From Paraburkholderia ginsengiterrae (GTDB lineage: Bacteria > Pseudomonadota > Gammaproteobacteria > Burkholderiales > Burkholderiaceae): a stretch of DNA of 59,165 nucleotides. Of the stretch, positions 1 through 59,165 are shown in pieces (position 1 is the stretch's first letter; every line of letters starts with the position of its first letter). Position numbers and translations under genes: made by a program. Below the pieces are notes generated by a model. That model was not told the DNA's origin and ran no database searches. It worked only from the letters and a program-made list of their open reading frames with translations. Location: NCBI RefSeq assembly GCF_001645125.1, contig NZ_LXKA01000335.1:1-59165 (forward strand), written 5' to 3'.

Positions 1-126
1 GGACGACGTCAAACGCAAACGCAATTCGAAGGAGGCAGCACTCAGCTAATAACCGTATGCGCAGGTGTATCAAATTTAAATTGCGTTTGCGTCCGACGCT
101 GTATCAACTTGAGATTGCGTTTGACA
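1..126 (-). mobile_element. terminal end of an IS21-like element (partial, runs off the window)
   Basis: Read on the minus strand from 126, the sequence begins TGTCAAACGCAAT and holds repeated blocks: CAAACGCAAT-like words near 114-126, 78-95 and 9-26, and TTGATACA twice. A TGT terminus with several internal copies of the same word is typical of IS21-family ends, where the transposase binds multiple sites. The istA/istB genes would lie to the left, outside the window, so the family call rests only on the end structure. The element breaks an IS6-type transposase remnant exactly at 126/127. Confidence 0.45.
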
Positions 127-357
127 TTGGCTGTTTTCGGCCCGGTTGTTCAGTCTCGCTGCAGCTTTGACGAACACGTGCTTTACGTTCACAAGTTCTG
201 GAATCTCGGCTTTTGCGGCCGGATGGCTGCGCAACTGATCGGTGACGATCTCGCGCGGCACCGGGCTGGAACGCAGCACACGCTTGAAGAAGCGTTTAGC
301 TGCGGCTTTGTCGCGCCGCTTTTGAACAAGAATGTTGAGTTCGGCTCCATGTTCGTC
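127..357 (-). pseudogene. IS6-family transposase remnant
   Basis: The minus-strand translation carries about 77 residues of an IS6/IS26-type DDE transposase: DEHGAEL, then QKRRDKAAAKRFFKRVL, IVTDQLRSHPAAKAE (second catalytic Asp), KHVFVKAAAR and NNRAENS (catalytic Glu). The N-terminal half with the first Asp is missing, and the C-terminus is cut by the IS21-like end at 126. It differs clearly from the intact IS6-family transposase at 2167-2868, so it comes from a different element. Confidence 0.8.
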
Positions 358-975
358 ATTGTCCGCAATGAGCAGGCGTGCGGCGGCAGGATTGATCATA
401 TCTTTCTCCCGTTCACGCGGGAGGGAAGCTCGCAACGAAAATTCGCCATCAATTGTGCGAATTCTCCGGCAGCCTGGCATGGTATACCGACCTCGCGCGC
501 GTTCACCCGTTCGGCGACGCTTTTTCATGACCTTGGGAAATCATTCATGGCTTCCGCGCGATTGCGCTGCCGCTCTGTGGGCCACGCCCCAGCCTTCGCA
601 AAACCTTTGAACGAGAGCGGCTCGTTTCGACGACGAGACGGAGTTGGTCGGTGCGCGAAGGTCTGTTGCCAAGGCGGAGCCGACGCGTGAATGTCCGCAG
701 GAAAGCGCAGGCGAATGGCTGCACGTGGCCGGACAGCGTCCGATGGCCGTCCGGCCGCGTCAGTCACACGTCGGTCTGCTCGGCCATCTCGAGCGCAACG
801 ACCGCTGACAAGCAACTTCCGCCACCTGTCATATTGCTTTCACACGCCGACTTCGCCGAGCAGAATTCGGGTGAAGTCAGTACGGAGTTCGGGAACCCGC
901 ACCTATCGCTGGGGTCGGGCTTTCTGTTCGGGGGGCTGTCGTCGATGCCGTTTGCCCGGCTGGTCGGACTCACGA
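358..975. other. 618-bp stretch without a recognisable gene
   Basis: Open frames exist on both strands but none has a family signature or a convincing ribosome binding site. It lies between a transposase remnant and an intact reductase and is probably decayed mobile-element DNA. Confidence 0.4.
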
Positions 976-1929
976 TTACTCGCTGCGGCCTGAAGTAAGG
1001 TTTGCATTGATCCACGATGCCACATCGGTGACCGGAATGGCGCGATGTTGATTGAACGTCCCACTCTTGTCCCATGCGACACCGCGCCCTTGAGCAAAAG
1101 CCGCACGATACTTACGCATCATGTCGTGCGGGTCGCGCGCCAGTTCGTCCAGCAAATACTGCACGCTCCACTCCGAACGGCTGAAGGGGCGGCCGAGGGC
1201 CGCTTGCAGCTTGTCGGCGACCTCCCCGTAAGTCACGGTGTCGCCGGCTAGATACACGATCTCGTTCCGGATACGGGGTTTGGCGAACACGATCGCGGCA
1301 GTCAGCGCTCCGATATCATCGGGCGTCGTCAGCGTCACAGCGGTGTCGAGGCTGCCCAGGGCGTGGACTGCGTCGTTTTGCAGGTCAACAACACTGAAGT
1401 CCGGCTCAAACAGGTAGCTCATGAACATGCCGGTCGAGATGATAACCCACTCAGTCTGGTGCTGACTGCGCAGCAACTCGCGCACGTCCAACTGTGCGTC
1501 GAAGATGTCCTGTGGACTGCCGCGACCGATCACGTCAAAATCGACCCCGAACTGCCAGGGGAAGTACCTCGGGATTCGCGCCTGCAAGGCAGCCCGCGCC
1601 AACTTCATTGGCGTGTCGATGCCGGCTGCGTAGCCCGCGCAGCCGATTACCGTGTCATATCGCGCGAATATTACGGCGAGCTCATCGATGGACCTCTTCA
1701 CAAGATCGCCTACGACGATCTCGATCCCAAGATCTCGGATCTCCCCGATATCATGTCGCTTGCCGGGTGCATTGGACTCAACGGCACTTGCGCGCAGCAG
1801 CACGTTGATCTTCGCACCGTCCACGTCCTTCGCGCGGCGCGCAAGATTGCGCAGCACCGGGAGCCCGAGTTCCCCGGCACCGAGCACGAGAATGTTTTGA
1901 GACGTAGCGTTAGGATCTGTTTGGTTCAT
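976..1929 (-). CDS. NmrA/isoflavone-reductase-like NAD(P)-binding protein
   Basis: A 317-aa protein with an N-terminal Rossmann motif, NILVLGAGELGLPV at residues 12-25, where the glycine-rich turn is GAGELG. A following basic stretch (LLRAS) is where NmrA-like and isoflavone-reductase-like proteins contact the NADP phosphate. A central block (PRYFPWQFGVDFD) and a YGEVADKLQAALGR block near the C-terminus fit the NmrA-like atypical short-chain dehydrogenases, which reduce small aromatic or phenolic substrates or sense the NADP redox state. The frame is intact, but both flanks hold insertion-sequence DNA, so it is a cargo gene or a survivor. Its substrate cannot be read from the sequence. No strong Shine-Dalgarno site is seen before the ATG. 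Confidence 0.75.
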   Translation of the reverse strand: MNQTDPNATSQNILVLGAGELGLPVLRNLARRAKDVDGAKINVLLRASAVESNAPGKRHDIGEIRDLGIEIVVGDLVKRSIDELAVIFARYDTVIGCAGYAAGIDTPMKLARAALQARIPRYFPWQFGVDFDVIGRGSPQDIFDAQLDVRELLRSQHQTEWVIISTGMFMSYLFEPDFSVVDLQNDAVHALGSLDTAVTLTTPDDIGALTAAIVFAKPRIRNEIVYLAGDTVTYGEVADKLQAALGRPFSRSEWSVQYLLDELARDPHDMMRKYRAAFAQGRGVAWDKSGTFNQHRAIPVTDVASWINANLTSGRSE

Positions 1930-2106
1930 CGTCTAGCCTACTAAGGAATACGTTGCGGCAGTCTAGCAATGCATGGACGTGTATGAAAGAAGGCACATGC
2001 GTGATACTGGGAGCCGGGTAGTTGGATCGAGACGAACTTCTCCAATACTCGCAGACCGTGTGTGACGGCCTGAGAGACGATGATGATGGGTTGCGGCGAG
2101 AGGTGC

Positions 2107-2924
2107 GGTTTTGTCGCAATAAGGCGTTCTGCTATGCTCAAGCGGTGAAGACGAACAATGTGATCGATGACGCAGAGCCTGAATCCAGCAGTGGCGCGCG
2201 TGCTCAAGCGCTTGCATTACCCGCTTGATGTAATCCTGACGTGCGTGCGCTGGTACGTGTCCTATTCGCTAAGCCTGCGGAACCTGGAAGAAATGATGGC
2301 GGAGCGAGGCATCGCGGTCGATCATTCAACCGTGCATCGCTGGGCGCTCAAGCTGTTGCCGGTGCTGGAGAAAGCGTTTCGCCGCAACAAGCGCCCGGTC
2401 GGCAAGAGCTGGCGCGTCGACGAGACCTACATTAAGGTCAAGGGCCAGTGGAAATATTTGTATCGAGCCGTCGACAAGGCCGGCAACACCATCGATTTCC
2501 TGCTGCGGGCCCATCGGGATAAAGCTGCAGCAAAGCGTTACTTCGAAAAATCGATCGTTCAGAACGGCGAACCCGAGACAGTGACGATTGACAAAAGTGG
2601 CGTCAATCTGGCCGCACTGGAATCCATCAATGCCGAGCGCGAAACACCGATCAAGATCCGCCAGACGAAGTACCTGAACAACATCATCGAGCAGGACCAC
2701 CGCGCGATCAAGCGGCGCACCCGACCCATGCTCGGGTTCAAGAATTTTCGTTGCGCCCGCATCATCCTGTCTGGTATCGAAGTGATGCATATGATCAGGA
2801 AGGGGCAGATGCAGGACCACGGTGTTGCGCGAACCGCTGCCGAGCAGTTCTATTTTCTGGCGATATAAGTAGTGCTATACATACTGGGCCTGCTTCATCC
2901 TCTCATTCTTATTGCGACAAAACC
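2107..2924 (+). mobile_element. complete IS6-family insertion sequence
   Basis: The ends are perfect 17-bp inverted repeats, GGTTTTGTCGCAATAAG at 2107-2123 and its reverse complement at 2908-2924. They enclose one transposase gene in an 818-bp element, the usual IS6 size. The 8 bp on each side (AGAGGTGC left, CTTCTAGC right) are not duplicated, which suggests recombination or an adjacent deletion after insertion. Confidence 0.9.
2167..2868 (+). CDS. IS6-family transposase
   Basis: A 233-aa DDE transposase that moves the surrounding element by replicative cointegrate formation. A helix-turn-helix-like segment (NLEEMMAERGIAVDHSTVHRW) lies at residues 39-59. The catalytic triad is D85 in RVDETYIKVKG, D142 in TIDKSG and E175 in IIEQDHR, followed by the conserved K/R-rich block IKRRTRPMLGFKNF. 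Length and all three acidic residues are normal, so it should be active. The gene starts 60 bp inside the left inverted repeat. Confidence 0.93.
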   Translation: MTQSLNPAVARVLKRLHYPLDVILTCVRWYVSYSLSLRNLEEMMAERGIAVDHSTVHRWALKLLPVLEKAFRRNKRPVGKSWRVDETYIKVKGQWKYLYRAVDKAGNTIDFLLRAHRDKAAAKRYFEKSIVQNGEPETVTIDKSGVNLAALESINAERETPIKIRQTKYLNNIIEQDHRAIKRRTRPMLGFKNFRCARIILSGIEVMHMIRKGQMQDHGVARTAAEQFYFLAI

Positions 2925-3000
2925 CTTCTAGCCGATCCCCGCAGCCAATCAGAGGCTCGGAGTACATTTGTCGAGTGGCGTCGGCATATGCAGTTGGATG

Positions 3001-3073
3001 TGGGCCGTACTGGAGTCGAACCAGTGACCAACGGATTAAAAGTCCGCTGCTCTACCAGCTGAGCTAACGGCCC
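3001..3073 (-). tRNA. tRNA-Lys (anticodon UUU)
   Basis: The minus strand folds as a full cloverleaf: acceptor GGGCCGT/ACGGCCC, D arm GCTC/GAGC, anticodon stem GCGGA/TCCGT around loop CTTTTAA (anticodon TTT), and T arm ACTGG/CCAGT around TTCGACT. The discriminator base is A at 3001, and the next bases are not CCA, so CCA is not encoded. It separates the insertion-sequence debris from the stress island; tRNA genes are common island boundaries, but I see no attachment-site duplicate. Confidence 0.95.
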
Positions 3074-3122
3074 GGCTCGCCCGATATCCGCCCGCCATCA
3101 TGGCACTTCTTGCGTGCCTGCC

Positions 3123-3686
3123 CTAGCCGATATCGATCGTGCGACTGGCGGACCGCGCCGGCTCGGATTTTGGCACGGTCAACGTGAGTACACCGTTGTC
3201 AAACTTTGCCAAGGCATGATTGGGGTCGGCGTTTTCCGGCATCGGGATCGTGCGCGTGAAGCTTCCATGGGCGCGCTCCAGCCGGTAGCAGCCGTTTTCC
3301 TCGCTGCGCACATCCTGCTTTTTCTCGCCGCGCAGCACGATCGCCCCGTCCTCGACGCTCACATTCAGGTCTTCGCGCTCCATTCCGGGCAGTTCGGCGG
3401 TCACGCGCAGCACCTGCCCTTCATCGACGACGTCGATGCGCGGCTGGAAGCGCGATGAACTGAAGTCGCCAAACCATCGTTCGAGCGCGCCACGGCCTGC
3501 AAACGGGTCATGAAAGAACTCCTCCACCGCACGCCACGGTTCGCGTGAGAACAGTCGCGGAATGTCAGGCCATGAGGCTCGCCACTGTTCGCTTGTCGGT
3601 GGGCTTTCCGGGCCTTCTGCATCGGACTTGCGGGCAGCTCCGCGAAGGAACTTGAAGGGGTTCCACTTTTTCAGATCGGTATTCAT
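3123..3686 (-). CDS. small heat-shock protein (Hsp20/alpha-crystallin), 187 aa
   Basis: An ATP-independent holdase that keeps unfolding proteins soluble until DnaK/GroEL can refold them. The alpha-crystallin domain spans about residues 77-173, from SRFQPRIDVVDEG through AELPGMEREDLNVSVEDGAIVLRGEKK to the conserved NGVLTLTVPK. A long N-terminal arm (about 75 residues) precedes it. I chose the ATG at 3686 (MNTDLKKW), not an in-frame upstream start, because GGAGGA lies 6 nt before it. It is the last gene of a minus-strand group of three small heat-shock proteins plus one unknown, read away from the divergent heat-shock-type promoters near 5.1 kb. Confidence 0.93.
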   Translation of the reverse strand: MNTDLKKWNPFKFLRGAARKSDAEGPESPPTSEQWRASWPDIPRLFSREPWRAVEEFFHDPFAGRGALERWFGDFSSSRFQPRIDVVDEGQVLRVTAELPGMEREDLNVSVEDGAIVLRGEKKQDVRSEENGCYRLERAHGSFTRTIPMPENADPNHALAKFDNGVLTLTVPKSEPARSASRTIDIG

Positions 3687-3736
3687 AGCGTCCTCCGATT
3701 CAGCTTCAATCTGTTTTGAGCGTGACGGCCAGCGCA

Positions 3737-4018
3737 TCAGGTAGCGAGCGCGCCCTGAGCTTCGATTGCCCCAAGCACCCCGCGATCGATCAGTTTCACC
3801 GCGTACTCGACCGCATCGCGCTGCGCTTCGGCCGCGCTAGTCCAGCGTTCGCTGAAGCGCGGCAGATGCCAGTCGGCCAGCAACTCGTCGTTCTGGTCGA
3901 TCCGGACAATGGCGATATAGCCGTCCGGTGTGGACATGCGTGTCACGATCTGTCGCACGGGAATGGTGCGGATATGGATCACATGTCCTTTCCAGGACTC
4001 CTTCGTGACATCAGACAC
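3737..4018 (-). CDS. small conserved hypothetical protein between Hsp20 genes
   Basis: A 93-aa soluble protein starting at GTG 4018 (VSDVTKESWKGH), with AGGAGCAGGGAG just upstream. An ATG start at 4117 would overlap the preceding Hsp20 gene. The core HIRTIPVRQIVTRMSTPDGYIAIV followed by DWHLPRFSERW and an acidic helix (AEAQRDAVEYAVKLID) looks like a compact alpha/beta fold, perhaps the small Burkholderia DUF6566-type family, though I am not certain. Its place inside the small heat-shock operon suggests a stress role; no function can be assigned. Confidence 0.7.
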   Translation of the reverse strand: MSDVTKESWKGHVIHIRTIPVRQIVTRMSTPDGYIAIVRIDQNDELLADWHLPRFSERWTSAAEAQRDAVEYAVKLIDRGVLGAIEAQGALAT

Positions 4019-4097
4019 CGGGCTCCCTGCTCCTGGTTCGCGGCGGCGGCAGCGCAATCGCTGCCGCCCATGCTCCTGGCCTGCCGTTGCTGACGGG

Positions 4098-4505
4098 TCA
4101 GCTGGTCTTGACTTCAATGCGCCGTGGGCGAGCCTCGTCGCGGCGTGGGATCGTCAGCTTCAGCACCCCGTCCTGGATGCTCGCCTCGATCTTTGACGTA
4201 TCGAAGTCCGGTGACAGCGTGAACGTCCGGGCGAAGTGCGGTTCGCGGACCTCGGCATGTTGCAGCCGCAGGTTTGCCCGCGTCGGCACCACCGCCTCGG
4301 CCTCGATCGAGAGGCTGCTGTCGTGAACTTTGACGTCCAGCTTGTCCTTCGTCACGCCGGGCAGATCGGCCCACAGCGTGACGCCCTGGGGGTCCTCGTA
4401 TATGTCGACGGCCGGGGTGAGCGTGATCCGGCGCGTGGGCTGTTCAGTGTCGCGACGCGCTAATGTGGATTGGTCGCGTTCAGCCAGTTGGGTCGTGTCA
4501 GTCAT
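4098..4505 (-). CDS. small heat-shock protein (Hsp20), 135 aa
   Basis: A class of short Hsp20 with an alpha-crystallin domain from about residue 30 (TPAVDIYEDPQGVTLWADLPGV) to the GVLKLTIPRRDEARPRRIEV end. The motif D-L-P-G-V and the A/G-x-L motif are intact. A short N-terminal arm of about 28 polar residues (TQLAERDQSTLARRD) distinguishes it from its neighbours. It lies 15 bp downstream of the first Hsp20 gene, in the same operon. Different arm lengths among the three paralogues suggest hetero-oligomers or distinct clients. Confidence 0.93.
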   Translation of the reverse strand: MTDTTQLAERDQSTLARRDTEQPTRRITLTPAVDIYEDPQGVTLWADLPGVTKDKLDVKVHDSSLSIEAEAVVPTRANLRLQHAEVREPHFARTFTLSPDFDTSKIEASIQDGVLKLTIPRRDEARPRRIEVKTS

Positions 4506-4520
4506 GATCGGCTCCTCGGA

Positions 4521-4961
4521 TTACTGGACAGTGATGGCGCGCGGCTTGGACGATTCGCGCTTGCCGATGCTGATCGACAGGCAGCCATTTTCGTAGCGCG
4601 CCTGGACCTTATCGGGATCGGCGGTCTCCGGCAGCTCGATGACGCGCCGGAAGATGCCGGCAAAGCGCTCCTGCGCATAGGTGCGCGTCTCGCTGCCAGT
4701 GTCAGGTTGTGTCGATTTGCGTTCGCCGCTGATGGTCAGCAGGCCCTTGTCGACCGATACGTCGAGTTCGGTGGCGTTGATCCCTGGGGCGAAGGCGACA
4801 ATCTCGATCGACTCGTCGGTCGCACCGATGTTGATCTGAGGAAACGCGCCGAAACGGCCGGCGCGGATGCTGGACGGGAAACCGCCGAAGAGTTGCGCCA
4901 TCTGCTGCTGCAGGCGGTCAAACTCGCCGAAGAGGTCGGTTCCGAAGTAAAGATCGCTCAT
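4521..4961 (-). CDS. small heat-shock protein (Hsp20, IbpA-like), 146 aa
   Basis: Promoter-proximal gene of the minus-strand heat-shock group. The N-terminus MSDLYFGTDLFGEFDRLQQQMAQLF resembles the substrate-binding arm of class A small heat-shock proteins. The alpha-crystallin domain runs to IGKRESSKPRAITVQ, and the usual GVL motif is present as NGCLSISIGK. I chose the ATG at 4961 because GGAGGA precedes it by 7 nt; the frame stays open upstream but without a site. It lies about 130 bp from a sigma32-like promoter (5101-5127). Confidence 0.92.
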   Translation of the reverse strand: MSDLYFGTDLFGEFDRLQQQMAQLFGGFPSSIRAGRFGAFPQINIGATDESIEIVAFAPGINATELDVSVDKGLLTISGERKSTQPDTGSETRTYAQERFAGIFRRVIELPETADPDKVQARYENGCLSISIGKRESSKPRAITVQ

Positions 4962-5100
4962 GATCGTATCCTCCTTGAGTGCAGCCGGGAGGCGAACGGG
5001 CCTACGCGCTCCAGTTCGCCTGCCAGACTGCTGACAAACAAATCGAAACACGCAGCGCACGGAATGAAGCGATCCGCGCGGCTGCCTGAGCGAAACTTAA

Positions 5101-5127
5101 GATAGGAACTCTGCAGAAAATTTCAAG
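5101..5127 (-). promoter_or_regulatory. sigma32-type heat-shock promoter for the Hsp20 operon
   Basis: On the minus strand: CTTGAAA (5127-5121), 14-nt spacer, CCTATC (5106-5101). The -35 matches the sigma32 consensus CTTGAAA, and the -10 resembles CCCCAT. The same two hexamer/heptamer words with the same spacer occur on the plus strand 21 bp away. Confidence 0.7.
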
Positions 5128-5148
5128 GGGCGTCGGCAGATTTTTGCA

Positions 5149-5175
5149 CTTGAAATTTCGGCGCTGGAACCTATC
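5149..5175 (+). promoter_or_regulatory. sigma32-type heat-shock promoter, divergent partner
   Basis: Plus strand: CTTGAAA (5149-5155), 14-nt spacer, CCTATC (5170-5175), followed by AT. It mirrors the minus-strand promoter and points at the hypothetical gene at 5211 and the chaperone genes beyond. Confidence 0.7.
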
Positions 5176-5210
5176 ATCGCAGCGGCTCGGAACTGCATAT
5201 GGAGGACGTC

Positions 5211-5594
5211 ATGGAATTCGACACGGACTGGCTTACGCTGGGCAGGCATCGTATCCGGCTGCGCTCGACGAAGGGCTTTCCGACCGAGACGATGCGCACC
5301 GTGGTGGAGGTCGTCAGGCTCGCGATCGACAACAACATGAGCGCACGGGCGCGACTCGTCGAGGTCGTCTGTCGGCAGGAAAAGACCTACGACGTGCTGG
5401 TCGGCACGACGATGGTGGAAGACAAGGTTTGTGCACCGCAACTTGAAGCCGCGGTGGCGGTCGTGCTGGGCCTGTTACCTGACCAGATCAACATCACGGT
5501 CACACATGTTACGCAGAAGGAGGTCGATCTGCACTTTGGTGTCTACGAGCGGATGTTGTCAGAGAAGATTGGTGTAGCACCGCCGATCCAATGA
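5211..5594 (+). CDS. conserved hypothetical protein under a heat-shock promoter
   Basis: A 127-aa soluble protein that I do not recognise. The ATG at 5211 (MEFDTDWLTLGRHRIRLRSTKGF) is preceded by GGAGG with a 5-nt gap; an ATG four codons upstream overlaps that site and is less likely. The sequence has an alpha-helical middle (TMRTVVEVVRLAIDNNMSARARLVEVV) and a mixed C-terminal half ending in KEVDLHFGVYERML. There is no signal peptide or membrane segment. It is the first gene after the plus-strand sigma32-like promoter, so stress induction is likely. Confidence 0.75.
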   Translation: MEFDTDWLTLGRHRIRLRSTKGFPTETMRTVVEVVRLAIDNNMSARARLVEVVCRQEKTYDVLVGTTMVEDKVCAPQLEAAVAVVLGLLPDQINITVTHVTQKEVDLHFGVYERMLSEKIGVAPPIQ

Positions 5595-5690
5595 TCGAGC
5601 CTGCGTCCCGCCGTCCGGCAGGCGCCGGCTCTCGTCTCCTGCCGGCGAGTGCGGACGCGGCGGCGTCTGTCGCGGAATGGGAGCATCACC

Positions 5691-6068
5691 ATGAAAATAC
5701 GATCACACGGGTTACTCGCCGCGACCGCCCTGGCCGCGGGCGCCTTCCCTGCAGCGGTGGTTGCTATTGCGCCACTGCCGCGGGCATTGCCAATCCAGCA
5801 GGACATCTGGATCGCCGGCACGATCCAGCGGGGCAACGGGCAGTTCGCGCCGGGAGACTATACGACGATCCGGCTGGATCGCCCGGCCGCTTCACCGTGC
5901 AGCGACAAGGTTGTGACCGACATCCTGCTCGGTCAGGCCGGCACCACCGAACACTTGCTGCTGTTGCCATATCTGAACCAGCGGGTTGCGGTGAGAGGGC
6001 GCATCACCTGTCCGGATTCCGGAATCCAGTTTGCACCGACGCCGGACTTCGTGTTTCCGATCTACTGA
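5691..6068 (+). CDS. exported hypothetical protein, 125 aa
   Basis: The N-terminus MKIRSHGLLAATALAAGAFPAAVVAIA is a clear Sec signal peptide, so the protein is periplasmic. The mature part contains two cysteines (PCSDK and ITCPDSG) that could form a disulphide, and a beta-rich pattern (WIAGTIQRG, YTTIRLD, VAVRGRI). I chose the ATG at 5691 because GGGAG lies just upstream; an earlier in-frame ATG would place Arg-rich residues before the signal peptide. No family is recognised. It sits inside the stress island. Confidence 0.7.
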   Translation: MKIRSHGLLAATALAAGAFPAAVVAIAPLPRALPIQQDIWIAGTIQRGNGQFAPGDYTTIRLDRPAASPCSDKVVTDILLGQAGTTEHLLLLPYLNQRVAVRGRITCPDSGIQFAPTPDFVFPIY

Positions 6069-6468
6069 CCCGACAGGAGAGCTTCGAAGGCGCATGCACG
6101 ACCCGTGCGCGGTGTCCATTTTCTGCGCCTTCAATCCGCCCGCTCGGGCGGATGTCCTCGCAGTCGCCTGCGACGTCCAGCAATGCATCGCGGCCCTTGA
6201 TTTTTTCGCCACTGTTTTTATATTTTGTGTTGCCAGCCCGGATAGCGATGAAGGGCAAATGGCGTATGCCCGTGACGTCGGATGACGAGTGTCTGGGAAA
6301 CACAGCGAGCGGGCAGAGTCAGGGGTGCGAAGCGAAACCTCACCGGATACGGTGAGCCTCGCAGCGCAAGCGTCGGGCCGGTGGTCCCGCCGGCGATCGC
6401 GCGCCCGCCCCTGAGGGAGTGACGGCCGCCTCCGATGCGGCGGCCACTGGAAGACGTGCAGGACTGTC
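6069..6468 (+). other. 400-bp intergenic region with hairpins
   Basis: No convincing gene. Two inverted repeats are visible: CTCACCG-GATA-CGGTGAG at 6339-6356, and a GC-rich GGCCGCC/GGCGGCC pair near 6425-6450 just before the next gene. Either may be an attenuator or a terminator without a T-run. Confidence 0.5.
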
Positions 6469-7605
6469 ATGAAAACGGCGATCAGTTACCGGAACATTTC
6501 GGAGCTTGCCCGCCCCGACCTGGAACGATTGGTTGGCAATCTCCTCGGCCGACACCTCCAGCCGCACCTGTCACACTTCCCCGCCGAACTCGTCCGGTTG
6601 CGTGCGACCCTCGAACGAAGCGGCCATCGCAGTCTCTACCGGGCAAGGCTCCGGCTCGGATTGCCGAGTGCCACGCTCGCCTGCTCGGACGAGTCGCCCG
6701 AACTCGAAAAAGCCCTCGAACTGTCCTTCGTGGAACTGGAGCGGCAACTCGAGCGCCACAGCGCCCACCTGCGTCACGAGGACAACTGGCGCCGCAAGGA
6801 GCGCCGCGCCGGGTTGCGGCGGCTCAAAGGCGCGGCGGCCGGTCCGGTCGCAGCCGGGCTAGCGCTGTTCAGCGAGCTCGTGCGCCCATTGCTGCCGGAG
6901 CTCAAGCGCTTCGTGGAGCGCGAACTCGCCTACCTGCAGGCGCGCGGCGACCTCGCACCTGGGGACCCCGCCGTGGATGAGGTCGTCGACGAGACGCTGG
7001 CCCGCGCCTGCGAAAGACTCGCGCGGCGTCCACGCAAGCTCGAGCCGAGACAGTGGCTCTACCAGATCGCGCTCGACTTGCTCGCCGAGGACGTGAGCCG
7101 CCGGCAGACCGACGAGGGCCGCTGGATCTCCCTGGAAGGCAGACCGCCGGTTCAGTTGCGCGAGCCGCACGAAGACGATGACGAGATCCTGTTCGAATAC
7201 TGGCAACCCGACGAAGTGCTGCGACTCGAGGACGTGATGTCGGCGGCCGACGGCACGCCCGAAGAGGAATTGAGCGCAAAGGAAACGCGTCGACTCGTGG
7301 CGGCGCTTGTTGCAGACATGCCGACGTCGTGGCGCCAGGCGCTGGTGCTGTGCCGGATGGAAGCCGTGCCCCGAGCCTCTGCTGCTCAGGTGCTCGGCAC
7401 CAGCGAGCAGGAACTCGAGCACTGGCTCGTGGATGCCGACGCGTTTCTCAAGGCTCGACTCGGCGAGCTGCGACTCACGCCGCGGGACGCAGGCGTGGCC
7501 GGAGACTACATCATGGCGGGCATGCCGCCACCGGCGTCCCGGCTGACCCGGGAGTTCGATGACGCAACGCGGGGCGATGCGCCCGCGTACTCGGCATGGA
7601 GGTGA
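6469..7605 (+). CDS. fusion of a ribosome-hibernation (S30AE/HPF-like) domain and a sigma-70-type domain
   Basis: A 378-aa protein with two recognisable halves. Residues 1-110 resemble the HPF/RaiA (S30AE) fold: HLSHFPAELVRLRATLER, LYRARLRLGLPSATLACSDE, then ELERQLERHSAHLRHEDNWRRKERR, the typical basic end that contacts the ribosome. Residues about 135-212 look like sigma region 2 (ELKRFVERELAYLQARGDL, VDETLARACERLARRP, WLYQIALDLL). Residues about 272-335 look like region 4 with a helix-turn-helix (RASAAQVLGTSEQELEHWL). It may link ribosome state to transcription in stress. Both domain calls are by eye. It starts 400 bp after the exported protein and ends 1 bp before the next ORF. Confidence 0.75.
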   Translation: MKTAISYRNISELARPDLERLVGNLLGRHLQPHLSHFPAELVRLRATLERSGHRSLYRARLRLGLPSATLACSDESPELEKALELSFVELERQLERHSAHLRHEDNWRRKERRAGLRRLKGAAAGPVAAGLALFSELVRPLLPELKRFVERELAYLQARGDLAPGDPAVDEVVDETLARACERLARRPRKLEPRQWLYQIALDLLAEDVSRRQTDEGRWISLEGRPPVQLREPHEDDDEILFEYWQPDEVLRLEDVMSAADGTPEEELSAKETRRLVAALVADMPTSWRQALVLCRMEAVPRASAAQVLGTSEQELEHWLVDADAFLKARLGELRLTPRDAGVAGDYIMAGMPPPASRLTREFDDATRGDAPAYSAWR

Positions 7606-7851
7606 ATGATGAAGACAATCAGGACGCCACACTCGGGCATCGCCGACACAGATGCGCTGCTCGACGAGGCGCTGCGGGAAACCTTTCCGGCCAGCGATCC
7701 CATCGCATGCACGCCGGCGTCCGAGGCCGGTGCGCCGCGGACGCGCCGGGCGTCGGGACGTGCAAAAGGTGCGTCTGTTGCCCCCGGCCAGGGGACCTGG
7801 TCAGCCCGCGGAAGATCGGTGATCAGGCGCTCCGCGTTGACAGCTGGCTGA
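7606..7851 (+). CDS. small hypothetical protein, 81 aa
   Basis: Begins directly after the fusion gene, with GGAGG overlapping the previous stop region, so the two are probably translationally coupled. The segment [19 protein letters not shown] resembles a motif seen in many short proteobacterial proteins of unknown function. The C-terminal half is basic and low in complexity ([18 protein letters not shown]) and is probably disordered. Confidence 0.65.
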
Positions 7852-7879
7852 GCACCCCGCGCGGAATCGCCATGCAGTC

Positions 7880-7907
7880 GATTCGGCATGCAACCGAATC
7901 CCCATAT
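7880..7907 (+). promoter_or_regulatory. inverted repeat and CCCCATAT box upstream of groES
   Basis: GATTCGG-N7-CCGAATC (7880-7900) is a perfect 7-bp inverted repeat. It abuts CCCCATAT (7900-7907), which matches the -10 element of sigma32 promoters, about 20 nt before the groES start. I do not see a good CTTGAA at -35. It differs from the CIRCE operator sequence. It may be an operator or an RNA hairpin in the leader. Confidence 0.45.
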
Positions 7908-7927
7908 CTGACGATACGGAGCCAACC

Positions 7928-8230
7928 ATGAAAATCTGTCCTTTGCATGATCGGGTCGTGGTCAGGCGGCAGGAACAGGAGCGCAGGACCGCAGCAGGCA
8001 TCGTCATCCCCGATACGGCGGCCGAAAAACCCGACCACGGAGAAGTGATTGCCGTCGGCCCCGGCACGCGGCTCGAGGATGGCCGCCGTTGCGAACCGGA
8101 CGTCAAGGTGGGCGACCGCGTGCTGTTCGGCAAGTATGCCGGCACCGCCATCAAGGTCGAAGGCGAAGAGCTGCTGGTCATGCGCGAAGCTGACCTACTG
8201 GCGGTGGCGACCGCGGATTCCGCTTCATGA
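7928..8230 (+). CDS. groES: co-chaperonin GroES
   Basis: A 100-aa lid of the GroEL cage. The start [14 protein letters not shown], the mobile-loop region [25 protein letters not shown] and the core VGPGTR...[35 protein letters not shown] are all canonical. Length is typical. It is followed 66 bp later by groEL. It sits in the stress island with small heat-shock proteins and dnaK, which suggests an accessory chaperonin set; the housekeeping pair would be elsewhere. Confidence 0.96.
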
Positions 8231-8275
8231 GGAGATCGATGGCGGCGCCATCGCACGGTGTTGCATTTTGTCTGA

Positions 8276-9919
<1,644 letters not shown>

Positions 9920-9997
9920 CACTGCGCGGTGGGATGACGGCGTAACGGAGCGGGATTCACGGGACCTTCCCCAAAACAGTTCGAGCGAGTGAACACC

Positions 9998-11932
<1,935 letters not shown>

Positions 11933-12055
11933 GCCGCAGCAATGCCATGCTTCGGCTCGATTCCAGGCTTGGACGAACCGATACACGGACATCTCGTAAT
12001 AGCCGGTCCGCGCCGTTCGCTGTTACGGCGGACACGATTTCCATTTTGGGTGAAC

Positions 12056-12319
12056 ATGAAGCTGAATTTGACGATTGATTCCACGCCTTTGAGCATTGAG
12101 CTTGATGACGTAATCGCCGGGCTGCTGGCGGTGCGGCTGGACGCGCCTTCGGAAGGCGACGCCATGCGCGACGCGATTTCCCGTCATCTGAGCGACGTCG
12201 GCGGTCCATGGCTGCTGGATGAGGAGCACATGCGCAATCGCATTCTGCGCCGTCTCATTCTGGAAATCGTCGATCCGGCGCTGGTCGTTCGCTATCTGAT
12301 GATCGAGCAGCAGCAGTAG
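12056..12319 (+). CDS. small hypothetical protein, 87 aa
   Basis: Acidic, helix-rich protein starting at MKLNLTIDSTPLSIELDD. The region RDAISRHLSDVGGPWLLDEEHMRNRILRRLILEIVDP has heptad-like spacing of hydrophobic residues. There is no signal peptide or membrane segment. The site before the ATG is weak (GGGTG). It may be a small partner of the chaperones upstream, but nothing in the sequence proves this. Confidence 0.6.
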   Translation: MKLNLTIDSTPLSIELDDVIAGLLAVRLDAPSEGDAMRDAISRHLSDVGGPWLLDEEHMRNRILRRLILEIVDPALVVRYLMIEQQQ

Positions 12320-12476
12320 GTTTTCGTGCGAAACGGACGTGGAAGGCGGAAGCTGCGCGACGAGGCACGCTGTCGGGAACCTGAAATATATGAATCAGGG
12401 AGCAGGCGCGCCAATTTCGTCCAGGATGGCTCGCGCGAGCGGCACAGGTGAGCTGTTTTACTGTAAGGAGGTCGCT

Positions 12477-13001
12477 ATGGAACTTCACATTCATTCGCAC
12501 CATTTCACTCGCCGTACGCCTGACTGGCGCGCGGCCGTGATCGGCGGGTGTGTCGCTGGCGTGGTTTTCCTGGTGCTCGAGCTCGTAGCCATGTGGGTCA
12601 CGGGGCAGAGCCTATGGGGACCACCGCAAATGATCGCGGCAATCGCCCTGGGACGTGATGCGCTTGCCCGACCTGCCACGTTTGACCCGGGCATCATGCT
12701 GGTGGCGCTCGTCGTCCACTTTGCGCTATCGATCGTCTTCGCGCTCATTCTGGCGGTGATCATGGCGCCGTTCAGCTTTGATTCGAGCATCGGAATGGCC
12801 TCGCTGGTGGGGGCTTTATTCGGCGTCGCCGTGTACCTGGTCAACTTCTACGGCATGACCCGGTTGTTTCCGTGGTTCGCAGACGCCAGAGGCTGGATGA
12901 GCCTCATTGCCCACATCGTGTTCGGGCTGGTAGCGGCAGACACCTATCTGCGTCTCGAAAGGAGGGAGACAGACGTGAGTGGAACGAAGGCCACCAGCTA
13001 A
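12477..13001 (+). CDS. four-helix integral membrane protein, 174 aa
   Basis: The ATG at 12477 (MELHIHSHHF) follows TAAGGAGGTCGCT, a strong ribosome binding site. Four hydrophobic segments are seen: AVIGGCVAGVVFLVLELVAM, IMLVALVVHFALSIVFALIL, GMASLVGALFGVAVYLVNFY and LIAHIVFGLVAADTYL. The His-rich N-terminus (HIHSHHFTRR) is notable and could bind metal. Membrane proteins of this type occur in proteobacterial stress islands without known function. It is the last gene of the chaperone group. Confidence 0.8.
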   Translation: MELHIHSHHFTRRTPDWRAAVIGGCVAGVVFLVLELVAMWVTGQSLWGPPQMIAAIALGRDALARPATFDPGIMLVALVVHFALSIVFALILAVIMAPFSFDSSIGMASLVGALFGVAVYLVNFYGMTRLFPWFADARGWMSLIAHIVFGLVAADTYLRLERRETDVSGTKATS

Positions 13002-13165
13002 CAACACGGTCCGGCAAGACCCACGTCGGCATCAGGTACGGCGACGGCGCAGGCGGCGGCGCTGCGTGCGCGGTTGTTTGCAAAGCGCCCGGCGCATGCC
13101 AGCTGCGAGCCGCGCAGGCGGCACGGCAGCCGCGCCGTCGTCTCCCGTTTCGGCGCACCGGTCAC

Positions 13166-13194
13166 GGATGGCGGCCGAGCTTCGGCCGCCATCC
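13166..13194 (+). terminator. long GC-rich hairpin closing the stress island
   Basis: A perfect 12-bp stem, GGATGGCGGCCG at 13166-13177 with its complement at 13183-13194, and a 5-nt loop. No T-run follows, so it is a terminator-like or mRNA-stabilising hairpin and not a textbook intrinsic terminator. It lies 165 bp after the membrane-protein gene. Confidence 0.5.
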
Positions 13195-13364
13195 GGGGTG
13201 CCCTTAAGACTTGGCTGATTTTGCCACCTGCATCGGCCTGAAACGACCCAGGAAGTGTGGGCACATTCCGAGAGCCACAGTAAACGCGGCTCTTACATCG
13301 CCCGAGGCGCTCAGAGTCATTTGAGTCCCGCGATTACCCCTGCAAGCGTTTCGCCCACACACAC

Positions 13365-13589
13365 TCAATCTTCGCCGAACGCATCGTCCGGGTACAACGC
13401 TTCGAGCGGATCAAGAATCGTTCTCACCCGCGTCAGTTCGACGATAAATTCGTCAATCAGGTGCAGTGCATCCAGCACCTGCTCCTGAAAGGAGCCTTCG
13501 TGTCGCGATGGCACCGACGGTGCGCCGTTCAAGACCGCGTGCGCCATGCTGTTTCCCAGCAGATCATCGCGCAGCCCTTCGGGAGACAT
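13365..13589 (-). CDS. short ORF, possible C-terminal fragment
   Basis: 74 codons (MSPEGLRDDLLGNSMAHAVLNG to LEALYPDDAFGED). The second half, EQVLDALHLIDEFIVELTRVRTILD, looks like a genuine amphipathic helix. It begins where the IS110 transposase remnant breaks off, so it may be the end of an unrelated gene fused to that remnant. No family is recognised. Confidence 0.35.
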   Translation of the reverse strand: MSPEGLRDDLLGNSMAHAVLNGAPSVPSRHEGSFQEQVLDALHLIDEFIVELTRVRTILDPLEALYPDDAFGED

Positions 13590-13603
13590 CTCCCGGCCCC
13601 CTT

Positions 13604-13780
13604 CGCCTCCAGCGCGACGTGGTGACCTGCAAACTTCTCAAGCATGGAGTCAAAGCCGACATGATCATTCGGAAGAGTCAACGGAGTGGATGTCACACCA
13701 ACTGCTATGTCCAAAGTGGCTTTCGCCACGTCGATGCCAGCAATGACCAGTGTCGGATTCGGAACTGGCAAGCTCGCCAT
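13604..13780 (-). pseudogene. IS110-family transposase N-terminal fragment
   Basis: MASLPVPNPTLVIAGIDVAKATLDIAV followed by LPNDHVGFDSMLEKFAGHHVAL is the start of a DEDD transposase: the first catalytic Asp is in GIDVAK. The expected MEATG block and everything after it are lost, and the reading frame runs into unrelated sequence near 13605. Confidence 0.75.
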
Positions 13781-14034
13781 TACCCCTCCTTGTACATGCG
13801 AATTCGGTACACACAACTGTTCGGGCTTTCGATGAGCAGTTCGGCACTGCGCCTTAATGCTTAGAGACGGGCTTCAAACCCCATGGAAGTTCTGGCTGCA
13901 CGAGCATCGCTTAACTTGCATCAACACCGGCCTGTGATGGCATTGCCCAACATCCGTTTGGCACGTTAGTCGCGTATGGGAAAAGCGGACTCGACGCCAA
14001 CACATTCCTTTCGAACTAGCGATGGGAGAGGGAG

Positions 14035-14304
14035 GTCAGGGCGTACTGCGCGTGCGTCGCGCGGGCGAGCCACGTATGCCGGGAAGTCGAGAATGGCGAC
14101 GAGGTGCTTGTGGTCTTTCATGCCGGGCGAAGCCTGCATGTCGCCGAACTGGTATCCGGGCAAGCATGAACTGCACGAGCGGGTGCCGACCTGAAATTAC
14201 ATGATTGTCCATGCTCGCGGACGCATCGCGATCATCGACGACAAGCGTTATGCGCGCAGTGTCATCGATCGGTTGACGCGCGCGCACAAAGCCTCGCAGC
14301 CATA
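14035..14304 (+). pseudogene. PaiB-like FMN-binding regulator, pseudogene
   Basis: Three pieces in different frames add up to the middle of the PaiB family: NGDEVLVVFHAG, then CMSPNWYPGKHELHERVPT, then a stop where Trp is expected (TGA at 14192-14194), then NYMIVHARGRIAIIDDKRYARSVIDRLTRAHKASQP. A frameshift near 14120 and the nonsense codon both break it, and the N- and C-terminal parts are missing. PaiB proteins bind FMN and act as negative regulators of sporulation or protease genes in bacilli. Confidence 0.75.
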
Positions 14305-14367
14305 ACCATGGAACATGGTCGATGCGTCCAGGCACTACCTCACAACCGAATCCAAACAAGGCTGCGT

Positions 14368-14967
14368 CTACAGACCAAATGCCGTTTTCATCATGCTCAA
14401 GCGATCGGCAACCCGTCGTGCATAGCCCTTGGCGCCCCCGCTATAGCGACATAGCGCGCCCTCGAGGTCTCCACCTGACGCCCTTATGTAGTCTCGGAGA
14501 ATCGCGGACCCGATATGGACGTTGGTGCGCGGGTCGGTCAAATCGGATGTGCGAAGGACACGGTCTCTGTGTTGAGATGGAAGTACTTGCATGAGTCCCT
14601 TGGCGCCAACAACACTTATCGCAAATCGGTCGAAACTAGATTCGACTGCGATCACTGCAAGCAATAACAACGGCGAGATTGTGTAACGCCTTGCCGCAGT
14701 TAGCACCGCGTGACCGATTCCCAAGGCGTCGTGTAATCCTATATGAAAACGAGAACTCACAACAGCTGCGATTTCCTCTGCTGTGGGTGCTTCCTCTAGC
14801 GGCAGGTGGACCGCTTCAGCCGACGTCGGCCAAGCCGGCGCAACGGCGCCATAACACAGCCCCGTTAGCGAGCAGAAAACCACAATAGCCGAGAGGACGA
14901 TGTCGCGCAGGCGGCGAGCAAGAGTGTGTAGCCACCCAATTGAATCTTCGCTCAGGTTCGTGAACAT
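14368..14967 (-). CDS. lytic transglycosylase (SLT domain)
   Basis: A 199-aa exported enzyme that cleaves peptidoglycan glycan strands. A signal anchor or signal peptide lies at about residues 22-42 (IVLSAIVVFCSLTGLCYGAVA). The catalytic domain has AVIAVESSFDRFAISVVGAKGLMQVLPS, where the Glu in VESSF is catalytic, then NVHIGSAILRDYI and ALCRYSGG. This is a small soluble or anchored LT of the kind often found with secretion or conjugation systems, but no such system is next to it. A GAGGA site precedes the ATG. Confidence 0.88.
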   Translation of the reverse strand: MFTNLSEDSIGWLHTLARRLRDIVLSAIVVFCSLTGLCYGAVAPAWPTSAEAVHLPLEEAPTAEEIAAVVSSRFHIGLHDALGIGHAVLTAARRYTISPLLLLAVIAVESSFDRFAISVVGAKGLMQVLPSQHRDRVLRTSDLTDPRTNVHIGSAILRDYIRASGGDLEGALCRYSGGAKGYARRVADRLSMMKTAFGL

Positions 14968-14979
14968 GGTCTATGTTCC

Positions 14980-15258
14980 TCAATATTCCATGGTCACGAT
15001 CGGTTCAATCGGTCTTCCATGGAACGACACGACGACGAATAGATGAAAACAACAAAGTAGAAAATCGGAGTATCGTGTACTGTCCAATTCAGTCTTTAAG
15101 AAATTAAACAATCTGCCCAGACCTTCCGCAGCGAAAACAGCAGAGTCGTCAAGCCAGACGCTCGAGCGCCCGATCAATGCAAGCTGCGCACGTTTCGCTC
15201 GCAACCAACTCGCGAATGCTGTTGGCATAGCGTTGGTGAGCCGCAGGCACCTGTCCAC
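14980..15258 (-). CDS. uncertain hypothetical ORF
   Basis: 92 codons from a GTG at 15258. The frame stays open upstream (AWLVELDEQIKREECKS) but reaches a stop without a good start, so it may be a frameshifted remnant. The stretch NAMPTAFASWLRAKRAQLALIGRSSVWLDDSAVF looks protein-like; no family is recognised. Confidence 0.3.
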   Translation of the reverse strand: MDRCLRLTNAMPTAFASWLRAKRAQLALIGRSSVWLDDSAVFAAEGLGRLFNFLKTELDSTRYSDFLLCCFHLFVVVSFHGRPIEPIVTMEY

Positions 15259-15375
15259 GCTCTTGCATTCTTCACGTTTGATTTGTTCATCCAGCTCGAC
15301 CAGCCATGCCCGGGTCGCTCGAAGTCTTTTCGATACCCATCACAATTTTCCTTCAATGCCAACGAATCGTCGACG

Positions 15376-15507
15376 CTACAGTAAGCATACCTTATTAAAA
15401 TCTACGGTCCGCCGGTAGACGTTCCTGTTCAGCCATGGCACGAACGTGTATTCGTCGTATGCATTGCTGCCCACATAAATCCAATTGCTGAGAATTCTGG
15501 ACATCAT
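15376..15507 (-). CDS. 43-codon ORF with strong RBS downstream of a tandem-repeat promoter
   Basis: MMSRILSNWIYVGSNAYDEYTFVPWLNRNVYRR and ten further residues, ending TAG at 15376. AGGAG lies 5 nt before the ATG. The peptide is rich in aromatic residues (Tyr, Trp, Phe), with no signal peptide. On the same strand, 134 bp upstream, is a full pair of the 19-bp repeats shared by the catabolic genes (15641-15678), which argues the ORF is or was part of that regulon. It could also be the start of a truncated enzyme. Confidence 0.45.
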   Translation of the reverse strand: MMSRILSNWIYVGSNAYDEYTFVPWLNRNVYRRTVDFNKVCLL

Positions 15508-15640
15508 CGTCTCCTACTTTTTCCACCATTAATGGGCGCCGGTTTTACAACAAAGGCCGCTCCATGCCGGCTTTCATGTCCTCCGATGCCAAGGCGGCGA
15601 GTTGCAAACTCGTTCGCCTGCAGCACGTCGCTACCAATAG

Positions 15641-15678
15641 ATAGTACATGATGACTAAGATAGGTAAACATACCAACG
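15641..15678 (-). promoter_or_regulatory. tandem 19-bp regulatory repeats, copy F
   Basis: On the minus strand, CGTTGGTATGTTTACCTAT (15678-15660) is directly followed by CTTAGTCATCATGTACTAT (15659-15641). Both fit the unit NTTTKGTATNATGACCTAT. No GGGAATACCC box is seen upstream, though a GTTTTTCTT run is in the corresponding place. It points toward the 43-codon ORF. Confidence 0.65.
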
Positions 15679-15823
15679 ACGTCAAGAAAAACTTTGGCGG
15701 CGTGTCCACTGGCTTCGCGCCTGAAAAGGCGGTCTCGAGCGCTCAAGCTGCTTGCGGGTGCCGGAACCGCTTCCCGGGAGTTGTCGTGGGGCTGGCAGGC
15801 TAGTGAGTAACCATGGGAAGAGC

Positions 15824-15892
15824 GGGAATACCCTCTCTTTTCCTCTTGCACAATGTTTTTCTTTCTGACCTAATTTCGGTACCATTTCCTAT
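15824..15892 (+). promoter_or_regulatory. GGGAATACCC box and tandem 19-bp repeats, copy A
   Basis: GGGAATACCC at 15824-15833, a 21-nt T-rich spacer, then GTTTTTCTTTCTGACCTAA (15855-15873) and TTTCGGTACCATTTCCTAT (15874-15892). It lies 61 nt before the ATG of the decayed dioxygenase copy, and is more diverged than the other copies, as expected for a dead promoter. Confidence 0.65.
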
Positions 15893-15953
15893 GACTATTC
15901 TGGGAGCGATTGCAACCGGAGCACACAACGACGTTTCAAGGGTTCAACGATCG

Positions 15954-16190
15954 ATGAAGGCATGCGAGGCATTCGACGAGGAAGGTGTCATCTGGCCATG
16001 GATCTTCCTGGCGAGCAGTAGCTGGCCCGGCGCTTCCTGATTTACGACCAGAAGATGGAAAAGCTGGACCCATGGCTGCCTGCTTCTTGAAGGCACGGCG
16101 CACAAGACTCACGGCCGAAACGCGAATCCGTTCGCGAAGGCCGCCCGGGCGAACTGGTCTGGCAGGATCTGGGGCACGTTTGATACTTCG
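15954..16190 (+). pseudogene. decayed duplicate of the phytanoyl-CoA dioxygenase N-terminus
   Basis: Pieces match the intact gene 390 bp downstream: MKACEAFDEEGVI against KAFAEDGAVLV at the start, and GTAHKTHGRNANPFAKAA against GTVHKTHNDNANPYAKGR. Frameshifts separate the pieces, and the catalytic part is absent. Upstream DNA is duplicated too (GATTGCAACCGG near 15908 against GTTTGCAACCGG near 16305), including the regulatory repeats. Confidence 0.75.
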
Positions 16191-16214
16191 CCATTGGCCG
16201 TAACCCGCAGAACA

Positions 16215-16284
16215 CAGGGAATTCCCTGTCTTTTTTCTTTTTCTTATTTTTGTATTATGACCTAACTTTGGTAGTATTTTCTAC
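16215..16284 (+). promoter_or_regulatory. GGGAATTCCC palindrome and tandem 19-bp repeats, copy B
   Basis: CAGGGAATTCCCTG (16215-16228) is a perfect palindrome. After it come TTTTTGTATTATGACCTAA (16247-16265) and CTTTGGTAGTATTTTCTAC (16266-16284). It lies 60 nt before the dioxygenase ATG and probably drives the uptake and oxidation genes that follow. Confidence 0.75.
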
Positions 16285-16344
16285 GAAGGCGCCGCAGGAA
16301 GCGTTTGCAACCGGGTCGCCTGTTGACGATTCAGGAGTTCAGCT

Positions 16345-17178
16345 ATGGAGGAAGCCACGCGCAAGGCGTTCGCAGAGGACGGCGCCGTTCTGGTCAAGGG
16401 CCTTCTCAGCGAGCAACAGTTGGCCCGGTGCCGACAGGTCTTCGACTGGGGTATCGAGAACCCCGGGCCTATGGCCTGCAGCCTCTTCGACGGCACAGTG
16501 CACAAGACGCACAACGACAACGCCAATCCGTATGCGAAGGGGCGTCTGGACGAGCTCGCTGGAGAGCTGCCGTTCGGCCGACTGTTCGCGGATCTCTGGG
16601 GCTCAGACAACGTCTGGTATTTCGCGGAGGAACTGTTCCTCAAAAGTGGGGGCAGGAGCGGGCGCTCGCCGTGGCATCAGGACACTTCCTACCTGCCATG
16701 GGAGGGCATGCACTTCGGCAATGCCTGGATCAGTTTCGAGGCCATACCCAAACAGAATGCGCTCGAGATTGTGCGGGGATCGCATCGAGGCCCGCGGCAC
16801 GACGGCACGACCTTTCAAAATGCTGAAGATCCGACTGATCCTCTGCATGGCGACGATGTCTGGCCACGCCTGCCGAATATCGAGGCTGAGCGCCGCGTTA
16901 GCCCGTCTGCTTACGAAATCATTTCCTGGGCGACAGAGCCCGGCGACGTCCTGCTGCTGCATCCGGGGGTGCTACACGGTGGCGGCGCGGTGGACACCGC
17001 GTTTCCGGATCGCCACACGCTCGTGCTGCGCTTCTTCGGCGACGACGCGGTTTTCAGCCCGCTGCCGCAACCGAGCCTCTCGGGCTTCACGCCGGCTGGT
17101 GTGTTGTTCGTTGAAGAACTTGCCGCGTTGAGAGAAGGGGATCCGTTTCGCGCACCGTGTTTCCGTCAACTCATCTGA
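16345..17178 (+). CDS. phytanoyl-CoA dioxygenase family Fe(II)/2-oxoglutarate oxygenase
   Basis: A 277-aa cytoplasmic oxygenase that would hydroxylate an organic substrate using O2 and 2-oxoglutarate. The iron ligands are H111 and D113 in SPWHQDTSYLPW and H211 in LLHPGVLHGGG; a downstream Arg in FPDRHTLVLRF would bind 2-oxoglutarate. Length and motif spacing are normal for the PhyH family. It is the first gene of the catabolic island's left arm, followed by ridA 17 bp later. The substrate is unknown; members act on acyl-CoAs, amines and secondary metabolites. Confidence 0.88.
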   Translation: MEEATRKAFAEDGAVLVKGLLSEQQLARCRQVFDWGIENPGPMACSLFDGTVHKTHNDNANPYAKGRLDELAGELPFGRLFADLWGSDNVWYFAEELFLKSGGRSGRSPWHQDTSYLPWEGMHFGNAWISFEAIPKQNALEIVRGSHRGPRHDGTTFQNAEDPTDPLHGDDVWPRLPNIEAERRVSPSAYEIISWATEPGDVLLLHPGVLHGGGAVDTAFPDRHTLVLRFFGDDAVFSPLPQPSLSGFTPAGVLFVEELAALREGDPFRAPCFRQLI

Positions 17179-17195
17179 CCAAAGGGGCCACCATC

Positions 17196-17609
17196 ATGAC
17201 AATGTCCACTACGCGGCAATCAATCATCCCGCCGCCGTTCCAGGCGTTCTACGACGCCTACCATTTCTCACCCGCGACCCGCGTGGGGGACACGATCTGG
17301 GTCTCCGGCCAGGTCGGCATCGGTCCGGATATGAAAGCCGGCGAAGGAATGTCGGCGCAGGCCCGTATCGCCTTCGAGTCCCTGAAGGCCGTGCTCGAGA
17401 CGGCGGGCGCGAGCCTTTCTGATGTGGTGGAGCTGACCACGTTCCATACAGATCTGCGCGGCGAAATCGAGGCCTTTTCGGCGGTCAAGGACACCTACTT
17501 CCCGGCGTGCTTTCCCTTGTGGACGGCGGTTGGCGTAACACAACTGGCATTACCCGAGTTGTGCATCGAGATTCGGGCGGTGGCCGTGGCAGGGTGCGGC
17601 GAGGGTTGA
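17196..17609 (+). CDS. RidA family (Rid/YjgF) imine deaminase-like protein
   Basis: A 137-aa protein of the Rid family, whose members hydrolyse reactive enamines/imines to ketones or aldehydes and ammonia. The motifs FSPATRVGDTIWVSGQVGIGPDM, QARIAFESLKAVLETAGASLSDVVELTTFHTDL and AVGVTQLALPELCIEIRAVAVA are typical, and the Arg in EIRAVA matches the substrate-binding Arg of active Rid proteins. AAAGGGG precedes the ATG at 17196. Its place among amine oxidases suggests it clears or converts imine intermediates. Confidence 0.88.
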   Translation: MTMSTTRQSIIPPPFQAFYDAYHFSPATRVGDTIWVSGQVGIGPDMKAGEGMSAQARIAFESLKAVLETAGASLSDVVELTTFHTDLRGEIEAFSAVKDTYFPACFPLWTAVGVTQLALPELCIEIRAVAVAGCGEG

Positions 17610-17685
17610 GCGGTTTGGTCTCGATGCGTCAGGATTGAATCTGACACTTCGTATTGCGAATTAGATTGAAATCGGAAGGAGAGTC

Positions 17686-19050
17686 ATGATGAGAAAGCAC
17701 ACTATTGGAGCCTTGTCGGCCATTGCGGCAGCCTTACTGCTCGTGGCCGGGGCCGCCGTTGCCGACGATCTCACGTCGGTAGGCGCGGAGCGCTCGGCCA
17801 GCAAGGACGGGCTCGTGCCGGCGTTTGCCGGCCGGGAAGCGACGCCGGCCGGTTGGGAGTGGGGCAAGATTCGCGGCGACTTCTGGAAGCACAAGAATGA
17901 AAAGCCCCTGTACACGATCGATGCATCGAACGTCGACAAATATGCCGACAAGCTTTCCCCTGGGCTGATCCAGCTCGTCAAGCAACTGAAGGGCTATCGA
18001 ATGGACGTCTATCCGTCGCATCGCGAGTGCCAGTTGCCTGATTTTGCCGAGCAGAATTCGAAGGCAAATCTCACGACGGCGAAACTCGCTTCGGATGGCG
18101 AGACGGTGCAGGCCGCAGTGCTCCCCGGCGTGGCCTTCCCGCAGCCGAAGAACGGCGCCGAAGCGATCCTCAACTACGAGACGCGTTATCGCGGCGAGGG
18201 CGTCGAGTGGTCGCCGGTTGTCACGTCCATTGCCCCGCGCCCCGGCAGCAGTGACTGGATCGACGCAATCGGTCCCCAGTCGTTCTTTTTCCCGGCCGGC
18301 AAGGAAGGCAAGACCACACCGCAGGACGTCGACCAGTTCAACCTGGGCGCCTACTTCTCGGTCGATTCACCGGCTGCGCTGGCCGGACAGGCCTTCGTGC
18401 AGCGTCAGTATTTCGACAAGGATTCTGAGACGTACTACTACTTTCCGGGCCAGCGCCGCGTGAGGCGTATGCCGGCCTATACGCATGATGCGCCGCTGAT
18501 CGGCTTCGAGAATCAGTACCTGATCGACGAATCCAACATGTTCAACGGCTCCATCGACCGCTTCAACTGGAAGCTTGTGGGCAAGAAGGAAATGATCGTT
18601 CCGTACGACGATTTCGGCATGTACAACTTCAAGGACAAGCTGCATGACGTCGCCACGCTCAATGGCATTGCGTCCGACCATCGTCGCTACGAGGTGCACC
18701 GCGTCTGGGTGGTCGAGGCGACGCTCAAACCCACGGCGCGTCACGTCGCGTCCAAGAAGGTTTACTACCTGGACGAGGATAGCTGGCTCGCGCTTGTAGG
18801 CGAGGACTATGACGCGCAGGGCAAGCTCTGGAAGGTGCGCGAGAGCTATCCGATCCCGGTGTGGGAGCTGGGTGGCACCTGCGATAACGAGCCGATGGCG
18901 CAGTACGACCTCAACAGTGGACGCTACGTGTTCGACGCGTCGTCGATTGGCCAGGGCAAGGACCTTCACTGGTACGAGCAGGTCAGCAACCCGCGTTTCA
19001 AGACCGATTTCTTCACGGCTGAATCGTTGAGATCGGTGAGCGAGCGCTGA
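17686..19050 (+). CDS. DUF1329 periplasmic/outer-membrane-associated protein
   Basis: 454 aa with a signal peptide (IGALSAIAAALLLVAGAAVA, cleaved near residue 26). The mature protein is rich in Tyr and Asp and has the family hallmarks YRMDVYPSHRECQLPDF, RDxx-like PGQRRVRRMPAYTHDAPL, FNGSIDRFNWKLVGKKEMIVPYD and the C-terminal YEQVSNPRFKTDFF. DUF1329 proteins have a LolA-like fold and accompany DUF1302 porins and RND transporters in steroid, alkane and other hydrophobic-compound clusters. GGAAGGAG precedes the start. Probable role: periplasmic carriage of a hydrophobic substrate. Confidence 0.9.
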   Translation: MMRKHTIGALSAIAAALLLVAGAAVADDLTSVGAERSASKDGLVPAFAGREATPAGWEWGKIRGDFWKHKNEKPLYTIDASNVDKYADKLSPGLIQLVKQLKGYRMDVYPSHRECQLPDFAEQNSKANLTTAKLASDGETVQAAVLPGVAFPQPKNGAEAILNYETRYRGEGVEWSPVVTSIAPRPGSSDWIDAIGPQSFFFPAGKEGKTTPQDVDQFNLGAYFSVDSPAALAGQAFVQRQYFDKDSETYYYFPGQRRVRRMPAYTHDAPLIGFENQYLIDESNMFNGSIDRFNWKLVGKKEMIVPYDDFGMYNFKDKLHDVATLNGIASDHRRYEVHRVWVVEATLKPTARHVASKKVYYLDEDSWLALVGEDYDAQGKLWKVRESYPIPVWELGGTCDNEPMAQYDLNSGRYVFDASSIGQGKDLHWYEQVSNPRFKTDFFTAESLRSVSER

Positions 19051-19126
19051 GGTTCGGCGCAGGTGCAGGGGACCGACGCGCGCCGCTGGCGTGTGTCGGC
19101 ATCGAGGGTGACGGCAGGGGAGACTC

Positions 19127-20956
19127 ATGAAAACGAAGATCATCGGAAGATACGTTGCGGCCTCGTTGGCCATGTTCGGCACAGCGGCAACGAGTGCATA
19201 CGGTTACGAATTTTCGACGGGCCTGAACGATCTCACGGGCTCATGGGTGACCAACCTCACGGCGGGCGCGGGCATCCGAACCAAAAGCCCGAGCTGCTCG
19301 CTCACAGGCGATCCGAACTCATTCGGTTGCGGGGCGGCCGCCAACGTCAACCAGTGGGGCGTGGGCGACGACGGCGACCTGAATTACCGCAAGGGGCAGC
19401 CCTTCAGCACCTACATCAGCGCGACGAGCGAACTGCTCTTCAAGATGCCGAGTGAAGGGCTCAAGTTCATGATCCGCGGCACCGGCATGTACGACTTCCT
19501 CGCCGGCGACACGAACAGGACGCCGCTGTCGAGCACCGCTGCGGCACAGGTCGTCTACAACGCGCAGTTGCTTGACCTGTGGGGCGAGAAGGATTTCACG
19601 ATCAACGGGCAGAACGCACACGTGCGTCTCGGCAACCAGGTGATCAACTGGGGCGAGAGCATGTTCGCGCAGGGCGGCATCAACGCCACCAATTCGCTCG
19701 ACGTGCAGAAGCTGCTGATCCCCGGTTCGCAACTAAAACAGGCATTGCTGCCGGCACCGATGATCAGTTTTGCCGCCGATCTTTCTCATGGCTTCAGCAC
19801 TGAGGATTACTACCAGTTTCAGTGGAACGGAAATCGCTATCCACCAGTGGGCTCGTACTGGTCCATCTCGAACAGCCTGGGCCGTGGAACGGACCCGTAC
19901 ACGGTTAACACCACGAATCTGAATGTGGCGGGCCCTAGCGCCGGTACGATCGCGGGGGCCAGCAGCGGTAACCAGAATGTGCTCAACGGGATCAACACCG
20001 GCCTCGTCAACGGTGCGTTTGCCGGCCCGCCCTTTAACGACATCGGCCTGCCTGTCAACTGGCAGGCACCCTCGAAGTATAAGCCGCAGTTCGGCGTGAA
20101 GTTCAACTACTCACCGCGCTCCTTCGATGCGAACTTCGGCGTCTATTACGAGAACTACACCGACAAGTCGCCGGTACTCTCGTCGCTGGCGAACGGGACG
20201 CTGAACTGGTCGTATCTGCAGAACCGTCAGCTCTTCGGCGCCAGCGCGAACTTCGGCATCGGCAACTGGGCGATCGGCACCGAGCTCTCGTATCGCCCGC
20301 ACGATGCCGTGGCGCTGTCGAGCTGCTATGGCGCGGGTGGCCCGCTCGACCTGAACACCAACGGCGTCGCCGGCGCGAATTGCCAGCAATGGGCGGACGA
20401 GAAGAAGTTCCAGTACGACATCAACGGGCTGCTCGCGCTCACGCGCAGCGAGTACCCGTTCCTCAAGCTAATCGGCGCGGACGCAGCGGCCCTGACCTGG
20501 GAGCTCACCTGGATCTACTACCCTGGCCTGAGCACGCACGGCATTACGCGCACGGTCAACGGCCAGACCGTCACGCAGGTACCCCAGGCGGGCTACCTGC
20601 CGTGGCTGAACAACAACTCTGGTCTTGGCTACCCGATTGGCATGGCACAGGGCACCTCGAGTTCCGTGGGCGCGACCGTCGATTTCAACTGGACCTACGA
20701 TGGCACGCTGATTCATGGCTGGCAGGTGACGCCCGGCGTGACGTTCGCTGACGGACTCTACGGCTATACGCCGACGCTCGGCGCGAATTACCTGCAGGGC
20801 GCGAAGTCGCTGAACCTCTACGTGCTGTTCAACCAGAACCCAACCGTCTGGCAGGCGGGCATCAATTACACGCTGTTCTGGGACGGACACAACACCGTGG
20901 GCAATCCCTACGCAGACCGCAACTTCGTCGGGATGTTCGTCACGCGGAACTTCTGA
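19127..20956 (+). CDS. DUF1302 outer-membrane beta-barrel protein
   Basis: 609 aa with a signal peptide (VAASLAMFGTAATSAYG). The rest is beta-strand-like with alternating aromatic residues, LRLGNQVINWGESMFAQGGINATN and a C-terminal VGMFVTRNF ending in Phe, the usual recognition end for BAM-assembled barrels. It is the expected partner of the DUF1329 gene upstream (76-bp gap). Likely function: channel for a hydrophobic substrate through the outer membrane. Confidence 0.9.
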   Translation: MKTKIIGRYVAASLAMFGTAATSAYGYEFSTGLNDLTGSWVTNLTAGAGIRTKSPSCSLTGDPNSFGCGAAANVNQWGVGDDGDLNYRKGQPFSTYISATSELLFKMPSEGLKFMIRGTGMYDFLAGDTNRTPLSSTAAAQVVYNAQLLDLWGEKDFTINGQNAHVRLGNQVINWGESMFAQGGINATNSLDVQKLLIPGSQLKQALLPAPMISFAADLSHGFSTEDYYQFQWNGNRYPPVGSYWSISNSLGRGTDPYTVNTTNLNVAGPSAGTIAGASSGNQNVLNGINTGLVNGAFAGPPFNDIGLPVNWQAPSKYKPQFGVKFNYSPRSFDANFGVYYENYTDKSPVLSSLANGTLNWSYLQNRQLFGASANFGIGNWAIGTELSYRPHDAVALSSCYGAGGPLDLNTNGVAGANCQQWADEKKFQYDINGLLALTRSEYPFLKLIGADAAALTWELTWIYYPGLSTHGITRTVNGQTVTQVPQAGYLPWLNNNSGLGYPIGMAQGTSSSVGATVDFNWTYDGTLIHGWQVTPGVTFADGLYGYTPTLGANYLQGAKSLNLYVLFNQNPTVWQAGINYTLFWDGHNTVGNPYADRNFVGMFVTRNF

Positions 20957-21000
20957 TGGCCCGTTCCGTACGCCATTGAATCATCTGAAGGGAAATTGCC

Positions 21001-23361
21001 GTGTTAAATCGCCTGGTCAAAACGCTGGAGAGGGTGTTCTTCGGTTACCGCGTGGCCGTGCTCGTGAGCATCGGTCTGTTCACCGCTATCGCGGCTTTTT
21101 TCGCCGTGCAACTTCGCATGGACGCGGGCTTCGAGAAGCAGATGCCGATCGGCCACGAATACATCCAGACCTTCCAGAAGTACCGCGCCGACCTGCTCGG
21201 TGCGAACCGGATCACCGTGGTTGTGCGGGCACGCAAGGGCTCGATCTGGACCAACGAAGGGCTCACGCGCCTCTACAGAGTGACCCAGGCGGTGACGTAT
21301 CTACCGAACGTCGACCGCATCGGCGTGCAGTCGCTGTGGACGCCGAACGCCTACGTGAACGAGATCACCGATGAGGGTTTCCGTGCCGAGCCGATCATCT
21401 CCGGCACGATTACGCCTGACCAGCTCACGCCCGACGTCGTCGCGAAGATCCGCCGTGCGACGACGCTCGGCGGTTATGTCGGCACGCTCGTTTCACATGA
21501 CGAAGACAGCGCCATGATTACTGCCGAGCTCAATGAGCGTGACCGGAACGGCAAGGTGCTCGATTACGTGGCGTTCAACCACCTGCTCGAAGCGCAGATC
21601 CGCAAGCCATTCGAAGACGCGGGCTATGAAATCCAGATCATCGGCTTCGCCAAGCAGATCGGCGATATCGCCGATGGTGCTACGGCCGTGCTCGGCTTCT
21701 GCGGCATCGCACTGCTGCTCACGGCGCTTGCAGTTTACTGGTACTGCCATTCGGTGCGCTTCACGGTGCTGCTGATTTCATGTTCGCTGACATCGCTCGT
21801 CTGGCAGTTCGGCACGCTGAAGCTGCTGGGCTTCGGACTGGATCCACTCGCCGTACTGGTGCCGTTTCTGGTCTTTGCGATTGGCGTCTCACATGGCGTG
21901 CAGCAGGTCAATTTCATTGTGCGCGAGATTGCGCACGGCAACAGCTCGTTCGACGCGGCGCGCCATAGCTTCAGCGGTCTGCTGATTCCAGGCGTACTCG
22001 CACTGATCACCGCCTTTGTATCGTTCATCACGCTGCTGCTGATTCCGATTCCGATGGTGCGGGAACTTGCCATCACGGCCTCGCTCGGTGTGGCCTACAA
22101 GATCGTGACGAACCTCGTGCTGCTGCCGGTCGCGGCTTCGTGCTTCAACTTCAGGAAGACCTACGCGGACAGTGCCCTCAAGCGCAGCGAACGGCGCTCC
22201 GCATGGCTGCGCGGGCTCGCGCGCATCGCCCAGCCGAAGTATGCGGGTGTCACTGTGGCGCTCACGCTCGTGGTGTTCGCGCTGGCCGCCTGGCAAAGCC
22301 GCGACCGCGTGATCGGCACGCTGCAGCCGGGCGCGCCGGAACTGCGTGCAGATGCGCGTTTCAACCGTGACGCCACGTCGATCGCTTCGAACTACGACAT
22401 CGGCCTCGACTGGCTCACGGTCGCGATCGAGTCGGCGCAAAAGGGCTGCGACAACCCGGCAGTCGGCCTGTATGAGGAAGACCTCACGAGCGCAATGGGC
22501 ACCGAGCCTGGAGTGGTGTCAGTTCAGTCGTATTCGGGCATGCTGCGCCGCTACAACCAGGGCTACAACGAAGACTATCCGAAGATGAGCGTCGTGCCGA
22601 TCGACCCCGGGAACTACGGTGCGGTGTCGGTGGACGTGGGGCGCGTGAAGGGTTTCATGAAGGCCGATTGCAGCATGACGGCGGTGCATCTGTTCCTCAC
22701 CGACCACAAAGCTACGACGGTCAGCCGGATTCTGGACGACGTGAAGACGTATCGCGCAACGCATCCGTTCCCGGGTATTACGGTGCGTCTTGCGGCGGGC
22801 AATGCGGGCGTACTCGCCGCGACCAACGAGGAGGTGGCGGCCAGCGAGCTGCCGATGATGCTCTATGTCTACGCGGCGATCCTGATACTGGTGTTCCTCG
22901 CCTACCGCGACTGGCGCGCGATGCTGGCCTGCTGCCTGCCGCTTTCGGTGGCGACCTTCATCGGCTACTGGTTCATGAAGGAACTGCAGATCGGGCTCAC
23001 AGTGGCCACGCTGCCCGTCATGGTGCTGGCGGTGGGCATTGGCGTGGACTACGCGTTCTATATCTACAACCGGCTGCAGGTGCATCTGGCGGGTGGACAA
23101 ACCATTGTGAAGGCCGTGCAGCACGCGATGCTGGAAGTGGGCGTGGCGACGATCTTTACGGCGATTACGCTGGCGATCGGCGTGGCGACGTGGAGCTTCT
23201 CGGCGCTAAAGTTCCAGGCCGATATGGGCAAGCTGCTGGCGTTCATGTTCCTCGTGAACCTGCTGATGGCGATGACGGCGCTGCCGGCACTGGCCTCGGT
23301 GCTTGAGCGCTGGTTCCCGCGCCGCAAACCGGCGCGCGCGCCCGGACTCTTCAGTCACTGA
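21001..23361 (+). CDS. RND/MMPL-family transporter
   Basis: A 786-aa inner-membrane transporter of the hydrophobe-type RND family. A first helix (VAVLVSIGLFTAIAAFFAV), a large periplasmic loop, then helix groups around residues 220-370, followed by a second periplasmic loop and the helix groups at about 615-770. The motif AVGIGVDYAFYIYNRLQVHLAGG holds the Asp typical of proton-coupled RND helices. It is followed by the YCF48 protein. The DUF1329/DUF1302/RND/YCF48 set forms a transport module; direction (import or export) cannot be read from the sequence. Confidence 0.9.
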   Translation: MLNRLVKTLERVFFGYRVAVLVSIGLFTAIAAFFAVQLRMDAGFEKQMPIGHEYIQTFQKYRADLLGANRITVVVRARKGSIWTNEGLTRLYRVTQAVTYLPNVDRIGVQSLWTPNAYVNEITDEGFRAEPIISGTITPDQLTPDVVAKIRRATTLGGYVGTLVSHDEDSAMITAELNERDRNGKVLDYVAFNHLLEAQIRKPFEDAGYEIQIIGFAKQIGDIADGATAVLGFCGIALLLTALAVYWYCHSVRFTVLLISCSLTSLVWQFGTLKLLGFGLDPLAVLVPFLVFAIGVSHGVQQVNFIVREIAHGNSSFDAARHSFSGLLIPGVLALITAFVSFITLLLIPIPMVRELAITASLGVAYKIVTNLVLLPVAASCFNFRKTYADSALKRSERRSAWLRGLARIAQPKYAGVTVALTLVVFALAAWQSRDRVIGTLQPGAPELRADARFNRDATSIASNYDIGLDWLTVAIESAQKGCDNPAVGLYEEDLTSAMGTEPGVVSVQSYSGMLRRYNQGYNEDYPKMSVVPIDPGNYGAVSVDVGRVKGFMKADCSMTAVHLFLTDHKATTVSRILDDVKTYRATHPFPGITVRLAAGNAGVLAATNEEVAASELPMMLYVYAAILILVFLAYRDWRAMLACCLPLSVATFIGYWFMKELQIGLTVATLPVMVLAVGIGVDYAFYIYNRLQVHLAGGQTIVKAVQHAMLEVGVATIFTAITLAIGVATWSFSALKFQADMGKLLAFMFLVNLLMAMTALPALASVLERWFPRRKPARAPGLFSH

Positions 23362-23378
23362 ACATGGGAGACGCAGTC

Positions 23379-24344
23379 ATGATCAAAATGCTTGTTGCCT
23401 GTGCCGCGTTGTGTGCGAGTGCGGTGGTCTGGGCCTTGCCGCCGGGAACCGTAGCGGACTGGGCTGCAAAACCCCCACATGCGTGGGCTGCGCCGGCGCA
23501 CATGATGTTAATGGACGCGGCGCGCGCCGGTTCACGCATCGTCGCGGTAGGCGAGCACGGTGTCATCATCCTTTCGGATGACGAAGGAAAGACGTGGCGC
23601 CAGGCGAACCAGGTGGTAGTTTCGGCAACACTCTCGTCAGTCACGTTTGCTGACGCGCAGCACGGCTGGGCGGTTGGCCAGTGGGGCGTGATTCTCGCGA
23701 CGCGCGACGGCGGCGAGACCTGGCAGAAGCAGCGCATGGATCTCTCGGTGGACCAGCCGCTGTTCTCCGTGCTCTTCACTAATTCGCAGGACGGCATTGC
23801 AGTGGGCCTGTGGTCGCTGATGCTCGCCACGCACGACGGTGGCAAGACGTGGGAGAAGGTGACTTTGCCGAAGCCACCGGGGGCTGGCCGAGCGGACCGC
23901 AACCTGTACCACATTTTTGCCGACCACCAGGGCGCGCTTTACATCGACTCGGAACAGGGCCTGGTGCTGAAGTCCACGGATGGCGGTGCGAACTGGACCT
24001 ATCTGGCGACGGGCAGCAAGGGCACGCTGTGGACGGGCGTGGCGCTGCCCGACGGGCGCATCGTGGTGGGCGGGCTGCTGGGCAGCCTGTACCAGAGCAG
24101 CGACGGCGGGGCGACATGGGCGGCGCTGAGCGCGGGCACGAAGAGTTCGATCACCGATCTGGTGGCGACTCGAGACGGACTGATGGGCGTCGGGCTCGAT
24201 GGCCTTGTGTTCCGGCAACACGAGGGCAGCACGTCGTTCGAGGTTCATCAGCGCGACGATCGCGCGACGCTTACCGCTGCATTGATCGATGGCGCCGGCA
24301 AACCGGTGCTGTTTTCGCAGGACGGGGTGCTGACGGCCCCTTGA
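23379..24344 (+). CDS. exported YCF48/BNR-repeat beta-propeller protein
   Basis: 321 aa with a signal peptide (MLVACAALCASAVVWA). Five Asp-box-like repeats are seen: DEGKTWRQ, DGGETWQK, DGGKTWEK, DGGANWTY and DGGATWAA, giving a propeller like Ycf48/HCF136. Those photosystem II factors assist assembly; in proteobacteria such genes sit beside RND transporters of this class and are thought to assist them. I chose the ATG at 23379 because GGGAG overlaps the ATG at 23364. The gap to the RND stop is 17 bp. Confidence 0.85.
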   Translation: MIKMLVACAALCASAVVWALPPGTVADWAAKPPHAWAAPAHMMLMDAARAGSRIVAVGEHGVIILSDDEGKTWRQANQVVVSATLSSVTFADAQHGWAVGQWGVILATRDGGETWQKQRMDLSVDQPLFSVLFTNSQDGIAVGLWSLMLATHDGGKTWEKVTLPKPPGAGRADRNLYHIFADHQGALYIDSEQGLVLKSTDGGANWTYLATGSKGTLWTGVALPDGRIVVGGLLGSLYQSSDGGATWAALSAGTKSSITDLVATRDGLMGVGLDGLVFRQHEGSTSFEVHQRDDRATLTAALIDGAGKPVLFSQDGVLTAP

Positions 24345-24408
24345 GACAAGCCGTTCGCTACCTTGTTAGAACGTTCTCCTTAGTAGCTGGGAAGAAAGGG
24401 GAGAAACA

Positions 24409-25920
24409 ATGAAACTGAATTGGGCATCGAAGATGGATCGGAAACGTAAGCCGGATACACAGACGCGGCGCCAGCTGCTTCGCTTTACGGCAATGGGCGC
24501 GGCGTCACTCGCGACTGGCGGCGTGTCGCTGGCACAGGCCGCCGCAACGACCGCGACGAAGCCCATGAACGGCGACATTCTGGACGTCGCAATCATCGGC
24601 GCGGGTCTTGCCGGATTGACCGCGGGCCGTGACCTCAAGCTGGCCGGATGCGATTCGTTCGTCGTGCTTGATGCACGCAACCGCGTCGGTGGACGAACCT
24701 ATAACCATGACCTCGGACACGGCGTCGTATCCGAAGCCGGAGGGCAGTGGATCGGTCCTGGCCAGACCGCGATCTTTGATCTGGCACGTCAACTCGAGAT
24801 CGATACGTTTCCGAGCTGGTACACGGGCAAGACCGTCGTGATGGCGCAGGGCGCTACCGTGGCTCAGGATTTTCATGGCGGCACTGGGGGTGACGATACG
24901 ATCGGCAACCGGCTTGCCGAACTGTCGCGCGGCGTGCCGTCCGGCGCGCCCTGGAAAGCACCGCATCTGGCGGAACTGGACAAGCTTTCTTACGGCGAGT
25001 GGCTGTTGCAGCAGGGCGTGAAATACGAGGACGGCTACTTTCTCGCATTAGCCGCGAAGCTGACCACGGGCGGTGCGCCAGCACAACTCGGTCTGCTGCA
25101 CTACCTATCGATGATCAACAGTGCAAGCTGCAACTATACGCAACTCGAAGCGTTCAAGGGCGGCGCGCAGGAAACGCGCATCGTCGGCGGCTCGCAACGT
25201 CTGAGTATCAAGATGGCCAAACAACTCGGCGACAAGGTCAGGCTGTCCTCGCCGGTACGCAAGATCTCAGGGTGGGATCGCGAAGTGGTCGAACTGTATA
25301 CCGATCAGGGCGTGGTCAGGGCGCGCCGCGTGATCGTGGCGATGAATCCTGCCCTGTGCAATCTGGTTGTTTTCGATCCGCCGCTGCCCGGCGGGCGGGC
25401 GCAACTCCAGCAGAACTGGCCCACAAACGCCCCCATGCGCAAGACGGTCCACGTCTACGACAAACCGTTCTGGCGCGACGCCGGTTACTGCGGAACGATC
25501 TTCCAGGTCGGCGGCCCGGTTTTCATGGCGTACGACAACTCGCCCCCCGATGCGTCGCTCGGCGTGATCGCCGCGTTCGTCGCGCCGGGGATGTTGCCCA
25601 ACGATCCCACGACGGCGGAAAGAACGCTTTCGGCCACGTTTGCGAAGGCATTCGGCGACCGCGCGCTGCATCCGACGCAATTCCACGACTACGACTGGGG
25701 TCGGGTCGATCCATGGACCCTGCATTGCATCAATCCCATGCCACCGGGCTTCTGGACGAAGTGGGGCAAATATCTGCATCCCGAAGTGGGCCGCCTGATC
25801 TGGTCAGGGACCGAAACCGCCGACATCTGGGCCGGCGCGATGGATGGCGCCGTGCGTTCGGGTCACCGCGCAGCCTTGCAGGCGCTGGCCGGTTTCACTC
25901 AACGCGGCGAGGTGGCGTGA
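24409..25920 (+). CDS. Tat-exported flavin monoamine oxidase (paralogue 1)
   Basis: 503 aa. The Tat motif TRRQLLRF is at residues 18-25, with the hydrophobic region ending near AQAAA, so the enzyme is periplasmic. The FAD fold opens with DVAIIGAGLAGLTAGRDL and has NRVGGRTYNHDL and GGQWIGPGQTA; the C-terminal FAD block is IWSGTETADIWAGAMDGAVRSGHRAALQAL. It oxidises an amine to an imine. The following gene encodes a diheme cytochrome c, so cytochrome rather than oxygen is the probable electron acceptor, as shown for the related nicotine enzyme NicA2 with CycN. A paralogue lies at 37411. Confidence 0.9.
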   Translation: MKLNWASKMDRKRKPDTQTRRQLLRFTAMGAASLATGGVSLAQAAATTATKPMNGDILDVAIIGAGLAGLTAGRDLKLAGCDSFVVLDARNRVGGRTYNHDLGHGVVSEAGGQWIGPGQTAIFDLARQLEIDTFPSWYTGKTVVMAQGATVAQDFHGGTGGDDTIGNRLAELSRGVPSGAPWKAPHLAELDKLSYGEWLLQQGVKYEDGYFLALAAKLTTGGAPAQLGLLHYLSMINSASCNYTQLEAFKGGAQETRIVGGSQRLSIKMAKQLGDKVRLSSPVRKISGWDREVVELYTDQGVVRARRVIVAMNPALCNLVVFDPPLPGGRAQLQQNWPTNAPMRKTVHVYDKPFWRDAGYCGTIFQVGGPVFMAYDNSPPDASLGVIAAFVAPGMLPNDPTTAERTLSATFAKAFGDRALHPTQFHDYDWGRVDPWTLHCINPMPPGFWTKWGKYLHPEVGRLIWSGTETADIWAGAMDGAVRSGHRAALQALAGFTQRGEVA

Positions 25921-26601
25921 ATGAAACGGGCATGGATCGTAAGCGCAGTCGCCGTGCTGGCAGGCGTCGTGGGTGTGGGAGCGCTCTACGGGCGCGAATA
26001 CCTCGACGGCATGCATTTCGAAAAATCGATGAGCGAAATCGACAAGACGGAGGTGGTCAACGGCGGCCCCTGGCCGCAGCCGCAGGAGACCTGTGTCTTC
26101 TGCCACGGTGCGCACGGCCAGTCCGTCAACGCCTGGTATCCGGCGCTGTCCGGACAACCCGAGGCTTATCTCGTTGCCCAGTTGCACGCGTTTGCCGGAG
26201 GGCAACGACCCAACCCCTACATGGGGGCGATTGCGAGGGGGCTTACGGACGAGCAGATCAAGTCGCTGGCTGCCTATTTCGCGCGGCAGACGCCGTCCCA
26301 AAGCGAAGCGGTGCACGCCCAGACAGCGCTCGAAAAGCAGGGCATGGCGCTCGTAGCGGCGAAAAGCTGCCAGGCCTGTCACGGGGCGTCGTTCATGGGC
26401 CAGGGTCCGGTGCCGCGTCTGGCGGGCCAGGGCGAAGTCTATCTTGCGAAGCAGCTTGCTGCGTTCAAGGCGGGCGAACGTCGTGACCCGAGCGGCGCAA
26501 TGAACGGGATGGCGGCCGCATTGTCCGGCGAAGACATCCACGCGGTAGCCAGCTACCTCGCGGGCCTGAGGCCTGGGGGCAGCCCCGCAGGCGTGCAATA
26601 G
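25921..26601 (+). CDS. diheme cytochrome c (c4-like), partner of amine oxidase 1
   Basis: 226 aa. The N-terminal helix (WIVSAVAVLAGVVGVGALYG) is a signal or anchor. Two heme sites are seen, CVFCH (residues 59-63) and CQACH (about residues 150-154), each followed by a Gly-rich stretch and a later Met (NPYMGAIARGL, AMNGMAAAL) that can be the axial ligand. The ATG directly abuts the oxidase stop codon, so the pair is translationally coupled. Likely role: accepts electrons from the amine oxidase and passes them to the respiratory chain. Confidence 0.9.
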   Translation: MKRAWIVSAVAVLAGVVGVGALYGREYLDGMHFEKSMSEIDKTEVVNGGPWPQPQETCVFCHGAHGQSVNAWYPALSGQPEAYLVAQLHAFAGGQRPNPYMGAIARGLTDEQIKSLAAYFARQTPSQSEAVHAQTALEKQGMALVAAKSCQACHGASFMGQGPVPRLAGQGEVYLAKQLAAFKAGERRDPSGAMNGMAAALSGEDIHAVASYLAGLRPGGSPAGVQ

Positions 26602-26638
26602 CCGCATTGGCGTAGCGCGGCAGGAATCGGGAAGAGAC

Positions 26639-26707
26639 AGGAAATACCCTGTCTTTTTTAGCTTTACGTATTTGGTATCATGAACTATGTTTTGTATTGT
26701 GTTCTAT
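26639..26707 (+). promoter_or_regulatory. GGAAATACCC box and tandem 19-bp repeats, copy C
   Basis: AGGAAATACCCTG at 26639-26651, then ATTTGGTATCATGAACTAT (26670-26688) and GTTTTGTATTGTGTTCTAT (26689-26707). It lies 115 nt before the saccharopine-dehydrogenase-like gene and starts the CoA-pathway transcription unit. Confidence 0.75.
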
Positions 26708-26822
26708 CAAATTGGCGTGCATTATCGCAGTATCGTCCGACGGCGGGGTTCGCCAGCCGCCGAAGACAATCCGGGCATTTAGCCGACTCGACATTCGACC
26801 AATCAAGTTTCAGGAGACAAGC

Positions 26823-27956
26823 ATGGCAAAGCATTCCGTCGTCGTTTATGGCGCAAGCGGTTATACCGGCATGTTGATCATGGACTGGCTCATCGACCAG
26901 GACATTCCCTTTACGGCGGTCGCACGTAATGCGAAGCGCACGCAGGACATGATGGCGCAGCGTGTCGTGCGCCTCGAATCGGCGAACTACGAAGTCATCG
27001 AAGCCGAGCACAGCGTGGATTCGCTCGTGAACGCCTTTCGCGGTGCAAAGGTCGTGTGCAACACGGTCGGGCCGTTCTTCAACTTCGGCCTCACCGCTGT
27101 GGAAGCGGCGCTCAAGGCTGGCTGCCACTACCTCGACACTACTGGCGAGCAGCACTTTATCCGCCAGGTTCGCGAGCAGTTTGGCGAGCAGTTCCGGCAG
27201 GCCGGGCTGCTGGTGTCGCCCTCGAATGCCTACATGTACACGTTCGCCGAAATCGCCGCCGAACTGGCACTCGAAACGCCCGGTATAGACGCGCTGGAGA
27301 CGGCCACGCTCACGCGCGGCCCGCGCGGCGCCGGCGCTGGTGTGAGCGTGGGCTCCACTGCGACCATCTTCGAAGGCTATCGCCAGGAATCGTCCTATCT
27401 GTGGGAAAAGAAGCTGGTGCCACATGACAGGCACGCTTCGTTCAACATCGCTTCTCCCGATTTCCTTCAGCCCGTGTTTGCTCTGCCGTGGGGCGGTACG
27501 TCGCTGCCGGTGTATTTCGAGCACGATGCGCGCGTGCGCAGCTGTATCTCGTGCGTGGGTTTCTACGACAACAACGCGATGCAGATGGTGCATGGACTCG
27601 GTCAGAAGTGGGATGCGGAATACGCGCACCTGCCGCGCGAGCAGCAGGACGCGGTGCTCAAGCAGCTTGTCGATTCCGTGACTCCGTCAATGCCACCGCG
27701 CGAGCGCACGTCGCTTCATCGCACTGTCGACTTCGCGATCGGCCGCGGTCAACTTGCAGCGGTACGCGCGACCCTGCACGGCATCACGCCGTACATCGCC
27801 ACCGGAGCCATTCATGCCGCCGGCGTCGCCAAGCTTCTCGACGGCGACACCGCCAAGGTCGGGTTTGCATCCGGCTCGAAGGCTTTCGGGCATCGCTATC
27901 TGCTCGGGTTCCTCGAGCAGCGCGGGCTCGCGCGCGCGACCGTCGCTCAGCTGTAA
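26823..27956 (+). CDS. saccharopine dehydrogenase-like / trans-acting enoyl reductase family protein
   Basis: 377-aa NAD(P)-binding protein. Rossmann motif VVVYGASGYTGMLIMDWL near the start; HYLDTTGEQHFIRQVREQF and FGHRYLLGFLEQRG later. Proteins of this group include trans-acting enoyl reductases and other saccharopine-dehydrogenase-fold reductases. I chose the ATG at 26823 because CAGGAG lies 7 nt upstream. It is followed 47 bp later by the acyl-CoA ligase. Reductase role is inferred from the fold; the substrate is unknown. Confidence 0.82.
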   Translation: MAKHSVVVYGASGYTGMLIMDWLIDQDIPFTAVARNAKRTQDMMAQRVVRLESANYEVIEAEHSVDSLVNAFRGAKVVCNTVGPFFNFGLTAVEAALKAGCHYLDTTGEQHFIRQVREQFGEQFRQAGLLVSPSNAYMYTFAEIAAELALETPGIDALETATLTRGPRGAGAGVSVGSTATIFEGYRQESSYLWEKKLVPHDRHASFNIASPDFLQPVFALPWGGTSLPVYFEHDARVRSCISCVGFYDNNAMQMVHGLGQKWDAEYAHLPREQQDAVLKQLVDSVTPSMPPRERTSLHRTVDFAIGRGQLAAVRATLHGITPYIATGAIHAAGVAKLLDGDTAKVGFASGSKAFGHRYLLGFLEQRGLARATVAQL

Positions 27957-28003
27957 GCGCCGCGAACGAGCAGATTGAGGACAGATTCAGGGAAACATGG
28001 GAC

Positions 28004-29557
28004 ATGGCAATCATTGACTTCTTCGATCGCGGTTGGCGCATCAACCCCAACGGCATCGCCTACATCCAGGACGAGCGCAGCTATTCGTTCGATGATGTGC
28101 ACACGCTGTCGTGCCGCATCGCCAACGGGCTGCTTGCCGCCGGCTTCGAAAAGGAAGCGAAGGCAGCGGTCTGGGCCGACAACGACGTCACGGCATGGAC
28201 CTGCACGCTGGGGCTGTGGCGTGCGGGCGTGGTATGGATTCCGGTGAACGGGCGCAGCGCGCCGCAGGAGAACCAGTACCTCCTCGAGGCATTTGACTGC
28301 GAAGCGCTGTTCTTTCATCAGGCGTTCGCACCGGCGATCGAGGCGCTGCGTCCCAGCCTGCCGAAAGTCAGGCTCTGGATCTGTATCGATGCCGATCTGC
28401 CATGGGCACCGTCGCTCGAGAAGTGGAGCGCGGCGCAGCCCGCGTCCGAGCCGCGCGTCGATTACGACATGGACGACATCGTGACGCTTTCGGGCACGGG
28501 CGGAACGACCGGTTTGCCCAAGGGCGTGATGAACACGCATCGCGCGTTTCAGACCTACTTCGCGCAGTTCATGATGGCGTTTCCGTATGGCGTGGAGCGT
28601 CCCGTGAATCTCGCCGCGGCGCCCATGACCCATACCGCGGGGATGCTGTCGCTGCCTTGCACCGCGCGCGGCGGTACGGTGGTCGTGCTGCCGAAGCCGG
28701 AGCCGGCACGTCTTCTCGCGGCGATCGCGAGGCACCGGGTCACGGAGTTCTTTCTGCCGCCGACGGTGATCTACCGCCTGCTCGATATCCCCGGCATCGA
28801 GGACCAGGATTTTTCGTCGCTCAAGTGCTTTCTGTATGGCGCGGCGCCGATGTCGGTGGAGAAGCTCAAGCGCGCAATCGAGGTGTTCGGTCCGGTCATG
28901 GCGGGCGGCTACGGCCAGACGGAAGCCCCTGCGTCGATCTCCTATCTCACGCCGGCCGAGCACTTCGTGGACGGCAAGCTTGCGCCGCAAGAGCGTCTCT
29001 CCTCGGTTGGCCGCCCCAATCCGCTCGTGCGCGTCGAGATCATGAGCGATCGCGGCGAGATCCTGCCGCAAGGCGAAACCGGTGAAATCTGCGTGCGCGG
29101 CGACCTCGTGATGAAGGGTTACTACAAGGCGCCCGACAAGACAGCGGAGACAGTCGTGGACGGCTGGCTGCACACGGGCGATATCGGTCATCTGGACGCT
29201 GAAGGGTATCTGCATATCACTGACCGTAAGAAGGACATGATCATCAGTGGTGGCTTCAACGTCTATCCGAGCGAAGTCGAGCAGGTGATTTGGGCGCACC
29301 CCGCGGTGCAGGATTGCGCGGTGATCGGCGTGCCCGACGAAAAGTGGGGCGAGGCCGTGAAGGCGGTGGTGGAGCTCAACGCGGGTCAGAGCGTCAGTGC
29401 CGAAGAGCTCGTGGCGTTGTGCAAGGAGAAACTCGGCTCGGTCAAGGCACCGAAGAGCGTCGACTTCATCGCGGCACTGCCTCGCAGCACAGCCGGCAAG
29501 GTGCTGAAGAAGGATCTACGGGAGCAGTACTGGCAGGGTCAAGCCCGCCGGATCTGA
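28004..29557 (+). CDS. AMP-forming acyl-CoA ligase
   Basis: 517 aa of the ANL superfamily; activates a carboxylic acid to its CoA thioester with ATP. P-loop-like motif SGTGGTTGLPKGV near residue 163-175, GGYGQTEAP in the middle, the hinge and C-terminal core GWLHTGDIGHLDAEGYLHITDRKKD near residue 388, and the catalytic Lys in STAGKVLKK near the end. I chose the ATG at 28004; the frame extends upstream through the end of the preceding gene but without a start site. It supplies the thioester for the thiolase and dehydrogenase nearby. Confidence 0.92.
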   Translation: MAIIDFFDRGWRINPNGIAYIQDERSYSFDDVHTLSCRIANGLLAAGFEKEAKAAVWADNDVTAWTCTLGLWRAGVVWIPVNGRSAPQENQYLLEAFDCEALFFHQAFAPAIEALRPSLPKVRLWICIDADLPWAPSLEKWSAAQPASEPRVDYDMDDIVTLSGTGGTTGLPKGVMNTHRAFQTYFAQFMMAFPYGVERPVNLAAAPMTHTAGMLSLPCTARGGTVVVLPKPEPARLLAAIARHRVTEFFLPPTVIYRLLDIPGIEDQDFSSLKCFLYGAAPMSVEKLKRAIEVFGPVMAGGYGQTEAPASISYLTPAEHFVDGKLAPQERLSSVGRPNPLVRVEIMSDRGEILPQGETGEICVRGDLVMKGYYKAPDKTAETVVDGWLHTGDIGHLDAEGYLHITDRKKDMIISGGFNVYPSEVEQVIWAHPAVQDCAVIGVPDEKWGEAVKAVVELNAGQSVSAEELVALCKEKLGSVKAPKSVDFIAALPRSTAGKVLKKDLREQYWQGQARRI

Positions 29558-29582
29558 GTCAGTCACATTGAGATAAAACACC

Positions 29583-30824
29583 ATGAGCGACATTTACATC
29601 GCCGGCATTGCGATGACCGTGTTCGGCCGGCACTTCGAGCGCAGCATTGACGATCTCGCGGGCGAGGCGCTACGCGGAGCATTGAAGGATGCGGGTTGCG
29701 ATGGCGGGGTGATCGGCGCGGCTTTCTATGCGGGTATCACCAACGGGCAGCTGCAAGGCCAGTTGTCGATTCCGGGGCAGGTCGTATTCAGCAAGATCGG
29801 GATTGACGGCATCCCGGTCTACAACGTCGAAAACGCCTGCGCTTCGGGTAGCACCGCAGTGCATCTCGCAGGTCATGCCCTCAGGTCGGGTGCTTGCGAT
29901 GTCGCGCTCGCGCTCGGCGCAGAGAAGATGAACGTCCCGGACAAAGCGAAATCATTTGCCCTGTTCGAAGCGGGCTGGGATGTGTCGCGCGTCGAAGAGA
30001 ACTTCGCCAGCCTGATGAAGCTCGGTGAAGGCATCGAGCCGCCGCCTGGATCGGAGTCCGATCGGCCCTATAGCCGCTTCATGTCGGTCTATGCCGCGCT
30101 GTGCCGGTATCACATGAAGACCTACGGCACCACGCAGCGCCAGATCGCGGCGGTTTCGTCGAAGAACCACCTGCATTCGGTGCACAACCCGTACTCGCAG
30201 TTTCGCCAGCCGTTCACGATCGACGAAGTGCTCGCAGCGCCGCCGATCACGTATCCGATCACGCTGCCCATGTGTGCGCCGGTTTCAGACGGTGCGGCCG
30301 CAGCGATCCTCTGCACCGAAGAGGGACTGCGGCGCATCGGCGCCGACCGCAAGCGTTGCATTCGCGTTGCGGCAAGCGTGATCCGCAGCTTCACTCATCG
30401 GGGTATCGACGAGCCGGAACAGAACATCGGCCGCCTCGCGGCGCTGCAGGCCTATGAACAGGCAGGCCTCGGCCCCGAGGACATGGATGTCGCCGAGGTG
30501 CACGATGCGTCGGCGATGGGAGAAATCATCCAGGCCGAAAACCTGCAACTGGTTCCGCCCGGCCAGGGCGGTCCTGCTGCAGAGCGCGGCGAGTTCACCC
30601 TCGGCGGGCGCATTCCCATCAACACGTCCGGTGGACTCGAATCGAAGGGGCATCCACTGGGCGCGACGGGAATCGGTCAACTCTACGAACTGGTGACGCA
30701 ACTGCGTGGAGAAGCGGGCGCGCGTCAGGTACCCGGCGCGCGTCATGCGATTCAGGAGAACGGCGGTGGATTTCAGGGCATCGAAGAGGCGGCGCTTGCC
30801 GTCCACATTCTGAGCAAGACTTGA
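29583..30824 (+). CDS. thiolase (acetyl-CoA acyltransferase, SCP2-like)
   Basis: 413 aa. The nucleophilic Cys is at about residue 86 in NACASGSTAVH, and the catalytic His lies in SKGHPLGATG near residue 355. The C-terminal block is QENGGGFQGIEEAALAVHIL; the usual second Cys is not evident there, which is common in SCP2-type thiolases that lack condensing chemistry. It would cleave a beta-ketoacyl-CoA. It begins 25 bp after the ligase and ends 10 bp before the FAD oxidase gene. Confidence 0.9.
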   Translation: MSDIYIAGIAMTVFGRHFERSIDDLAGEALRGALKDAGCDGGVIGAAFYAGITNGQLQGQLSIPGQVVFSKIGIDGIPVYNVENACASGSTAVHLAGHALRSGACDVALALGAEKMNVPDKAKSFALFEAGWDVSRVEENFASLMKLGEGIEPPPGSESDRPYSRFMSVYAALCRYHMKTYGTTQRQIAAVSSKNHLHSVHNPYSQFRQPFTIDEVLAAPPITYPITLPMCAPVSDGAAAAILCTEEGLRRIGADRKRCIRVAASVIRSFTHRGIDEPEQNIGRLAALQAYEQAGLGPEDMDVAEVHDASAMGEIIQAENLQLVPPGQGGPAAERGEFTLGGRIPINTSGGLESKGHPLGATGIGQLYELVTQLRGEAGARQVPGARHAIQENGGGFQGIEEAALAVHILSKT

Positions 30825-30834
30825 TGGAGCAGGA

Positions 30835-32346
30835 ATGAGCGAGACGACGGAAACACAGGTGGAACAACAGGACGGTTCGCGTTCGGGAGTGAGCCGCCGC
30901 ACGTTCCTGAAGGGCGCAGCGGCGGCAGCCGTAGTCGCGCCGGCCGTGGCGGCTACGCAATGCTCGCGCGTCGAATCGGCTGGCCCCGTGGAGGAGGCCA
31001 AATTGACTGCTGACATGGAGAAGTACCGCACACTTGGCGGCTGGGTGGAAAGACCAGACGACTTGCGGCCGGAACTAGTGGGCGACGTGAATGCGGATGT
31101 GGTCATCGTCGGTGCCGGTTTTGCCGGGCTTTCGGCTGCGCTGGAGCTGGTCAGGCACGGAGCGAAAGTGGTCGTGCTCGAGCGCGAGTTCGCCGGCTTT
31201 GGCGCGAGTGGACGCAACGCGGGCTATCTGGCCGGCGCGCTCGCGCTCGAATACGATCTTTTTCTCAAGAGCGTGGGTAACGAGAAAGGGAAGGAGATCG
31301 TCCGCTACTACGAGGACGCCGTTCCCTTCGTGGAGGGGAAGCTCAGAGAGTACGAGATCGACTGCGACTACAACCAGACCGGCATTATCCGTGCGGGCAT
31401 TGATCCCGCACAAGAGGAGAAGGTGCGCGAGGACATGCGAACCGGCGCCGGGTTGGGCTTTCAGTCGGAGTTTCTCGACCAGGCCGAGATGCGTGCGCGT
31501 GGCATTCCGCCGGCGTTTTTATTCGGCAATTACGTGTCGCGCGGCGGCACGCTCCACCCCGGCAAATACGTGATGGGGCTCAGGCGCGCGGCGTTGCGAG
31601 CAGGCGTGAAGATCTACGAGAATACGCCGCTGCTGTCTTACACCGAGGGGCCGGTCATCAAGGTGCAAACCCCGCGCGGCAGCGCGAGCGCGCCGGCGCT
31701 GATGCTGGCCACCAACGCCTATACGCCGCAGCTCGGCCTGCTCGCGGACAAGGTTGTACCGCTACGGGTCTCGGCGATCGAGACCGAACCGCTCTCCGAC
31801 ACCCAGCGCAAGGCGTTGGGTTGGCCGCGACGCGAAGGCATCGTGACGGCACACTGGACCATGGAAAGCCACCGCCTGACCGTCAACAACACGCTCGTCG
31901 TGACGACGAAGCGAATCCATTATCCATACGGCTCAAAAACGCCGAACGTGCCCGACTATGAGTCGTATCGCGAACTGCGCACGGCTCTGCATGACCGCTT
32001 CCCGTCCCTCAAGGGCATCGCGCTGCGGGCATGCTGGAGTGGCTATATCAGCTTGGCCAATGATGCGCTGCCGGCTGTCGGAGCCACGGGGGCGCATCGG
32101 AACATCTTCTACAGTGCCGGGTGCTCCGGACATGGCGTGGCTGCCCAATCCATGGTGGGCAACATGATTGCCGGGCGGATTCGCGGGACCGAAAATCCGC
32201 TCCTTTCCGCGCTGGATCACAAGACGCCATCGACGCTGCCCGAGCCGTTGCGATGGTGTGTTATGAACGGGGCGCTGGGGGTGGTGAATGCGCTCGACGA
32301 CCGCGTGAACAGCAACGCGCGCGCCGCGCAAGCGCTGCGGGCGTGA
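30835..32346 (+). CDS. Tat-exported FAD-dependent oxidoreductase, PuuB/DadA-like
   Basis: 503 aa. A twin-arginine signal (GVSRRTFLKGAAAAAVVAPAVAAT) is at residues 18-42, so the enzyme is exported. The FAD fold DVVIVGAGFAGLSAALELVRHG is at residues 90-111, with the DAO hallmark GFGASGRNAGYLAG as in gamma-glutamylputrescine oxidase PuuB. C-terminal GCSGHGVAAQSMVGNMIAG binds FAD. PuuB itself is cytoplasmic; export is unusual and fits the two other exported amine oxidases of the island. Likely substrate: an amine or amino acid. Confidence 0.87.
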   Translation: MSETTETQVEQQDGSRSGVSRRTFLKGAAAAAVVAPAVAATQCSRVESAGPVEEAKLTADMEKYRTLGGWVERPDDLRPELVGDVNADVVIVGAGFAGLSAALELVRHGAKVVVLEREFAGFGASGRNAGYLAGALALEYDLFLKSVGNEKGKEIVRYYEDAVPFVEGKLREYEIDCDYNQTGIIRAGIDPAQEEKVREDMRTGAGLGFQSEFLDQAEMRARGIPPAFLFGNYVSRGGTLHPGKYVMGLRRAALRAGVKIYENTPLLSYTEGPVIKVQTPRGSASAPALMLATNAYTPQLGLLADKVVPLRVSAIETEPLSDTQRKALGWPRREGIVTAHWTMESHRLTVNNTLVVTTKRIHYPYGSKTPNVPDYESYRELRTALHDRFPSLKGIALRACWSGYISLANDALPAVGATGAHRNIFYSAGCSGHGVAAQSMVGNMIAGRIRGTENPLLSALDHKTPSTLPEPLRWCVMNGALGVVNALDDRVNSNARAAQALRA

Positions 32347-32514
32347 CGCGCGTCAAGGTATGGGACGCTTCCGGCGAACAAGCCTCGACGAGGCCTAATT
32401 GGGGCACTGTGCGAGCGCCTCAGTGATCGGCTACCGCGGTTGAAGGAGATGAGGAGCGGGGATGACCGCTGCAGCATGTCCCCCGTGTAGATGGAGTTTC
32501 AGCCTGGTGTAAGA

Positions 32515-32533
32515 TATAGTCATGTTTACCTAG
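32515..32533 (+). promoter_or_regulatory. single 19-bp repeat unit before tetR, copy G
   Basis: TATAGTCATGTTTACCTAG at 32515-32533 aligns with the island's 19-bp unit (compare copy F2, CTTAGTCATCATGTACTAT). It lies 63 nt before the tetR ATG, the same distance as at copies A, B and D. The 19 bp immediately before it match only weakly. It suggests the TetR protein controls its own gene. Confidence 0.5.
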
Positions 32534-32596
32534 GAAGCGGTTCGTGTGACCGCATTGCCTCTCCCCGGCGAGGCGTCTCACTCAAGGCGGAAAGCG

Positions 32597-33283
32597 ATGA
32601 CAGTGACAAAAGAGCCAAGCACCCGTAGGCGGCGCACGTCGAGCGCAGCACCTTCCACGGGAACCGCACCCGACGGCCTGCGGGCCCAGGGCGTACGTAC
32701 GCGCAATGCCATCATTCGTGTCGCAAGGAAGCTCTTGCTCGAGAATGGTCCCATGGATTTCTCGCTGCGTGCCGTCGCGCTGAAAGCGGGAATCAGTGTC
32801 AGCAATCTCCAATACTACTTCCCGACGCGGCCTGACGTCGTGCGGGCGGTGATGGCGCCGGTGATCGACACGTATATCGATGTTCTGAAACAGGCGCTCC
32901 AGAGCAACGCCTCGCCGCGTGCGACAATCGAAGCCATTCTCGATCAGTCAGTGCAGGACGCGAAGGACTCGAAGAACATACCACTGTGGTGGCATTTCTT
33001 TTCGTTTGCGTCTACCGACCCGGAGTGCGCGCAGATGCGGGACGAATGGTACGACACCTTGACGAACGAACTTGCCAAGCTCATTCGCGCCGCGAATCCG
33101 GAGCGTGGGGCGGCCGAGAGTACCCATATCGCTGTGCTGCTCATTTCGATGGTGGACGGCATGACCATCCATCTGGGCACCGCGCGCGGCAAGCGCGCGT
33201 ACATGCGAGGGTTTGAGGCGATGTTCCTTGAGACCGCGCGTAACCTGGTATGGGGGAAGACGGTGGATGCCGAGACGGCCTAG
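32597..33283 (+). CDS. TetR-family transcriptional regulator
   Basis: 228 aa. The DNA-binding domain covers about residues 25-75: VRTRNAIIRVARKLLLENGPMDFSLRAVALKAGISVSNLQYYFPTRPDVVRAV, with the recognition helix in SVSNLQYYF. The C-terminal ligand-binding half is helical. A basic tail of about 20 residues (TRRRRTSSAAPSTG) precedes the domain. I chose the ATG at 32597; the GTG at 32546 lacks support. It is the only DNA-binding regulator in the catabolic island, and a repeat unit sits in its own promoter, so it is the best local candidate for the 19-bp sites. Confidence 0.88.
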   Translation: MTVTKEPSTRRRRTSSAAPSTGTAPDGLRAQGVRTRNAIIRVARKLLLENGPMDFSLRAVALKAGISVSNLQYYFPTRPDVVRAVMAPVIDTYIDVLKQALQSNASPRATIEAILDQSVQDAKDSKNIPLWWHFFSFASTDPECAQMRDEWYDTLTNELAKLIRAANPERGAAESTHIAVLLISMVDGMTIHLGTARGKRAYMRGFEAMFLETARNLVWGKTVDAETA

Positions 33284-33319
33284 CAGCCCCGGCACTCTGC
33301 CGGCGAAGAAAAAGGACGG

Positions 33320-33388
33320 GGGAATACCCTGTCTTTTTTTTTCACCTCATGTTTTGTATTGTTACCTATGTTTGTTATGGTGATCTAT
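33320..33388 (+). promoter_or_regulatory. GGGAATACCC box and tandem 19-bp repeats, copy D
   Basis: GGGAATACCC at 33320-33329, a 21-nt T-rich spacer, then GTTTTGTATTGTTACCTAT (33351-33369) and GTTTGTTATGGTGATCTAT (33370-33388). It lies 62 nt before the acyl-CoA dehydrogenase ATG. Confidence 0.78.
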
Positions 33389-33450
33389 TAATGAGGCGGC
33401 TGGGTTGCGGGGCAGTCCGGTCGACATATGTCCAGGAGAGGAGTACTGAA

Positions 33451-34740
33451 ATGATTCGACTGCACAAGTCCGTGGGGTTGCCTCTGGCAGGCTTGACTGG
33501 TTTCGAAACGCCGATGGGGGAGGAGGAACGTGCGATCCAGGAGACGGTTCACCGTTTCGCACGCGACGTGCTGAAGCCCGTCGGTCGCGAACTGGACCGC
33601 ATGACGCCGGAGGAAGTGATCGCGCCTGGGTCCCCGTACTGGGGCGCCATGATGGAGAGTGCAAAGCTGGGCCTCGATCCGCAACTGCTTGCGCAACTTC
33701 CGCCAGACATGGCGGTGCGCATCGAATCGCTGATCGGCGAAGAGCTCGGCTGGGGTGATGCGGGGCTTGCCGTTTCGATCGGCGTGGCGCCCGCTCCGTT
33801 GATGATGGCACAGTCGATCGGTAATCAGGAACTGATCGACATGTGCACCGGCAAGATTGGTTGCTGGATGAATACGCAGCCCGACCGCGGCACCGATGCC
33901 GCGATTCTCTACCGCGACGAGATCAGCGCGGGCGGCAAACAGCCGGTGGGTAATCTCACGGCAAAGGTGGGCGCAGACGAAATCGTCATCAACGGGCAGA
34001 GTTCCGCGTGGATCTCGAACGGCTCGGTCGCGCAGGTGGCGCTCGCATACATGGCGGCGGATTATGGCGATGGCTTCTATGGCAACGGGGAACGAAGTGC
34101 GTTCACGAACGGGATCGGCATGATCCTTCCGCTCGATCTGCCGGGTGTTTCGCGCGGCAAACCGCTCGACAAGATTGGCCAGCGCTCGCTGCCGCAAGGC
34201 GAGATCTACTTCGACAATGTAAAGGTGCCCAAGCGTTTCGCCATTGCGCTGCAGGATGATTATCTCGGCAATCTGGCCTCAACCTGGTCGTTCGCCGGCA
34301 CGCACATGTGCCAGGTGTTCGTGGGCGTAGCCCGCGCTGCGTTCGAACTCGCGCTGGGTTATTGCCACGAGCGCAAGCAAGGCGGGGCGCTGTTGATCGA
34401 TCACCAGATGACGCAACTGCGCGTGGGCGACATGTTGCGGCGGCTGGAGATGGCGCGTGCGATTGCGCGACGCAGCCTCGCATTCTCACGTCTGTCTCCA
34501 AAGAGCCATCCATACGCTACGGCACAGGCCAAGGTCAGCGTGACTGAAGAAGCGATGAAGATCACGCACGAGGCGTTCCAGCTCTTCGGCGGCAACGGTA
34601 CCACCCGCGAATTCCCGATCGAGAAGCTGTTCCGCGATGTGCGCTCCGCACTGATCGAAGACGGCGAGAACTATCACCTTACGTTGCGTTTGGGCGTGCT
34701 GGCAGGGAAGCTCTATCAGAACGGGTGGACGAAAGAGTAA
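33451..34740 (+). CDS. acyl-CoA dehydrogenase
   Basis: 429-aa FAD enzyme that introduces an alpha,beta double bond into an acyl-CoA and hands electrons to ETF. N-terminal helix block EERAIQETVHRFARDVLKPVGREL, the middle beta domain MILPLDLPGVSRGKP, and the C-terminal QLFGGNGTTREFPIEKLFRDVRSALIEDGENYHL, where a Glu sits in the usual catalytic zone. I chose the ATG at 33451 because GGAGAGGAG precedes it; an upstream in-frame start overlaps the regulatory repeats. etfBA follow after the DUF4148 gene, so this pair of functions is clearly linked. Confidence 0.92.
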   Translation: MIRLHKSVGLPLAGLTGFETPMGEEERAIQETVHRFARDVLKPVGRELDRMTPEEVIAPGSPYWGAMMESAKLGLDPQLLAQLPPDMAVRIESLIGEELGWGDAGLAVSIGVAPAPLMMAQSIGNQELIDMCTGKIGCWMNTQPDRGTDAAILYRDEISAGGKQPVGNLTAKVGADEIVINGQSSAWISNGSVAQVALAYMAADYGDGFYGNGERSAFTNGIGMILPLDLPGVSRGKPLDKIGQRSLPQGEIYFDNVKVPKRFAIALQDDYLGNLASTWSFAGTHMCQVFVGVARAAFELALGYCHERKQGGALLIDHQMTQLRVGDMLRRLEMARAIARRSLAFSRLSPKSHPYATAQAKVSVTEEAMKITHEAFQLFGGNGTTREFPIEKLFRDVRSALIEDGENYHLTLRLGVLAGKLYQNGWTKE

Positions 34741-34875
34741 CCAGCCCGTCGACGCCGATATATTGGCCCGGCGTTGGGGCTCCATGGTACCCGAATGAAG
34801 CTGTCGAATAGCGGCTACTGTGTGTGCAGTGCCGCTAATCTGGGTTCGAATCCGTTTGTCTATCAGGAGTACGAC

Positions 34876-35304
34876 ATGAAAGCTGCTGCGATATCGAGCC
34901 GTTCGGCACTCGCGGTTGTGCTGACGTCCATCCCCGTTTCTGCTCACGCGAGCGGCGGCGGCATTCGCCCGCAGGAACAATCGACTCCGCAATTCGTGTC
35001 CGTTTCAAGTGGAGCGCCCGACGAGTCAAGTGCGCAGACCGATGCGGCTCGTGCGGACGGGCGCCCGGGCACGGAAGTCAGCCAGGCGCTGGGTAAGACC
35101 CGGGCACAAGTCCGGGCCGAGCTCCTGCAGGCCGGGGAGGAGGGCATGCTTCCGCCACGCTGGGTTGATTATCCGCGCAGTGCGTCAACGAGGGCGCGCA
35201 ATCGGGAAAACTTTATCCGCGTGGAACAAGTGTGGAAGGCGAAAGCGATCATTCCGCCGACGAGCGTAAATAGCACAAATGGACTGAACGAGGAGCAGCA
35301 ATGA
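34876..35304 (+). CDS. DUF4148 exported protein coupled to etfB
   Basis: 142 aa with a short signal peptide ([23 protein letters not shown]). The DUF4148 signature [21 protein letters not shown] occupies residues 75-98. This family is common in Burkholderiaceae and has no proven function. Its stop overlaps the etfB start (ATGA at 35301-35304), which is odd for an exported protein and a cytosolic flavoprotein. AGGAG lies 6 nt before the ATG at 34876. Confidence 0.8.
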
Positions 35305-36050
35305 AATTGGTGGTCGCTGTAAAGCGGGTCGTGGATGCCAACGTCAAGGTCAGCGTGAAATCCGATGGCACGGGCGTCGACATCGTCAACGTGAAGATGT
35401 CGATGAATCCGTTCGACGAGATCGCCGTGGAGGAAGCGGTGCGGTTGAAGGAGGCAGGCGTGGCCACTGAGGTGATCGCAGTTTCGTGTGGCGTTCCGCA
35501 GGCACAGGAAACGTTGCGTACTGCGCTCGCGATCGGCGCGGACCGTGCGGTGCTCGTGGAGTCCGCAGTTGAATTGCAGCCTTTGGCTGTCGCGAAGCTC
35601 CTGAAGGCGCTGGTCGACAAGGAACAGCCGCAGCTCGTGATCCTCGGCAAGCAGGCCATCGACGACGATTCGAACCAGACCGGCCAGATGCTCGCCGCGC
35701 TGGCGAACCTGCCGCAAGCGACGTTTGCCTCGAAGGTTGTGGTGGCCGACGGCAAGGCTACCGTGTCGCGTGAAGTGGATGGCGGCGCGGAAACGCTCTC
35801 GCTGACGCTGCCCGCGGTGGTCACGACGGACTTGCGCCTGAACGAGCCGCGCTACGTCACGCTGCCGAACATCATGAAGGCGAAGAAGAAGCCGCTCGAA
35901 ACGCTCAAGCCGGAAGACCTGGGCGTGGACGTCACGCCGCGTCTGAAGACGCTGAAGGTTGCCGAGCCGCCCAAGCGCAGCGCAGGCGTGAAGGTGCCGG
36001 ACGTGAAGACGCTGGTCGAGAAGCTGAAGACGGAAGCCAAGGTGCTGTAA
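35301..36050 (+). CDS. etfB: electron transfer flavoprotein beta subunit
   Basis: 249 aa. [18 protein letters not shown] at the start, [19 protein letters not shown], then the AMP-binding region [33 protein letters not shown] and [24 protein letters not shown] are all typical. With EtfA it takes electrons from the acyl-CoA dehydrogenase and passes them to ETF:quinone oxidoreductase. It starts inside the end of the DUF4148 gene and precedes etfA by 14 bp. Confidence 0.96.
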
Positions 36051-36064
36051 GGAGCGAGACGAAA

Positions 36065-37006
36065 ATGACGAATCTGGTGAATCTGGTAATAGCCGAACAC
36101 GACAATCAGTCGATCAAGGCCGCGACGCTGAACACGGTCGCTGCAGCACAGAAAATTGGCGGCGACGTTCACGTGCTGGTCGCGGGCCACAACGCTCAGG
36201 CCGCAGCGGACGCAGCAGCGAAGATCGCCGGCGTTGCGAAGGTGCTGCTCGCCGACGCGCCGCAACTCGAACAGGGTCTTGCAGAGAACGTCGAAGCGAC
36301 GGTGCTGAGCATCGCGCAGAACTACTCGCACATCCTGGCTGCGGCAACGGCAGCGGGCAGAAACGTCACGCCGCGCATTGCCGCGAAGCTCGACGTTGCA
36401 CAGATCAGCGACATTACCGCCGTGGATGCGCCCGATACGTTCGAGCGTCCGATCTACGCCGGCAATGTGATCGCAACGGTTCAGTCGTCCGATCGGGTCA
36501 AGGTCATCACAGTCCGCACGACCGCTTTCGACGCCGTAGCATCCGAAGGCGGCAGCGCAGGTGTCGAGAAACTCGAAGCGGCAACAGACAGCGGCCTCAC
36601 GCAGTTCGTCGGCCGTGTAGTGACGAAGCTCGACCGTCCAGAACTCACGAGCGCGAAGATCATCGTCTCGGGTGGCCGGGGTCTGGGCAGCGGCGAGAAC
36701 TACACGAAGGTTCTGGAGCCGCTGGCCGACAAGCTCAATGCCGCGCTCGGCGCCTCGCGCGCAGCAGTCGATGCTGGCTACGTGCCGAACGACTACCAGG
36801 TCGGTCAGACCGGCAAGATCGTCGCGCCGCAACTGTATGTGGCAGTCGGCATCTCGGGCGCAATCCAGCATCTGGCCGGCATGAAGGACTCGAAGGTCAT
36901 CGTCGCGATCAACAAGGACGAAGAAGCACCGATCTTCAGCGTGGCCGACTACGGCCTGGTGGGCGACCTGTTTACTGTCGTGCCGGAACTGGCGTCGTCA
37001 ATCTGA
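36065..37006 (+). CDS. etfA: electron transfer flavoprotein alpha subunit
   Basis: 313 aa. The C-terminal FAD domain is complete: [53 protein letters not shown], then [28 protein letters not shown]. The N-terminal half ([23 protein letters not shown]) pairs with EtfB. This is probably a dedicated ETF for the pathway rather than the general copy, since it is under the same promoter as the dehydrogenase. Confidence 0.96.
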
Positions 37007-37161
37007 ACGCAAACTTGGAGTTGCGGCTGTGATGTCCGGGCGGATGCCGGGCTAATCCCGCTCACTTGGGCGGATCGTCAGAATCCCTGCATGGCGCGGC
37101 GCTTTGGTACCCAGCCAGGCGTCGGGAAGTGGAATGTCGCGAGGCATCTTTTGAGATACAG

Positions 37162-37229
37162 GGGAATACCCTGCATTCTTTTCGATCTCTATATTGGTAT
37201 ATTGACCTATCTTTGTCTATATGTACTAA
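37162..37229 (+). promoter_or_regulatory. GGGAATACCC box and tandem 19-bp repeats, copy E
   Basis: GGGAATACCC at 37162-37171, then TATTGGTATATTGACCTAT (37192-37210) and CTTTGTCTATATGTACTAA (37211-37229). It lies 181 nt before the second amine oxidase ATG, farther than the other copies, leaving room for an untranslated leader. Confidence 0.75.
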
Positions 37230-37410
37230 TATTGGGTCGCTGAAACAGCGGATCGCGCGGTCTCGCGCCAGGGGCGCGAATGATTCTTAAGGGATTTCAA
37301 AGAAGTTGCGCAGCACGGTGTATCGACCGGATATGGAGACTGGCGCCTGAGCGCAGCGGTTTCGGTCACCCGCTCAGAGCGGGAGCCTTCATCAAGTAGA
37401 CAGAGGCACT

Positions 37411-38898
37411 ATGGCAAAAAAATCTTCTCCAGACGGCGCTGCAAACCTGCAGCGCAGGCAATGGCTCAAATATGCCGGTGCCTCGGCAGCTGCCGTGGGT
37501 ACGCTCGCCATGAGCACCCAACAGGCGTATGCCGCAGTCACCAAGGCCGCGCCAGGCGCGGACGGCATTCTCGACGTCGCTATCGTAGGAGCGGGGCTGG
37601 CCGGACTGACCGCCGCGCGCGACCTGCGCCACGCGGGCTGCGAGTCCTTTCTGGTGCTTGAGGCCCGGGATCGCGTGGGTGGGCGAACGTTCAACTACAA
37701 CATCCCCCGCGGGTACGTTTCGGAAGTCGGCGGGCAATGGATCGGGCCCGGCCAGACCGCCGTTGCGGATCTCGCGCGCGAGCTGGGCGTCGGGACTTTC
37801 CCGACCTATTACGACGGGAGTACGGTCATTCTGGGCGGCAACGGCCGCGTGGCAATCGATCTGAAGGGCACGTTCGGCACTGACGGGGCGATTGGCGCCA
37901 AGCTCAGCAGACTCTCGCGCGACGTGCCTTGTGGCGCACCGTGGACGTCCCCGAAGGTCGCTGAACTGGACAAGCTCTCGGTCGGTGACTGGCTGGAAAA
38001 GCAGAATATCAAGCCTGAAGATCAGGTCGCATGGAATGGCAGCATCACGCTTTCGGGCGGCGCGGCGCCGGCGAAGATGGGCTTGCTGCACTTCCTTTCG
38101 ATGGTCAATTCGGCGGATTGCGATTATTCGCAACTCGACAGCATCAAGCACAGCGCCCAGGAAACCCGCTTCATCGGCGGCTCGCAAATCCTCAGCATCA
38201 AGATGGCCCAGCAACTGGGCGATAAGGTCCGCCTGTCTTCTCCAGTCCGCCAGATTTCCGGATGGGACGGCGACGTCGTCACCCTGCATACCGACCATGA
38301 AGAAGTGCGGGCACGGACCGTCATCATGGCCATCCATCCGGCTTTGTGTCATCAGGTGCAGTTCGATCCGCCACTGCCGGAAAAGCGTGCGGCCCTGCAG
38401 CGCGCCTGGCCCGCGAATTCCCCGGCACGGAAGACGGCCATGGTCTATCGCCGTCCGTTCTGGCGCGACAAGGGCATGAACGGGAGCATCTTCCAGGTCA
38501 ATGGCCCCATTCTCTGGGCCTACGACAATTCTCCGCCCGCCGGAGAGATCGGGGTCATCAACGCGTTCATTGAGAATGCGATGGTCCCGTCCGAGCGGGA
38601 CGCGGCAATGGCCATGCATAAGCAGTTCTACGCGCAGGCATGGGGCGATGAAGCGCTGTCTCCCATCGCTTACCACGATCAGGACTGGGGACGGGTCGAT
38701 CGCTGGACCCTGACCTGCGTTTCCGCCATTCCGCCCGGCTTCTGGAGCGCTCACGGCGAGGCGCTGCGCCCCTCGTGCGGCAAGCTGATCTGGTCGGGGA
38801 CGGAGACTGCGAATATGTGGGCCGGCTACATGGATGGCGCCGTGCGCTCCGGCCATCAGGGCGCGCTTCAGGCGCTTAATGCGCTGCGCCGGGCGTAG
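37411..38898 (+). CDS. Tat-exported flavin monoamine oxidase (paralogue 2)
   Basis: 495 aa. Twin-arginine signal QRRQWLKYAGASAAAVGTLAMS, then the FAD fold DVAIVGAGLAGLTAARDLRHAG, RVGGRTFNYN, GGQWIGPGQTA and the C-terminal IWSGTETANMWAGYMDGAVRSG. It shares most motifs with the oxidase at 24409, so the two are paralogues that may act on successive intermediates. A diheme cytochrome c follows 10 bp later. As for its paralogue, the pairing suggests a dehydrogenase using cytochrome c. Confidence 0.9.
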   Translation: MAKKSSPDGAANLQRRQWLKYAGASAAAVGTLAMSTQQAYAAVTKAAPGADGILDVAIVGAGLAGLTAARDLRHAGCESFLVLEARDRVGGRTFNYNIPRGYVSEVGGQWIGPGQTAVADLARELGVGTFPTYYDGSTVILGGNGRVAIDLKGTFGTDGAIGAKLSRLSRDVPCGAPWTSPKVAELDKLSVGDWLEKQNIKPEDQVAWNGSITLSGGAAPAKMGLLHFLSMVNSADCDYSQLDSIKHSAQETRFIGGSQILSIKMAQQLGDKVRLSSPVRQISGWDGDVVTLHTDHEEVRARTVIMAIHPALCHQVQFDPPLPEKRAALQRAWPANSPARKTAMVYRRPFWRDKGMNGSIFQVNGPILWAYDNSPPAGEIGVINAFIENAMVPSERDAAMAMHKQFYAQAWGDEALSPIAYHDQDWGRVDRWTLTCVSAIPPGFWSAHGEALRPSCGKLIWSGTETANMWAGYMDGAVRSGHQGALQALNALRRA

Positions 38899-38908
38899 GA
38901 GGGTAACG

Positions 38909-39565
38909 ATGAAGAAAACACTATTGATTGGCATTCCTCTGGTTATTGCCCTGATACTGGCCATTTTCGGCTCCGATCTGCTGGGTCTTTACCGGCTGCA
39001 GCGCTATCTCACGGCATCGACCACGGCTTACCTGGCTGACGGCGGCCCCTGGCCGCATGTGACCGACGTCTGCATGGGCTGCCACGGCGTCAAGGGCAAT
39101 TCACTCCATCAGGGGTATCCGAGTCTCGCCGGGCAGCCGGCACCCTATCTGGAGACCCAGCTCCACAATTTCGCGAGTGAGGCGCGCCGTAATCCGAACA
39201 TGGGGCCCCTCGCGATGACGATGAGCGATCCGCAGATCAAATCGCTGGCTGAATATTTTGCCAGTGTGACCCCGGTCGCGAATCACTACTTCAAGCCGGA
39301 TGCGCAATTGCGCGAAAGGGGACAGCGTCTGGTGGCCGCGAGCAACTGTGTCGCCTGTCACGGTGCCCAATTGACGGGCCACGACCAGTTTCCGCGTTTG
39401 GCGGGGCAGGGATACGACTATCTGCTCGCGCAGTTCGACGAGTTCGCATCCGGCACTCGCAGCGAACCCACAGGCGTCATGAAAAACCTTGCGACAGGTT
39501 TTTCGCCCGAAGACCGCAAGGCTATTGCCACCTATCTGGCAAGCCTTGACCCGAAGAAAGATTGA
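38909..39565 (+). CDS. diheme cytochrome c (c4-like), partner of amine oxidase 2
   Basis: 218 aa with an N-terminal hydrophobic helix (LIGIPLVIALILAIFGSDLLGL) that may anchor it. Heme sites CMGCH and CVACH with later NPNMGPLAMTM and TGVMKNLATG, whose Met residues can ligate iron. TAGGAGGG precedes the ATG. It is paralogous to the cytochrome at 25921, so the oxidase-cytochrome unit has been duplicated as a block. Confidence 0.9.
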   Translation: MKKTLLIGIPLVIALILAIFGSDLLGLYRLQRYLTASTTAYLADGGPWPHVTDVCMGCHGVKGNSLHQGYPSLAGQPAPYLETQLHNFASEARRNPNMGPLAMTMSDPQIKSLAEYFASVTPVANHYFKPDAQLRERGQRLVAASNCVACHGAQLTGHDQFPRLAGQGYDYLLAQFDEFASGTRSEPTGVMKNLATGFSPEDRKAIATYLASLDPKKD

Positions 39566-39600
39566 CCAATCAGATGCAACCGGAAGTTGGGAGTTTAGTC

Positions 39601-40278
39601 ATGGACCTCAGATCTGCAATTCTTATGCTCTCCAGTGCCTTGCTGGCATTAAGCTCATTTTTCTACGGCTGGAAGGTCGTCAGGAAACGAAATTATCTTC
39701 TCGGCCTGGAGATGTGGATCGTCGGCACATCGGCGACGAACGCCATTGGATTTTTTGCTACCGGAAATGCCGTTTCCTATGAAGTAGCGCACTTCTTCGA
39801 TGCATTTTCTCGAGGATTCGGCATACCCATCATCGCCGTCGCGGGTCTGATGGCGATTACGCATGGCTACAAGCCGTCGATTCGCCAGGACGTCGCGGTA
39901 TTCGTCGTCGCGTTTGCGCTTACGTTCGCTCTCGTGGGAGCGGAATTCATCGCTGGGGTTTTGCCTTACTACTATCTGACGATGTGGATTCTGCTGTCGA
40001 TCTATCTTGTGTACTTCATCAAAAGACTTCTGGAAATTGGCGAGATGCTCCGTGCGCTGGCCGTGGGGGTGGCTCTGGTAACTTCACTGGGCATTGCGGT
40101 CATTTACGATTTTTACAAAATACCGGGCGAAGAAACAAACGTCTTTTTCAACTTCTACACGCTTGCCTTGTGCTCGTGGGCCTACTTCATGCCGGCGGTC
40201 TATTACGGCTATTGCGCTCTGGAGCGCGCCAAAAATGGCAGAGTCGTGCTGAACTCGCCCACGCCTTACCGAACCTGA
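39601..40278 (+). CDS. polytopic membrane protein, 225 aa
   Basis: About seven hydrophobic segments, starting AILMLSSALLALSSFFYGW and including FGIPIIAVAGLMAI, VAVFVVAFALTFALVGAEFIAG, YLTMWILLSIYLVYF and ALAVGVALVTSLGIAVIYDF. I chose the ATG at 39601, which has GGGAG upstream; earlier in-frame starts overlap the cytochrome stop. No family is recognised. Its position right after a cytochrome c suggests a membrane partner in electron transfer or transport. Confidence 0.65.
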   Translation: MDLRSAILMLSSALLALSSFFYGWKVVRKRNYLLGLEMWIVGTSATNAIGFFATGNAVSYEVAHFFDAFSRGFGIPIIAVAGLMAITHGYKPSIRQDVAVFVVAFALTFALVGAEFIAGVLPYYYLTMWILLSIYLVYFIKRLLEIGEMLRALAVGVALVTSLGIAVIYDFYKIPGEETNVFFNFYTLALCSWAYFMPAVYYGYCALERAKNGRVVLNSPTPYRT

Positions 40279-40294
40279 CCTTTCCCGGAGATCA

Positions 40295-41029
40295 ATGATG
40301 AATCAAACCTCGCATAGGGTCATGCGCTTCACGGCCTGGAGCGCAATCATCGGCGGAATTCTGGCGTACGCGAATGTCGGCTTGTCATTCGTGGTGACGG
40401 GCCCGGATGCGGATATGGTGCTGCACGGTGCATCGATGCTGGCGTTGCCGCCGGATACCCGCGACGTGTTTCGCTGGTGCATGGTCGCAGACACATGTGG
40501 CTTCTATCTGCCCTTCCTGGTCATTGGCGGATACTTTGTGCACGTATTTCGCGAAGAGCTGGGTGCGCTCGGCAACATGGTGGCGATGGCCGTCGTGTTG
40601 TACGTCATGGTTGGCGTGACTGGTGCTGTCGTGCAGTTTGCGATCCTTCATCCGCTGGCCCATCTTTACGCGGGCGGCGACGATGCCACGAGAAACGCCG
40701 CGGCGGCAGTATGGACTGCGATAGCCAACGGGACACAAAACGGCCTCTGGTGGATTGAGGGCCCGCTCGTGCTCTTCTGGACGCCAATTGCCGCCAACGT
40801 GCTCAAGAAGGAGGGATGGAAGGGATCGATTCTGCTCAAGATCGTCGGCTGGGCTTTCGGGGTCTTCTTCCTGCTCGGCTTGTTTCCGGATCTCGACGCG
40901 TTTTCGAATGCCAGCGAGATGGTCATCGTACTGGTTCTGCCGCTATGGATGTTGTTGTTCGGCTGGCAGATGCTGCGCCGCGCGCGAGCGATGCCGGCCC
41001 GAATGCAAGGCGCTGGCGCATCCACCTAA
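40295..41029 (+). CDS. polytopic membrane protein, 244 aa
   Basis: Six or so hydrophobic segments: FTAWSAIIGGILAYANVGLSF, FYLPFLVIGGYFVHVF, MVAMAVVLYVMVGVTGAVVQF, IEGPLVLFWTPIAANVL, IVGWAFGVFFLLGLF and MVIVLVLPLWMLLFGW. It resembles small uncharacterised membrane proteins of the DUF4386 kind, though I am not sure. GGAGATCA lies before the ATG. It is 16 bp after the preceding membrane gene, so they belong to one operon. Confidence 0.65.
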   Translation: MMNQTSHRVMRFTAWSAIIGGILAYANVGLSFVVTGPDADMVLHGASMLALPPDTRDVFRWCMVADTCGFYLPFLVIGGYFVHVFREELGALGNMVAMAVVLYVMVGVTGAVVQFAILHPLAHLYAGGDDATRNAAAAVWTAIANGTQNGLWWIEGPLVLFWTPIAANVLKKEGWKGSILLKIVGWAFGVFFLLGLFPDLDAFSNASEMVIVLVLPLWMLLFGWQMLRRARAMPARMQGAGAST

Positions 41030-41065
41030 CGCAACTCTCAACTGCATCTCAACACGGGACTGAAT

Positions 41066-41362
41066 ATGACTACCCTGATCGTGAGTTACCCGAGCACAGA
41101 AGGCGGGACGTTTGACCGCGAGTACTACCTTTCGACTCATGCTCCACTTGTCCGCTCAGCATGGAGTGAGTTTGGTCTGCAATCAGCCGAGGTCCTGTTC
41201 CCATCGCCGGATCCGCAACCCTTCTCATGCGTAGCGATACTGCGATTCAGCGATCAGGACGGGATCAATATGGCCCTTTCGTCGGCAAAAACCGCTGAGG
41301 TCGTTGGCGACGTGAAGAACTTCACCAATATCACACCGACGATGTTCTGCGCGGACGACTGA
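41066..41362 (+). CDS. EthD-family dimeric alpha+beta-barrel protein
   Basis: 98 aa. The start TTLIVSYPSTEGGTFDREYYLSTHAPLVRSAW carries the family FDxxYYxxxHxPL signature. Members of this ferredoxin-like fold help in degradation of ethers, aromatics and polyketides, either as enzymes or stabilisers. It is probably cytoplasmic. It lies 36 bp after the second membrane protein and closes the catabolic operon before pntA. Confidence 0.82.
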   Translation: MTTLIVSYPSTEGGTFDREYYLSTHAPLVRSAWSEFGLQSAEVLFPSPDPQPFSCVAILRFSDQDGINMALSSAKTAEVVGDVKNFTNITPTMFCADD

Positions 41363-41452
41363 GCGACTACGCGGCTGGCATGACTTCGCCATTGCCGTCA
41401 GGCCTGCAATCCTTGCGACATCCGATACCAGTATGACGAATCAACTTGCCCT

Positions 41453-43045
41453 ATGACATTACTGATTGGCATTCCTCTGGAACTTGACACTGGAGAGCGG
41501 CGCGTAGCGACCGTACCCGAGGTGGTCGAGAAACTGATCAAGCTCGGGTTCATGGTAGCCGTGCAAAGCAGCGCAGGCGCCGCAGCGAACTTTGACGATG
41601 ACGCCTACCGAGCGGCCGGTGCCGAGGTCATCGCATCGGCCTCCGAACTCTGGGCTTGCAGCGACATCGTCCTCAAGGTTCGCGCTCCGAGCAGCGACGA
41701 AGTCGCGTCGATGCGCGAGGGCGGCATGCTGATTGGCTTTGTCTGGCCTGCCCAGAACCCCGAGCTGATGCAGCAACTGGCCGCGAAACGGGCCACGGTA
41801 TTGGCCATCGACTCGCTGCCGCGCACGCTCTCGCGCGCGCAGAAGATGGACGCGCTCACCTCGATGGCCGGCATCAGCGGCTATCGCGCGGTGATCGAGG
41901 CCGCGCATGCGTTCGGCCGCTTCCTGAACGGTCAGGTCACCGCCGCCGGCAAGGTCCCGCCTGCGAAGGTCTTCATCGCCGGCGCGGGCGTAGCGGGCCT
42001 GGCCGCGATCGGCACCGCGGCTAGTCTCGGCGCGATCGTGCGCGCCAACGACACGCGCGCCGAGGTGGCCGACCAGGTCAAGTCCCTGGGAGGCGAATTC
42101 GTCAAGGTGGACTACGACGAGGAAGGCTCGGGCGGCGGCGGCTACGCCAGGGTTATGAGCGAGGGCTTCCAGCAGGCGCAGCGGGCGATGTACGCGCAGC
42201 AGGCGAGAGACGCGGACATCATCATCACCACGGCGCTGATTCCCGGCAAGCCGGCTCCGAAGCTCATCACGTCCGAAATGGTGCGGACGATGAAGCCTGG
42301 CAGCGTCATCGTGGACATGGCGGCCGAGCAAGGCGGCAACTGCGAGCTGACCGTGCCCGGAGAAGCGGTGGTGCACCACGGCGTGACCATCGTCGGCTAC
42401 ACCGATCTTGCTTCGCGTCTGGCGCGGCAGTCGTCCACGTTGTATGGCAACAACCTGCTGCGCGTAGTCGAGGAACTGTGCAAGACCAAGGACGGCACGA
42501 TCAACGTCGATTTTGATGACGACGCCATCCGCGGCCTCACGGTCATCAAGGAAGGCAGCATTACCTGGCCGCCGCCGCCGATCAGGCAGCCGGCCGTAGC
42601 ACCCGCACCCCAGCCCGCCGCTGCTGCGGCGGCAGTCGCGCCGAAGAAGGGCCACGGCAGCGGCGAACCGATGTCGGCGAAGTCGCTGGCCATCGCCTTC
42701 GGCATCGGGGCGCTGGCCTTCCTGATGGTGGGGCTGTACGCGCCGGCCACGTTCCTCTCGCACTTCACGGTGTTCGTGCTGGCCTGCTTCGTCGGCTACA
42801 TGGTGGTCTGGAACGTCACACCGTCGCTGCACACGCCGCTGATGAGCGTGACCAACGCGATCTCGTCAATCATCGTCATCGGTGCGTTGGTGCAGGTCGC
42901 GCCACCACTGGGCGAGCCCGGCATGGCAGACCGACCGTCGGGGCTGATCCTCGGCCTGGCGGTGGGCGCGCTGACGCTCACGGCCGTCAACATGTTCGGC
43001 GGCTTCGCAGTGACGCGGCGCATGCTGGCGATGTTCCGCAAATAA
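41453..43045 (+). CDS. pntA: NAD(P) transhydrogenase alpha subunit (fused PntAA-PntAB)
   Basis: 530 aa. Residues 1-375 are the NAD(H)-binding domain [80 protein letters not shown]. An Ala/Pro/Gln-rich linker at about 380-400 leads to domain II membrane helices ([37 protein letters not shown]). With PntB it makes NADPH at the expense of the proton gradient. Many relatives encode the two halves separately; here they are one polypeptide. A tiny ORF (MTNQLAL) ends in the start codon. Confidence 0.93.
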
Positions 43046-43058
43046 GGGGACGACAACA

Positions 43059-44471
43059 ATGACTTCCAACCTGACTACCGTCTCCTATATCGGCGCGGCG
43101 ATGCTCTTCATCCTTAGCCTTGGCGGCCTCGCTAATCCTGAGACCGCGCGCCGCGGCAATCTGCTCGGCATGGTCGGCATGACCGTTGCCGTGCTGGCCA
43201 CCATACTCGGGCCGCGCGTTTCGTCTGGGGGCATTCCGTATATCGTCGGCGCGCTGGTCGTTGGCGGCGCCGTTGGGATTGTCGCTGCGAGAAGGGTGCA
43301 GATGACGCAGATGCCTGAGCTCGTGGCGCTGATGCACAGCCTGGTCGGCATGGCGGCCTGCTTAGTGGGCTTTGCAAGCTACGTCGACACCTCGGTCCAC
43401 TTCACCGGGTCCGAGAAGGCCATCCACGAAGTCGAAATTTACATAGGCATTCTGATCGGTGCGGTGACATTCGCGGGCTCGATCATCGCGTTCGGCAAGC
43501 TCTCGGGCAAGGTCGGCGGCAAGCCGCTGTTGCTGCCGGCGCGGCACTGGCTCAACCTGGCAGCGCTGTTGGTGGTGATCGTGTCCGGCCGGGCATTCCT
43601 TCATGCGGGCAGCATCCAGGATGGCATGCCGCCGCTCCTCGTGATGACAGCGATCTCACTGCTGTTCGGCATGCACATGGTGATGGCGATCGGCGGTGCC
43701 GACATGCCCGTGGTGGTGTCGATGCTCAACAGCTACTCGGGCTGGGCGGCGGCGGCCACCGGCTTCATGCTCGGCAACGACCTGCTGATCGTGATCGGCG
43801 CGCTGGTGGGCTCGTCGGGCGCGATTCTCTCGTACATCATGTGCCGCGCGATGAACCGCAACTTCATTAACGTGATCGCCGGCGGATTCGGTACCGCCAG
43901 CGGCGCGCCGGCAGCGGGCGGCGGCGGCGCGCAGCCGGCCGGCGAGGTAGTGTCGGTGAACTCTGCCGAAACCGCCGAGCTGCTGCGCGACGCGAAGAGC
44001 GTGATCATCGTGCCCGGCTACGGCATGGCCGTGGCGCAGGCCCAGCACACGGTGTACGAACTCACCAGTGTGCTGCGCGAAAAGGGCGTAGACGTTCGCT
44101 TCGCGATTCACCCGGTGGCCGGCCGCATGCCGGGTCATATGAACGTACTGCTGGCCGAAGCGAAGGTGCCCTACAACATCGTGCTGGAGATGGACGAAAT
44201 CAACGCCGATTTCGCCGAGGCGGACGTTTCGATGGTCATCGGCGCGAACGACATTGTGAACCCCGCGGCGCAGGAGGATCCGGCGAGCCCGATCGCCGGT
44301 ATGCCGGTACTGGAGGTCTGGAAGGCGAAGACGTCGATCGTGATGAAGCGCAGCATGGCCTCCGGATATGCTGGCGTGGAAAACCCGCTCTTCTACAGGG
44401 ACAACAACCGCATGTTGTTCGGCGATGCGAAGGCGATGTTGCGCGAGATCTTTGCAGCACTGAAAGCCTGA
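43059..44471 (+). CDS. pntB: NAD(P) transhydrogenase beta subunit
   Basis: 470 aa. The N-terminal two thirds carry the proton-translocating helices of domain II. Domain III binds NADP(H): [51 protein letters not shown], then [28 protein letters not shown] and [19 protein letters not shown]. It is 13 bp after pntA. NADPH supply fits the reductase and oxygenase steps nearby. Confidence 0.95.
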
Positions 44472-44573
44472 ACACGGTGACGCGCTCGACAACTACGGTT
44501 CCTTCATAAGCCATTCGTATTTGATATTACTGTGCCTTACCGGCACGCCAATCCCACAAAAAGGATTACTTAT

Positions 44574-44884
44574 ATGAAAAAGTCCCGCCGTACTTTTATG
44601 ATCACGACCGCCGGTGTGGCTTCGAGTCTGGCGCTCACGCGTCTTGCATTCGCCGATTCTCCGAAAGTGTCCGACACCGACGCTACGGCGCAGGCACTCG
44701 GCTACAAATCCGATGCAACCAAAGTTGACAAGGCGAATACGCGAAGTATGCCGTTGGCCAGGTTTGCGGCAACTGCACGTTCTATCAGGGCAAGCCAGGC
44801 GACGCGTTCGCGCCTTGCCCGATGTTCGGGGGAAAGCAGGTCGCAGGCAAGGGCTGGTGCAGCGCGTATAACAAGAAAGCCTGA
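44574..44884 (+). pseudogene. high-potential iron-sulfur protein, frameshifted
   Basis: The first frame gives a Tat signal (KKSRRTFMITTAGVASSLALTRLAFA) and VSDTDATAQALGYKSDATKVDKA. After one missing base near 44737 the next frame continues KYAVGQVCGNCTFYQGKPGD, then APCPMFGGKQVAGKGWC and SAYNKKA, with all four cluster cysteines. A single inserted base would restore a normal HiPIP of about 102 aa. It may be a real pseudogene or a base-calling error. Confidence 0.85.
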
Positions 44885-44996
44885 AGCAATGGCGCGTGTC
44901 GACGATCTCTGAAGCATCAGTGGGTGACCGGTGGTAGCAAGCGGCCAGCCGATAAGACATTATATTTCGTCATCCAAATATAAGAGGGCTGGCTGT

Positions 44997-46565
44997 ATGG
45001 GAGCTTTTGCGGGGACGATCCGGTTCAAGGTCATGCTGACGCTTGGTGTCTGCGTCGCGCTGATGGTGGCGATCGGCATGATGGGCCTTCGCGGTCTGGC
45101 GAGGCTCAGCACCGATATGGGCAGCATGTACTCGGCGAGTACCGTGCCGATCGAGGATCTCGCCTCGATGCAGGCGGCGGCGCTCAAGATCCGTCTGCAG
45201 ATGCGCTACATCCAGGCGCTGCATGAACAGGACAAGGCCGAGGAACTCGTGGCCGATATCGGCAAAGAGCAAAAGAAGCTCGATGCGGCCTGGCACGACT
45301 ACTATCCCGCGAAGATCGCGACGGCGGATGAGCGCCGATTGGCCGACCGGGTAGTGATGGTATTGGCCGCCTTCCGGACGCAATCGGACGATATCGTCGC
45401 GGTGCTTCGTTCCGGCAATCAGGACATGGCGGCCTATTCGATTGACGAGCTGACGGAAACCGGCGATGCATTGTCCGACGCAATCGGCCGCGACGTTGCA
45501 CTGAGCGCCATGCAGGCGCGGCAATTGGCGGAGGGCGGCAACGCGACGTTCGATGCGTTGCGATGGACCGTGCTAGGTGCAATCGGACTTGGCATTGTCG
45601 TAGCCACGGCTGCTTCGGCCTGGCTGCTTTGGGCGATTACGACGCCGCTTAAGGCTGCGCTCGACGTTGCACGGCAAATCGCCGAAGGCCGTTTGGGCAA
45701 CGCCGAGGGCATGAGCCTGCATGGAGAGTTCGCCCAGTTGCTCGATGCGCTGCAAACGATGGACCGGCACCTCGCAGGGACGGTGCATACGATCAAGGGA
45801 TCGAGTGATGCGATCCAGTACGCATCGATCCAGATAGCCGAAGGCAGCGCGGATTTGTCCTCCGGCGCAAGGCGACAGGCCGAGTCGCTCGAAGAGACTG
45901 CGGCGAGCCTGAGCGAGCTGATCCTGTCGGTTCAACGCAATGCGGATCACGTTCGCCAGGCCGCGGAGTTTGCCAATGCGACGTCGCTCGCGGCCGATAC
46001 GAGCGTGGCGGCCGTCGAGCAGATGCGCGGCACGATGGGCGTAATTTCCGCCAGCTCGGCGAAAATCGTGGAAATCACAGCCCTGATCGAGGGGATAGCG
46101 TTTCAGACCAATATCCTCGCGCTGAATGCCGCCGTCGAGGCCGCGCGTGCTGGCGAGCACGGCCGCGGGTTTGCCGTCGTCGCCGGAGAGGTGCGCTGCC
46201 TCGCACAGCGGGCGGCCAGCGCGGCGAAGGAAATCAAGGTGCTGGTGCGCGACTCGGTGGAGTCCATTTCGGGTGGCTCCGCACATGCCGACCGGGTGGC
46301 GCATGCCATGGGGGACGTGCGGCTTGCGATCCAGCGCGTGGTCGAAATCAACGACAGCATCTTCGAAAATTCGGAAACGCAGCGCAGCGGGATCGGGCAG
46401 GTCAACGAGGCGGTGAGCCGCATGGATCAGGTGATCCGCCACAATGCCGCCGTCGTCGAGCAGGCAGCGCAAGCGGCGTTCTCGCTGGGGGAGCAGGTCG
46501 TCGCCCAGCGGCACGCGATTGCGGTCTTCGAGGTCCATTCTCCGGCAAGCGCGACAACGAACTGA
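44997..46565 (+). CDS. methyl-accepting chemotaxis protein
   Basis: 522-aa chemoreceptor. TM1 at residues 11-31, a periplasmic four-helix sensor of about 155 residues, TM2 at about 191-215, a HAMP region, and the signalling tip [45 protein letters not shown] at about 363-408. One position, VRCLAQR, has Cys where Ser is common. AGAGGG precedes the ATG at 44997. Receptors at the edge of catabolic islands often sense the substrate. Confidence 0.93.
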
Positions 46566-47141
46566 GTGGCGACGGTCACCGTTGGACCGCCGGAACACAG
46601 AATAGATACGGGGAGAAGACTTAGACATGCTAGGCATGTATCCGACGTTTATCGGTTCCATCACGGGACCCGGCAACTGGTACTCGATCGCCGTGGGCCA
46701 GTCCACGCGGCGTGAGCGGCCTGATCCATAACTTCGTCCGGGTCTGGGCCGGCGAGTGGGTGTGCTTCACCGTGAAAGTCGAATGGCTCGCGCGCCTGCC
46801 GGTCTTGATATAGATACCTGACTCACGCCTCGATTTGACATAATTAAAGTGATCACTTTTCGTGAAAGTTTTAGTTCAAATCGTGCGCTGTTTTTTGCAG
46901 CCCACTTGTCTATTGTCGGTTTCAAGCGCCCATGCCGGGGAACAAAAACCCGCTTGGCAACCTGGGTCCAGGGCGATGAAGATCCAGGTAATGCGTTACG
47001 TTGATAAGCAACCACGAGCGGCGGCGGCGTGCCGGACCGTTACTTCATTGGTGATCGACGGGCTTGTGACTTCTGGTAAATTTATCGCTACGCGGCGCAG
47101 TACAAATACAAAGACCGCGAACGATATAGTCGAGGTGTGTC
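46566..47141. other. 576-bp stretch, possible remnant only
   Basis: No intact gene. A short frame at 46627 reads MLGMYPTFIGSITGPGNWYSIAVGQST and a second frame then reads HNFVRVWAGEWVCFTVKVEW, reminiscent of small Burkholderia proteins with an RVRPGEWxC-type motif. This would be a frameshifted remnant; evidence is thin. Confidence 0.3.
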
Positions 47142-47411
47142 ATGGAAGTTCTTGATCGCGCGCCCGCCGTCTCGCCGGACGGACGCGCCGTGGTTTTCAT
47201 GCTGTCGGCCCGCGGCCGCGACGTCGAAGGGGCGGTCGCGCGTGCCGCGCTCGAAGAACACTTCTGGCTGCCGCCCGACGCCGACGCGGCACGCACACTC
47301 AAGACATTTGAAAACGGCCGCAACCGCATCGTCGCGGTCGCACAAAGAAAGTTGCTTGCGCGGCCGGACGCGCCGCTGCGGCTGACCGTCGACGACTTCC
47401 TGACCCGGTAA
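47142..47411 (+). CDS. DUF1488 family protein
   Basis: 89 aa. PDGRAVVFMLSARGRDVEGAVARAALEEHFWLP followed by TLKTFENGRNRIVAVAQRKLLARPDAPLRLTVDDF matches the small DUF1488 family of Burkholderiaceae, whose function is unknown. No signal peptide. It is a single gene between long noncoding stretches. Confidence 0.8.
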   Translation: MEVLDRAPAVSPDGRAVVFMLSARGRDVEGAVARAALEEHFWLPPDADAARTLKTFENGRNRIVAVAQRKLLARPDAPLRLTVDDFLTR

Positions 47412-48306
47412 CTGACCGTTGGCTGACGCTGACCGTCGTGTGGACGTGCGTCTGATAAACACATAAAAACGCACGACCGTTCAAATGTTGCTAATTTCTT
47501 TTATGTCAAATCGTTAGCTTACCTAAGTATATTGCTCTAAGGCTGGTCTGCATGAACTTTTTCCGGTAATGTCGGGCTCGGCGAAGCGCCGATATTAGCG
47601 AGAGAACAGGTCCTCCACTGCGTATTGTTCACAAAACTGTTCCGCCGACACGGAACGCAAACGATTTCATAACCCGATCGGCGACAGCTCCGTACGCTGC
47701 CGTGACCATCGAGCTTGGCGTTCGATGCTGGGGACAAACTTACGCCTTGAAAAGGGCCGGTTCTTTGCATGCGGACGAGTCCTTCTCGGGGCCTAGTAGG
47801 CGGCCGGCCTTTCTGAGATAAGTAAGCCAGATTGCCGCGCCGCGTAGTCTGGAAAGCCGGATTTGACGTTGCAGCGTACGTAATTGCGTCAGACCGTTAG
47901 TTGCATTTCAATCTCGTAAGACCCTTCCGAACGGTGAGCTTTTGCGGGATTCTGAAACCTCGGCAAAGCGAGTGGGTCGTCAGTCTTTGTTTTCGACAAC
48001 CAATCGAGTTTTCCGACCGGGCTCCGTTGCGCCTACACGGTCACGCGGAGGGCTAAACTCGATGTTGATCACTCGCACGTGCCCCCCCTGAATCTGGGCC
48101 AAAAGCTGATAGCCCAAGCCCAAGCACACGAGTCGCCGTCTCGGAAAAACTTGGCTGGCCTGTCGATGCGGCGGACGGCTTAGATGCAGATAGCGCTGGC
48201 GCGCCGATTTGGCTGCATCTCAGCGGCACATTGGTCCTTGGCCCATACCGAATTGACGCGCAGCGTGTACGATATAAGCGATTGACCATGAGTTTCGGGA
48301 GGCGAC
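47412..48306. other. 895-bp gene-poor stretch
   Basis: No gene is recognisable in any frame. Composition is mixed with AT-rich runs near 47480-47530. I see no clear repeat or RNA gene. Confidence 0.4.
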
Positions 48307-48498
48307 ATGAACGCGAACGCGGTGTGTCAGTTGCACGGACCAACGACCATAATCCGCACGAATTCATACGGGTTTCCGGTCTATGCGTGCTGCTGCAACG
48401 ACGTGACTTCCGTGACGCCTCCGGATGCGTGCACGAGGGCGCCGACGCAACACGGACATGACCCGCAGCCCGAACAATCGAAGACGAGCAAAGAATGA
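48307..48498 (+). CDS. small cysteine-rich ORF, 63 aa
   Basis: MNANAVCQLHGPTTIIRTNSYGFPVYACCCND and a polar tail. GGGAGGCGAC directly before the ATG is a strong ribosome binding site. Cys and His (CQLH, ACCC) could bind metal. There is no recognised family and the rest of the region is noncoding, so this is uncertain. Confidence 0.4.
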   Translation: MNANAVCQLHGPTTIIRTNSYGFPVYACCCNDVTSVTPPDACTRAPTQHGHDPQPEQSKTSKE

Positions 48499-49328
48499 CA
48501 CTGACGATCAAGCCTGCTCCCTGCGTGGCGACGGCAGTCCGCGGTCTGTTGGCCGGTCGCAGCGCAAGGTTGAATCGATTTTTCAGCTTGACGTAACCGG
48601 GCGATGCCTGCCGATATCGCTGAATAGAGTCGTTGATTCTAGTCTACCAGCGCTGCATTCAGCGCCACTACCAGCTCTTCAGTGTTCGTTGTCACTCTCA
48701 AAACCTCGCAAATGCTCGCCAGCCGCGTTGATGCGACGTGCTCAGGACTGTCCTAATGGCCCGGCCGCTCGAGCGCGTCAAATACGCCAACATAGCTGAT
48801 CCACCCTGAACCGCCCTTCAAGCACGCATAACGTCAACGGCAGCTCTTTTGGGCACCGGGTATGACAAATCGTCGGCCTTTGCAGACGCTCAGAAGTCGA
48901 CGATGACGAGGCTGCTCTACGCCTCGTTTCCGACATTCACGTATCGGCGCTGGTTAATGTGGCGCCACCATCGGGCCACCGCGCGCTTCGACTCAACTGA
49001 CCAGCGGGATTGTTGGACGCAATCTGGCTCACTGGCAACGGGTAGTCACGAGATTGCCGATCGCTACACTCGTGCCATAAGGCGGCGCTCTCGCCGGCAC
49101 TGTGGCGGGCACGCGACCGTCATCGGATAGACCGCGTTGCGAGAATCCATCGCACTGACGCTTCCCTAGCTGAGCATCGTCGCGAGGTCTTGCTGAATCG
49201 CATCGGCTTTCTGCGGCTGTTCCGCCCTTACGATGAAATCGCCGAGTCCGAAGCCGAGGGAACTTCTTCGAGTGGATTTTTCGGCGACAGTAAGCGAATT
49301 CTTCTACGCCTGACATGCCAGCACTAAC
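48499..49328. other. 830-bp gene-poor stretch before the defence island
   Basis: Only short shadow-like frames on both strands; no family match and no clear ribosome binding site. It is probably decayed DNA at the edge of the minus-strand defence genes. Confidence 0.4.
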
Positions 49329-49622
49329 TCAGCCTCCATAAATGCTTGAGATCGAAAATTTTTCCGTGCTCCCGTCGGTTCGATTCACCCAAAAACATTT
49401 ACTACCAAAATCTGCGCTACGGACGCTGAAATTGGCAATGCCGCTCCCAATCTTCTCGACGGCGTTGGGGTGGCGTTCTACCACGGCTCGCAGAATGACC
49501 GAGTCTGCTGCACTAACACGGTCACCCACGTCATAGCGATTGAGCATCGCCTTCAAAAACGCGGCGGCGTCCCCCTTCTTCGCAAAGGACATCGGACCAA
49601 GTGTTATGGGCTTCGCTGGCAT
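49329..49622 (-). CDS. DUF3223 domain protein
   Basis: 97 aa. PITLGPMSFAKKGDAAAFLKAMLNRYDVGDRV, then DSVILRAVVERHPNAVEKIGSGIANFSVRSADFGSKCFWVNRTDGSTEKFS follows the DUF3223 pattern (LG...F...A..F...ML..Y, H...IG.GI..F, KCFWV.R.DGS). The domain is small and often attached to nucleases. Here it is the last gene after hamB, with a 26-bp gap and GAGGA before the ATG, so it is probably co-transcribed with the Hachiman pair. Confidence 0.75.
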   Translation of the reverse strand: MPAKPITLGPMSFAKKGDAAAFLKAMLNRYDVGDRVSAADSVILRAVVERHPNAVEKIGSGIANFSVRSADFGSKCFWVNRTDGSTEKFSISSIYGG

Positions 49623-49648
49623 GCATTCCTCAAATATCGAGAGAATCG

Positions 49649-52249
49649 TTATTTAGCGGCCTCGTCAGGCAGCTTGAGACGTTCTCGTACCTCGCGCACG
49701 ATGATCGCCGGGATGTCCATATCTCGCAGCCGATTTGCCCGCTCGACGATCCACGCCGTGCAGCCGTCTGTACTGAGGTCATCGCGCGCAATCTTCTCAT
49801 ATAAAGCCACTGCGCTCATCCGGGAAAGGCCGAGCTCCATGAGCGAAAGGAGAGTTTTCGAGGAAACGCCGAATTCAAGCTGGGTTCCGATATCTAATTC
49901 ATTTTCAATCAGATCTTCGCGGTTGATCTGCCGAAGATGCACATGTAGCACATCCATGTAAGCCGAAAGGTATTTCGGCGCTTTAAATCGCGCGATCTGC
50001 TCCACAAGTTCCATCGTCCCGCGAATCAATTCAGGCAGTTTGAATGGGCGATTGTTTTCACGATGCCATTCTATGCTGTCCTGAATCGTTCTGGCGAGAG
50101 AGTAACCGCTTAGCCACTTCACAACGATCAGCGCGTAAAGCCGTAAGCGTGACTCCGGTACAAAAGCGGGGAATAGCTGCTCATTGATCCGGTTCATGAT
50201 AGTGATGAACCGGTCGTAGCTGTCATTGCTTGCCACTTCTGCCGGTAGCAAGTTTTCGACATCACCAGCATATGCACGAAAAAAATCAAGCAGCCGTTGA
50301 AGGCCGATTGCGCTCACGCCAGGATGCCGTGCGGCTAGTGCCACATCGATTTCGATCTCTGGGGTTAAGGCACCAAGTGCATCGTCAAGCTTCTTGATCG
50401 TTATGTCATTGTGGCGCTTCGCGAGACTAGCAACTGACACCGACCCGAGGCGCATGTAAGTAGTCAATAGATAGGCGCCGACCCGCTCAAACTGATCGGC
50501 ATCGCTCATGCTAGTCAAATCGGATGAACCGCGTCTCTTCAGATAATCGGCCATACCGTCTCCGAGCTCCAGCACGGCGTCGGTTTCGCGCTTAATCGGA
50601 TACCGCGCACGATTGGGCACGCCTTGAGGCCACGCCTGCGGGTCCTCAGGATCTATACAGACGATGTTTCCTTGGAACTCATCTCCCCATCGACCCGCGC
50701 GACCTGCCAAGTTCCAGAAATCGTGAGGCTCCATCGGATGACCCTTGCCCTTTCGCGGCCCACGAACCACGATTGTGCGGCATGACAAGTTCACCCCCTC
50801 AATCAGGGTCGAGGTGCACACGAGGAAACGGATCTTTCCGGACCGAAAGAGTCGCTCAATTTCCATTCGGAGTAACGACGGCATGTTTCCGTAATGAAAC
50901 GCGACCCCTTGCTCAACGAGCGGAGCCAGTCGGAACTCATGATGCACCCCCTTTCGTGCAAGCTCAGAGAGATGTGTGAGTTCTGGATCGACCGGCGCGG
51001 ATGCAGGCAAAAGCTGACTGATCAGATCAGCGACTTCCTCTGCCTCGCCCGCGCCATTTGTGTATACGAGCGTGCCACCTCGTTCCCCAATAGCTGCGGC
51101 GATGAAAGCGAGTCGCTTCTTTATGCCATCCGGCTTGCTAGGGAGTTGGAGAGTCCCGATCGAAAGCGAGGAGTCCGGCTGTCGAAGACTAAGCTTCCAC
51201 AATTTAGATTTTCGCGGCACTTGCACCGCGACCAACAAGTTCTGAAGCACCGTCGAAGAGTCGCTGTCGACGGTTACAGTATCGACACCTTCTGGTGCAT
51301 CCGTGAGAAGCTCCCCTGGGTTTTGCGTCGCAGGGCTGATGAAGACCGCCTTCAGCTTTATGTTGCATCGGGTGACGCGTTCGACGGCGTCTTGGAGGAC
51401 CACGCCGCGCTGACTATCCCCAATCTTGTGTGCTTCATCCACTACTAGTAAGTCGACAATAAACTCCTCATTGAGCACGTTGGTGAGAAGGTGAAGGCGC
51501 TCTTGCGTGAATACAAGAATTACACGGGTATTTCCTGCGCGAGCGGCTTTATATTTTCCTGCCAACGGCAGTGATGACACTACGACGCCCTCGACACCAG
51601 CAAGCAATTCGTTCAAGCTCGTCTCGATCTCGGAGACCAATGCACGGGTCGGGGCGAGATAGACGACGACTCGGGTATCACCTGCGATCGCTTGGTCGAT
51701 AAGCCATTGGAGCACTAGAAATGTCTTGCCGGAGGCCGTCGGTGCAGACGCCGAGAGCCAGCTTTTGCCTTTCGCATAGTTCCAAAAGCGTTGTTGGAAG
51801 TCGTTTACCTGCAACCACGCGCCACTAGACTCGACTAGGACCGATCGATCCATTTGCCGCCGATCCGACTCTATGCGGAGCGCGATGCCGAGCCGCTCAT
51901 CTAGCCCGGACGCCAAGAGCTCTCGTTTGATCGCTAGCGTAATGGCTCGAAAATTAGAAAGCTTCCCTAGAAGAACGGCGCCAGTGTCTTTTATTGCTTG
52001 ATCGTCTGTGAGCGAAACGGCAGCGGTCGCGATCCGAAGAGCAGCCTCCTGATCGAGCCTCTGTTCAGAACGAGCCAGAATACTGCCGGCGAAAAGCAAT
52101 CGAGGCCAGTCAATTGCGGTGACGTCCTCATTGGCGTCGTCAAGAACCAAATTGTCTAGTTCGCCACGCACCGTGAGGCGCGTGATGGTGTCAAGATCGG
52201 GTCGTACACCTTCTTTCAAAAGCCATGAATTAAGGTCAGCCAGGCTCAT
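49649..52249 (-). CDS. hamB: HamB-like superfamily 2 DEAD/DEAH helicase (Hachiman)
   Basis: 866-aa helicase. Walker A is ASAPTASGKTFL at residues 167-178, motif Ia YLAPTRALV at 197-205, DEAH 271-274 in LLVVDEAHKI, motif III SPATQN, then CTSTLIEGVNLSC and motif VI NLAGRAGRWG. In Hachiman, HamB with HamA forms a complex that senses damaged or foreign DNA and releases the HamA nuclease. The start codon shares one base with the hamA stop (TAATG), so translation is coupled. The long C-terminal half is helical, as expected. Confidence 0.85.
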   Translation of the reverse strand: MSLADLNSWLLKEGVRPDLDTITRLTVRGELDNLVLDDANEDVTAIDWPRLLFAGSILARSEQRLDQEAALRIATAAVSLTDDQAIKDTGAVLLGKLSNFRAITLAIKRELLASGLDERLGIALRIESDRRQMDRSVLVESSGAWLQVNDFQQRFWNYAKGKSWLSASAPTASGKTFLVLQWLIDQAIAGDTRVVVYLAPTRALVSEIETSLNELLAGVEGVVVSSLPLAGKYKAARAGNTRVILVFTQERLHLLTNVLNEEFIVDLLVVDEAHKIGDSQRGVVLQDAVERVTRCNIKLKAVFISPATQNPGELLTDAPEGVDTVTVDSDSSTVLQNLLVAVQVPRKSKLWKLSLRQPDSSLSIGTLQLPSKPDGIKKRLAFIAAAIGERGGTLVYTNGAGEAEEVADLISQLLPASAPVDPELTHLSELARKGVHHEFRLAPLVEQGVAFHYGNMPSLLRMEIERLFRSGKIRFLVCTSTLIEGVNLSCRTIVVRGPRKGKGHPMEPHDFWNLAGRAGRWGDEFQGNIVCIDPEDPQAWPQGVPNRARYPIKRETDAVLELGDGMADYLKRRGSSDLTSMSDADQFERVGAYLLTTYMRLGSVSVASLAKRHNDITIKKLDDALGALTPEIEIDVALAARHPGVSAIGLQRLLDFFRAYAGDVENLLPAEVASNDSYDRFITIMNRINEQLFPAFVPESRLRLYALIVVKWLSGYSLARTIQDSIEWHRENNRPFKLPELIRGTMELVEQIARFKAPKYLSAYMDVLHVHLRQINREDLIENELDIGTQLEFGVSSKTLLSLMELGLSRMSAVALYEKIARDDLSTDGCTAWIVERANRLRDMDIPAIIVREVRERLKLPDEAAK

Positions 52250-53196
52250 TATTCTGTGATCCCCATCGTTTTCAGGAACGCTTCCCGAAATCCATCGGCT
52301 GATGGCAAAGGGACGCAGAAAATCTCGATTTCGACCTGATCGAGCTTCTCGATCTTCAAGCGCTTCCCAATGTTTTTCCGCCAGCCAGCCAGCGCTGCGC
52401 GAGACGCGTTGACAATCTCATCCGCGACTGCACTCACGCCCTCCTTCGGATAAAACGGAGCGTCAAATCCAACCAGAGCCACGCCGCAATACTTAACCCG
52501 CTTCGACATCGGTGATGACTTATCAAAATACTTGCGCAGCGCATTCGTAATATCAGGATTGCTGAGGTCAGCCTTGTCGCTCAGAAGTAGTAGATCGCGC
52601 TCGCGTTCCGCGTCCTCATGTTCAGGCTCAATTAAAAATGGGGCAAGGGAGCTCAAACAGTCACGGATCGCCGCGGCCGCCTCATCATAAACTTTCGATT
52701 CACCCCAAAAAAGCTTCAGCGTACCTTCTGGCGTCACACCCGCATATACGCCGTCCGCGCCCTGATAATGCATACGTGTGTCGGTCTTCAGATCCATCTT
52801 GCAAAGAATCTGGGGTAGTTTCAAGAATCGTTCGGCCAACAAAAACAACAACATCTCGCCACCCTCTCCGGTTTTCGCCAGATCTGTGAATGAACGCTTC
52901 GCACGTTCAACCAGCTCCGTGACAGCCTCGGTACTGTTGTACTTTTGATCCCGCGCCTTTGCTTGGGCGAGCTTTGAACGAGGTATCGCGTAGTCCACTA
53001 CAGCGTTGCGCATGAATTCCGCAAGCCTGCGTGGTTGAACTCGGCCGTTCGCATCGACCGATAGACAATGGCAATGGATCTTGACCAGATGTCCGTCAAT
53101 GGTCACATCTCGTTCCACGAGCGAGAGATGAATATCGAGTGTCTCCGGATCGCCAGTTAATGCGTTCTCAAGATCGAGAGCGGTGATATTAGCCAA
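52249..53196 (-). CDS. hamA: HamA-like DUF1837 nuclease (Hachiman effector)
   Basis: 315 aa. It has the PD-(D/E)XK pattern of DUF1837 with Glu114 in GEGGEMLLFLLAERFL, Asp148 in GADGVYAGV and Glu166-x-Lys168 in LKLFWGESKVY. N-terminal segments (HLVKIHCHCLSVD, RRLAEFMRNAVVDYAIP) and the C-terminal FCVPLPSADGFREAF also fit. HamA is the DNA-degrading effector that HamB restrains. It lies 218 bp downstream of the SMC-like gene, where a separate promoter may sit. Confidence 0.85.
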   Translation of the reverse strand: MANITALDLENALTGDPETLDIHLSLVERDVTIDGHLVKIHCHCLSVDANGRVQPRRLAEFMRNAVVDYAIPRSKLAQAKARDQKYNSTEAVTELVERAKRSFTDLAKTGEGGEMLLFLLAERFLKLPQILCKMDLKTDTRMHYQGADGVYAGVTPEGTLKLFWGESKVYDEAAAAIRDCLSSLAPFLIEPEHEDAERERDLLLLSDKADLSNPDITNALRKYFDKSSPMSKRVKYCGVALVGFDAPFYPKEGVSAVADEIVNASRAALAGWRKNIGKRLKIEKLDQVEIEIFCVPLPSADGFREAFLKTMGITE

Positions 53197-53414
53197 GCGA
53201 GCTCCATTTCATTTTAATCACTGCGACAAACGGTTCGGTTCGCCGCCCTCTACGCTCAAGCGAGAAGTTGGTGTCCTTCAGTAGGGGAACTGCCCCCTCG
53301 CGGTCTTGCACGCCGTCACATCTGTGTCATCGATCCAATTTGCTGCCAGCTCGCATGCGGTAGCTGAGGCGACGTCATTACTCTTGAAAGTGACATCGTC
53401 GCTACCGGACCGCA

Positions 53415-55844
53415 TCATGCGGCGGCAAGAACAGCCGTTTCTTGCCTGAACGAGAACCGTGTCGAGATACAAACACTGTCCCTGCGTGGACCTCGAGACA
53501 ACTCAAGCGTGAGCAGACTGTCTTCTGGGAAGGCCGGGCTAAGCTCAAGTTTCAAATACTCGAACAGCTGGCGATCATGGACTGCAATCATGACCTGGCG
53601 GCCGTGTTCCTTCGATAGAGTCCTTAACAACGCCGCGAACTGGGCGATGTGAACGTCATCCATCGACTGCACGGGATCATCCAGAATTAGCCAAGGTAGT
53701 TCCCGTGGCACCGATAAGTGCAGTGCGATGAACAGGGTGAGTGCCGCAGTATTCAGATTTCCGGCGCTCAGCATCGCCCCTGGCGTTCCGCCGGCATCCC
53801 CACCGTCCCGATGCTCCGTTATGAGTTTGGGCTGGAGCCTCTGCGTAGACGATTCCGGGATCCGAAATGCGGGCACGAAAGGCTCAGCCGGTGCCAAACG
53901 CACGAACAGGTCTCGCCACACCCGGTTGAGCCGGTCGTTGAATTCACGCCGGATGATGGCAGACCGAACCTTGTCAACAGCGGCTCTGATCACATTACCC
54001 TGTTCACGAAGAGTCTGCGCCCTTGCGAGGGCATGCTCGGCGTGCTGCTTCGCCTTAGAGTCAGCTGCGATTCCCTGTTCCAGGTCCTTACGGCGTACGA
54101 CTGCCGAACGAACGGCAGCGATATGGTCCGCGCCCCTACGCCGAAGTGAAAGCCGTTCCTCGAGACGCGCTGCCTCGGACGAGAGAAGCGTCGTCAGCCG
54201 CGCAGCGGCCGCCTCGAAGGACTCACCGTCCTCAAGTGCAGGAGCGGCAATTGAAAGTGCGAACTCGCTCAATGTGTCGCGCGCGGCCGCTAGCGACACG
54301 TGGTGTGCCTGCGCCGCGCTCACTGCGCGCCGCGCAGAAACGTCCGCTGCACGCAATCGACCGCCTTCGCGGAGTGCGTCAATATTTCTCCCGAGTTCAT
54401 CGTTCAGTGTTCCAACAGCGGCGAGTCGTCGGTCGAGTTCCGCCAGTGCTTGCTCGTCGAGCCTGCGCGCAGCAATCGCTTCAATTTCCCGGTTTAGCCG
54501 CTCGACCGTAATCTGCGCTTCGCTACGGGTGCGACCAAGGATAAGCAACCGCTCTGCCGATGACGACAATGTCCGAACCTTGTCGTGGACGTGAGCACTG
54601 AGCGGAATATTGCTCACTTCGCTAAAGTTTCGATCGCAGACCGGACAAGTCTCGTCCAAGATAAAGGCTGTCAGTTCAGCCAGTGCCGAGCCCAGACTAC
54701 CCGCATTGCTCGACAGACGGGCGACTTCTTCGTCGATTGTGCTGCGCTGGCGCAGCGCGACATTACGCTCATCCTGAGCTACTGCGTGCCGGGAAATGTC
54801 GGCCCGCGCCTGCAGTGTGCGCTCCGAAAGCAACTTCTGCTCAGCACCAAGGCGGACAATCGCCGCTTCTGCGAACTGTTCGGGCTCGCTGGGAAGTGAA
54901 ACATCGGGTAGCAGCGCTTCGACGCGCTCACGAAGTGTGCTAACCCGCTCTCCATATTCAGACTCCCACTTTTCAAAAGCCCTTCTGGATTCGTCTGCGC
55001 CTGTTGGCGTTGCAGCCTGGGACTTGATCGCACTTTGCGCGGCATCGATTTCACGTTGAATTGAGGCCAGTCTTCGCTGCTGATCTGTCAGCCGAGCAAA
55101 CGCTTCCGCGTCCTTGCCATCGGCAAAGGCCGAGGAGACCTCACTCAGCGCCTCCTCCGTCAATGTTGTGGAAATGCCCAGTGCCGTACAAAGCGTCGAA
55201 AGATCGCCGAACGCAACCCGAATTTGCTCATTCAGTCCGTCACACGTCTTCCGCTTATCTGATAGCAGCTGATCAAGGCGCGACCTTTCATTTTCTGCCG
55301 CTTGCCAACCATCCACATTCTTGCGAACGTTGCGCACATCCGCCAGCGGCTTCAGTCCAGCTTCAAGTGCGTCGAGCTGATCGAGCCCGAGCAGGTTGGC
55401 CACGAACTGCGCTAACGGTGATGCTGCGTCGTTGCCTGCATCCTGATAGATCTGCAGTAACTGACCAAGTAGAGACTGTGGCAAAAACGCGCGTTCCCGA
55501 AAGAAGGAGGCTCGTTGATTGTCGAATGCGGTGATCGATTGTGCACCGGCGGCGTTCAATACAGCCTCGAAGCTGTACTCCGAGGTTTCCCCGCGCGTGC
55601 GCAGCAGGACGCTACCCTCCGTCGCTGAACGATGAAGCAGTTGCTTGCCGTAACCTGGGTCGGCGCGTTCTAGCGACTGGACCCGCCCGGTTAATGCCAA
55701 CTCGACCGCAGATAGCAAGCTTGTCTTACCTGCACCGTTCTCGCCATGGACCAGCACGACCTTGGCATCGAGCGGCGCATGTATCTGCCCACGAATGCTG
55801 CGAAAATTGTTGATGTCCAGGCCCTTGAGCAGAAGATCACTCAT
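53415..55844 (-). CDS. SMC/Rad50/RecF-like ATPase with zinc-hook-like motif
   Basis: 809 aa. Walker A GENGAGKTSLLSAVELALTG at residues 34-53, long coiled-coil arms, a single CPVC at about 401-404 (DETCPVCDRNF) as in Rad50 zinc hooks, the ABC signature LSAGNLNTAALTLFIALHL near 690 and Walker B LPWLILDDPVQSMDDVH near 714. The ATG at 55844 overlaps the upstream stop (TGATG). Such ATPases sense DNA ends or structures and control partner effectors, here probably the SIR2-like protein. Confidence 0.88.
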   Translation of the reverse strand: MSDLLLKGLDINNFRSIRGQIHAPLDAKVVLVHGENGAGKTSLLSAVELALTGRVQSLERADPGYGKQLLHRSATEGSVLLRTRGETSEYSFEAVLNAAGAQSITAFDNQRASFFRERAFLPQSLLGQLLQIYQDAGNDAASPLAQFVANLLGLDQLDALEAGLKPLADVRNVRKNVDGWQAAENERSRLDQLLSDKRKTCDGLNEQIRVAFGDLSTLCTALGISTTLTEEALSEVSSAFADGKDAEAFARLTDQQRRLASIQREIDAAQSAIKSQAATPTGADESRRAFEKWESEYGERVSTLRERVEALLPDVSLPSEPEQFAEAAIVRLGAEQKLLSERTLQARADISRHAVAQDERNVALRQRSTIDEEVARLSSNAGSLGSALAELTAFILDETCPVCDRNFSEVSNIPLSAHVHDKVRTLSSSAERLLILGRTRSEAQITVERLNREIEAIAARRLDEQALAELDRRLAAVGTLNDELGRNIDALREGGRLRAADVSARRAVSAAQAHHVSLAAARDTLSEFALSIAAPALEDGESFEAAAARLTTLLSSEAARLEERLSLRRRGADHIAAVRSAVVRRKDLEQGIAADSKAKQHAEHALARAQTLREQGNVIRAAVDKVRSAIIRREFNDRLNRVWRDLFVRLAPAEPFVPAFRIPESSTQRLQPKLITEHRDGGDAGGTPGAMLSAGNLNTAALTLFIALHLSVPRELPWLILDDPVQSMDDVHIAQFAALLRTLSKEHGRQVMIAVHDRQLFEYLKLELSPAFPEDSLLTLELSRGPRRDSVCISTRFSFRQETAVLAAA

Positions 55845-56479
55845 CACTGTTGTTCCTCGCCAGATTCGGACTTGAACGCGCCATTGATCATCTGAGCCGC
55901 AGCATCCGTCACGGCATTCTCACCGGCCGTTGATGCGACGATCACCGCATCGACAAGAGCCTTGTCTGTCCCGTCCGGAAGCGCGCGAACGAGCTGTTCC
56001 ATCGATGGGCCGCCACCTTCCTGCACTCCTGTGAGTGGAGCAGGAAGCGTCAATGGCAAAAGTACGCGAATACGATCGTCAAGCTGATGTTTCGCCGCCT
56101 CGTTCGCTAGCTTGCCATTATCGTCGAGCGATGCACTGTCAACCTGCAATACGCGACAGGTCTCAGACAACGCTTCAACACCTTCGGCTAGCACGGCGCC
56201 TGCGAGGATAACCGTTACCACGTAGCGTGAGCGCGCAATATCGAGCGCGCGGCTCAACGCTTCCACCCGGTGTCGGACGCGCGTACCGTCCCGATCACCA
56301 AAGTCTCCCGTCGTGGTGTCGACTAGGAGCACCAGATCGAGCGCTCTGCCGCCTCGCCCACGCATTGCGCCGGTAAATGAGAACTCCACACCCGCAACCT
56401 TCAAGGGCGTAACCAGATCACTGTAGCCCCCATGGCGGAGCCGTTCCTGGACGGCTTGTACGAGTGGCGAGCCGTTCAC
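55844..56479 (-). CDS. hypothetical protein between SIR2 and SMC-like genes, 211 aa
   Basis: Starts at GTG 56479, whose GTGA overlaps the upstream SIR2 stop, and ends overlapping the SMC-like ATG. The N-terminal part VQERLRHGGYSDLVTPLKVAGVEFSFTGAMRGRGGRALDLVLLVDTTTGD looks like an alpha/beta core with Asp/Glu residues that could be a degenerate nuclease-like fold, then VTVILAGAVLAEGVEAL. No family is recognised. Position suggests a middle adaptor of a three-component ATPase/effector system. Confidence 0.75.
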   Translation of the reverse strand: MNGSPLVQAVQERLRHGGYSDLVTPLKVAGVEFSFTGAMRGRGGRALDLVLLVDTTTGDFGDRDGTRVRHRVEALSRALDIARSRYVVTVILAGAVLAEGVEALSETCRVLQVDSASLDDNGKLANEAAKHQLDDRIRVLLPLTLPAPLTGVQEGGGPSMEQLVRALPDGTDKALVDAVIVASTAGENAVTDAAAQMINGAFKSESGEEQQ

Positions 56480-58239
56480 AGCATCATCTCCGTGAAAAAT
56501 TCCTGCTGCAGCGTCGCGGCATCACCGCAGCGAGCCAGTAACGCACCGAGACTAACATGAGTCTCGCCGACCCGCCCTGTCCGTCCGGGCGGCGTGCTTA
56601 CGCGGCGCGCGCTTGCGCCGCTTCCCGCCATCTGATGCCAGACATCATCCGCGTGAAGGACGACCGTAGTGTCGTTGGCGAAAGCGCCTCTGCTCTGGAG
56701 CGCAATCGCTTCCGAAGCCGACCTTACGACGAAGAGTTGGCGATCAACTGCGTCCGGACGAAGCGCGCGAGCCGTGATCACGCCGGACGTCAATGCGTCA
56801 GACACCGGTTGACTCAACTGCCAGAGGCCAGATGTACGGCCACACTGGAGCAGCGACAACGCAACTCCCAGGCGTCCCAGCCCCATGGCAACGGCATTCT
56901 GGTCGGCCGTCAGAAGATTGAGCGTCGAATTGCTCAGCGTCTCGTAGCCGTGTGGATCGGCAGGTGGCGTACCACCGCGGAATAGTGAGAGCATGCGCGA
57001 CCACAGCGCGATGCCATGATTGACGAACGCGGTCCGATTTGCCCCTCCGGGAGAGGGGACCGCGAGGTCAGAAATGTCGTCTCGCAATGCTTTTAGCGAA
57101 AGCTCAAGCGTGTCCGCAATTGCTTCCTTTCCCAAGCCAGTTAGGGCAAGCCTCATCAATCGGTTGAGCTTGTCGCCGAGAAGGCGCAGCACAAGTGCGA
57201 TCAGCACTTTCTCGCCCCAGGCGCGCAGCAACGTGGCCGCGTGAACAACGCCGGGATCCTTGTTGTATGCCTCGCCGTAGGCGACGCGCAGTACGTCACG
57301 CTGCCCTTGCTGAATAGTGTCCTCGCAGAAAATATGCGCCGGGGCTGCAGGCGCACACGGCCATGGCCAAGCATGCGCCGCTTTTGCCCGCGCAAAGAGT
57401 GTCTGAAGATTGTTGTCCTGGATCGATAGGCCAAGTACCAGCGTCTTGCGGGCAGTCGCCACTCCGACAACCGCGTTGCGCATCGCCGCGAATTCAGCAT
57501 TCTCTGGCCAGTCTATGATCTGGGTATGACTCCCGGTCAGAAAACGCCGAAAAATCAATGGCTCGCGCGAAGCGTGCACGATGCAACCATGAAACTTCAG
57601 TAGTTGCGCCCGGCCTGCAGGACCTCGCAGTTGATCCGGGTCGACGACGACCTGCACGACTCCTTGCACACCACTGCTCAACCGGTCAACGGCCGCTTCA
57701 ATGAAACCGTCCCAATTTGCTGACGCAATCTCTTTTACCGCACCCTCGAGGATCAGCATTGCGATGCACAGATGTTCTGCCGCAGGTGGCGCGGGATGCG
57801 CAAAAGCCTGTCTGATATCAATCGCCTCCCACAGAACAAAGTCGGCGTCCGTTCCTGCGATGCGGATGTCCAGCACCCGGGAATATTTGTTCCATAAACG
57901 ATCAATGATCGCGCGCCGCTCCGGCCATGCTGATAGCGGCTCTGGGTACCAGACTTCAACGCGCGCGGGTTCGACCTCTGCAAGCCGAAGTGCTTCCTCA
58001 AGCGCCGGCAGATAGGCAGCGCTAGTTGCGGGGTCGATTGCTCTCTGGCGGAGGTAGTTGAATGCCCGCTCGATGAGATCACCGAGATTGGGAGCCTGGC
58101 GTGAAATTCCGGAACCAACCCAGAGGGCAAACTCGCCGTTTTCGACTGCGTCTGCGACCGAAGTGAATTCAGCCTCGAATTTCTCGAGCACCTGCCGCAC
58201 TGTGATTTCGTTAGCTGTTGGAGATGCAGCCATGCCCAT
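56476..58239 (-). CDS. SIR2-like domain protein (probable NAD-depleting effector)
   Basis: 587 aa. The SIR2-type Rossmann pocket is seen as LWVGSGISRQAPNLGDLI (residues 39-56), SANWDGFIEAAVDR (about 173-186), the catalytic-type His in LLKFHGCIVHASREPLIF (His217) and LVLGLSIQDNNLQTLF (about 267-282). SIR2-like effectors in prokaryotic defence cleave NAD to stop phage growth. The C-terminal 300 residues are of unknown fold. GGGGAAG lies just before the start region, which has two close ATG codons. First gene of a coupled three-gene operon. Confidence 0.85.
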   Translation of the reverse strand: MGMAASPTANEITVRQVLEKFEAEFTSVADAVENGEFALWVGSGISRQAPNLGDLIERAFNYLRQRAIDPATSAAYLPALEEALRLAEVEPARVEVWYPEPLSAWPERRAIIDRLWNKYSRVLDIRIAGTDADFVLWEAIDIRQAFAHPAPPAAEHLCIAMLILEGAVKEIASANWDGFIEAAVDRLSSGVQGVVQVVVDPDQLRGPAGRAQLLKFHGCIVHASREPLIFRRFLTGSHTQIIDWPENAEFAAMRNAVVGVATARKTLVLGLSIQDNNLQTLFARAKAAHAWPWPCAPAAPAHIFCEDTIQQGQRDVLRVAYGEAYNKDPGVVHAATLLRAWGEKVLIALVLRLLGDKLNRLMRLALTGLGKEAIADTLELSLKALRDDISDLAVPSPGGANRTAFVNHGIALWSRMLSLFRGGTPPADPHGYETLSNSTLNLLTADQNAVAMGLGRLGVALSLLQCGRTSGLWQLSQPVSDALTSGVITARALRPDAVDRQLFVVRSASEAIALQSRGAFANDTTVVLHADDVWHQMAGSGASARRVSTPPGRTGRVGETHVSLGALLARCGDAATLQQEFFTEMML

Positions 58240-59165
58240 TCTTCCCCGGTTGCGATGCCAGTCGGACCGCCGCTTCAGTCGGCAATGTAGTATGTTCCCC
58301 GCGAGGATATTTTACCAAGGCAGCGTGCTTGGCGGGCTTTCTGTTGTCGACCTTCGCGCTGCTGACGAACAATACGGAAAAGAGCTGCCCCCTCATGCAT
58401 TACGCATGGACACCCGATCGAAGCATCCGTTTTGCGGAGTGGGAAGACGTCGACTCAGTTCTGCTCCAAGCGGAGAAAGCATGAATCAGGACCATTGAAC
58501 GAAAAGCTATAAATTCACTAAGGAGCGCCGTTTCGCGTCGATGTTGCTTCGCAAAGTAGATATAACGCTGTCGGGATGCCGCGATCACATCCTAGGAATC
58601 GATGACCCGAGTTGAGGAGACAGATACTCGGGCAGCGTATTTGAAAAAACCATGTGCACCCCGTTCGATGGCCGCGCGTTTATGGGCTGCACGTTGCCTC
58701 AGTTATATCTGAAGTAACGCCTGTGGAAATGTCGCAAGGCCTCAGCCATGTCGTGAGCAGTGGTGCTGGAAAAAGACCATGATGAGCTTCATGTCTTGGA
58801 ACTGAGGGCGAACAACCGTTCACGCCGATCGACTACCGACAGCCTTGGTTTTTCCGGCGACGGCGGGCCTCGAAAGTGGAAGTTGAGATTCTCTTGACTC
58901 AAAGAACGATAAGGTACGCAAATACGCGCTCGTCAAGGCACATAGCGGCCCCTTCGTCTTGGCTCCCATCAAGCGGCCGGTCTGTATTAAATAGCAGTCT
59001 TATACACGCGCTCAAGCCAGCGTCCGCTTGGGCCGAGGGGACTGATATGACTTTCCGTGTCAATCGCGATCGGTTCTCGGTTTTGGTGCATCTGAATTTC
59101 CTGAGGGCGACGTAGCAGTACGTCTCGACGGTGGGTCACACTGATATCCGCGGGTTGGTTACCGC
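58240..59165. other. 926-bp stretch without a recognisable gene
   Basis: Contains the promoter region for the SIR2 operon at its left end. I see no intact gene, RNA or repeat in the remainder. Confidence 0.4.

Follow-up and report, generated by a model that had tools for sequence, protein, structure and literature searches.

Six sites in a catabolic island of Paraburkholderia ginsengiterrae, here called A to F, each hold two directly adjoining 19-bp units (Table 1). The window analysed is the whole 59,165-nucleotide stretch of contig NZ_LXKA01000335.1. An earlier note, made from the letters alone, had given the coordinates and strands of these 38-bp pairs and both proved exact.

Table 1. Positions of the paired units, their inverted repeats and associated genes in the window
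Feature	Position	Strand	Remarks
43-codon ORF downstream of site F	15379..15507	-	AGGAG precedes
Site F, two adjoining 19-bp units	15641..15678	-	no recognisable upstream inverted repeat
Inverted repeat 5' of site A	15817..15846	+	
Site A, two adjoining 19-bp units	15855..15892	+	weakest of the pairs
Decayed duplicate of phyH leader and start, after site A	15902..16140	+	relic ATG 15954
Inverted repeat and T-run 5' of site B	16210..16239	+	
Site B, tandem 19-bp pair	16247..16284	+	60 nt before phyH (16345-17178)
Inverted repeat and T-run 5' of site C	26633..26662	+	
Site C, tandem 19-bp pair	26670..26707	+	115 nt before DUF5938/saccharopine-dehydrogenase-like gene (ATG 26823)
Single unit in tetR promoter	32515..32533	+	overlaps TATAGT; 15.9 bits
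tetR, TetR regulator with BetI-type C-terminal domain (TetR_C_6)	32597..33283	+	proposed binder
Inverted repeat and T-run 5' of site D	33313..33342	+	
Site D, tandem 19-bp pair	33351..33388	+	62 nt before acyl-CoA dehydrogenase gene (33451-34740)
Inverted repeat 5' of site E	37155..37184	+	
Site E, tandem 19-bp pair	37192..37229	+	181 nt before flavin amine oxidase gene (37411-38898)

Each site had been said to head a catabolic transcription unit. This is true of B, C, D and E, but site A is followed by a relic of phyH and site F by a 43-codon ORF. The relic matches the region after B at 68% over 244 aligned nt and has a stop in each of the three frames. A spacing of 60-63 nt to the start codon had been claimed for four sites and is found at three only, namely B (60 nt), D (62 nt) and the relic at A (61 nt); the distances at C, E and F are 115, 181 and 133 nt. 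Where the 43-codon ORF was found in Paraburkholderia loci, its protein is 84-100% identical. This ORF is conserved, is not a known catabolic gene and is a further candidate member of the regulon.

The 38-bp pair and its conservation

The consensus of the 19-bp unit is approximately NTTTGGTATNNTGACCTAT. As the earlier note had stated, T3, T12, C16, T17 and A18 are invariant in all 13 units of the window. When the two halves of a pair were compared at offsets from 14 to 26, summed identity peaked at 64/114 for an offset of 19 and was no higher than 44 elsewhere. One site in genome G010 consists of three units (20.7, 11.4 and 19.8 bits), and arrays of three or more units were found at two sites of a single genome.

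Across 1.08 Mb, comprising the window and 54 related loci, the 38-bp matrix gave 98 entries at 22 bits or more, representing 84 distinct 38-mers; identical surroundings were merged in this count, in which entry L103:8 repeats L093:5575. Raw matches numbered 128 at 18 bits or more against none in a reversed-sequence control, and 132 against one at 15 bits or more. The family of 38-bp pairs is thus beyond chance. This matrix had been refined with the sites it found itself; the independent check was a matrix built from 47 distinct sites of other genera. In the motif search of the window that the earlier note had called for, the latter recovered exactly A to F at 31.0-50.0 bits, the next match reaching 10.6. 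Site F scored 43.0 bits with the refined matrix and 38.9 bits with that of the other genera.

Comparison of orthologous islands, likewise suggested beforehand, showed that sites precede orthologous genes in Paraburkholderia, Caballeronia, Trinickia, Pandoraea, Ralstonia and Burkholderia. The same genes bear a site across genera although the islands are rearranged. From the end of the pair to the start of the acyl-CoA dehydrogenase (ACAD) gene there are 62-65 nt in 22/22 entries across genera. For phyH the distance is 59-61 nt in 12 of 16 entries (two of the 12 being one place seen twice) and 414-486 nt in the other four, which are A-type sites. An operon encoding DUF1329, DUF1302, MMPL and YCF48 proteins was rejected as a carrier of the motif. 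With the refined matrix its stretches (G010:C58, G016, G017, G024, G009 and G000:C372, the second copy in the window's own genome) reached at most 3.0 bits, with no close TetR alongside; a first matrix made from the window only had scored G000:C372 at 17.2 bits and G009 at 14.7.

The 19-mer was also tried as a palindrome, TAGGTA-N4-TACCTA. Pairing on the best axis was 51 against a column expectation of 47.8 in the 13 units, and among the 84 distinct sequences no axis stood out and pairing did not exceed the column expectation. Some units read GTCATNATGAC, again with pairing not above expectation in the 84 sequences. The unit is no clear palindrome, unlike the usual site of a TetR dimer, and this counts against reading it as a TetR operator.

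A consensus sigma-70 scan of positions 15500-33500 gave three matches against 3.8 expected and placed no forward-strand promoter inside pairs A to D. Two of these matches lie over sites, 16283-16254 at B and 15685-15657 at F, and both run on the minus strand. Beyond a probable overlap with the core promoter, we make no claim of a simple sigma-70 promoter at the pairs.

Co-occurrence of the pair with the island TetR

The TetR protein (32597-33280) matches PF00440, the N-terminal TetR helix-turn-helix domain, at 28.4 bits (curated cut-off 24) and PF13977 at 41.8 bits (cut-off 27). It is the only match to a transcription regulator within 15.6-44.5 kb, among the 30 window ORFs that were scanned. 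Despite its BetI-type C-terminal domain the protein is not BetI, since it scores 53.6 with TIGR03384, far below the equivalog cut-off of 201.3; PRK00767 gave 48.6 (cut-off 118). The Pfam matches of its neighbours did not suggest choline genes.

The single unit that the earlier note placed before tetR is present, but what it heads was overstated. It starts with TATAGT, which looks like the -10 box of tetR itself. Sixteen tetR promoters were compared by eye. Eight, all from Paraburkholderia, have the unit either intact (the window, L050, L066, L067 and L068) or with a single base changed (L069, L070 and L071), five retain TATAGT only (L074, L078, L080, L082, L102) and three have neither (L073, L079, L104). 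Within the protein, the block GISVSNLQYYFP is identical in 41/41 listed loci, including the site-poor L075, L077, L088 and L105; it is weak evidence either way because the pattern ISVSNLQY was used in part to select the loci.

Sites were not scattered at random across genomes. Among 145 genomes of the genus the 38-bp model matched ten, all belonging to the 11 with a close TetR, and none of the 134 without. In a sample of 399 genomes of the family, the motif (E <= 0.01) was present in 44/44 genomes with a close TetR (E <= 1e-40) against 4/355 lacking it. Each of these four, among them G410, the genome of L120, had one match (E 0.0016-0.0087). Eight genomes carried both TetR and motif with no ACAD match at E <= 1e-120.

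The rule that the motif occurs wherever the regulator does and is otherwise absent thus holds across the 399 sampled family genomes, with exceptions at single loci (L075, L077, L088, L105, L118, L120 and L121). In four of the 40 named TetR neighbourhoods no site reaches 22 bits: L075 (best score 11.5), L105 (10.6), L088 (-3.9, where no trace of the motif was seen in the TetR neighbourhood) and L077 (-7.9). The contig of L075 carries a 33-bit site beyond that locus (L023), and in L077 three oppositely oriented TAGGTC copies precede ACAD in steps of 22 bp. Six further stretches encode an ACAD of 81-85% identity and no close TetR; three are siteless and three have one site. The former, L116, L117 and L119, encode ACAD, SacDH, ligase and thiolase proteins of 81-89% identity together with an open frame for a double TetR, and no site was found in the 20 kb fetched of each. 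The latter carry their site upstream of SacDH (L120, 35.9 bits; L121, 29.3; L118, 19.0).

The upstream inverted repeat

The earlier description of the element was right for the pair and missed an inverted repeat upstream of A to E at near-fixed spacing. This repeat has the core GGGAATACCC, usually with a T-run, and lies 24-27 bp before the pair in 89 of 97 scorable entries. At least one of those 89, L060:1076, resembles a chance core.

We also considered the repeat as a genome-wide element and rejected this. GGGAATACCCTGTCTTTT, allowing up to two mismatches, has four copies in the 8.5-Mb genome, all within the island, and none in the reversed control. A model of the repeat matched 16/145 genus genomes, comprising 11/11 TetR-positive genomes and five TetR-negative ones. 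The latter matches are weak (G046, G064, G076, G079 and G099; E 0.0112-0.0483), and those in G046, G064 and G079 fall on both strands, as terminators could.

Repeat and T-run may simply be the intrinsic terminator of the preceding operon, unrelated to regulation at the pair, a reading we regard as possible if somewhat doubtful. Predicted hairpins at D, C and B are stable (-18.7, -15.5 and -9.9 kcal/mol) and are followed by U-runs. Among 57 distinct repeats, the share with pairing at outer arm positions 5, 6 and 7 was 91, 72 and 75%; after shuffling it was 52, 41 and 45%. These figures are biased because hairpins were picked for pairing, 11 of 68 distinct ones with fewer than six pairs were excluded, and a handful of obviously misplaced repeats remain among the 57. 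Against a terminator stand the conserved letters of the core and its spacing to the pair. Most sites combine a hairpin with a T-run, yet six mem2-type sites (L095-L098, L100 and L103) keep the repeat without a long T-run. It is also present at window site A and in L019, where the nearest recognised upstream feature is divergent. A terminator scan of 15500-33500 gave 16 matches, near the shuffle mean of 14.4, and among the sites flagged only B.

A putative operator for the island TetR

The 38-bp pair is a highly specific marker of a Burkholderiaceae regulon, and one island gene is indicated as its regulator. The earlier proposal that the tandem repeat marks a regulon governed by the island's TetR is supported by the orthologous positions of the sites and by their co-occurrence with TetR, from which we infer binding. 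We think it probable that the island has a local regulon with the 38-bp element as its operator, repressed by two TetR dimers side by side. Each 19-bp unit would be one TetR binding site, and the head-to-tail arrangement would set two dimers abreast, 19 bp apart. The AT-rich pair is followed by a GC-rich leader, and no strongly conserved element was seen downstream, so an overlap of the pair with the core promoter is probable. TetR bound there would block RNA polymerase and might be released by a pathway intermediate, for which our guess is a CoA thioester or the lipophilic amine substrate. Transcription would start close to the pairs, and the sign of control would be negative. The upstream inverted repeat makes up another conserved portion of the promoter, where it would either be bound by another factor or form a hairpin that shields the promoter from upstream transcription.

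More tentatively, we propose a two-part module in which TetR reads a head-to-tail array of weakly symmetric units of 19-bp period, as a rule two, together with the inverted repeat 24-27 bp upstream, which is conserved in sequence and structure. It may have been copied before the operons of a mobile catabolic island, fading or vanishing where a double-TetR fusion occurs. If two dimers do bind a 19-bp direct array with a fixed upstream inverted repeat, the arrangement would be unlike the usual palindromic TetR operator.

It is unlikely, in our view, that the pair is instead the tandem asymmetric site of an AraC/XylS- or LuxR-type activator encoded elsewhere, with TetR only co-travelling. AraC-type activators typically have tandem direct repeats of asymmetric units as their sites near promoters, and the internal dyad of the unit is weak. 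L120 and L121, which lack a close TetR ortholog, still carry the motif, and the inverted repeat upstream hints at more than one factor. Against this, 351/355 TetR-negative family genomes lack the motif, and an unlinked regulator would have to co-occur just as strictly. No second regulator was found among the 30 window ORFs scanned in the island; L102 has an unassigned 114-aa ORF (388-729) outside that set. The three enzyme stretches with a double TetR have no motif, and no AT-rich promoter lies downstream of the pair for an activator to serve.

We give very little credence to a duplicated core promoter of a special sigma factor, with CTA and TGACC as its -10 and -35 boxes. TGACC (unit positions 12-16) is -35-like, the second unit ends roughly where a -10 box would be expected, and the change from AT-rich pair to GC-rich leader would fit. 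A promoter would, however, have no need of the same blocks in both units at a 19-bp period, and forward-strand sigma-70 boxes are unsupported by the consensus scan; the three-unit site of G010 and the strict linkage to TetR also speak against it. Recent, functionless copying of one promoter is hardly credible, for although A is a decaying copy of B plus its downstream region, sites before different genes in six genera keep the invariant columns while the surroundings of the sites have diverged.

Among the papers listed by searches of open-access full text we recognised none that describes this operator or regulon. The TetR operator proposed here resembles known systems in part. According to PMC6449355, the TetR-family FadR of Sulfolobus acidocaldarius acts as repressor of a single catabolic cluster of 30 kb through just four sites in the genome, each binding one or two dimers at a single semi-palindrome, with the second dimer beside one arm. 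Compared by description only, the likeness lies in TetR-family control of one catabolic cluster from few sites; here there are two whole head-to-tail 19-bp units, mostly with an inverted repeat. PMC3511530, which also names AtuR as a TetR repressor in Pseudomonas aeruginosa, describes three operator copies per intergenic region for the Streptomyces TetR regulators SCO7222 (clear 15-bp palindromes) and ActR (weaker palindromes). There, several copies in one promoter region are bound by several protein molecules, whereas the units here are weakly symmetric, mostly step by 19 bp and stand before several island operons.

AtuR acts in the use of acyclic terpenes and controls a CoA-dependent catabolic cluster from two inverted-repeat sites in one divergent intergenic region. 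Compared by description only, it is likewise a TetR repressor of such a cluster with two operator copies; the operators here are dispersed over the island.

Mce3R-type regulators of mycobacteria have a double-TetR layout, for which the portions available of PMC12136459 and PMC10580313 gave no confirmation. Some alternative islands resemble them in encoding a fused protein of two TetR modules (489 aa in L117). The window regulator differs in being single-module, and the fusion occurs in stretches with no or a single site. These islands offer a way to study how operator and repressor co-evolve.

The tandem pair and the genes behind it

All six 38-bp pairs of adjacent 19-bp units lie where the earlier note had placed them, and T3, T12, C16, T17 and A18 are, as it claimed, constant over the 13 units of the window. 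The two halves of the pairs agreed most closely when offset by exactly 19 bp (64/114 identities; next best offset, 44). In leave-one-out scoring every window site ranked 5th or 6th in the window, with the training sites ahead. The strongest single check came from a matrix of 47 distinct sites from other genera, which scored the six window sites at 31.0-50.0 bits and the rest of the window at no more than 10.6. The pair is AT-rich and the leader downstream of it GC-rich; no further strongly conserved element was seen in this leader.

Orthologs of the island's TetR were found in 11/145 genus genomes and at 40 named loci (Paraburkholderia, Caballeronia, Trinickia, Pandoraea, Ralstonia and Burkholderia). 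An iterative scan of the window and 54 loci (1.08 Mb) yielded 98 entries, representing 84 distinct 38-mers (entry L103:8 duplicates L093:5575), and the reversed-sequence control gave no raw match at 18 bits or above and one at 15 bits or above. Over the 84 distinct 38-mers, unit 1 is invariant at T3, C16, T17 and A18, and unit 2 at C16 and A18 and nearly so at T3 (82/84) and T17 (83/84). A site of at least 22 bits was found in 36/40 named TetR neighbourhoods. The regulon signal is real, conserved and island-specific. The central idea of a regulon marked by a tandem repeat stands. The sites lie before orthologous genes in differing gene orders. This putative regulon is a variant of TetR control and not a new kind of system.

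Features of the island and of related loci, with window positions unless a related locus (L-number) is named
Feature	Position	Window site	Scan entries	Remarks
Acyl-CoA dehydrogenase	33451-34740	D, 33351-33388 (+)	22	62-65 nt from site
phyH	16345-17178	B, 16247-16284 (+)	16	12 at 59-61 nt from site
DUF5938 reductase operon	ATG 26823	C, 26670-26707 (+)	24	
Flavin amine oxidase/cytochrome c operon	37411-38898 (oxidase)	E, 37192-37229 (+)	16	
Membrane-protein genes mem1, mem2			5, 6	Burkholderia
Second phyH start	15902-16140 (duplicate region)	A, 15855-15892 (+)		
43-codon ORF	15379-15507 (-)	F, 15641-15678 (-)		AGGAG before start; core SNWIYVGSNAYDEYTFVPWLN in window
tetR	32597-33283 (+)	single unit, 32515-32533		
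Fused double-TetR frame	L117:16334-17803			
Fused double-TetR frame	L116 from 15330			
Fused double-TetR frame	L119 from 15801			
Fused double-TetR frame	L019:8277-9707			

The proposal that each site heads a catabolic unit held for B, C, D and E and failed for A, which precedes a decayed second phyH start, and for F, which precedes a 43-codon ORF. Eight further loci of Paraburkholderia (L048, L050, L054, L056, L058, L060, L062 and L128) carry this ORF at 84-100% identity beside the corresponding site, and among the loci examined it was seen in that genus only. A Pfam scan gave no match for the window copy and one, far under cut-off, for the L060 copy. The island encodes a pair of flavin amine oxidases, each accompanied by a cytochrome c, an AMP-ligase, thiolase, acyl-CoA dehydrogenase, ETF and DUF1302/DUF1329/MMPL/YCF48 proteins, a content suggesting that a lipophilic amine is taken up and then broken down CoA-dependently. 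Among solved structures, the second amine oxidase best matches monoamine and putrescine oxidases.

One site in the TetR-positive genome G010 is built of three units in steps of 17 and 19 bp (20.7, 11.4 and 19.8 bits); a second may by eye hold up to four, two of them scoring 9.3 and 14.1. In a single case, Pandoraea terrae (L077:9270-9319), three TAGGTC copies (9270, 9292 and 9314) recur exactly every 22 bp upstream of the acyl-CoA dehydrogenase, oriented opposite to the window units. This array is possibly a re-spaced operator form.

TetR as candidate regulator

TetR is the best candidate for the regulator. The 38-bp model matched 10 of the 145 genus genomes, every one among the 11 TetR-positive (G010 was missed), and none of the 134 TetR-negative. 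In a family sample of 399 genomes (TetR E <= 1e-40, motif E <= 0.01) the motif was present in 44/44 TetR-positive genomes and 4/355 TetR-negative ones (G163, G194, G425 and G410; single match each, E 0.0016-0.0087). Eight genomes carry TetR and motif with no acyl-CoA dehydrogenase at threshold. Five (G119, G203, G378, G410 and G493) hold this enzyme at 80% identity or more without TetR, in six stretches. The motif is missing from L116, L117 and L119, where no score in 20 kb exceeded -3.2 bits, and L120, L121 and L118 each keep one site (35.9, 29.3 and 19.0 bits). Overall, the motif thus tracks the single TetR better than the enzymes, with exceptions.

All five TetR-negative genomes with the enzyme have two weak TetR matches inside an equal-length open frame. 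In L116, L117 and L119 this is a single frame, 479-492 codons long, that contains two HTH-like words, and a domain scan of the L117 protein alone found two TetR_N and two TetR_C_6 stretches. Such double-TetR frames occur in islands without 19-bp sites; that of L019 lies instead beside an ordinary TetR island, and G021 has a single TetR plus an apparent double one. The TetR block GISVSNLQYYFP is identical in 41/41 proteins listed, an identity partly built in because 40 of the loci were fetched by a pattern from this or another conserved block.

The single unit in the tetR promoter begins TATAGT. Sixteen tetR promoters were read by eye: the whole unit is kept in the window, L050, L066, L067 and L068, one base is changed in L069, L070 and L071, TATAGT alone is kept in L074, L078, L080, L082 and L102, and neither is present in L073, L079 and L104. 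From these promoters, autoregulation through a full unit would be possible in Paraburkholderia only.

The upstream inverted repeat

Window sites A-E have, ~25 bp upstream of the pair, an inverted repeat reading ACAGGGAATACCCTGT, in most cases with a T-run after it; none is recognisable at F. Its 20-mer (<=3 mismatches) matched five times in the window against 0.01 expected, and all four matches of its 18-mer (<=2 mismatches) in the 8.5-Mb genome fall in the island. The core (at least 6/8 letters) stands 24-27 bp before the pair in 89/97 scorable entries.

The outer arms covary (57/68 distinct repeats, those with at least 6 pairs, and so biased by selection for pairing) and RNA folding found the repeat stable, which together fit a terminator. 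The conserved core and spacing count against a plain terminator, as do the six mem2-type sites, where the repeat is kept with no long T-run, and the occurrences with a divergent feature as the nearest one recognised upstream. The repeat may be a site for a factor, a hairpin, or both. The window's genome also has, with no tandem 19-bp pair adjoining, a GGGAATACCC-CTTTTTT-like element ~370 bp before its second DUF1329-DUF1302-MMPL-YCF48 operon (G000:C372:43114, L027).
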